Shown here piece after piece: positions 1 to 32,620 of a stretch of 32,620 nt of DNA. The DNA comes from an uncultured Acholeplasmatales bacterium. GTDB taxonomy: Bacteria > Bacillota_I > Bacilli_A > Acholeplasmatales > Anaeroplasmataceae. The position numbers and the translations under genes were made by a program. The DNA is taken from contig CALUXJ010000010.1 in NCBI GenBank assembly GCA_944324725.1, positions 1 to 32,620 of the forward strand, read 5' to 3'. Position 1 is the first letter of the stretch. Each line of letters opens with the position of its first letter. The notes beneath the pieces are model-generated. The model made no database searches. It saw only the letters and a list, made by a program, of their open reading frames with translations, and was not told the DNA's origin.

Positions 1-28
1 CTCCAATTTTTACTTTGTTATTTAAAAT

Positions 29-62
29 CTGAGGTAGCTACCTACCTACCTAACTACCTCAG
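29..62 (-). terminator. Hairpin ending the 11-gene operon
   Basis: A perfect 9-bp inverted repeat (CTGAGGTAG at 29-37, CTACCTCAG at 54-62) encloses a 16-nt loop made of CTAC/CCTA tetranucleotides. Read on the minus strand it lies 20 nt after the stop codon of the last operon gene and is followed by ATTTTAAAT, a modest U-rich tail. A transcription end for the long operon is the simplest reading. The loop repeats and the copy of its flank at the other end of the window suggest it also belongs to a repeated element. Confidence 0.6.
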
Positions 63-72
63 TTTGGAAAGA
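54..72 (+). repeat. Terminal inverted repeat, left copy
   Basis: These 19 bases (CTACCTCAGTTTGGAAAGA) recur exactly, in inverted orientation, at 32549-32567. In both places the repeat is flanked on the CTACC side by tandem CTAC/CCTA tetranucleotides. The left copy contributes the right arm of the operon-end hairpin. Confidence 0.8.
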
Positions 73-82
73 ACCGAAAATT

Positions 83-1024
83 CTAGAGTTTAATGTTTTC
101 ATCTAACCATAATTGGAGTTTACCTAGTTCATTATTAAAGGCTTTAACATCTGATAGGCTAGGTAGTTTAGTCATAAAGCACTTCTTGTTTTCCCAAATC
201 TTTTTATTAATAATGATGATACTTTTAGGCTTGCTGACAAACATATTTTCTGGTAGCTCAATTAAACCAATAATGCTAGCCTGTTGTAATAATTCTTTTT
301 TAAAGGTTTTGTCCTTATCATAATCAAAGAAATCATTACCAACAACACCTATAATATAACCATTATCTTTAAGCATATCTACATAATGTAATATCCATTT
401 ATAAGGTAGGTAATCCTTTTCCTTATCTTTAATAACGTTAGGTAGGTCAAAAACTACAAAATCCATATTATTTAAATGAAGATTGGCTGTATCTTCTAAG
501 TGCAATTCAATATTAGTTTCTAGCAAATCGGCAAATACCTTAGCAATTCTTATCATATATTCATTATGATCACAGCCAAAAAGATTTAAATTAGCTGTTA
601 AATGATTACTAATAGTATAAAGCATATTACCAGAACCTATTAGAGGGTCACAAATATTTAATTCCTTGGCTTTACTTAAACGGCTAATTAAATAAGCTAT
701 TAAAAGACCAATACTATCAGGTGTAGTTAAACCATTTTGAAAATTCATTTCCTTAATACCCTTAAGAATTTGGGCCTGCATAGCTTTTCTAATTTCTTCT
801 ACAGTAAAGTCTTTATCAACTAATGGCTCATAAATAGCGTTTAATTTATCGATATCTTCTTTATCTAAATCATTTAAAACCTCGCCAGCTAAAATATTAT
901 TAGCTGTTAAAATAATCAGTTCTAAATATTTTTTATGCATTTTTTCGTATAAAAAACTACAAGATTCATCAAAAACATCATAAAAAACTTCTAAATTATC
1001 TGTAATTGGTTCATTTGCTTGCAT
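83..1024 (-). CDS. YtxK-like class I SAM-methyltransferase-fold protein
   Basis: A 313-aa protein of the HsdM/N6-adenine-methylase fold. Numbered from the GTG three codons upstream, it has a helical N-terminus, a GLTTPDSIG segment (101-109), the SAM-binding motif DPLIGSGNML (129-138) and an acidic turn GCDHNEYM. Where active N6-adenine methylases have (D/N)PP(Y/F), it reads FDLPN (195-199), as in the Bacillus YtxK family, so DNA methylation is unlikely. YtxK relatives have no settled function. A GTG at 1033 is possible, but I chose ATG 1024 because GAGGTGG (1030-1036) lies 5 nt before it. It is the last gene of the minus-strand operon, about 42 nt after the giant CvpA-like gene, and may simply be a passenger. 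Confidence 0.75.
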   Translation of the reverse strand: MQANEPITDNLEVFYDVFDESCSFLYEKMHKKYLELIILTANNILAGEVLNDLDKEDIDKLNAIYEPLVDKDFTVEEIRKAMQAQILKGIKEMNFQNGLTTPDSIGLLIAYLISRLSKAKELNICDPLIGSGNMLYTISNHLTANLNLFGCDHNEYMIRIAKVFADLLETNIELHLEDTANLHLNNMDFVVFDLPNVIKDKEKDYLPYKWILHYVDMLKDNGYIIGVVGNDFFDYDKDKTFKKELLQQASIIGLIELPENMFVSKPKSIIIINKKIWENKKCFMTKLPSLSDVKAFNNELGKLQLWLDENIKL

Positions 1025-1029
1025 GTTTT

Positions 1030-1036
1030 CCACCTC
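1030..1036 (-). promoter_or_regulatory. Ribosome binding site fixing the start of the YtxK-like gene
   Basis: GAGGTGG on the minus strand lies 5 nt before ATG 1024. The upstream GTG candidate (1033) falls inside this site, so the ATG is preferred. Confidence 0.6.
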
Positions 1037-1066
1037 ACATCGCTAGAATTATAACAAAGCCACATA

Positions 1067-4000
1067 TTATAGTAAAGGGAAATTCATAAGAAAATCAGCT
1101 ATTTGATCATAAGTGAACACTGCTTTAGTTAAACTATCACCAGTTGTCAAATTATAAACCAATTCTTCTTCACTAGGGCTAATTAAAGGATTAGCAATTA
1201 AATCGGTTATGTAGCAAGTCATAATAGACGATTCCATTAAAGTAGCTAAATTGCCTATATTATTATATAAATTAGCCAAACTTAATGATATCGTAAAATT
1301 GTCTGTTAAATTAATTAGACGTAGAGCGTTAACTAAAGCTTGAATTTCACTACTTGATAACACCAATATTGAACTTCCATTGATATCGGTAGTTACGGTT
1401 GCTTCCACTTGTGAAACATACAAAGTAGTTCGATTAAGCTCAACTAAGTTTTTAGTTATGCTTGCTCGCATAATTATACTATTTGTAATAACATCTATAT
1501 TCGTTGGGAGTTTAATATCCTCAATACTTGATATGCTAGTAACATTTAAACCTTGTTGGCAAGCAATTAAGAAATTAATTAATTCAGTTTCATTAATCTC
1601 ATAAACTTGACCCATATTAGAATCAACTAGAGTTGTAATCTCTAATGGAATACTAAAAAGAGAATTAGATATTAATTCACGACTTATAGTTAAGCGAATA
1701 ATTGCTGAATTTAACAAGTACACAACATCCATCAAATTAAGACTAATTTCTTCAATATTTCTAATATCTTCTAAAGTAAGATTGCCAAAAACATTGGCAA
1801 AATTTTGATATTCAGATATTGGTAATGTACCTTGATTAACTATGCTTGATGGAACACATAAAAAATCGCTAGCTAAAATGTTTTTTGTGATAGAAGCGTT
1901 TAAAATTAATGAGTTTCTTAAATAGTTATTAAGCTCATATAATGTCATATTTGTAAAGTTTAAATCGGCTAAATTATCACCTTGCGTTTTAATAAAATCA
2001 CATAGACTGACTAATTCATCGCTAGTATAAAGCCAAGAACCACTAAAGTTTTCTTTAGCTAATATTGTAGTAGCAAGATATTCATTTTGCTCAATAGTAT
2101 TATCAATAATACCTGTAATTATGGCTTTCATTAAGGAGCCACTATAAATATAGCTGATGTTATAATTATTAATATTGGAAATCACTCTATTAACATCTAA
2201 ATTTGTCAAATCACTTAATGAATATATACCCAAATACTTAATAGCATTAATTAAATTTAATACGTCTTCTTTTTTGTATATTCCTTGTAATGGGTAATCT
2301 GTATATTTGGCTCCTGTTAATAAGTTATTGTCTATATTACTTAAAGTGTTATCTAATTGCGATGTCAAAATATAGGCAATGATTCTTGAATTATAAAAAT
2401 GTGTTAAAGTATCATAAGTTGAATTAAAGATATAAGACTCAATTAAATCTGGTGTTAAAGCATCTAGATTATTTATGCCATATTCATTTAAAACCGTAAT
2501 CAAGTTAGCAACTTCTTCTTTAATAACAACCCCATTAAGAATCAAATAGTCAAGGTAATTCAGATTCAACAAACTTGGACTAAGTGTTTCACTTAATATG
2601 TTAGAAATATTATAAGAGATAATATTAGACTCATAGGCCACATCAAGTTTGGTATTATTGTAATCATAATAATCATTTAACTCAAAGAACAAACTTTTTA
2701 CTTTAGCTGGTGAAAAATCAATATTTGGATTGCTATCTAAATCTAATATCGCATCTAAACCTTTAACAACCTTGGTCAACTCATCTGTCTCTAGCCAAAT
2801 ATTATTTGGAGCAATTAAAGCTTCCTTGCTAAGGGCTGATTCGTAGGCTGTTGGTATATCTACCTTAGCTTCTAGCAACTCATCCCTACTTTCATATAAA
2901 GCTGTAGCACTTAAAATATCACTATTTGTTATTGTATTTAAATTATTTAAAATAAACTGATAATTTATGTCATTATCTAGTAACTCTAAACCAACTGTTA
3001 GTAGACTTCTAACCTCATCCTTTAAAATTGGCTGAAATTTAGTACCATCCACTAGAGTGGTTGTACTATTACTATCATAAGCTGAATAAGGAATAATTAA
3101 CTCATCAATTTGACTTATTTTATCGCTAATTGTGTAATAAATAATTGTACTGCTTAATAAATTAGTAATATCATTGGCTGACAAATTCCAACTCTTAATC
3201 GTATCAATAGTCAGATTACCATTTAATAATTCGCTTAAAGAAATCTTTGTATTATTAATAGCTTTAATTATTTTTAAAACTTCTTCATTACTAACCCATT
3301 TTTCGACATCTAGTAATTCACTTGTTAAAATTATATCCTGGTTATCTTGGCAAATTGTTAATACCATATTAGAAATCGTGCCTAAAGCAATTATATCCGT
3401 TTCTAATAAATTTCTCACCCGATAATCACTTACGAGCTTTTCTAAATTACTAACCGTTAAGTTACCATTTAAATATTCATCACTCAAAGCAAAAATTGTT
3501 GGTAAATTATGCAAGGTTGTAATTAAATCTTCTGTTTTAATTTTAACGTAGCTTTCGCCATCTATTTCGGTAACATCTTTAGTCTCCTCTGGTATATATA
3601 TTTTAACATTTGATGCTAATTCTTGGTTAGTAATAATACTTGTTAAAATATAGTTAAAAATATTTGACTCAGCTAAGCCTTCTAGTATAGTTTTATCTGA
3701 ACCTTCATACATGGCAATATTAAAATCCATAATGACACTCTCTATATCAATTGTACCACTAGTCGCATTAGTCAGCTTACGGAAAGCCGTTTTAGCTTGT
3801 TCATTTTTAGCAACCGCCTTAAATAGCATAAACAAATTATATATTTCACCATGAGTAACTAATTTATCGCCATCATAAACATTATTGAAGTTCATTTCCG
3901 GTGGTAATTTAACTGAATAAGTTGTTTCTAGTGATGACAAAAGATTAGACATTATACCTGTTCCTTCAAAAATGGTCATTAAAACCTTGGAATTAGCAAG

Positions 4001-5641
4001 TAATTCTGTCACAATATTAAAAGTTTCTTCATTTTTAGTGCTTACAAATAAGTCATCTAGCATATAATCAATCATATTGATATCTTGATTATTTATAACT
4101 TCACCTAAAATGTCATTTAAGAAATATTTAATAGTCCCCATATTATTCATGAGATTAGTAATTTCATTATACCAATCAATATCAGATATTTGATTTTCCC
4201 TTAATTCAGCCTTAATATCTAAATTTGGGAACATATCACTATTTAGCAAATAAGTATAAATATCCCCAAATAAATCATTTAATGGTGCAAAGTTGTTTTC
4301 GTTTGCCATTATACTTAGTTTTCTCAATGAAGGAATAACTGCTTCAACATAATCATAAGCGGAGGTAGTTTCAACATTATTTAAAGCTAAAACATCTAAC
4401 GTTAGTTGCAGTAACGTATTAAAGTCTTTGCCAGTTAATATTTCATTAAGATTAATAGCATTTTCACCTTTAAAGACCAAGTCAAGAATACCGGCTGCTT
4501 GAGGAACAAGTGTCGTATTAAAATCATAATCACTAATTAGACCTTGTAATACACTAAGTGAAATATTTAAAACGTAGCTCCCCGCTTCAAAATTATCGAT
4601 AATTTGACTATATTCCGCTTGGAAGTCTGGATTACTGAAAACTGTTAATAACCTATTACTAGTTTCATTATCAAAACCATTAGCTATGGAATCCGTTAAT
4701 AAGCTTTGATCATATTTATCAATTAAACTAAGACTATCTCTAACAAATCCCATATAACTACCTACTTCTTCACGCAAATAGGCAGACTCTAAATACCCAT
4801 CATTATCATATTTAGTCGAAAAGATAATATCACTTATAAACAAATAGTATGGTTCATCATCCGAATTACCGATACTGTTTAAAATTTTAAAAATGCCTTG
4901 TTCTCCATAAGAACCAAAACCATTATAGCCAGTAACTACATAGTTGATTATTGGATCATCAATTTTTACATCTATTTTTTCTTTATTTCCTAAGCCACCA
5001 CCAATTACATAGTAAATGGTTCCTAAAAAAGAAAGTAAAACAATTCCTGAAACAAGGCCTCTAATACCACCTACTAAGGCGCCTAAAGCCCGTCTCTTAC
5101 GATAAGGATAAGCATTATTACCATTAGCATGTTCATAGTAGGTATTCTTTTTATAGCGTTTCTCTGAATAAAACAATAAATAGAATACATAAAGAATAAA
5201 TTCTAAAATTAGATAAATAACCATAAATAATACGGCAAAAAGTAAATGATAGAGTAATAGACTAACACTTGTCACGTAACCAGCATTGTTAGTTAACCAA
5301 AGCGTCAAGAAATTACCATATCCCAAATAATTAATAACAACATTTTCTAAGAAAGCTGTCATATTATAAACTTTAGCTGTATTAGTCAATTTCTCTAAAG
5401 AGGTGTTATTCAACGCAAGAACACTATTTATTAATTCGTAAATCCCTCGATCAAGCGATTCTAAATTGATGACACCTACATAGACAATTACCAAAATAAT
5501 AAATAAAATTCCCGCTTGGGCAGCCAAGATTAAACTCTTTCTAAAACCTCGCCAAAATCCAACTCCAATGCCACCAATAATGGCGAGTAAAAAGAGAATT
5601 GTAGGCAACCAAGCAATCAAAAAGGTAATTAAATTTTCCAT
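1067..5641 (-). CDS. Giant membrane protein: CvpA-like head with long external repeat array
   Basis: A 1,524-aa protein. The first ~215 residues resemble the CvpA family: membrane segments near 6-28, 37-59, 121-157 and 187-212, with the paired glycine/arginine signatures GFWRGF (28-33) and RALGALVGGIRG (about 184-195). The remaining ~1,300 residues are predicted to be outside the cell, rich in Asn, Leu, Ile and Thr. From about residue 700 they show a degenerate repeat of 70-85 residues. Each unit begins with an aromatic or hydrophobic residue, then x-x-x-E-(L/V), has a helix with LIxAI, a short (S/D)L segment, and ends in S-x-I-(I/M)-x-x-x-I-(T/S)-x-x-(I/L). About nine units are visible. I know no named family for them. 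The start is ATG with AGGA 5 nt before it, inside the last codons of the upstream gene (2-nt gap). An envelope role is inference. Confidence 0.7.
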   Translation of the reverse strand: MENLITFLIAWLPTILFLLAIIGGIGVGFWRGFRKSLILAAQAGILFIILVIVYVGVINLESLDRGIYELINSVLALNNTSLEKLTNTAKVYNMTAFLENVVINYLGYGNFLTLWLTNNAGYVTSVSLLLYHLLFAVLFMVIYLILEFILYVFYLLFYSEKRYKKNTYYEHANGNNAYPYRKRRALGALVGGIRGLVSGIVLLSFLGTIYYVIGGGLGNKEKIDVKIDDPIINYVVTGYNGFGSYGEQGIFKILNSIGNSDDEPYYLFISDIIFSTKYDNDGYLESAYLREEVGSYMGFVRDSLSLIDKYDQSLLTDSIANGFDNETSNRLLTVFSNPDFQAEYSQIIDNFEAGSYVLNISLSVLQGLISDYDFNTTLVPQAAGILDLVFKGENAINLNEILTGKDFNTLLQLTLDVLALNNVETTSAYDYVEAVIPSLRKLSIMANENNFAPLNDLFGDIYTYLLNSDMFPNLDIKAELRENQISDIDWYNEITNLMNNMGTIKYFLNDILGEVINNQDINMIDYMLDDLFVSTKNEETFNIVTELLANSKVLMTIFEGTGIMSNLLSSLETTYSVKLPPEMNFNNVYDGDKLVTHGEIYNLFMLFKAVAKNEQAKTAFRKLTNATSGTIDIESVIMDFNIAMYEGSDKTILEGLAESNIFNYILTSIITNQELASNVKIYIPEETKDVTEIDGESYVKIKTEDLITTLHNLPTIFALSDEYLNGNLTVSNLEKLVSDYRVRNLLETDIIALGTISNMVLTICQDNQDIILTSELLDVEKWVSNEEVLKIIKAINNTKISLSELLNGNLTIDTIKSWNLSANDITNLLSSTIIYYTISDKISQIDELIIPYSAYDSNSTTTLVDGTKFQPILKDEVRSLLTVGLELLDNDINYQFILNNLNTITNSDILSATALYESRDELLEAKVDIPTAYESALSKEALIAPNNIWLETDELTKVVKGLDAILDLDSNPNIDFSPAKVKSLFFELNDYYDYNNTKLDVAYESNIISYNISNILSETLSPSLLNLNYLDYLILNGVVIKEEVANLITVLNEYGINNLDALTPDLIESYIFNSTYDTLTHFYNSRIIAYILTSQLDNTLSNIDNNLLTGAKYTDYPLQGIYKKEDVLNLINAIKYLGIYSLSDLTNLDVNRVISNINNYNISYIYSGSLMKAIITGIIDNTIEQNEYLATTILAKENFSGSWLYTSDELVSLCDFIKTQGDNLADLNFTNMTLYELNNYLRNSLILNASITKNILASDFLCVPSSIVNQGTLPISEYQNFANVFGNLTLEDIRNIEEISLNLMDVVYLLNSAIIRLTISRELISNSLFSIPLEITTLVDSNMGQVYEINETELINFLIACQQGLNVTSISSIEDIKLPTNIDVITNSIIMRASITKNLVELNRTTLYVSQVEATVTTDINGSSILVLSSSEIQALVNALRLINLTDNFTISLSLANLYNNIGNLATLMESSIMTCYITDLIANPLISPSEEELVYNLTTGDSLTKAVFTYDQIADFLMNFPLL

Positions 5642-5643
5642 AA

Positions 5644-6858
5644 TTATCCTAAATGTGTTAAAGCTCCAGCTTCGATTGTGGCATCTGTTGGAAATTCGAA
5701 ATTTGCTCTTGGAACTGAACTACAACCTGTTAAAAAATAACTACTAATATATGACATATTACAACGTAAATAAGTTAAGTTGTTGGGAATATCATTTTGA
5801 GATTCACCAAACATTTGAAATAAATATGCTAAATTAGAGTTACCATAACCAAATGTTTCAATTGCTTCTGAATCAGTGAAAATACGAGAATTTACCAGGC
5901 TATTATCGCCTAGATTAACCACTTTTAAATTATAATCCTCTGCAAAAGCATCATAGCCAATTTGACCATTAACTTCTAAATTAACTTCAACTAAATTAGA
6001 GCACCCTAAAAAGGCTGAATCTCCAATACTAGAAATGGCTCCACTTACACTCTCTAATTCTGCTTCTTTAAAAGCTTCCCTGCCAATGACCAAATCACTA
6101 ACAAAAATAGTTAAATTTTTTATATCACTATTAGACATAGCTTCATCGGCAATCGCTATTACCTTCTTACCATAGTATTCTTCCTTGATGGTTAAATTGG
6201 TTGTATGACCAGAAAATTCAGTAATTGTCAGACCTTCACTACCCTCTATAAATGTCAATTTATAACCAGAACCATCATAAATTATTTTTAAATCATTTTT
6301 ATATGAATTGATAAAAATAGTAAAGAACACTAAAGCAATGATGCCTAAAACACAACAAATAAAGGGAACTAACCGAATTTTTTTCTTTTGTTTAAAGGAA
6401 GTAACTCTAAAGCTAGAGCCAGATTTTTTAGCATTAGATTCAACTATTTGATCATTACTAACTTTATACTCTTTAGCAACTTCACCAACCACTTCTTTAT
6501 GAAAATTCATTTCTTTCCTTTGTAACTTTCCTTCGTTATAAAATGCATCAGCAAAATCAGCTTGTAAAAGTTTATACTCAATGTAATGACAATTTTGTTT
6601 AACTGATAATCTATTGGGCAAAGTAAATTCTTTATTATTAACTATATTAAGTTTTTGCGCATTAATAGTTACTCTCTCGATTAAATTGTTATTTTGATCA
6701 AACTCACTTATCTGAAAAGTAATACTATTTAGTGTCTGATTCAAATTATTAACCAAAGTGAATATATAGTAATTTTCGTTAGAAAAATAATAGTATTTAC
6801 TTAAAGCAACAGGATAATCTAAAGAGCTTTTATTAATAAATAATTTAGAAGTACTCAT
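5644..6858 (-). CDS. Membrane protein with external BspA-like leucine-rich repeats
   Basis: A 404-aa bitopic protein. Residues 1-110 form a probable cytoplasmic beta-sandwich-like domain that loosely resembles the middle of the next gene upstream. Residues 111-160 are a polar, Lys-rich linker ending in KQKKK, 163-184 are one membrane segment, and 198-404 are external. The external part has the BspA/LRR_5 pattern (IGDSAFLGCSNLVEVNL, GYDAFAEDYNLKVVNL, IGREAFKEAELESV), typical of surface proteins in protein binding or adhesion. AGGAGG lies about 11 nt before ATG. The gene overlaps the upstream gene by 14 nt and is followed by the CvpA-like gene after 2 nt, so the products are probably made together. 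The ligand is unknown. Confidence 0.7.
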   Translation of the reverse strand: MSTSKLFINKSSLDYPVALSKYYYFSNENYYIFTLVNNLNQTLNSITFQISEFDQNNNLIERVTINAQKLNIVNNKEFTLPNRLSVKQNCHYIEYKLLQADFADAFYNEGKLQRKEMNFHKEVVGEVAKEYKVSNDQIVESNAKKSGSSFRVTSFKQKKKIRLVPFICCVLGIIALVFFTIFINSYKNDLKIIYDGSGYKLTFIEGSEGLTITEFSGHTTNLTIKEEYYGKKVIAIADEAMSNSDIKNLTIFVSDLVIGREAFKEAELESVSGAISSIGDSAFLGCSNLVEVNLEVNGQIGYDAFAEDYNLKVVNLGDNSLVNSRIFTDSEAIETFGYGNSNLAYLFQMFGESQNDIPNNLTYLRCNMSYISSYFLTGCSSVPRANFEFPTDATIEAGALTHLG

Positions 6859-7564
6859 TTTCTAATATACCTCCTTGACGCATTTTCTTGTTACGACGAC
6901 GCAGTGAAACATAGATTAAAACAAAATTTAGCAAAGAAAGAAATAAAACAACTACCATTGTCATAATATTAAGTGGACTCTCAAGTAAAAAATACGTACT
7001 ATAGGCTAGAAAACCTATGTATAGTATAGCTTGGCGTAAAACAAAGAAGCTCAAAAAGATAGCTAAACTAATTAAAAAAGCATTTAAGACAATTTTTTTG
7101 TTTTGCATTGGTTTAATTATTTCAGAATTTAAAGCTATTCCATCAACTTGTTTGATAACAATATTAACATCATACGCATTAGCTGGTAAGCCAATTACGC
7201 GACTAGTCGTTGTTGTTTCGCGTTCTTTTACTTGTAAAACATCTTTTAATTTATGATTTTTATTATAAACAAAAACGAAATATTCAATGACTCTAAAAGG
7301 TTTTGTATAATTACAAATTAATATTTTGTCACTACCATCTTTATTGACAATATATTTTTTTAAATACGTCGCATTTAATTTGGAACTAGCATATATTTTT
7401 ACTTCACCTGGTAAAGAGGAGTTAGTGACATTTTCTAAACACTCATCTGCTACATATGCATGGTAATATTCAATTTTATTAAATTTAGCTACTTTTAGAA
7501 TAATTATAATTGCTATAACTAAAAGTAGGGCACTAATCGTTAGAATGTAGTAAAAGATTGTCAT
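6845..7564 (-). CDS. Small membrane protein, unrecognised family
   Basis: A 239-aa protein starting MTIFYYILTI. It has one N-terminal membrane segment (about 3-25), a ~120-residue beta-rich soluble part, then about three membrane segments and a basic C-terminus (RRRNKKMRQGG). The soluble part (a hydrophobic pair, a charged LKDVLQVKE strand, then GLPANAYDVNIVIKQVDG) resembles in layout the N-terminal domain of the downstream LRR protein. I suspect a shared domain but cannot prove it. A start ten codons upstream is possible. ATG 7564 is preferred because GAGGAGAG sits 8 nt before it. It overlaps the upstream gene by 32 nt and the downstream gene by 14 nt, suggesting translational coupling. Confidence 0.6.
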   Translation of the reverse strand: MTIFYYILTISALLLVIAIIIILKVAKFNKIEYYHAYVADECLENVTNSSLPGEVKIYASSKLNATYLKKYIVNKDGSDKILICNYTKPFRVIEYFVFVYNKNHKLKDVLQVKERETTTTSRVIGLPANAYDVNIVIKQVDGIALNSEIIKPMQNKKIVLNAFLISLAIFLSFFVLRQAILYIGFLAYSTYFLLESPLNIMTMVVVLFLSLLNFVLIYVSLRRRNKKMRQGGILENEYF

Positions 7565-8483
7565 TTTGTTCACTCTCCTCATTAACTTCTTCAATAGAGA
7601 CTTTTGTTTCTTGATCAGAAATTAAATCACTGTTTTCTACTCTGGCATTAGGGATGCTTTCATGCTTATTTTCCATTTCTGGGCTAAAGGTTTCAGCTAG
7701 ATTATCATTATAAAATTTGACATCAGTCAATGTAACATTTGTTTCTAGTCTAAACAGCTCATACTTATTTAGGAATATTTCATATAGTTTGTTTTGTCTA
7801 ATTAGATGTAATAGTGGGAAAAGATAGACAACCGTCAAAATAACTAATAAGGTTAATAAAACTACACCTACAATTTCTAAAGCCCAAACACCTCTAATAA
7901 TCATACAATAGCATACCAAGAAATATAACACACCTAAAACAACAAGTGTTAACAAAGATAAAATATCTAATACTATAAGTTTTCCCATATTTTTATGGGC
8001 AGTAGCTAATGCACTTTTAAAAATATTACTTAAAGGTTCTTTAGTAAAATTATAACTAAAGAAATTATTAGCCTTTAAACATAAATTTACATAATATAAG
8101 CTTAAAACAAGCAAAACACTAATAACAACTATTATATTCCAACGATTGTTAGGAAAATATCTATTTTCAATGAAAGAGGCAAGTACATAAAATGGTAAAT
8201 AAAGTAATATAACACCCAAAAATATCACTAATTTATATAGGGCTAACACACTTACTTTATAATATTTTCCTTCTTCATCAGTCTTATTAAATATTTGGGC
8301 AAGACTGAAAGAATTGCGGCCATATTTAGCTAAGTTTAAATCACCTATAATAAATATCGGACGAACTATAATTAATATTAAACTAATTAAGCTTGCATAA
8401 AAATATATAGCATAGCTAAATATATTTTTTACTGAATTTAACATTTTACAACTTGTAATAATACAATTTCTTTTATCATTCAT
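7533..8483 (-). CDS. Polytopic membrane protein, unrecognised family
   Basis: A 316-aa protein with about five hydrophobic segments (near 20-44, 78-104, 115-137, 168-195, 199-225) and an acidic ~85-residue cytoplasmic-looking tail rich in Glu, Asn and Ser. The layout recalls bacterial membrane families with paired helices and connecting loops such as DUF975, but I see no diagnostic motif and name none. The annotated ATG follows AGAGGAG (8492-8498) by 8 nt. An alternative start at 8504 would overlap the giant MBG gene. The gap to that gene is 1 nt, so translation is likely coupled. The context suggests a membrane subunit or helper for the neighbouring large surface proteins; that is inference. 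Confidence 0.6.
   Translation of the reverse strand: MNDKRNCIITSCKMLNSVKNIFSYAIYFYASLISLILIIVRPIFIIGDLNLAKYGRNSFSLAQIFNKTDEEGKYYKVSVLALYKLVIFLGVILLYLPFYVLASFIENRYFPNNRWNIIVVISVLLVLSLYYVNLCLKANNFFSYNFTKEPLSNIFKSALATAHKNMGKLIVLDILSLLTLVVLGVLYFLVCYCMIIRGVWALEIVGVVLLTLLVILTVVYLFPLLHLIRQNKLYEIFLNKYELFRLETNVTLTDVKFYNDNLAETFSPEMENKHESIPNARVENSDLISDQETKVSIEEVNEESEQNDNLLLHSND
7573..7580 (-). promoter_or_regulatory. Ribosome binding site fixing start 7564
   Basis: GAGGAGAG on the minus strand, 8 nt before ATG 7564 and inside the end of the preceding gene. The more upstream candidate start has no comparable site. Confidence 0.6.
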
Positions 8484-8484
8484 A

Positions 8485-11400
8485 CTATCTACTCCTCTTT
8501 TCATTTAGTGATTCACTAACAATCGTTGAGTCACTATTGTTTTCTATAATAAGGGTTCCTGTTATGAAAACGACATCATAATTAATCGCAACAGGAATAT
8601 CATTAATAATTACATTACCTTCTAAAGTTATTGTATATGAACCTGGATTAATAGCTTCCGTTACAATTTGACCATTTTGACGACAAACAATCTTTAGATC
8701 ATCATATTTAATACTATCTCCCGTAACTAGACCATCAGCTTTAAGGGTCAAGTTTGTTAGTTTATTAGTACCATCATAGTTAAATGCTAAATTGGCCACT
8801 TGAATTGTCAAAGTCTTAGGTAAAATGGTTATAGTACCAATTTGCCCTCCACTATAATTAACTAGATAATTCTTAGAAACATCTTCTCCTGTTTCTTTAT
8901 CAACTATTTTAAACTTAACCATATTAGGAATTGTGCTCACTATTTTAAAACCAAAGCCGTTTTCTACCACACTAATATCATATGAGCTTATATCCTTTAA
9001 TAAGCCAGAGATAATAGTTCCTTCATTAACATAGTGAAAATTGCCATCGTAAGTAAAGGTACCAGAACCACTGCTAGCTTCTACGGTTAACCATTCAATT
9101 ACTAATATAGCAATAAATGCTCCCTTCTCTTCAACAGTACTTGCTTCCGTGATGACCTTATAATTACTTGTCACATCACCTAATTCATTATATATCCGAT
9201 AACCTGTTATTATAATTTGCTTAACACCAGCATTAGATGTGCCGTCGCAATTAGAACTTAAGATTTCTAAATAATCACCAGCCACAAGGCTATTAACAAA
9301 ATCAGCCTCTTTATTAGGCATTTCAACCATTTCATAATCAGATTGACCAATATAATATGGCTTAGCATCATACTTTTTCGTATAATCTTTGGCTTTAATA
9401 TATATTTCTTTCGGAACAATGGTTATTTCTATATCTATCTCATCAGCGGAATTATCTTCAAATATATTATCTAATGTTTGACCGGTTTCACTAACTAATC
9501 CTAGCTTAGTAATTTTTAGGTTGTATGTTCCTTGATTAATAAAACTAGTTTGATTAAAAGTAAAAACATAGTTAACTCCTTCAATTTGGCTATTATCCTC
9601 TACCGAATGAGCTGCTAAATATAATTTATTATCTCTAATGTCATAACCAGGTAAAATATCTGTAAGCGCGTATGGTGTTCCGCGATAAACAAAGGAATAT
9701 ACAACTTCACACTTATTAAATGTGTAGTTAATCTCATTATTAACCTCTAAGCTGCCATATTCATATTTAATATCATAACAATTAGTAACATCTTCGTTTT
9801 GGTTGTTATATATCAAGGCCTTTAAAATATTTTCTTTTGGTTCTTCACCAATGTGAATCAAAGTTAAAATATTTGAGTCGACTACTAAATAATCACCGTT
9901 TTGATTAATAATATCGTTACTAGTAAAATTAGGATAACTATATGGTCCTAAATTAGATAATGATGGTATAAATGTATAGCCTTCAGTAGTCAGTGTTATT
10001 TCACAAGGTCTTACCTCTAATGCTAAAACATAGGTATCTAAAGAAGTAATAATGTAACAATAACTTACATCATTCTTACCTTGCATTATTCTTATATCGG
10101 CTAAGGTAATACTATAACTACCAACCATGTCAATACTAGTGAAAGGCTTGCCATCTTTAATCCAGCTAGCACTAATTGTATCACCTGTTACTAAATTTGT
10201 TGGTTGTAACACCGCCTTACTTAACTCATCTAAAGGTGTTTTGTAACTAGTCAAATAGCTTGCACTTACTTCAAATTCTAAAGTCAAAGGAGTAATTGTC
10301 AGTGTACCAATTTGAGCTTTAATTATATGATAAGATTTAGTTATATCATCATTGTTGGCATTAAGAATGGTTATTTCAACATCGGCTGCTACACTACCAA
10401 CTAGAATTAAACTTGTTCCTTTATAGGTTAATTTGTCATTAGCAGCCAAACCAAAATTAGTGTTTTCGGCAATGGTAGCTATTAATGGTTTACCATCATA
10501 AATCTTTGTAGCAGAATTAGTATTTATATATAAATCCTTTGGTGAAATACTGATGTTACCATATTGATAAGTAATTTCATAATTTGAAGCTAAATCAGCT
10601 TTTACCATTACTTCATACCTATTTTCAACTATTCCATCTTCTACATACTTAACTTGGGGATAAGAACCCACAATTTCTAAATCATTAGTAGTCAATAAAT
10701 TAGCTAACTGACTAGTAATAGTAAAATCTAGACTAGCATGACTAGAACCATCATAAACTGCTACTAAGGAGCTGGTACTAATCTCTAAACTATAAGGAAG
10801 AATGTTAAAGTCAAAGCTATTACTATCAGTATAATAATTAGGATTACCAATTTCAACAGTAATTAAGTAATAACCAGCATTTTTAGCACTTGATACTACT
10901 TCGCCATTTAGGTAAATTGTTCTATTAAGTTCTAAATCATCACCAGGTAAAACACCATCCGTTAAAATTGCAATTTGCCGTTCTTCTTTGTTATACCATA
11001 AAACTAAGTTACTTGTGTCTAGACTTAAATTAACCTTTCGCTGATTAATAATTAAAGTTGCCCCATTACTTACGATGGCGTAATTACTCTTAAGATCACC
11101 ATCTAAAGTGATATCATAACAATTAATGGTATAGGCACCAGCCATAATTGGGCTAACCTCTTCACCATTGTTATTAAAATAATTAACCATAACTTCAACT
11201 ATTTGCCCTTTAATTAAGTCACTGGTAGTGAAGCCACTAGTCCAAATAGGAGCTATAATTTCCTTGTCATAAATTTTTTCTTGATTATTTAGCGTTATAT
11301 TTAGCGTCTTTGGTAATATTTCTAATTTAATTGTTTTTGGACCATTAATTATAAAATTATTTATATCATAGCCTAAAATATCATAACTTATGTTGGCTTC

Positions 11401-14400
11401 ATAGAGACCAGCATTAACATATTCATCTGTACTAATTATTACATTTGAACTAAATAATAAATCATCAATCACTACATTTTCCCACGTCATAGGACTGAAA
11501 ACTCTACCATCATAAATTTTACTTTGATTAGGAATTATAATGTTAATAGTCCGTGCTAAAACCTCATAAGTAATAACATCTTCAGCAAGTGTCACTATAT
11601 AATTATCTTCATTAGCAATATTAGTTTGCGAATTAATCTTTATTGTGTATAAGCCGACATCATAAATAGTAGTTACTTTTTCCCCAAGGCAGTAGATATC
11701 ATACCCAAGATTAATTTTACCTGCATCCCTAGTAGCTAAACTGCCAGCTAGAATAATTGGGTCTATTTTTAGGTTTGTCGCTTTACCATCAAAAACCTTT
11801 TGGTTAGGATTTAAATTTGCAATTCCAATCGTAATCGGTAATTTATTGATGGTAAAATCCAACCTTTCATTAGCTAAAGTGATATGGTAATCTGATAATT
11901 CAGCTAAATTAGTAATCATATACGTCAATGTGTAATCTCCAGCTAATAATAGTTCTTTACGCACAACATTACCACTCACTATTTTGGTGATGACAAAAGA
12001 AAGCGAAGTTGGCAATTCGTACCTCAGGTTTTCTGCATCATAGGCCACATAGTTAGGTACTGGATTAAGGTTAAAACCATTATACGTTTCGGCAGCTAAA
12101 GGCTTAAGGGCAATTTCAATTGGCTTTTGCTTTATGGTTAACTTAGCATCTTCCAAAATGAAATTGTAATTATTTTTATTTCCATTTAAGCTAAAATTAT
12201 TAATTCTTAGCACATATTCACCGACATGTAGTGGTTCAACTTGAATATTATCTTGAAGATAAATAACCTCAATTGTGACTATACTATCTTGAGCACAAAG
12301 TCCATCGACAATATAGGAACTCGGATTATAGGTAAATACTGCATCATCGTAGACTTTTTCAACATCAATTGGCTTTAAAGTTACATCTTTTGGCACTATT
12401 ACTAACTCATATTCTTTATCTAATAGTACCACATAGTTAGCACCATCTGATGTCATAACTTGGTAGCTTGCCAAAGCTACTTGATAAGTTCCAGCAGCGA
12501 TTGGGGTAGTGCTGATTGAAGTATTATCAGCTAAATAATAAGCTAGTTCAAAATGAATATCATAACCATGAACTGTAGTCTCATTAACAATACTAAAGGC
12601 TCCCGGATAAGTGTATGCTAGACCATCATAGGTTTTATTTAATTCAGCAGTTAAACTGATGACTATTTCGGCAGCTAAAATCTTAAAATACTTTTCTTTA
12701 TTATTATTAAAAATATTAATTTGATAGTTATAGCTATTTTCTACCGCTACTTCTAGTGTGTAATAATAAGTGCCTACATTAATTGGGTCAATTTTAGTCG
12801 TACTAGTAGCCTGAGAATAATAAGAATATGTAATTGTTACTGGATCAATAAAATCGTCTTCACCTAACAAAATATAATCATTAATTTGACCAGAACTATC
12901 AACAAAATCATGATAACTACTACTACCATATGTTAAATTTGGCAATTCCATAGCCGTAATATTAATAATTCTTGGCGTAATTATAAGGGTTGGTTCTACA
13001 TTCAGTAAAGTCAAATTATAATTTTTTAATGGTATATCTTTATTATACTCAGAGTTATAAATATCATATGTAAAGTCTGTTAATAGATATGTCCCACTAT
13101 TAATTGGTTCTTTGAGAGATAGACCAGTTTGACTATCCTCATAGGTTAAATTGGTAATATTTAAAATATCACTACCTACTAAACCACTTATATCGTAAGA
13201 TAAATGATGAATTTCACCATTATAGCTAATTGGGTTAGATTGATAGAAATTAATTGTTAAATCTTTAGGTTTAATTATTACTTCACGCTCTTTAATCTTA
13301 AAATCAATTACATAATTACTAGCTAAACCAGTTATAAATTCAACATCTATAATACTTATAGTGTAACTACCAACGTCAAATATATCCTCGTCTTGGACTA
13401 TTAACCTAATTATGTCATTTATTGCCAAAGAGGTTCCTGCTTCTAACACATAATTTTCGTAATCAGGATAGTTATAATAAGAGGCGTTGTAAGTTAGAGG
13501 TTCTACTTCTAAAAGACTAAGTGTAAGTGGACGTTTAGTGATATTAAAGGCAAGTACATCTGGTAAATTAATGATATAATTGTCAGCCAGAGTATTAACA
13601 AAATCACTAACTACTAATTCTACTAAATACTGGCCCACATTAATAATTGTTGTTGTTTCATTATAATCACTATCATAATAGCGATAGTTCATAATAACAC
13701 CCTCACCTGCTACAAAACCATCAGATAACTCTGTTTCCATATATGGTGCACTTATTAAGTGATTATAACCATCGTAAGTAATATCATCAATTTGACCAAA
13801 TTCATAAATAATATTTCTTGGAATAATTTTTAATTCACCAGGTAAATACGTAAAATCGTAATTGTTTTTATCTGTCTCATTTAAATAGATTACTTCTGCT
13901 ATTTCTAAAGGATATATACCAACATTGATGGCACCTGTCGGTTTAACAACAATCTTGATTTGGTCGTCTTTAACTAAGTTACCATCAACAATTTCATATT
14001 CATTGATTGGTGCAATTTCCTTACCTTCGTATAATTGCTCCATATCGACAGGCTTAATACTTACTGGTCTTTTAGCAATAACTAAATAACCAGTTTGACT
14101 AGTTATTGCATAATTAGTAGCTTCACCACTCGTAAACTCTATCTCACCAGTAACTAAATAGGTACCAGCCGCAATAGCTTCTGGTAAATCATTGAAACTA
14201 AAGCTAATTACAATCGTATCATTAGCTAGAAGTTTATTGTGATAAACTTCATTATCAGCTGTTAGGTTCCAATCATCTTCAGTTAAGGTATAACTATAGC
14301 CATCATACACTTTATTAAGTGTTTGACTAATATTTAATGTTAATTGATATGGAAGTATATTAAAGGTATCCTTATCATTAATTATTGTAATATCATAATT

Positions 14401-16113
14401 GCTAGGATTACCTACAGTTATATTTGCCGCCGTGCAGATTACATCATAAGTTCCAACATTTACTATATTAGATAGATAATTTGCCTCTATACTGATTTCA
14501 TCATTTTGACATAAGCCAGAAACTAAGTAATCGTCTTTTCCTAGTACAAAAGCATCTCCACTATAAATTCTATCCTTGACCGCCAGTTCTACTGTAACTC
14601 TAGCTTTGTCTATAGTAAGTGCTGCTGAACTATAAGTAACATTATAATTCTTTTGACCTTTACCATCGTTAATGGAATATATAGCACTTATTGGGGTAAT
14701 GAGATACTCACCCGCATCAATTAAACCAGGTACAATCTCATCTGCCAAACGATATTCTAATTTCACGCTACTTACCGTTAAACTATCCCCAGGAACTAAA
14801 TCTGTACTACTGAAATAAAGTATAAGATTATCCCGTTGATCTAAACCATTATAAACCAAATTATTTTGACTTAAATCTGCATTAATTACCTTCAAATTAA
14901 TTACCATCGGTTTTGGAGTAATTTCTACGAAATCAAAGACATAATCAATCAAATAATTATCGGTAACATCTTGACCATTTCTAAACATAGTAGCAAATAT
15001 TTCATTAACATATTGACCAACATCTTTACCACTCACACGACTACTGATACTTATGATATCATTAGCTGCAAGAGAGCCACTGATTATTGTGTAATCTAGG
15101 GCCGTATTAAATATTTTACCATCATAAACCTTGCTATCTTTAGCTGATTTAATCGTAATTTCGCGCTTATTAATTGTAAGTTTAGCGTACTCATAGGTAA
15201 AATCATATAGAGCTGTGACATCTATATTACCACGCATAACTTTTGCATCACTAATATTAATAGCATATTCTCCCACATTTAATGGATCAACTACATCTAA
15301 CATATCGTAAGTAGCATGAGGAGTAACACTAGTGTCAACGGTATATATTTCATCATATTTAACCGCATAAGAGCTAATAACATCATTATCATACAATTTT
15401 TCTAATGAAGCATTGTCTAGGGTAATACTACGATCTAATAGTGAAATTCCATCATATGTTTTAACGACATCATTAGCCTTTAAAGTTATCTTTAGTGGTT
15501 CCGGACTTACTAAAAATTCATAATTAGAAGGAAGCTTATAACAACTTGTTACATCTTCTCCTACTTGATTCATTATTTTAACACTGGTCAAATCTAAGCT
15601 AACTTTAATTTGGGGTAATAAATATTCTTCATAATTAAATCTTAAATTATCTTCAACAAGATAGTCACCCGCTAAAAGTTCAGTTTCAATTTGTGGTTTG
15701 TCACCATAAGTAAAGTTGTCAGCCAGTGTAAAATTAATTTCTTTAGGTAAAATACTAAAGGCAAGAGGTTGGCTATAAGAGGGGCCGAATAGCTTCTGAG
15801 TTACTATCCGCACCTCATAATCACCAACTAAAGTAGGCTTTTCCTGAGTCCAATTAGAATCAGATACCGGGCGATATTCATAATAACTATCGCTAAAAAT
15901 GGCTTTACCACCACTTATTTTTATTTCTTCACCATATGTTATTTGTGAATCAACCATTAAAGGCTCAATAACAACACCTTTAAGAGCTAAACATGTTATT
16001 GTCGCTATAGCACTTAGGATTATTATAATAAGATACAACCATTTAAAACGCATGATTTTGGTTTTTATTTCAGCAAGTCGTATTATTTTGGCTTCATATT
16101 CATCATACATCAT
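8485..16113 (-). CDS. Giant MBG-domain repeat surface protein (2,542 aa)
   Basis: After a 23-residue cytoplasmic tail comes one membrane segment (about 24-46); everything after it should be outside the cell. The outer part is a string of about 24 MBG-type domains of roughly 80-105 residues. Each starts with a (V/I)-x-Y-(D/N)-G motif (KTYDGISL, KVYDGKIF, KVYDGYSY, KTYDGLAY, KIYDGRVF, KIYDGKPL, KKYDAKPY, FTYDGNFH). A loop L-x-x-x-D-x-I then a G-x-Y-x-(I/V) strand follow, and each ends in NY-x-(I/V) and LTI-x-(P/K)-(R/K). MBG domains are Ig-like modules of bacterial adhesins. There is no LPXTG motif, no C-terminal membrane segment and no S-layer domain, so anchoring must be N-terminal. A strong AAGGAGG lies 9 nt before ATG. 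It is separated by 31 nt from a second MBG gene. Confidence 0.85.
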   Translation of the reverse strand: MMYDEYEAKIIRLAEIKTKIMRFKWLYLIIIILSAIATITCLALKGVVIEPLMVDSQITYGEEIKISGGKAIFSDSYYEYRPVSDSNWTQEKPTLVGDYEVRIVTQKLFGPSYSQPLAFSILPKEINFTLADNFTYGDKPQIETELLAGDYLVEDNLRFNYEEYLLPQIKVSLDLTSVKIMNQVGEDVTSCYKLPSNYEFLVSPEPLKITLKANDVVKTYDGISLLDRSITLDNASLEKLYDNDVISSYAVKYDEIYTVDTSVTPHATYDMLDVVDPLNVGEYAINISDAKVMRGNIDVTALYDFTYEYAKLTINKREITIKSAKDSKVYDGKIFNTALDYTIISGSLAANDIISISSRVSGKDVGQYVNEIFATMFRNGQDVTDNYLIDYVFDFVEITPKPMVINLKVINADLSQNNLVYNGLDQRDNLILYFSSTDLVPGDSLTVSSVKLEYRLADEIVPGLIDAGEYLITPISAIYSINDGKGQKNYNVTYSSAALTIDKARVTVELAVKDRIYSGDAFVLGKDDYLVSGLCQNDEISIEANYLSNIVNVGTYDVICTAANITVGNPSNYDITIINDKDTFNILPYQLTLNISQTLNKVYDGYSYTLTEDDWNLTADNEVYHNKLLANDTIVISFSFNDLPEAIAAGTYLVTGEIEFTSGEATNYAITSQTGYLVIAKRPVSIKPVDMEQLYEGKEIAPINEYEIVDGNLVKDDQIKIVVKPTGAINVGIYPLEIAEVIYLNETDKNNYDFTYLPGELKIIPRNIIYEFGQIDDITYDGYNHLISAPYMETELSDGFVAGEGVIMNYRYYDSDYNETTTIINVGQYLVELVVSDFVNTLADNYIINLPDVLAFNITKRPLTLSLLEVEPLTYNASYYNYPDYENYVLEAGTSLAINDIIRLIVQDEDIFDVGSYTISIIDVEFITGLASNYVIDFKIKEREVIIKPKDLTINFYQSNPISYNGEIHHLSYDISGLVGSDILNITNLTYEDSQTGLSLKEPINSGTYLLTDFTYDIYNSEYNKDIPLKNYNLTLLNVEPTLIITPRIINITAMELPNLTYGSSSYHDFVDSSGQINDYILLGEDDFIDPVTITYSYYSQATSTTKIDPINVGTYYYTLEVAVENSYNYQINIFNNNKEKYFKILAAEIVISLTAELNKTYDGLAYTYPGAFSIVNETTVHGYDIHFELAYYLADNTSISTTPIAAGTYQVALASYQVMTSDGANYVVLLDKEYELVIVPKDVTLKPIDVEKVYDDAVFTYNPSSYIVDGLCAQDSIVTIEVIYLQDNIQVEPLHVGEYVLRINNFSLNGNKNNYNFILEDAKLTIKQKPIEIALKPLAAETYNGFNLNPVPNYVAYDAENLRYELPTSLSFVITKIVSGNVVRKELLLAGDYTLTYMITNLAELSDYHITLANERLDFTINKLPITIGIANLNPNQKVFDGKATNLKIDPIILAGSLATRDAGKINLGYDIYCLGEKVTTIYDVGLYTIKINSQTNIANEDNYIVTLAEDVITYEVLARTINIIIPNQSKIYDGRVFSPMTWENVVIDDLLFSSNVIISTDEYVNAGLYEANISYDILGYDINNFIINGPKTIKLEILPKTLNITLNNQEKIYDKEIIAPIWTSGFTTSDLIKGQIVEVMVNYFNNNGEEVSPIMAGAYTINCYDITLDGDLKSNYAIVSNGATLIINQRKVNLSLDTSNLVLWYNKEERQIAILTDGVLPGDDLELNRTIYLNGEVVSSAKNAGYYLITVEIGNPNYYTDSNSFDFNILPYSLEISTSSLVAVYDGSSHASLDFTITSQLANLLTTNDLEIVGSYPQVKYVEDGIVENRYEVMVKADLASNYEITYQYGNISISPKDLYINTNSATKIYDGKPLIATIAENTNFGLAANDKLTYKGTSLILVGSVAADVEITILNANNDDITKSYHIIKAQIGTLTITPLTLEFEVSASYLTSYKTPLDELSKAVLQPTNLVTGDTISASWIKDGKPFTSIDMVGSYSITLADIRIMQGKNDVSYCYIITSLDTYVLALEVRPCEITLTTEGYTFIPSLSNLGPYSYPNFTSNDIINQNGDYLVVDSNILTLIHIGEEPKENILKALIYNNQNEDVTNCYDIKYEYGSLEVNNEINYTFNKCEVVYSFVYRGTPYALTDILPGYDIRDNKLYLAAHSVEDNSQIEGVNYVFTFNQTSFINQGTYNLKITKLGLVSETGQTLDNIFEDNSADEIDIEITIVPKEIYIKAKDYTKKYDAKPYYIGQSDYEMVEMPNKEADFVNSLVAGDYLEILSSNCDGTSNAGVKQIIITGYRIYNELGDVTSNYKVITEASTVEEKGAFIAILVIEWLTVEASSGSGTFTYDGNFHYVNEGTIISGLLKDISSYDISVVENGFGFKIVSTIPNMVKFKIVDKETGEDVSKNYLVNYSGGQIGTITILPKTLTIQVANLAFNYDGTNKLTNLTLKADGLVTGDSIKYDDLKIVCRQNGQIVTEAINPGSYTITLEGNVIINDIPVAINYDVVFITGTLIIENNSDSTIVSESLNEKRSR
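8492..8498 (-). promoter_or_regulatory. Ribosome binding site fixing start 8483
   Basis: AGAGGAG on the minus strand, 8 nt before ATG 8483. It lies in the last codons of the upstream MBG gene, so re-initiation right after its TAG stop is expected. Confidence 0.6.
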
Positions 16114-16144
16114 GTTTAGCTACCTCCTTTTTAATTTAAGACAA

Positions 16145-19100
16145 TTATTGAACCAACTTTAGTCGTCGTATCAATTTCATAACATTTTTTACATCTATAT
16201 ATTTATTATTAGAAGTACCATCAGGTATATCTAATAATAGATGATTAATTTTAATTTGATCTTCTAATACAAAAAGTCTACCAATACCACCTTCTACTGT
16301 AGAAGGTACAACTACCATATTGCCATAAGAAATTTCATCATTAGCACCTAAATCACCCTCAATAGAAAATGGAATATAAATAATTTCGTTTATTTGTTCA
16401 CTACTTGAAACATAAACATTTTCTACCCTTACATACAATTTTCGCGGACTGATTGTAAGTGTCATAGGGTCAGTTGGTAAACCTATATTATAATTCTGAG
16501 CTACACTAGCATCAACAAAGTTTACGCCTTCTAAAGTAACTTGGTATGTGCCAACCATAAAAGGTTGACCATCAATAAGATTTTCTTCAGAATCTAATAC
16601 ATATTTGATATTCATATTCAAAATTGAATCTTGGGCCATAAAATTGTAATTTGTCGGGTCACTATAATAAGATACTAGTTGTCCTGAATAAATAAATTGT
16701 ACATTAGAACTATTAGGCATAATATTAAGTTCCGCTTTATCAATACTAAAACTTACAGAAATATCAGGTAATAAGAAATTTTTGGCGCCATTACCCACTA
16801 ATTCTTTGACATACATCTTGTACTCTCCTACATTATGTGGAATACATTCCCTATTACTGCTATCTAAGTAACCAACTAAATAGTTAAGCTGACATTCTAA
16901 AACTGTTGTTTGTTTAATTTCATTATAATAGGATCTTTCACCATAGATACTATTTTCCGGCATTTCCAGTTGAAGATCAGTTTGGGTCAATTGGTAAGGG
17001 AGAATAGTAAGTTTAGCAAGACCACGCGTATTAAAGACATAATACCTGCTTACATCTATACCGCCGGCATTGACAATTTTAACTTTTGCATCTAATGCAT
17101 ATGTTCCCACATTAACCTCATCTGAACTATAACTAATTAATAATTTATCAGATGCTAAAAGATTATTAGCTAATAAATAGTTATCTTCGAGCTCAGCACC
17201 TTGATATGCTTTATTATCAAAAGTTTTAGTAACATCAAGACCAATGATATCTAACTTACGTGGCATAATACTACTTAATATAATATCTATAGATGGATTA
17301 TTAAAGCAGCTTGTTACATCTTCATTTTGATAGTAAACATGGTAATTGAGGGTTTGGTTAATTTGCGTATCATAAATTAATTCATTAGCCAAACTAAATT
17401 CAAGTGCTAGATTTTTATCTTCTAATTCTTGATTATTTATATGATACATATCTGAATCGATAACTAATTTTTCACCATAAGTGATTGATACTGGTTTTAT
17501 ATTGATATCTAAATTAATTTTTTGAACTTCAATACTGCCACTATTAACCTCAATATCTAAATACTTTGTAACATCCTGATTATCTGTAGAACTGTAAACT
17601 TTTAGGTTCGTATAAGCGATAGGGTAAGTCCCAACTAAATAATTTGTATAGTCAATATAAGTAATTTCAAATACTAATTCATTATTATCTATACTTGAAT
17701 TAAATTTTGGGTTTGCCCCTAAATAAAGTTTACTAGCATCTGCTATATTTATTTTAATAGGCAATTTTTCTAAAGTTATTGTTCCAGAATAAATCGTAAT
17801 AGCATAATTAGCTGTAACATCTAAGGTATCACGGTAAATTTTAACATTTTGTGGTGTAATTAAATTGTTACCAATATTAAGCTTTACTTCATCATATTCG
17901 GCTCTATCACCCGTCAAGAGACCACTACTGGTATAATAGTTTGGATAATCTTCAGCCAAATTGTAGGTAAGTATCATACTATTGACACCTATAGTTGCCG
18001 GTCTTGGGTTAATAGTAATATTACCATCTAACATATCTATATCATAAAATGAAGTAACGTCATCGCCGCTAGCATTATTGATAATAACATTACTAATCTT
18101 TGGTGTATAAATACCAACATTTATCATATCTAGGTCTTCGTAACTTACTCCATTAATATAATCACCCACAACTAATCCTGTAACGGAGGCATATTTATTA
18201 CTTAATACATAATTTTGTCCATCATAGTTTTTGCTATCAACATAACCAGCTATTGTTAGCTTAGCTTTACTAAATGAAAAAGATAAATTGGATTTTGATA
18301 TGTTATAATTTTTCGTTACATCTTTACCAGCAGAAAAAACCTTAATTGTATAGCTTGAACCTAAAATTTGATTATTAACAAAATCAACATCTCTTAAATC
18401 ATAAATTAAAGTAATCTGCTCTGTTTCTACTAAACCATCATATAATAAATCGGTCGCACTAATATTAAAATCAGTACCATATGTATATGTAAAATCTGGC
18501 TTTAAACCATTAATTATTAAATTGGCACTGGTGATTATTAGCTGACCTGGAGTTGAACTTATGTTATAATTTTTCGTTACATCTTCACCTACATCATTTG
18601 TAACAGTGATATATTTAAGGTAAAGCGGATAGTTACCAACCTCAGCTTCAACCAAACTCTTATCATAATATAGACTTGTTATCCTATCACCCGGCAATAA
18701 TTTGTTTTGGTCATAATTAACTAATTCATTTAAAGAAAAATCATTAATCATCCCATTATAAACTTGGCTTAAATTGCTTGCCATGTTTATTGTTAAACTA
18801 ATTGGTAAAATCTCTAGTGTCCCATTTGTTGAACTTATGTCATAGTTATTAGTTACATCTTTACCATCATTGTCTAGAACCGTAATTTCAGCTATCTTTA
18901 TTTCATAAGTTCCGACAGAAACACTATCGACACTTGCATATTTTACTGTTAAACTGTGACCAGGAATCAGCCCTTTTTGACTAGCATAACCATCAGCTAT
19001 CTTAACACTTTCATTACTATACTCAAGCTTTGCTGAAACACCTACAACATCTAAGCTGGCTTTAACAATTTTTAAAGTACCTGTTATAATGGTGATATCA

Positions 19101-19894
19101 TAATTATCCGAAACATCCTCATCTTCCGTATTTAACACACTTACCTGGGTAGGATCAATTTTATAAGTTCCGACATTAATATTACTACTCAAACTGTCAA
19201 AATTAAGTTCTAATCTATCCCCTGATTCTAAAGTACCACTAGTAATACGATAAGAAAAAGTTGGTAAATCACCATCATATGTATGGGTTACATCATCAAT
19301 GCTTATAACTAATGGTTGTGGGGCAACTGCCAGACCTGTTTGAATATTATAATTGTCAGTAACATTGAGCCCTGAATCGTCAACAACATCGACTACTATT
19401 TCATCTTCTATACTCGTAACCGTTAAATGATGACCAGCTATAAGAGATGAGTCATATAAGTAATAATCATCAATTCCAATAAGACCATTTTCTAAATCAT
19501 CATTAGTAATCACAACATTTAATGGTCTCTTAGTAATAGTTAATGTTCCTGGATTACACTGAACATTATAAGAGTCGGTCACATCAACCATATCTTCGTT
19601 ATAAATAGTAACCGTATAATTAATAGAGTATTCTCCTACTAAAAAATATTGATTTGTATAATTAAAGGTAGCTGTATCACCTGCAAGTAAGGTACCCTCA
19701 GTTACAACAAAATCTGCATCTTGATATTCATAAACAGTACCATCAAATTCCTTAGTTTTAGGAGATAAGGTAAAGGAAACATTTATTTTTTCACCAACTA
19801 TACTACCTGTTTGTAATAAGAGAAAATAGGTGCCTAATGCCGAAATAAAAATCAATAATAAACATGATATAAATATTATTATTCCTTTTTTCAT
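16145..19894 (-). CDS. Large MBG-domain repeat surface protein (1,249 aa)
   Basis: Residues 3-27 are a signal-anchor helix after MKK. No clear cleavage site is seen, so it may remain membrane-bound. About 12 MBG-like units follow, with motifs such as KEFDGTVY, HTYDGDLP, QVYNGMIN, KNYDGQNY, KTFDNKAY and FIYSGQLV. Many units contain a (D/E)DVT-x-x-YNI strand, giving a more regular repeat than in the larger neighbour. The C-terminus ends in a short basic stretch (KLIRRLKLVQ) with no sortase signal. AGGAGG overlaps the TAG stop of the AAA+ gene upstream (9-nt gap), so synthesis is tied to that gene. A cell-surface fibre or adhesin role is inferred from the family. Sequence drift between units argues against recent tandem duplication. 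Confidence 0.85.
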   Translation of the reverse strand: MKKGIIIFISCLLLIFISALGTYFLLLQTGSIVGEKINVSFTLSPKTKEFDGTVYEYQDADFVVTEGTLLAGDTATFNYTNQYFLVGEYSINYTVTIYNEDMVDVTDSYNVQCNPGTLTITKRPLNVVITNDDLENGLIGIDDYYLYDSSLIAGHHLTVTSIEDEIVVDVVDDSGLNVTDNYNIQTGLAVAPQPLVISIDDVTHTYDGDLPTFSYRITSGTLESGDRLELNFDSLSSNINVGTYKIDPTQVSVLNTEDEDVSDNYDITIITGTLKIVKASLDVVGVSAKLEYSNESVKIADGYASQKGLIPGHSLTVKYASVDSVSVGTYEIKIAEITVLDNDGKDVTNNYDISSTNGTLEILPISLTINMASNLSQVYNGMINDFSLNELVNYDQNKLLPGDRITSLYYDKSLVEAEVGNYPLYLKYITVTNDVGEDVTKNYNISSTPGQLIITSANLIINGLKPDFTYTYGTDFNISATDLLYDGLVETEQITLIYDLRDVDFVNNQILGSSYTIKVFSAGKDVTKNYNISKSNLSFSFSKAKLTIAGYVDSKNYDGQNYVLSNKYASVTGLVVGDYINGVSYEDLDMINVGIYTPKISNVIINNASGDDVTSFYDIDMLDGNITINPRPATIGVNSMILTYNLAEDYPNYYTSSGLLTGDRAEYDEVKLNIGNNLITPQNVKIYRDTLDVTANYAITIYSGTITLEKLPIKINIADASKLYLGANPKFNSSIDNNELVFEITYIDYTNYLVGTYPIAYTNLKVYSSTDNQDVTKYLDIEVNSGSIEVQKINLDINIKPVSITYGEKLVIDSDMYHINNQELEDKNLALEFSLANELIYDTQINQTLNYHVYYQNEDVTSCFNNPSIDIILSSIMPRKLDIIGLDVTKTFDNKAYQGAELEDNYLLANNLLASDKLLISYSSDEVNVGTYALDAKVKIVNAGGIDVSRYYVFNTRGLAKLTILPYQLTQTDLQLEMPENSIYGERSYYNEIKQTTVLECQLNYLVGYLDSSNRECIPHNVGEYKMYVKELVGNGAKNFLLPDISVSFSIDKAELNIMPNSSNVQFIYSGQLVSYYSDPTNYNFMAQDSILNMNIKYVLDSEENLIDGQPFMVGTYQVTLEGVNFVDASVAQNYNIGLPTDPMTLTISPRKLYVRVENVYVSSSEQINEIIYIPFSIEGDLGANDEISYGNMVVVPSTVEGGIGRLFVLEDQIKINHLLLDIPDGTSNNKYIDVKNVMKLIRRLKLVQ

Positions 19895-19902
19895 ATTTAC
19901 CT

Positions 19903-21045
19903 CCTACACATTTTGTTCAATGTGTTTAATAACTTCTAAACATTGAACCATTACGTTTTCCCCAAATAAATCATTAATATAATTTATTAGATTATTAGCC
20001 ATTTGTCTTATATATACCGGGTTCTTATTTTCTAGTTTCCGTAATACCTTACGCGCTAATATATCATCTAAACCTTCAAGCTCTGTCCCACCACATGCTA
20101 ATAGCACCGGTATATAGCTTCTTATTTGCTTCATTATTCTATTACCAAAGGTAATTTGAAAATTATTTTGTAGATATTTATCTAGTTTCTCTAGTCTTCT
20201 CAAATTCCTATCACTGATGGTATTTTCTCTTAAGGCCTTGTTATATAAATTTATTAAATAGCTATAACTAATCTTAATATCTTCACTATATGTCGCACTA
20301 AACACATCAGCCTTTTTATCTAGATTTAAAATCATCGCTCTATCATAAACCTTATCACTTATCGCAAAGGTTGAATCATCATTATTCGCTGTCCCAACAA
20401 ACCACATATTTTCTGGTAGTTTTAATTTGCCATCTCGTAATAGCTTAGGATCATTATCCCAAGTATCAGAGACAACATCTAAATATCTACTATCTGGATT
20501 TGGTAATTCCAACAAACTTAAAAATTCAGCAAAATAATATTCTATACGCGCAATATTCATCTCATCTAGAACTGTGACATATATCTCATCATTTAAATTA
20601 GCTTCATACATCTTATATAACAAGGTTGTTTCATTAAAGCGTTTCGTAAACTCGTTGAAGTAACCAATTAAATCACTTCGTTCCTTCCACATTGGTTGGA
20701 TAGGTACAACTACTGTTTTATTCCCTAAAAACTCACCAAAGGCATAAGCTAAAGAAGTTTTACCAGTACCTGACATACCTTGTAAGATTAAAAGTTTAGT
20801 GACACTAAGACCAGCAATAAATCTTCTTATATCTAAAATGTCATAATAAAGTTTGAGTTTGGCCGCACTAAAAGCCCGAAAGGCAGCACATATTTCAGCT
20901 AAACTTAAATTATCATTATATTGTGGTTTAACATAATTAACCATCTCACGATCAATTTTGTTTAACATAAAGAAACGTGGCTCTTGAGCCTTTTTTATTT
21001 TATTGTCTTTAACTTTATTCTCTTCCTCTACTTGACTTGAATTTA
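19903..21045 (-). repeat. 1,143-bp direct duplication, copy A
   Basis: Matches 23118-24260 at a constant offset of 3,215. By eye 19903-20858 (956 nt) is identical. All eight differences (20859, 20861, 20932, 20945, 20948, 20965, 21026, 21027) lie in the last 187 nt, giving three amino-acid changes (K/R, V/I, E/A). Beyond 21045 the copies diverge completely. Confidence 0.9.
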
Positions 21046-21331
21046 CTAATTTAATAGGATTGTAGTCTACTGACTTAGCCATATCGCGATTAAAATCAAA
21101 ACTGATTAAACTATAGCGATAAGGATTTTCAAAATTAAAAAGGCAATAAACTAATAAAATAAATAAAATAGGTAATAAATAAATAATTATTTGAAAAATG
21201 ATGCTAGATAAATCAGCCCCTAAAAAAGGAGAGGTTAGATTATTATAGCTAGTGTAGTCCAAAACACTAATTATAAATAACCCCAGTACAATTAAAAGGG
21301 TTGCTATATATATAATTAAAAGCTTTTTCAT
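19904..21331 (-). CDS. Membrane-anchored McrB-type AAA+ ATPase, copy A
   Basis: A 475-aa protein. Two N-terminal membrane segments (about 3-25 and 44-66) precede a linker and an AAA_5/McrB-like ATPase domain with Walker A GMSGTGKTS (185-193), Walker B VTVLDEMN (252-259), sensor-1 region GTANNDDST (313-321) and a likely arginine finger in YDRA (330-332). All residues needed for ATP hydrolysis are visible. Such ATPases form rings that remodel partner proteins. From residue ~97 on it is almost identical to copy B (23119-24429), while the membrane part is unrelated. The ATG overlaps the upstream TAA by one base (TAATG), implying translational coupling to the coiled-coil gene. The N-terminal anchor and neighbours argue for work at the membrane rather than DNA restriction. 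Confidence 0.8.
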   Translation of the reverse strand: MKKLLIIYIATLLIVLGLFIISVLDYTSYNNLTSPFLGADLSSIIFQIIIYLLPILFILLVYCLFNFENPYRYSLISFDFNRDMAKSVDYNPIKLVNSSQVEEENKVKDNKIKKAQEPRFFMLNKIDREMVNYVKPQYNDNLSLAEICAAFRAFSAAKLKLYYDILDIRRFIAGLSVTKLLILQGMSGTGKTSLAYAFGEFLGNKTVVVPIQPMWKERSDLIGYFNEFTKRFNETTLLYKMYEANLNDEIYVTVLDEMNIARIEYYFAEFLSLLELPNPDSRYLDVVSDTWDNDPKLLRDGKLKLPENMWFVGTANNDDSTFAISDKVYDRAMILNLDKKADVFSATYSEDIKISYSYLINLYNKALRENTISDRNLRRLEKLDKYLQNNFQITFGNRIMKQIRSYIPVLLACGGTELEGLDDILARKVLRKLENKNPVYIRQMANNLINYINDLFGENVMVQCLEVIKHIEQNV

Positions 21332-23109
21332 TATTCATCACTTCTTTTACTTTGTTTTTTAACCCATAAAACTCTCTTACGGATTGACTTTTTAGTTTTT
21401 TGCCAATTGCTAGCGAAGAACTTACTTAGAGTTAAATAAGTTTCTTCTAATTCGTTAAACTTTTCTTTGTTTGTATAATCTTGACTTGACTTATGTTGTT
21501 CAAGCATTAAAGCAGCATACTCGGCCTTACGTAATAGTTCTAGTTCTTTAAAGGCTGCTTCTTTTTCAGCTAATAAGTCCTCGCCACTTTTTAAGTGTTC
21601 TTTAGCAATTACAATATCAGCTTCTAGTTTATTCTTTTTATCCTCATACTCTTTTGCTAGTTTAATTTGATAATCCGCTTTTTCATTATCTAATTTAGTT
21701 GTATACTGTGCATAATTATTTTTAAGTGTAGTGTTTTCTTTATTTAAATTATCCACCATGCTTTCTAAATTACTAACATCTGTATCATACTTAACTTGAA
21801 GTTTTTCATTTTCCTTAGTGAACTTTTCCTCAAGCATATTTATTTCATCATTATGTTTGATATTAAGTTCTTTAACTTCCTGCTGATGAGTAACCATTAA
21901 ATCTGATATTTTCTTATTTAAATCTTCTTTTTCTTGTTCTAAATTAGCATTATCAGTTAATAAGGTTTTAATTTGTTCTTTTTGTTGCTTAATTGTTTTT
22001 TCTAAAATTGGCAATTCAATTAACTGTTTTTCTAAGTCATTATTGCGTTTTTCTAAAAGCAACATGTAAGCATAAACATCGCCACCACCATCAGCAATTT
22101 TTTTCTTCAATACTTGAATTTGCCGTTTGGTTTCCTCTTCCTTTAGTTGAGCTAAACGTTTTTCTTCTTCTTGATATCTTGCCTCTAACATATTTGTTAG
22201 GTCGTTACCATATTCATAGGTTAAAAAAGAAGTTAGACTATATAATTCAGCTATTTCACTGGCTTTTACATTATCTAAAGGTAATAAATCCCGTTTAACC
22301 TCTTCAACTGTGAAACCATCAACATTGTAATTTGCTACAAATTCATAAAGAGCTACTGCTTTTTTAAAATTATTATTATTTTTTAAAACGTTAGTCTTAA
22401 CGATAGGTGGTTTAATCATCGGACTCTTAGCGACTTCGATTATAAGCGGGCGATTTAAAAGAGCATTAACCCATTGCTCGCAATTTTTAATTCGTTCTAA
22501 AATTTCCCTGCCTAAATCATCAGTTAATGGATAAGGATTATTCTTACGACTCACTTTAAAGTGCGTTGCAAATTCATATTCTTCCTTAGATAGGCTAATT
22601 TTCTTTACTAAATTAAATTCTGCATCGTAGCAAGCTAAAAGCTCACTAATTTTTTGATAGCGTAAATAGATAAAATCACGCAAATAGCATAACAGCATAT
22701 AAAGAAATCTATTTTCATATACTGCATAGTCGCTTTCTTTTTCCACCATCAAGATTTTATCAGGAACTAAATTATCATCTTTTTGTTCCCTAGTTATTAA
22801 TTCGCTATGTTTAGCTAAATGTTCAACTGATTCTCTTCCAACTCGTTTTACCTTTTCAATATCTACAACTTCACTATCAGTCCGAATAAATTGTCTTTCT
22901 TCAGCTAAGGCTTTTTCAATAAAAGGTAGGCCTGCTTCAATATTTTTAAGCCAAATTTCATCAACATGACACAAATATTTCTTTACCCAAAAAACATCAG
23001 ACTCATCTTTTTGTTCGATTGGCTTGCGCTCTTTTAACAATGCATTATCATCTTTAGTATATGAACGATATTTTTTAAAAGCTCTATATAATACATCAAG
23101 CTTATCCAT
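21331..23109 (-). CDS. DUF2357-like protein with long coiled coil and no nuclease domain
   Basis: A 592-aa protein. Residues 1-300 resemble the N-terminal part of DUF2357/McrC-like proteins that accompany McrB-type ATPases, with the hallmark DYAVYENRFLYMLL (about 127-140) and a later block NRPLIIEVAKSPMIKPP followed by LKNNNNFKKAVALYEF. In that family a PD-(D/E)XK nuclease normally follows. Here residues ~310-545 are a Glu/Lys-rich coiled coil, and the basic C-terminus shows no nuclease motif. It sits between two nearly identical AAA+ genes and is probably their partner. ATG 23109 is preferred to GTG 23118, because AGGTGA (overlapping the upstream TAG stop) lies 5 nt before it. A structural tether role is inference. 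Confidence 0.65.
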   Translation of the reverse strand: MDKLDVLYRAFKKYRSYTKDDNALLKERKPIEQKDESDVFWVKKYLCHVDEIWLKNIEAGLPFIEKALAEERQFIRTDSEVVDIEKVKRVGRESVEHLAKHSELITREQKDDNLVPDKILMVEKESDYAVYENRFLYMLLCYLRDFIYLRYQKISELLACYDAEFNLVKKISLSKEEYEFATHFKVSRKNNPYPLTDDLGREILERIKNCEQWVNALLNRPLIIEVAKSPMIKPPIVKTNVLKNNNNFKKAVALYEFVANYNVDGFTVEEVKRDLLPLDNVKASEIAELYSLTSFLTYEYGNDLTNMLEARYQEEEKRLAQLKEEETKRQIQVLKKKIADGGGDVYAYMLLLEKRNNDLEKQLIELPILEKTIKQQKEQIKTLLTDNANLEQEKEDLNKKISDLMVTHQQEVKELNIKHNDEINMLEEKFTKENEKLQVKYDTDVSNLESMVDNLNKENTTLKNNYAQYTTKLDNEKADYQIKLAKEYEDKKNKLEADIVIAKEHLKSGEDLLAEKEAAFKELELLRKAEYAALMLEQHKSSQDYTNKEKFNELEETYLTLSKFFASNWQKTKKSIRKRVLWVKKQSKRSDE

Positions 23110-23114
23110 CTTCG

Positions 23115-23121
23115 TCACCTA
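23115..23121 (-). promoter_or_regulatory. Ribosome binding site fused to a stop codon
   Basis: TAGGTGA on the minus strand serves as the stop codon of AAA+ copy B (TAG) and as the ribosome binding site for ATG 23109. Similar stop/SD fusions occur before 24429 and 19894. Confidence 0.6.
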
Positions 23122-24260
23122 CACATTTTGTTCAATGTGTTTAATAACTTCTAAACATTGAACCATTACGTTTTCCCCAAATAAATCATTAATATAATTT
23201 ATTAGATTATTAGCCATTTGTCTTATATATACCGGGTTCTTATTTTCTAGTTTCCGTAATACCTTACGCGCTAATATATCATCTAAACCTTCAAGCTCTG
23301 TCCCACCACATGCTAATAGCACCGGTATATAGCTTCTTATTTGCTTCATTATTCTATTACCAAAGGTAATTTGAAAATTATTTTGTAGATATTTATCTAG
23401 TTTCTCTAGTCTTCTCAAATTCCTATCACTGATGGTATTTTCTCTTAAGGCCTTGTTATATAAATTTATTAAATAGCTATAACTAATCTTAATATCTTCA
23501 CTATATGTCGCACTAAACACATCAGCCTTTTTATCTAGATTTAAAATCATCGCTCTATCATAAACCTTATCACTTATCGCAAAGGTTGAATCATCATTAT
23601 TCGCTGTCCCAACAAACCACATATTTTCTGGTAGTTTTAATTTGCCATCTCGTAATAGCTTAGGATCATTATCCCAAGTATCAGAGACAACATCTAAATA
23701 TCTACTATCTGGATTTGGTAATTCCAACAAACTTAAAAATTCAGCAAAATAATATTCTATACGCGCAATATTCATCTCATCTAGAACTGTGACATATATC
23801 TCATCATTTAAATTAGCTTCATACATCTTATATAACAAGGTTGTTTCATTAAAGCGTTTCGTAAACTCGTTGAAGTAACCAATTAAATCACTTCGTTCCT
23901 TCCACATTGGTTGGATAGGTACAACTACTGTTTTATTCCCTAAAAACTCACCAAAGGCATAAGCTAAAGAAGTTTTACCAGTACCTGACATACCTTGTAA
24001 GATTAAAAGTTTAGTGACACTAAGACCAGCAATAAATCTTCTTATATCTAAAATGTCATAATAAAGTTTGAGTCTAGCCGCACTAAAAGCCCGAAAGGCA
24101 GCACATATTTCAGCTAAACTTAAATTATCATTATATTGTGGTTTAATATAATTAACCATTTCCCGATCAATTTTGTTTAGCATAAAGAAACGTGGCTCTT
24201 GAGCCTTTTTTATTTTATTGTCTTTAACTTTATTCTCTTCTGCTACTTGACTTGAATTTA
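23118..24260 (-). repeat. 1,143-bp direct duplication, copy B
   Basis: Second copy of the segment at 19903-21045. It covers the AAA+ domain, part of the linker and the stop codon. The two copies flank the coiled-coil gene as direct repeats. Confidence 0.9.
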
Positions 24261-24429
24261 GAACAACAACCTTTGGTTTAGAGTTTACATTTTCTTTGGG
24301 TTTTGGCTCTAATTTCGGTTTACGTGGTAATTTGAGTAGTAAAATTATGATACCTAAAATCAGCAATACTAGAAGGGCAATTGCATAAGCTAAAATAGCT
24401 CTAGGATTATTAAAAACACTGTTTTGCAT
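23119..24429 (-). CDS. Membrane-anchored McrB-type AAA+ ATPase, copy B
   Basis: A 436-aa protein with one N-terminal membrane segment (about 11-33), a Pro/Lys-rich linker (PRKPKLEPKPKENVNSKPK, 35-53) and the same AAA+ domain as copy A: Walker A GMSGTGKTS (146-154), Walker B VTVLDEMN (213-220) and the GTANNDDST sensor. From residue 58 on the two proteins differ at only three positions. The anchors are unrelated, so two ATPases with the same motor could sit in different membrane sites or mix in one ring. A strong AGGAGGAG overlaps the TAG stop of the upstream pseudo-ATPase gene. Near-identity alongside anciently diverged N-termini points to recent duplication or gene conversion. Confidence 0.8.
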   Translation of the reverse strand: MQNSVFNNPRAILAYAIALLVLLILGIIILLLKLPRKPKLEPKPKENVNSKPKVVVLNSSQVAEENKVKDNKIKKAQEPRFFMLNKIDREMVNYIKPQYNDNLSLAEICAAFRAFSAARLKLYYDILDIRRFIAGLSVTKLLILQGMSGTGKTSLAYAFGEFLGNKTVVVPIQPMWKERSDLIGYFNEFTKRFNETTLLYKMYEANLNDEIYVTVLDEMNIARIEYYFAEFLSLLELPNPDSRYLDVVSDTWDNDPKLLRDGKLKLPENMWFVGTANNDDSTFAISDKVYDRAMILNLDKKADVFSATYSEDIKISYSYLINLYNKALRENTISDRNLRRLEKLDKYLQNNFQITFGNRIMKQIRSYIPVLLACGGTELEGLDDILARKVLRKLENKNPVYIRQMANNLINYINDLFGENVMVQCLEVIKHIEQNV

Positions 24430-24439
24430 AACACTCCTC

Positions 24440-27313
24440 CTAGTTAATTTCTCTTACAGCATTGGGCAAGGAAATATCTGGGAAACATTTCTCAAGTAGT
24501 TCCTTTAAATGCTCTTCTTTATTTTCTGAACTATAATAACCTAGTTGTTTTACAATTGGTAATAGCTTATTTGTTAAAAGCACATCTAAAGTTTGATCAG
24601 CATCACCAGTCAATTCATAATAAATGGCCGTATAAGCTTCCATGCTTAGAATAATACGATGTGATAGCTCATAGTCTGTTTTATTTTTAACTTCGGCTAC
24701 AAATAGGTCTAGCATTTGCCAATATTTATCTGGCAAATAATTTTGATGACGAGCTAACTTAACTTCTTCCTTAAAGGCTATTAAATTTTTCGGATTGAAG
24801 GTATAGATTTTGTCTGTGTCTTCTCCCTGTTCTAGCTTTAAAGGTAAGTAAACACCAACCTCATTCAATGCTAGATTAGTTTCAGGAACTATTACAAAAT
24901 ACCAAATATTTCTTGGAATAATGAACCGATTATATTCAGCTAAATTTAAATAGTGTTTTTCTACGTTAGAATTAATGTTAGCAATTTCTTCACTTAACAC
25001 CTGACTAATTTCAGCTGTACTAGCTTCAATAACACTAATATACATTTGATTTGGATTTTGTCCCGCCTTTAATAGTGTTTCTGCTAAACCTGTCATCATA
25101 TAGCTATTAGCAGCTTTATTTAATTGTTTATATAGCATATGATTATTTTCATCATAATTAACATAATTATAATCAATGCCAAAAAAGTTGCTGAGTAACT
25201 GGCAAAATTTAATATTTAATTCACTAGGTTTTAAAATAATTAATCTAGTCATCCCCATGGCAGCTAATAGTGCACAAACATCAGAATAGTTTGAAATTAA
25301 ACCACTATAAGCTAAATAGGCTAAAAAATCTTTACTGAAAGTTGTGAAATTCACATTGCTAATTTGCCCTCTATACGTCTCATTAATTGTAAAATCAGCT
25401 TCCTTTGGCTTTTCTACTATTACATCTTTTTTTTCAATTGGTACTAAATTTTCTTTGCTTAATGGCATAGTAAAGGTTTCTCTTACAACATCCATAAATT
25501 CAGGGCATTTACGCATATCTATAGCTTCCATAGTAGGAACACTCGTCTTTTTTACTTCTATATACAAGTGCACCAAATAAGCTAAACCTGTACAGCCTGC
25601 TATAACAGCAAATGCAAGTGCTAAATAACCAATTTCACTATTTGAATATTGATACATACTTATAAAAATGAGAACACAAAAAATTGTAAGTAAAAGAGCA
25701 AATATAACTTTGCCAACTAACCTAGTTTTAGCAGGTTTAGTAACCTTAAGACTCGCTTGCAACACATCACTAAATTCTTGAACTTCATAAGTTGGTCTTT
25801 CTTTTTGTTCAATTTGAATGGTTCCCTCTAAAACAACCTTTGTACCATTAGCTACATACAATTGGTAGATGCCGGCTGATAATTCTTCAGTAATATCAAT
25901 ATAAATTTTTTCTGTTCGTAAAGCATTAATTTTTTCCTTATGTAAAGCAACATAGATTATATTTTGTTTACTATCTTTCACATATATATTAAAACTACAG
26001 GCGACAGCATAATTACTCTTATTAGTACAAGTAAAAGAAATAGCATCACTTCTAACTATAAGATTTTTATAAGAAAAGAGATTATATGATAAACCCGTAA
26101 AGCACTCATAATTTCCTAGTTGCTTAAATAAATGACCACTAGGATTCAAATCACCAGATAATATTTCATTTAAAACTTGACCGGTATGGATATTAATATT
26201 CGGCAAATAAATAAGACTAGCAAATGTATTAAGTTCTGTAACAGCAAAGTTCTTTATTGTTTCTAAAACTACAATGACTTTCTTTTGATTTTCTTTTAAA
26301 ATATCAACAACTCTTTTTTGACCATTATTTAACTTTTCTAAATTATGACAATCTAAGAGAAGAACTACTACATCAATATCAACTAGTTTCTCAATAATTT
26401 GTTTTAATTTTAAATCATTAATAAAACCATCATTCTCCCAACAATTATCTTGATAAGTTACATTCAAATTTGTAAATTTTACTTCTTTATATAATTGAGA
26501 AAATAAATTACCTAGAACAGCAACTCTAAGATTATTAGCTAATGGTAAAAGATTATCATTTTTTAGTAATACTACGCCTTCTTCACTAATTTGTTTATCT
26601 AATATTTTTTTACTATATTCACTAATTAACTCATTTTGAACTTGGTATGTAGAAGCTAAAATATTTAAGACTTTATTAACAGCCTTATTAATAGTATCTA
26701 AATCAACTATTTTATTACTATTAATAGCCAAATAGTTTTTGTATTCTTCTTCTGTAATCTCCTCGCTCATAAATGCATCGTATTTATTTAGCATATCTTT
26801 TACATTAGTAATAAGCTCTTTTTCAATATCCGGATTAGAAATAAACACAAAACAAGCTCCATTTTTAAGAGCTTCAATACTAGACTCATAATCAGCAGCC
26901 TCTATAGCCATGAATTCCTGTTTATCAAGAGGTAATTGTTTATCATAAAAATATATAACGTTATCTCTACCCAACTCCATATTAGCTACAAATAAAAATT
27001 GTTGCGCAGCAAAAGCCTTAGCAATATATTCATAGGCTTTTAAATTATAAAAATGGTTATCACTAATAAAATCAGCTGCATCTAAAAAAAATAACGTCTT
27101 ATCAACGATTACATTTTGCTTAGTAAACATTGTAAAAAGGTTCAAGTCGATAGAACTTGCTACCTCGTTAAAACTCAATGAATCAATTTTTTTAACAGCT
27201 AAACTATCAATTCCTAGTTCTTCGACTGATCCTGTTTGACCATCTATAATAAATAAAAGTCTAATCTTTTCTTCTAAAGTTAAACGATTTAATACACTTT
27301 GATAATTTTTCAT
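24440..27313 (-). CDS. GH3-like pseudo-glycosidase fused to a degenerate AAA+ domain
   Basis: A 957-aa protein. Residues ~9-500 follow the beta-glucosidase GH3 plan: LTLEEKIRLL start (11-20), a shortened barrel, the GH3_C signature ISEEGVVLLKNDNLLPL (242-258), GDLNPSGHL (387-395), and a GLSYNLFSYKNL opening of an Fn3-like domain (407-418). The usual catalytic SDWGA region reads IEAADYE (137-143), so the nucleophile Asp appears lost. Two membrane segments (533-553, 560-586) follow. Residues 650-957 align by eye with the neighbouring AAA+ domains: MTRLIILKPSELN (688-700) replaces Walker A, MYISVIEASTAE (757-768) replaces Walker B, and NIWYFVIVPETN (802-813) replaces the sensor. No P-loop remains. 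It is the first operon gene, with AAGGAG 9 nt before ATG. A scaffold or sensor role is inferred. Confidence 0.7.
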   Translation of the reverse strand: MKNYQSVLNRLTLEEKIRLLFIIDGQTGSVEELGIDSLAVKKIDSLSFNEVASSIDLNLFTMFTKQNVIVDKTLFFLDAADFISDNHFYNLKAYEYIAKAFAAQQFLFVANMELGRDNVIYFYDKQLPLDKQEFMAIEAADYESSIEALKNGACFVFISNPDIEKELITNVKDMLNKYDAFMSEEITEEEYKNYLAINSNKIVDLDTINKAVNKVLNILASTYQVQNELISEYSKKILDKQISEEGVVLLKNDNLLPLANNLRVAVLGNLFSQLYKEVKFTNLNVTYQDNCWENDGFINDLKLKQIIEKLVDIDVVVLLLDCHNLEKLNNGQKRVVDILKENQKKVIVVLETIKNFAVTELNTFASLIYLPNINIHTGQVLNEILSGDLNPSGHLFKQLGNYECFTGLSYNLFSYKNLIVRSDAISFTCTNKSNYAVACSFNIYVKDSKQNIIYVALHKEKINALRTEKIYIDITEELSAGIYQLYVANGTKVVLEGTIQIEQKERPTYEVQEFSDVLQASLKVTKPAKTRLVGKVIFALLLTIFCVLIFISMYQYSNSEIGYLALAFAVIAGCTGLAYLVHLYIEVKKTSVPTMEAIDMRKCPEFMDVVRETFTMPLSKENLVPIEKKDVIVEKPKEADFTINETYRGQISNVNFTTFSKDFLAYLAYSGLISNYSDVCALLAAMGMTRLIILKPSELNIKFCQLLSNFFGIDYNYVNYDENNHMLYKQLNKAANSYMMTGLAETLLKAGQNPNQMYISVIEASTAEISQVLSEEIANINSNVEKHYLNLAEYNRFIIPRNIWYFVIVPETNLALNEVGVYLPLKLEQGEDTDKIYTFNPKNLIAFKEEVKLARHQNYLPDKYWQMLDLFVAEVKNKTDYELSHRIILSMEAYTAIYYELTGDADQTLDVLLTNKLLPIVKQLGYYSSENKEEHLKELLEKCFPDISLPNAVREIN

Positions 27314-27563
27314 AGCTACCTCTCCTTAGTACTTTATAATTTTAGCATTTTTTCAGCTTTAATGCTAGATTTATACAATGTTTTTTTAAATAAAACTATC
27401 ACATTATTGTTTTTATTTTACTAATGAATTTCTTGTACTTGATTATGCCCATTTATGTTTAATATCCTCATTAGATTCTTTTATATAATTAACTTTAATA
27501 AAAAGCATAAATAACATTTAAAACTGAATAATTATAAAAAAATAAAAAAATTAAAAAAAGTTG
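27314..27563. other. Divergent non-coding region before the operon
   Basis: No gene is seen here. It must contain the start signals of the long minus-strand operon, but the candidate -10 boxes (TATAAA-like, around 27322 and 27371) lack good -35 partners. A spaced inverted repeat, AGCATT (27344-27349) and AATGCT (27361-27366), lies 31-53 nt upstream of the first ATG and could be an operator or part of a leader hairpin. I see no riboswitch fold. Confidence 0.4.
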
Positions 27564-27592
27564 TTGACAAACTATAGGTCGATATGTATAAT
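27564..27592 (+). promoter_or_regulatory. Consensus promoter of tRNA-Glu
   Basis: TTGACA (27564-27569) and TATAAT (27587-27592) are both perfect sigma-A boxes with a 17-nt spacer, 38 nt before the tRNA. This is by far the strongest promoter visible in the window. Confidence 0.9.
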
Positions 27593-27630
27593 TATACATG
27601 CGCGTTCAAGTGACGCTTAATCTTATAGAT

Positions 27631-27706
27631 GGCCCGTTGGTGAAATGGTTAACACACATGCCTTTCACGCATGCATTTGTGGGTTCGAACCCCGCACGGG
27701 TCACCA
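27631..27706 (+). tRNA. tRNA-Glu (UUC anticodon)
   Basis: A complete 76-nt cloverleaf. The acceptor stem is 27631-27637 with 27696-27702 (one G-U). The anticodon stem CATGC/GCATG (27657-27661, 27669-27673) encloses CTTTCAC with anticodon TTC at 27664-27666. The T arm GTGGG-TTCGAAC-CCCGC spans 27679-27695. The discriminator is A27703 and CCA is encoded at 27704-27706. It stands alone, with its own promoter and terminator, between two gene clusters on the other strand. Confidence 0.97.
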
Positions 27707-27747
27707 TTTTTATTTATAAAGAAAGTTTTCTTTCTTTTCTATATCTT

Positions 27748-27777
27748 AAAGTCTCTTAAGAGGCTTTTTTTATTTTT
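27748..27777 (+). terminator. Terminator after tRNA-Glu
   Basis: AAAGTCTC-TTAA-GAGGCTTT forms a short stem (one G-U pair) followed by a run of T with one A (TTTTATTTTTT), about 42 nt after the tRNA on the plus strand. Confidence 0.75.
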
Positions 27778-27910
27778 TAAACCACCTTCTAATTGATACC
27801 AACTTTTTTCTCTTCTATTAATAAGATTAATAAGTTCCTATTTTTTCCATATAAAAATTATTTTTTTTAAAATATTTAACTTTTTGTTTTACACCTAAAA
27901 GTTCTATTAA

Positions 27911-27944
27911 AAAAAGCTGTGAATTTAATCAAATCACAGCTCTT
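27911..27944 (-). terminator. Terminator of the esterase-DUF368 cluster
   Basis: On the minus strand AGCTGTGA and TCACAGCT (27934-27941 and 27915-27922) form an 8-bp stem with an 11-nt loop, followed directly by seven T. It begins about 20 nt after the stop codon of the DUF368 gene. Confidence 0.85.
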
Positions 27945-27961
27945 TATTATTTAAAATCTTA

Positions 27962-28855
27962 TTATTTAACTAATGTTTTATTTCGTGTATAGCGATAAAC
28001 AAAATATACTAATAATACACCAACAACAAATAGAGCGGCCCCAATAGCTAATTCTATATAAAAGCTTGGCGTCATATCTGTATAAATACTATAAAGCTCT
28101 GGATTATAAAACATTACAAAAACACTGCCAAAGCAAAGTCCTATAATTAAATAGTAAAAACCAACCTTGTAATCCTTTAAACATTTATTTATAAACTTGG
28201 AGATAGTTAGTAGACCTACAATCATACCTAAGACCATCATACCAAAAATAAGGAGAATTTTGGGATTGGTTGTTAAGACTTGATACTTAAGGGAATCTAG
28301 TAAAACCATATAAAGTCCTAAGGATAATAAAATACTAGTAGCACTTAAACCTGGCACTAATTGAGTTAAAGATAAAACAACCCCAACTAGTAAAGCCACA
28401 AAATAAAAATAAAGCGGTGGATTTTTGACTAAATTAGACATATCAATCTCTAGTTTGATTGCCACCACACTTAAAGCTACTGGAATAACAAGTCCAATAA
28501 TGGCATTTAAGAAATAATAGTTTTTAAACTTACTGCCCTTAACTTCATCAAATACAGAAGGCATACCACCTACCATTAAACCAGCAAAAAAACACACAAC
28601 TGCAATGGTAGAAATAGCTAGTAAATATTTAATAGCAATAAAACCAGCCACAACGCCAATTATGCCACCAATAGCCAAAGGAATCAAAAACAAAATACTT
28701 TTTTTATGTAAAATATGGGCTAATGAAGCCATTAATTTATCATATAGCTTAAATATAATGGCGATTTGAGCTCCACTAAATCCTGGTATAATAACAGCTA
28801 GACCGATGAAAAATCCTAAGAAGGACGAGCGCAGGGTATAATTCTTTTCTTCCAT
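27962..28855 (-). CDS. DUF368 family membrane protein
   Basis: A 297-aa protein with about eight to nine hydrophobic segments. The opening matches the DUF368 family: a basic N-terminus, then SFLGFFIGLAVIIPGFSGAQIAIIFKLYD, with the conserved P-G-x-S-G turn near residues 24-28 and a second internal copy VPGLSATSILLSLGLY (about 167-182). The paired PG-S turns suggest an inverted-repeat transporter fold. Some DUF368 proteins have been linked to polyprenyl-phosphate lipid recycling; whether this one is involved is not visible. It is the last gene of the 27962-31491 cluster, 3 nt after the CBM20 gene. The best ribosome site (AAGGAG) is about 17 nt from the ATG, so translation may depend on coupling. 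Confidence 0.85.
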   Translation of the reverse strand: MEEKNYTLRSSFLGFFIGLAVIIPGFSGAQIAIIFKLYDKLMASLAHILHKKSILFLIPLAIGGIIGVVAGFIAIKYLLAISTIAVVCFFAGLMVGGMPSVFDEVKGSKFKNYYFLNAIIGLVIPVALSVVAIKLEIDMSNLVKNPPLYFYFVALLVGVVLSLTQLVPGLSATSILLSLGLYMVLLDSLKYQVLTTNPKILLIFGMMVLGMIVGLLTISKFINKCLKDYKVGFYYLIIGLCFGSVFVMFYNPELYSIYTDMTPSFYIELAIGAALFVVGVLLVYFVYRYTRNKTLVK

Positions 28856-28858
28856 AAA

Positions 28859-29725
28859 TTAGTCTAGTTCTCCTTCATAATGAATGTGATGAATAATATC
28901 TTCAACTACCATATTGCCAGAGGCATCATAATGATGATTTACTATTTCTTCACTCCAGATACCTTTTTCTACATATTTATAATCGCTTGCTACAACTATT
29001 TTAAATTCTAAATGACTAGGTTCTAATTCTAAATCAATTTGATAAAAATTGTCATACACTTGCTTCATCTTTTGCCCAGCTACAGGATTCCAGTTGCCTA
29101 ACTTAGCATTATTGCCAACGACATACAAGTTGACATTTTTAACTTTAGGTAAAACAACCGCATATATTCTTATTTTTAAAAGTTTTTTGTTAACAACTCT
29201 TTTTCGGTGATATATTGGTTTTATCAAGTTAATAGCTACTAGCTCTTCTAGTGATTTAGACGCAAAATTTTGTCTAAATTTGCTAACATTAAGCTTATGC
29301 GTCTTATACTCGATATTTTTTAATAGGTCAGCAATTAACTCTTTGGCATAGTTTAGCGTTCTACTACCTCTAATTTTAATCATTACTGGTGTATCACTAT
29401 AGCTTACCTTGTGACCTTCATCAAGCAATTTATATTTAGCATCTTGATAATTATTAATATCTAGCGCTAAATAAAGACTTAAGGTATTACCTCTAATTGT
29501 TAAAATTGCCACTTTGTTGCGCTTATACGAAAAAGAATCATATTGCCAACTGATGCGACTACGAACTCCTTTATAACTCAATAGTTCTTGCTTTAATTCC
29601 TTATAATATTCCTTTACTTGTTCTTTAGCAAGACTAGCTCTAGCAATAAATGATTTGTTATAAGTAATAAATTCCTTAATGACAAACTCATCATTTGCCT
29701 CTACTGGACTAGTAAATTGTCCCAT
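28859..29725 (-). CDS. Protein with a C-terminal CBM20-like starch-binding domain
   Basis: A 288-aa soluble protein with no signal peptide. Residues ~20-140 form a domain with R-S-R-I-S-W (55-60), a Y-K-R-N-K-V segment and IRGNTLSLYLALD (77-89). I have seen this recur in uncharacterised Firmicutes/Mollicutes proteins but cannot name it. Residues 186-288 read like a CBM20 starch/glycogen-binding module: a beta-strand, VVGNNAKLGNWNPVAGQKM (202-220, with the G-x-W), FKIVV (241-245) and a second aromatic site VEKGIWSEEIVNHHY (252-266). It would bind intracellular alpha-glucan if functional. AAGGGGG lies upstream of the ATG. It sits 12 nt after the propeller-like gene. Confidence 0.65.
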   Translation of the reverse strand: MGQFTSPVEANDEFVIKEFITYNKSFIARASLAKEQVKEYYKELKQELLSYKGVRSRISWQYDSFSYKRNKVAILTIRGNTLSLYLALDINNYQDAKYKLLDEGHKVSYSDTPVMIKIRGSRTLNYAKELIADLLKNIEYKTHKLNVSKFRQNFASKSLEELVAINLIKPIYHRKRVVNKKLLKIRIYAVVLPKVKNVNLYVVGNNAKLGNWNPVAGQKMKQVYDNFYQIDLELEPSHLEFKIVVASDYKYVEKGIWSEEIVNHHYDASGNMVVEDIIHHIHYEGELD

Positions 29726-29737
29726 AATATAACCCCC

Positions 29738-30742
29738 TTAAAAATCCAAGCCAACTATTTGATTGGCAAAGAAAAATTTGCCAATTATATATTCATTTGA
29801 CGCACTTTGAAACATTGAAATAAACTGCTTGCCATCATAATCTAATCCAGAAGCCATGACTGGACCTTTGATTTCTTCTTGTAAATATCTATCATCTAGA
29901 AAATAAGTTAGACCATCATCATAGGAATCTGGAATTTCATAAATATAATAGTGCGAAGGAAACAGGCCATTAGCTGTCACTAACACGATTTTATCTTCAG
30001 CAATCGCCATTCCTTCCACTTGATCTCTAACTAAATAAGTAGAAACTAAATTTAACCGACCTAAAACAATATCAATTAATGAATAACAGCGTACCCTTGC
30101 AGAATAAGTTTGGGAACCATCATTAACCAAAGTACCTGATTTACTTTCTTCAACATACTCCCCTACAAATAGTACGTCATCTAATAAATTAGTTGTACCA
30201 TTATCATAGGCAAATAGAAAATTACCCTCGACACCCAAGTTAATCATACAATCAATACTAATTTCATTATTAGGAATAGAATTTAACACTGCTTCGCTAG
30301 GTTGAGGTGTTGATGGAGTAGTTAAGCTAGTAATAATAGTATTTTGTGGCAATAAATATAATTTAGCACTACTTACAACCAAAATATAACTATCATATAT
30401 CGCAATACCCTCAAAGCAATCTTTGATACTATTACCATTGTCATCTTTAACAACGAAATATACTGGCTCTTTACCAGGCCACATTACATATATCCGACTT
30501 GGTCTATTTTTCGTCATGTAGCCACATGTTAAATAAACCACCTTATCTTCATAAGTGAAACTTGTCAAATCCTGTGGCACATAGCCCTCTCCTAGACCAG
30601 CATTGCCAACCAAATCTATCTTAGCTGCATAATACTTTGGATAAATAGCTCTTCTAAAAACATTTATACACAATACTAAAATAGCTAAAATAATTATTAA
30701 TCCAACTATAACAATCGCCAAAATTTTCAAGGCTTTTTTCAT
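29738..30742 (-). CDS. Membrane-anchored beta-propeller-like extracytoplasmic protein
   Basis: A 334-aa protein. MKKALK followed by a long hydrophobic helix (about 7-28) is a signal anchor without a lipobox. The rest is beta-rich and probably outside the cell, with repeated short blades: GYVPQDLTSFTYEDKVVYLTCGY, CFEGIAIYDSYILVVSSAKLYLL, EGMAIAEDKIVLVTA and MASGLDYDGKQFISMF. The EG(I/M)AI repeats resemble YncE/SdiA-regulated-like propellers, but no family signature is clear. No catalytic motif is seen. It is co-directional with the esterase (23-nt gap) and has only a weak ribosome site. Confidence 0.6.
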   Translation of the reverse strand: MKKALKILAIVIVGLIIILAILVLCINVFRRAIYPKYYAAKIDLVGNAGLGEGYVPQDLTSFTYEDKVVYLTCGYMTKNRPSRIYVMWPGKEPVYFVVKDDNGNSIKDCFEGIAIYDSYILVVSSAKLYLLPQNTIITSLTTPSTPQPSEAVLNSIPNNEISIDCMINLGVEGNFLFAYDNGTTNLLDDVLFVGEYVEESKSGTLVNDGSQTYSARVRCYSLIDIVLGRLNLVSTYLVRDQVEGMAIAEDKIVLVTANGLFPSHYYIYEIPDSYDDGLTYFLDDRYLQEEIKGPVMASGLDYDGKQFISMFQSASNEYIIGKFFFANQIVGLDF

Positions 30743-30765
30743 TGCTATACCAACTTTCGCACTTC

Positions 30766-31491
30766 TTATATCAAAAAGTTTTTAATGTAGTAATCTAAAT
30801 AAATCTTCCAGCTTGGCCAATCATGAGGATAATTATCTGTCCAATAATAAAATTCAGCTGGAATTTGCTTTTCTCGCATAACAGTTTCTAATGCGGTCGT
30901 TTCTTTTAAGCTTTCCTCTTCAAAAGCTCCACTCGATACAACTACCACAATTTTTTTAGATCTTAATAAATTTATATATGATTCATCCTTTAAAAGCTTT
31001 ATGGAATCAATTGGACAATTTAAAAAGGCTAACTCATCATAATAATCACTAATAAAATATGTAATTTTATAAATTCCTGACATGGCAAATACACCACTAA
31101 ATAAATCAGGGCGTCTAATTAACATATTCATCGCTTGATAAGCTCCAAATGACATACCTAGACAAACTGGTTTTTGTGTAAAATCATATTCTTTCGCCAA
31201 ACTTAAATAAAGTTCCGTTGTAATGTAATTATAATATTCTTCTTGTCTTTCTAATCTTTTCTTTTTATCCCATGAAGCAAAATTGGAGAGTGATTCACAA
31301 TCAATATTGTCAACCGCAATAACAAACATTTTTCCTGCCTCAATATAATATGACAGGGTCGCTATTACGCCTTCGTCATATGCCTCGTAAAATCGCTTAT
31401 ACTGAGTAGGAAAATAGAAAAAAGGAACACCTTTACTACCATATACCATATACTCCATATCACGATTAAGGCTATAACTATACCATTTCAT
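30766..31491 (-). CDS. Esterase D-like alpha/beta-hydrolase
   Basis: A 241-aa cytoplasmic enzyme of the alpha/beta-hydrolase fold. The nucleophile elbow is GMSFG (112-116, Ser114) and the catalytic His is in YPHDWPSW (His223), the arrangement of putative esterase/acetyl-xylan-esterase-like proteins. The acid is probably Glu191 or Glu192 in SSGAFEEES, where relatives often have Asp. It lacks a signal peptide. The family hydrolyses carboxylic esters; the substrate here is unknown. It is the first gene of its cluster, with a promoter 36-64 nt upstream. There is no strong Shine-Dalgarno site before the ATG. Confidence 0.75.
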   Translation of the reverse strand: MKWYSYSLNRDMEYMVYGSKGVPFFYFPTQYKRFYEAYDEGVIATLSYYIEAGKMFVIAVDNIDCESLSNFASWDKKKRLERQEEYYNYITTELYLSLAKEYDFTQKPVCLGMSFGAYQAMNMLIRRPDLFSGVFAMSGIYKITYFISDYYDELAFLNCPIDSIKLLKDESYINLLRSKKIVVVVSSGAFEEESLKETTALETVMREKQIPAEFYYWTDNYPHDWPSWKIYLDYYIKNFLI

Positions 31492-31526
31492 ATATCTTGT
31501 TTCTATATTATCACCACCATCACTTT

Positions 31527-31555
31527 ATTATAAATAATTTTATACTTTAACACAA
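31527..31555 (-). promoter_or_regulatory. Promoter of the esterase cluster
   Basis: On the minus strand TTGTGT (31550-31555) and TATAAT (31527-31532) are separated by 17 nt. The -10 box is perfect and the -35 box matches three of six positions. The first gene starts 36 nt downstream. Confidence 0.6.
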
Positions 31556-31620
31556 TAAAAAACCCAAATTTTCCTCTTTTTTTCATCTTTTTACTTGATT
31601 TATTTTTATTTAATATGGGC

Positions 31621-31652
31621 AAAACAAAAAATACCACCCTGTAGTGGTATTT
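31621..31652 (-). terminator. Terminator of the XRE regulatory pair
   Basis: AAATACCAC and GTGGTATTT (31644-31652 and 31629-31637) form a perfect 9-bp stem with a 6-nt loop and a TTTTGTTTT tail on the minus strand. The stem includes the TAA stop of the small partner gene. Confidence 0.85.
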
Positions 31653-31872
31653 AATAGTAGATATCTACCTTGGTAGACCCGCTAATGACACTTATAATTG
31701 GAATCTCTTTAAAATCACTTTTGTATTGCTTTAGCGCTTTAAAGACCTTTTTAATTGTTCTGCCATCTAAGTTTATTTTTTTAGCAATAATCCGTCGTAA
31801 AATAACATTATTAAATAGATTAGGCAATTTAATTTTATGTTCTTTTATGCCATCATTAACTATAATTTTCAT
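31651..31872 (-). CDS. Small partner protein of an XRE regulator
   Basis: A 73-aa basic protein. It starts MKIIVNDG, has a short I-K-L-P strand (about 14-17), a helical middle with RRIIAKK and a Lys-rich helix, and ends in a strand SVISGSTKVDIYY. The terminal strand resembles the DSADGDKVKI motifs in the upstream regulator, a pattern I know from Firmicutes XRE/SHOCT-like two-gene modules. Its ATG overlaps the upstream TAA by one base, so it is translationally coupled. Function is unknown; an accessory or anti-regulator is possible. Confidence 0.6.
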   Translation of the reverse strand: MKIIVNDGIKEHKIKLPNLFNNVILRRIIAKKINLDGRTIKKVFKALKQYKSDFKEIPIISVISGSTKVDIYY

Positions 31873-32351
31873 TATTCTACAAACACACTTACGCGATCGC
31901 CATTACTAGAATTAACTTCTACTAATTTACCAATTACACCCTTATCAATTAGTGAAAAAATTAAGTCAAAATCCAGCTTTGAAACAATATCGCCATCACC
32001 TATCTTTAAGTTACCATCATTAATTAAAACCTTAATGATTGAAAGTGGCAAATTTATCTTGACCTTATCGCCATCAGCAGAATCAACAGCAATTTTTAAT
32101 AGTAATTTTTGGGGATCCTTCATAGTGCTAACTATAGCTTCCACTTCATTACCTAATAAAATGTCACAGGTAACACCCAAAAAGTTTGCCAAGGTTGGGA
32201 GTGTTGCAATATCTGGGGTAGATAAATCATTTTCCCATTTGCTAACACTTTGTGGGGTAATGCTTATTACATTAGCTATATCCTCTTGTGTTAAGTCTTT
32301 TTCTTTTCTTAAACGTTGTAATCTTTGTCCAACTTTTTGTTTTCGCTCTCT
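31872..32351 (-). CDS. XRE-family regulator lacking a visible start codon
   Basis: The frame is open from just after a TAA (32352-32354) and encodes a clear XRE helix-turn-helix: GQRLQRLRKEKDLTQEDIA, then ITPQSVSKWENDLSTPDIATL, then LANFLGVTCDILLG. This is followed by a ~90-residue C-terminal part with two related strands (KIAVDSADGDKVKINLP and KLVEVNSSNGDRVSVFVE). No ATG, GTG or TTG precedes the helix-turn-helix. The first possible start (TTG 32192) would remove the DNA-binding domain. Directly upstream is a group II intron remnant, so the original start and promoter were probably lost in that rearrangement. Either this is a pseudogene or it uses a non-canonical start. The downstream partner gene is intact. 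Confidence 0.65.
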   Translation of the reverse strand, partial: RERKQKVGQRLQRLRKEKDLTQEDIANVISITPQSVSKWENDLSTPDIATLPTLANFLGVTCDILLGNEVEAIVSTMKDPQKLLLKIAVDSADGDKVKINLPLSIIKVLINDGNLKIGDGDIVSKLDFDLIFSLIDKGVIGKLVEVNSSNGDRVSVFVE

Positions 32352-32510
32352 TTAGCCTAATATCAAGTTTCTGTTCGTAAGCTCGAAGATTTTGTTAGCC
32401 CCTTCCTTCACCCTTAACATTACTATTAACAGCTTGGGGTTCACTACACTTGGCGGTAAATACCCGTGGTAGGACTTTCACCTACTAGATTAATGCCATG
32501 CCCGGCACAC
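32350..32510 (-). mobile_element. 5' fragment of a group IIC intron
   Basis: Read on the minus strand from 32510, the sequence begins GTGTGCCGGGCATGG, continues with GTAGGTGAAAGTCCTACC, and later GGGTGAAGGAAGGGGCTAAC, ACGAACAGAAACTTGATATT and AGGCTA. These match in order the start and domain I of the Oceanobacillus iheyensis class of group IIC introns as I recall it. Similarity stops near 32350. Domains II-VI and the reverse transcriptase are missing, so it cannot splice or move. The 5' boundary falls 2 nt after a Rho-independent terminator, the known insertion preference of class C introns. Confidence 0.8.
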
Positions 32511-32545
32511 GTAAAAAATCCCGGCTATAAAAACCGAGATTTTTT
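32511..32545 (-). terminator. Rho-independent terminator used as intron target
   Basis: On the minus strand AAAAAATCTCGG (32545-32534) pairs with CCGGGATTTTTT (32524-32513) around a 9-nt loop. The 12-bp stem with one G-U works on the minus RNA, while the plus RNA has a C-A mismatch. It is followed by AC and then the intron GTGTG. The gene it once ended lies beyond the window. Confidence 0.8.
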
Positions 32546-32548
32546 GCC

Positions 32549-32567
32549 TCTTTCCAAACTGAGGTAG
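32549..32567 (-). repeat. Terminal inverted repeat, right copy
   Basis: Reverse complement of 54-72, exact over 19 bases. It is followed by GGTAGGTAG tandem units (to about 32576). No gene is seen in the final 50 bases. Confidence 0.8.
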
Positions 32568-32620
32568 GTAGGTAGTTATTTTTTATATTAATACCTAGAA
32601 TACAAAAAATCATTGAACTT

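Follow-up and report, generated by a model that had tools for sequence, protein, structure and literature searches.

On balance, we read the core of the gene cluster at positions 83-27313 of the 32,620-nt stretch of DNA analysed here (the window) as an accessory, McrBC-derived, membrane-bound AAA+ machine that serves its own giant surface proteins. In many genomes the motor domains of its two ATPases, AAA1 and AAA2, are homogenised by gene conversion, which is a new finding. The ATPases may assemble, display or pull on surface fibres.

Eleven open reading frames, all on the minus strand, occupy this interval at the coordinates originally assigned to them. Beginning at the 27313 end, the spacing at their ten junctions is +10, 0, -1, +9, +31, -20, -62, -14, +2 and +33 nt (range -62 to +33 nt), with the overlaps at some junctions probably reflecting the choice of start codon. 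The eleven-gene, same-strand layout of the sequence-only reading stands, while its limit of about 42 nt on the gaps comes down to 33 nt, the widest gap found. Terminator and promoter scans of the locus gave background levels, a point against the favoured reading. That reading had also joined all eleven genes into one system, a claim that holds for a conserved core of six, in the fixed order dead AAA+/pseudo-GH3 (pAAA), AAA1, DUF2357 coiled coil, AAA2, MBG1 and MBG2. The CvpA-like, LRR, TM1 and TM2 genes accompany this core variably, and the YtxK-like gene, as a ytxK-ackA neighbour, falls outside.

AAA-DUF2357-AAA loci occur 42 times in Clostridia/Bacilli genomes and a further 11 times in an evenly drawn class sample, a class-wide draw in which loci were picked by the DUF2357 gene alone and surface genes played no part. 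Since the arrangement recurs in more than 50 loci, it lies far beyond chance, and the suggestion that the core genes might rarely be found together failed. These syntenic loci also bear out the proposal that membrane-anchored AAA+ proteins and very large, N-terminally anchored surface proteins form the conserved unit. The distribution is patchy (2 of 8 congeners; 15 of 394 class genomes), and the carriers are gut Clostridia, including Lachnospiraceae, together with wall-less Bacilli. The Lachnospiraceae and other Clostridia are presumably walled; the host of the window is wall-less by gene content, and no sortase was detected in its genome. One carrier is a named strain, Anaerocaecibacter muris CLA-AA-M11 (L086). 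A second AAA-DUF2357 pair in the host genome adjoins surface-protein genes and a signal peptidase (Peptidase_S26), and related single-AAA loci likewise adjoin giant proteins, one of them of 4167 aa with 22 cadherin-like domains. When used as a single-sequence query against genome contigs the DUF2357 protein recovered no relatives, whereas an AAA alignment query did. A viral origin was rejected: viral contigs gave no match, and plasmids and phages gave only distant AAA matches.

AAA1 (23119..24429, minus strand, 436 aa) and AAA2 (19904..21331, minus strand, 475 aa) both match AAA_5 in Pfam (E about 1e-6), and the PDB matches of their family profile are to McrB only (6hz4/6ut6/7vsr), in agreement with their initial description as two anchored McrB-type ATPases. 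The motif N277-x-D279-D280, of the form NxD(D), is invariant in 17 sequences; the McrB-related AAA+ domain and an NxD followed by D place them in the McrB-like NxD branch, of which the NxD motif is the signature (PMC11090510). Each consists of a TM anchor and an AAA domain, with no DNA-binding specificity domain, and the two carry nearly identical motors on different anchors: anchor A, on AAA1, has one TM helix in 36 of 38 loci, and anchor B, on AAA2, has two in 36 of 37. Close kin of the window ATPases are classed as defence candidates, with the PADLOC candidate-defence model PDC-M26A matching the AAA region (9e-44), and this counts against a machine devoted to the cell surface.

The 3' ends of AAA1 and AAA2 share 955 nt of identical DNA, which the sequence-only reading had not remarked on, and a longer stretch of 1134 nt contains 8 mismatches. 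Within a genome, motor identity reaches 99-100% over ~1.1 kb at 17 of about 40 loci, compared with 55-89% between genomes. The closest match of a motor domain is its own sibling in 34 of 34 cases, while that of an anchor, compared after a cut at the last TM that left out the homogenised linker, is always the same-position anchor of another locus (34/34; sibling 0/34). One locus (L090) retains an isolated, bounded conversion tract. Judged from these sequence comparisons, concerted evolution is confined to the motor domain, and gene conversion spares the anchors. In about half of the two-AAA loci the ATPase copies have diverged (48-62% identity), so identical motors are not obligatory everywhere; this divergence also counts against a machine serving the surface.

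The coiled-coil protein (21331..23118, minus strand, 595 aa), which likely starts at an internal ATG (MDKLDVLY), as in its orthologs, is by sequence a nuclease-less relative of McrC (DUF2357). Its labelling as DUF2357-like is upheld through its homologs, 7 of 19 of which match the family in the alignment (best 1.9e-12), with the homolog in the two-AAA locus L086 above the cut-off; the window protein itself gives no Pfam match to DUF2357 (PF09823). No nuclease domain was matched, and the C-terminal half is helical. The AF2 model contains a beta-hairpin (164-191) and helices at 308-594, which, with the family alignment, place a long C-terminal coiled coil on this McrC homolog. Foldseek of the model against the PDB returned no match, McrC included, and is uninformative given the long coiled coil and a pTM of 0.50, so McrC kinship stands on the Pfam matches in homologs; a PDB profile search returned generic coiled coils only. 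The lack of a Foldseek match to McrC and the low-confidence region at 77-128 of the model count against the surface assignment as well.

The first gene of the core, pAAA (24440..27313, minus strand, 957 aa), encodes a cytoplasmic pseudo-GH3 region, two TM helices within 529-589 and a catalytically dead, McrB-like AAA domain. The description of this protein as a pseudo-ATPase/pseudo-glycosidase was confirmed by a GH3_C match (Pfam, E 8.6e-12), a GH3 fold in Foldseek (7ms2, E 7.8e-22) and a C-terminal half that is AAA-like and in which Walker A, Walker B and NxD are absent from every aligned ortholog. The GH3 catalytic N-terminal domain was not matched, and the putative nucleophile region is not conserved in the alignment. 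Of 37 loci, 28 have pAAA as the next gene upstream.

Downstream of AAA2 lie MBG1 (16145..19894, minus strand, 1249 aa), a type-II, N-terminally anchored surface protein with MBG/YDG-like repeats, and MBG2 (8485..16113, minus strand, 2542 aa), a giant type-II surface protein comprising a cytoplasmic tail, a TM helix and MBG/YDG-like repeats. Several stretches match MBG/YDG at 23.8-24.9 bits (MBG_2 at 24.6 bits in MBG1), against a Pfam cut-off of 25. In 28 of 35 loci an MBG-like gene comes first after AAA2; its product always has an N-terminal TM helix and never an LPxTG motif. The MBG2 tail, a cytoplasmic stretch of ~25 aa with the motif MxYxxYxxK..., is conserved in 31 orthologs of 405-2542 aa (Y 96%, Y 90%, post-TM G 96%). 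Ectodomains of both MBG proteins differ greatly in size between loci, and some downstream proteins are small, at ~180-400 aa.

The LRR, TM and CvpA-like genes are more loosely associated with this core. TM1 (7533..8504, minus strand), a small multi-TM protein, has a similar protein at the same position in L055. TM2 (6845..7594, minus strand), a small membrane protein, has homologs downstream in L036, L052, L053 and L055; another 13 loci have one on the upstream side of pAAA. The BspA-type LRR protein (5644..6858, minus strand), with an N-terminal domain and one TM helix, matches LRR_5 (E 1.5e-9), and LRR genes adjoin TM2 in L052, L053, L058 and L086. The 1524-aa giant (1067..5641, minus strand) has an N-terminal multi-TM head that looks CvpA-like by eye; its earlier designation as CvpA-headed found no support in Pfam, which matched nothing in it, CvpA included. 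Similar heads occur in L040 (upstream of pAAA) and L077, where the companion protein weakly matches Colicin_V (2.8e-4). The last gene (83..1033, minus strand) was rightly called YtxK-like, matching the helical YtxK N-domain (YtxK_like, 2e-15) and N6_Mtase (1.1e-12), and is probably a housekeeping neighbour; it was dropped as a component because its ortholog in L052 directly precedes acetate kinase (8.4e-151).

The claim that the system is undescribed holds in part. The AAA/DUF2357 pair falls in the NxD McrBC branch together with CoCoPALM, McrBC relatives tied to pilus assembly that are named by Bell et al. 2024 (PMC11090510) without a description in the main text. CoCoPALM is the nearest named kind, sharing an NxD McrB-like NTPase with an N-terminal TM, a McrC relative with a coiled coil, and adjacent surface/fibre genes. 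It has one ATPase, however, where the window has two with different anchors, and a signal-peptidase-family gene that the window locus lacks, although such a gene is found in the host's other AAA-DUF2357 locus and in L045 and L111. The dead AAA/pseudo-GH3 third subunit, the MBG giants and the motor-domain gene conversion belong to the window system and not to CoCoPALM. Regarding the CoCoPALM-type fusion of McrB to an FtsB-like TM and coiled coil, the window ATPases show the TM anchors and linkers that are not obviously coiled coil; single-AAA relatives show a TM and a charged helix. The E. coli McrBC Type IV restriction system likewise has the McrB AAA+ domain and a DUF2357 partner gene, but also a PD-(D/E)xK nuclease and a modified-DNA-binding domain, neither of which the window system has, and its McrB differs from the membrane-anchored window ATPases in carrying NxxD rather than NxD. 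CoCoNuTs share the NxD branch and coiled coils; unlike them, the window operon contains no HEPN, other nuclease or RNA-binding domain. Likeness to PDC-M26A, for which we found no paper, is limited to the AAA region, part of a 724-position model.

It is plausible that AAA1 and AAA2 form one mixed, McrB-type hexameric ring beneath the membrane, held by two kinds of anchor. In this model, a DUF2357 "finger" would sit in the ring pore and trigger NTP hydrolysis in the manner of McrC, which enters the McrB pore; a rotary cycle has been proposed for McrBC (PMC7680126). Selection for interchangeable subunits of one ring would keep the motors identical, and pAAA could act as a non-catalytic ring subunit or an adaptor. 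The stroke would act on MBG2 through its cytoplasmic tail, either directly or via a coiled-coil shaft, resulting in surface fibres being inserted, clustered, extended or retracted. A stronger version, in which a hetero-hexameric ring with two anchor kinds and motors kept identical by ongoing conversion rotates or pulls the shaft to move or extend the giant fibres, would be a bacterial envelope motor of a new class, with a restriction enzyme as its ancestor; we consider this version doubtful.

Patchy spread and the PDC-M26A match would also suit an anti-phage, Type IV restriction-like module, in which infection is sensed by membrane-tethered McrB/McrC-like proteins, with the surface proteins serving as receptor masks or sensors. 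CoCoNuTs, among other NxD McrB relatives, are indeed predicted defence systems (PMC11090510). Such a role appears unlikely, however. The conserved core has no nuclease, HEPN, methyltransferase-modification or toxin gene, its DUF2357 protein terminates in a coiled coil rather than a nuclease, and it is constantly accompanied by giant surface proteins. Alternatively, the system might be a chaperone for maturation or quality control, in which a MoxR/McrB-type AAA+ complex would fold MBG proteins, insert them or pull them out as they enter the membrane, and would have no later mechanical role. This would fit the operon's lack of a dedicated secretion or anchoring partner for MBG1/MBG2, and the AAA_5-family NorQ/NorD complexes do remodel partner proteins (PMC9976466). 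We think it quite unlikely, as such chaperones usually manage with less than two different membrane anchors, a coiled coil of great length and a catalytically dead AAA protein as a third component.

In Mycoplasma mobile gliding, internal ATPases drive giant surface legs, and by analogy the ring might turn or pull surface fibres as a motility or traction device. The wall-less host, the anchoring of giant proteins by their N-termini, the conservation of their cytoplasmic tails and the rotary cycle proposed for McrBC would all agree with this; the same module in presumably walled Lachnospiraceae and other Clostridia, and downstream proteins of only ~180-400 aa in some loci, make it distinctly unlikely. 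It is very improbable that mis-assembly, or a set of independent recent duplications without functional meaning, accounts for the two near-identical ATPase genes. Most genomes are MAGs, short-read contigs break at the identical 1.1-kb repeats (L005, L006, L073), and three MAGs (L072/L074/L079) have one AAA gene and lack the DUF2357 gene. Conversely, the two copies in the named isolate differ at 16 scattered positions, homogenised copies lie on a single 1.55-Mb contig in G086 and on a 3.2-Mb contig in G213, the anchors are orthologous by position in every comparison (34/34), and the conversion tract in L090 is bounded. Loss of DUF2357 as a recombination switch in the three MAGs was set aside, being indistinguishable from assembly collapse.

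If the favoured reading, an accessory machine serving its own giant surface proteins, is true, evolution has turned a DNA-restriction motor into membrane-bound machinery that serves the cell surface in many gut bacteria, among them wall-less ones in which no sortase is detectable. Gene conversion restricted to the motor would provide natural evidence on how subunits mix within an AAA+ ring; its pattern makes hetero-ring assembly directly testable. Looking forward, Anaerocaecibacter muris CLA-AA-M11 brings such experiments within reach.

The two McrB-type ATPases of the window share a motor domain that gene conversion keeps nearly identical, joined to unrelated anchors. The last 955 nt of AAA1 (23119-24429) and AAA2 (19904-21331) are identical and only 8 of 1134 nt differ, beyond which the N-terminal anchors show no relationship. 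Homogenised pairs occur in 17 distinct loci, with identical runs of 1016-1170 nt in most, and their motor domains are 99-100% identical within a genome, whereas no comparison with another genome exceeds 89%. At the 3' end this identity usually runs out no more than a few bases from the stop codon, and at the other end ahead of the TM segment. Each of the 34 anchors finds its best match at the same position in another genome and none in its sibling, the upstream copy having one TM helix and the downstream copy two. The near-identical copies are unlikely to be an assembly artefact, since locus L086 comes from a named isolate and shows scattered differences, genome G086 is a single contig, and G213 provides a 3.2-Mb contig. 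In L090 a stretch of about 190 codons surrounding the Walker motifs is identical in the two copies, which are otherwise ~45% identical at the immediate flanks; this tract records one gene conversion event. Around 20 other loci hold diverged copies, most of them 48-62% identical. Given the established principles that AAA+ active sites form at the interfaces of adjacent subunits and that one McrC touches several McrB subunits (PMC7680126), we infer that assembly into a shared ring would be the simplest reason for selection for identical motor domains.

All eleven genes that the sequence-only reading had assigned to one operon (83-27313) are present on the reverse strand and are spaced by -62 to +33 nt. 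Blast and profile searches revealed a fixed order among relatives: pAAA (24440-27313), AAA1, a DUF2357/coiled-coil protein (21331-23118), AAA2, MBG1 (16145-19894) and MBG2 (8485-16113). Among 42 AAA-DUF2357-AAA loci, retrieved mostly via the AAA or DUF2357 gene, pAAA lies directly upstream in 28 of the 37 with a readable neighbour, and an MBG-like protein is the first downstream gene in 28/35 and the second in 28/30. A DUF2357 profile search of an even class-wide sample of 394 genomes, with AAA and surface genes not selected for, matched in 15; all 11 newly fetched loci were AAA-DUF2357-AAA, with an MBG-like gene first or second downstream save in one locus near the end of its contig. Only two of eight genomes of the host genus carry the two-AAA system, which is therefore accessory. 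In L072, L074 and L079 a single AAA follows pAAA, and DUF2357 is absent both between the repeats and elsewhere in the MAG; MBG genes come after the single AAA in L074 and L079. This arrangement reflects either recombination across direct repeats or assembly collapse.

TM2-type (6845-7594) and LRR-type (5644-6858) genes recur on either flank of the core, L040 encodes a giant with a multi-TM head resembling that of the window (1067-5641), and L077 a weakly CvpA-like protein. The YtxK-like gene (83-1033), previously counted within the system, is better taken as a neighbour, as its counterpart in L052 precedes acetate kinase.

When compared with the PDB, the ATPase family profile matched only E. 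coli McrB, and every aligned member has the N-x-D-D motif, NxD being the mark of one branch of McrB relatives (PMC11090510). The coiled-coil protein was placed in the DUF2357 (McrC N-domain) family through matches in its homologs. Its model predicts a beta-hairpin (164-191), which recalls the McrC stalk (PMC7680126), followed by a helix up to the C-terminus, with no nuclease in this helical part. A C-terminal segment around an invariant tryptophan, W572, is conserved in DUF2357 proteins of two-AAA systems and missing from the single-AAA type; it is possibly a docking site. pAAA has a GH3 fold in which no catalytic domain is recognisable; it also contains two TM helices, and its AAA-like half is devoid of Walker and NxD motifs.

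Neither MBG1 nor MBG2, both type-II membrane proteins, has an LPxTG motif. Orthologs of MBG2 range from 405 to 2542 aa in total length, yet the short cytoplasmic tail (MxYxxYxxK) and a G/YG motif following the TM segment are conserved. The MBG1-position protein carries a transglutaminase-like domain in L077:11274-14030, L080:11104-13959, L085:12863-15847 and L086:15158-18424 (Clostridia), which is absent from MBG1 of the window.

CoCoPALM, named by Bell et al. 2024 with its description deferred, comprises an NxD McrB with an FtsB-like TM/coiled-coil fusion, a coiled-coil McrC and signal-peptidase-family pilus factors (PMC11090510); our literature search found no follow-up paper describing it. 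This account fits the single-AAA relatives, with Peptidase_S26 in L045 and L111, as well as a second host locus on contig C11 (L051:1-19901), where AAA and DUF2357 accompany Peptidase_S26, a List_Bact_rpt/collagen-flanked surface-repeat protein and two small secreted proteins, TasA/camelysin-like by eye. A 4167-aa protein with 22 cadherin-like domains (L061:985-13488, reverse strand) adjoins another single-AAA/DUF2357 locus. The window system stands apart in having two anchors, a catalytically dead third subunit and giant MBG proteins, and in lacking a signal peptidase. As it lacks one CoCoPALM feature, it is filed as a variant and not a member, and is a sister form.

The host genome (1.40 Mb, 89% complete; the window is contig C10) gave no match to penicillin-binding transpeptidases, FtsW/RodA or sortases, for which controls matched in 10, 10 and 3 of 14 genomes, and the host is therefore probably wall-less. 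Anaeroplasmataceae are treated as peptidoglycan-deficient, with peptidoglycan genes retained in part of the family's genomes (PMC10868615). The C11 locus is likely to represent CoCoPALM in a wall-less host. The window has an undecaprenyl-phosphate translocase-like (DUF368) gene (27962-28855, reverse strand), in a genome where PBPs, FtsW/RodA and sortase went undetected, and a Group II intron D1-D4-3 match (44.5 bits) at its contig end (32315-32429, reverse strand).

The steps of our model that were shown are the kinship of the proteins, the linkage of their genes, anchoring in the membrane, conservation of the MBG2 tail and homogenisation of the motor domains. In this model, AAA1 and AAA2 would form a mixed ring, which the DUF2357 finger would activate and which would then act on the surface proteins; for McrBC itself a rotary cycle has been proposed (PMC7680126). 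Judging from the genes present, the output of the system may be assembly, clustering, traction or defence.
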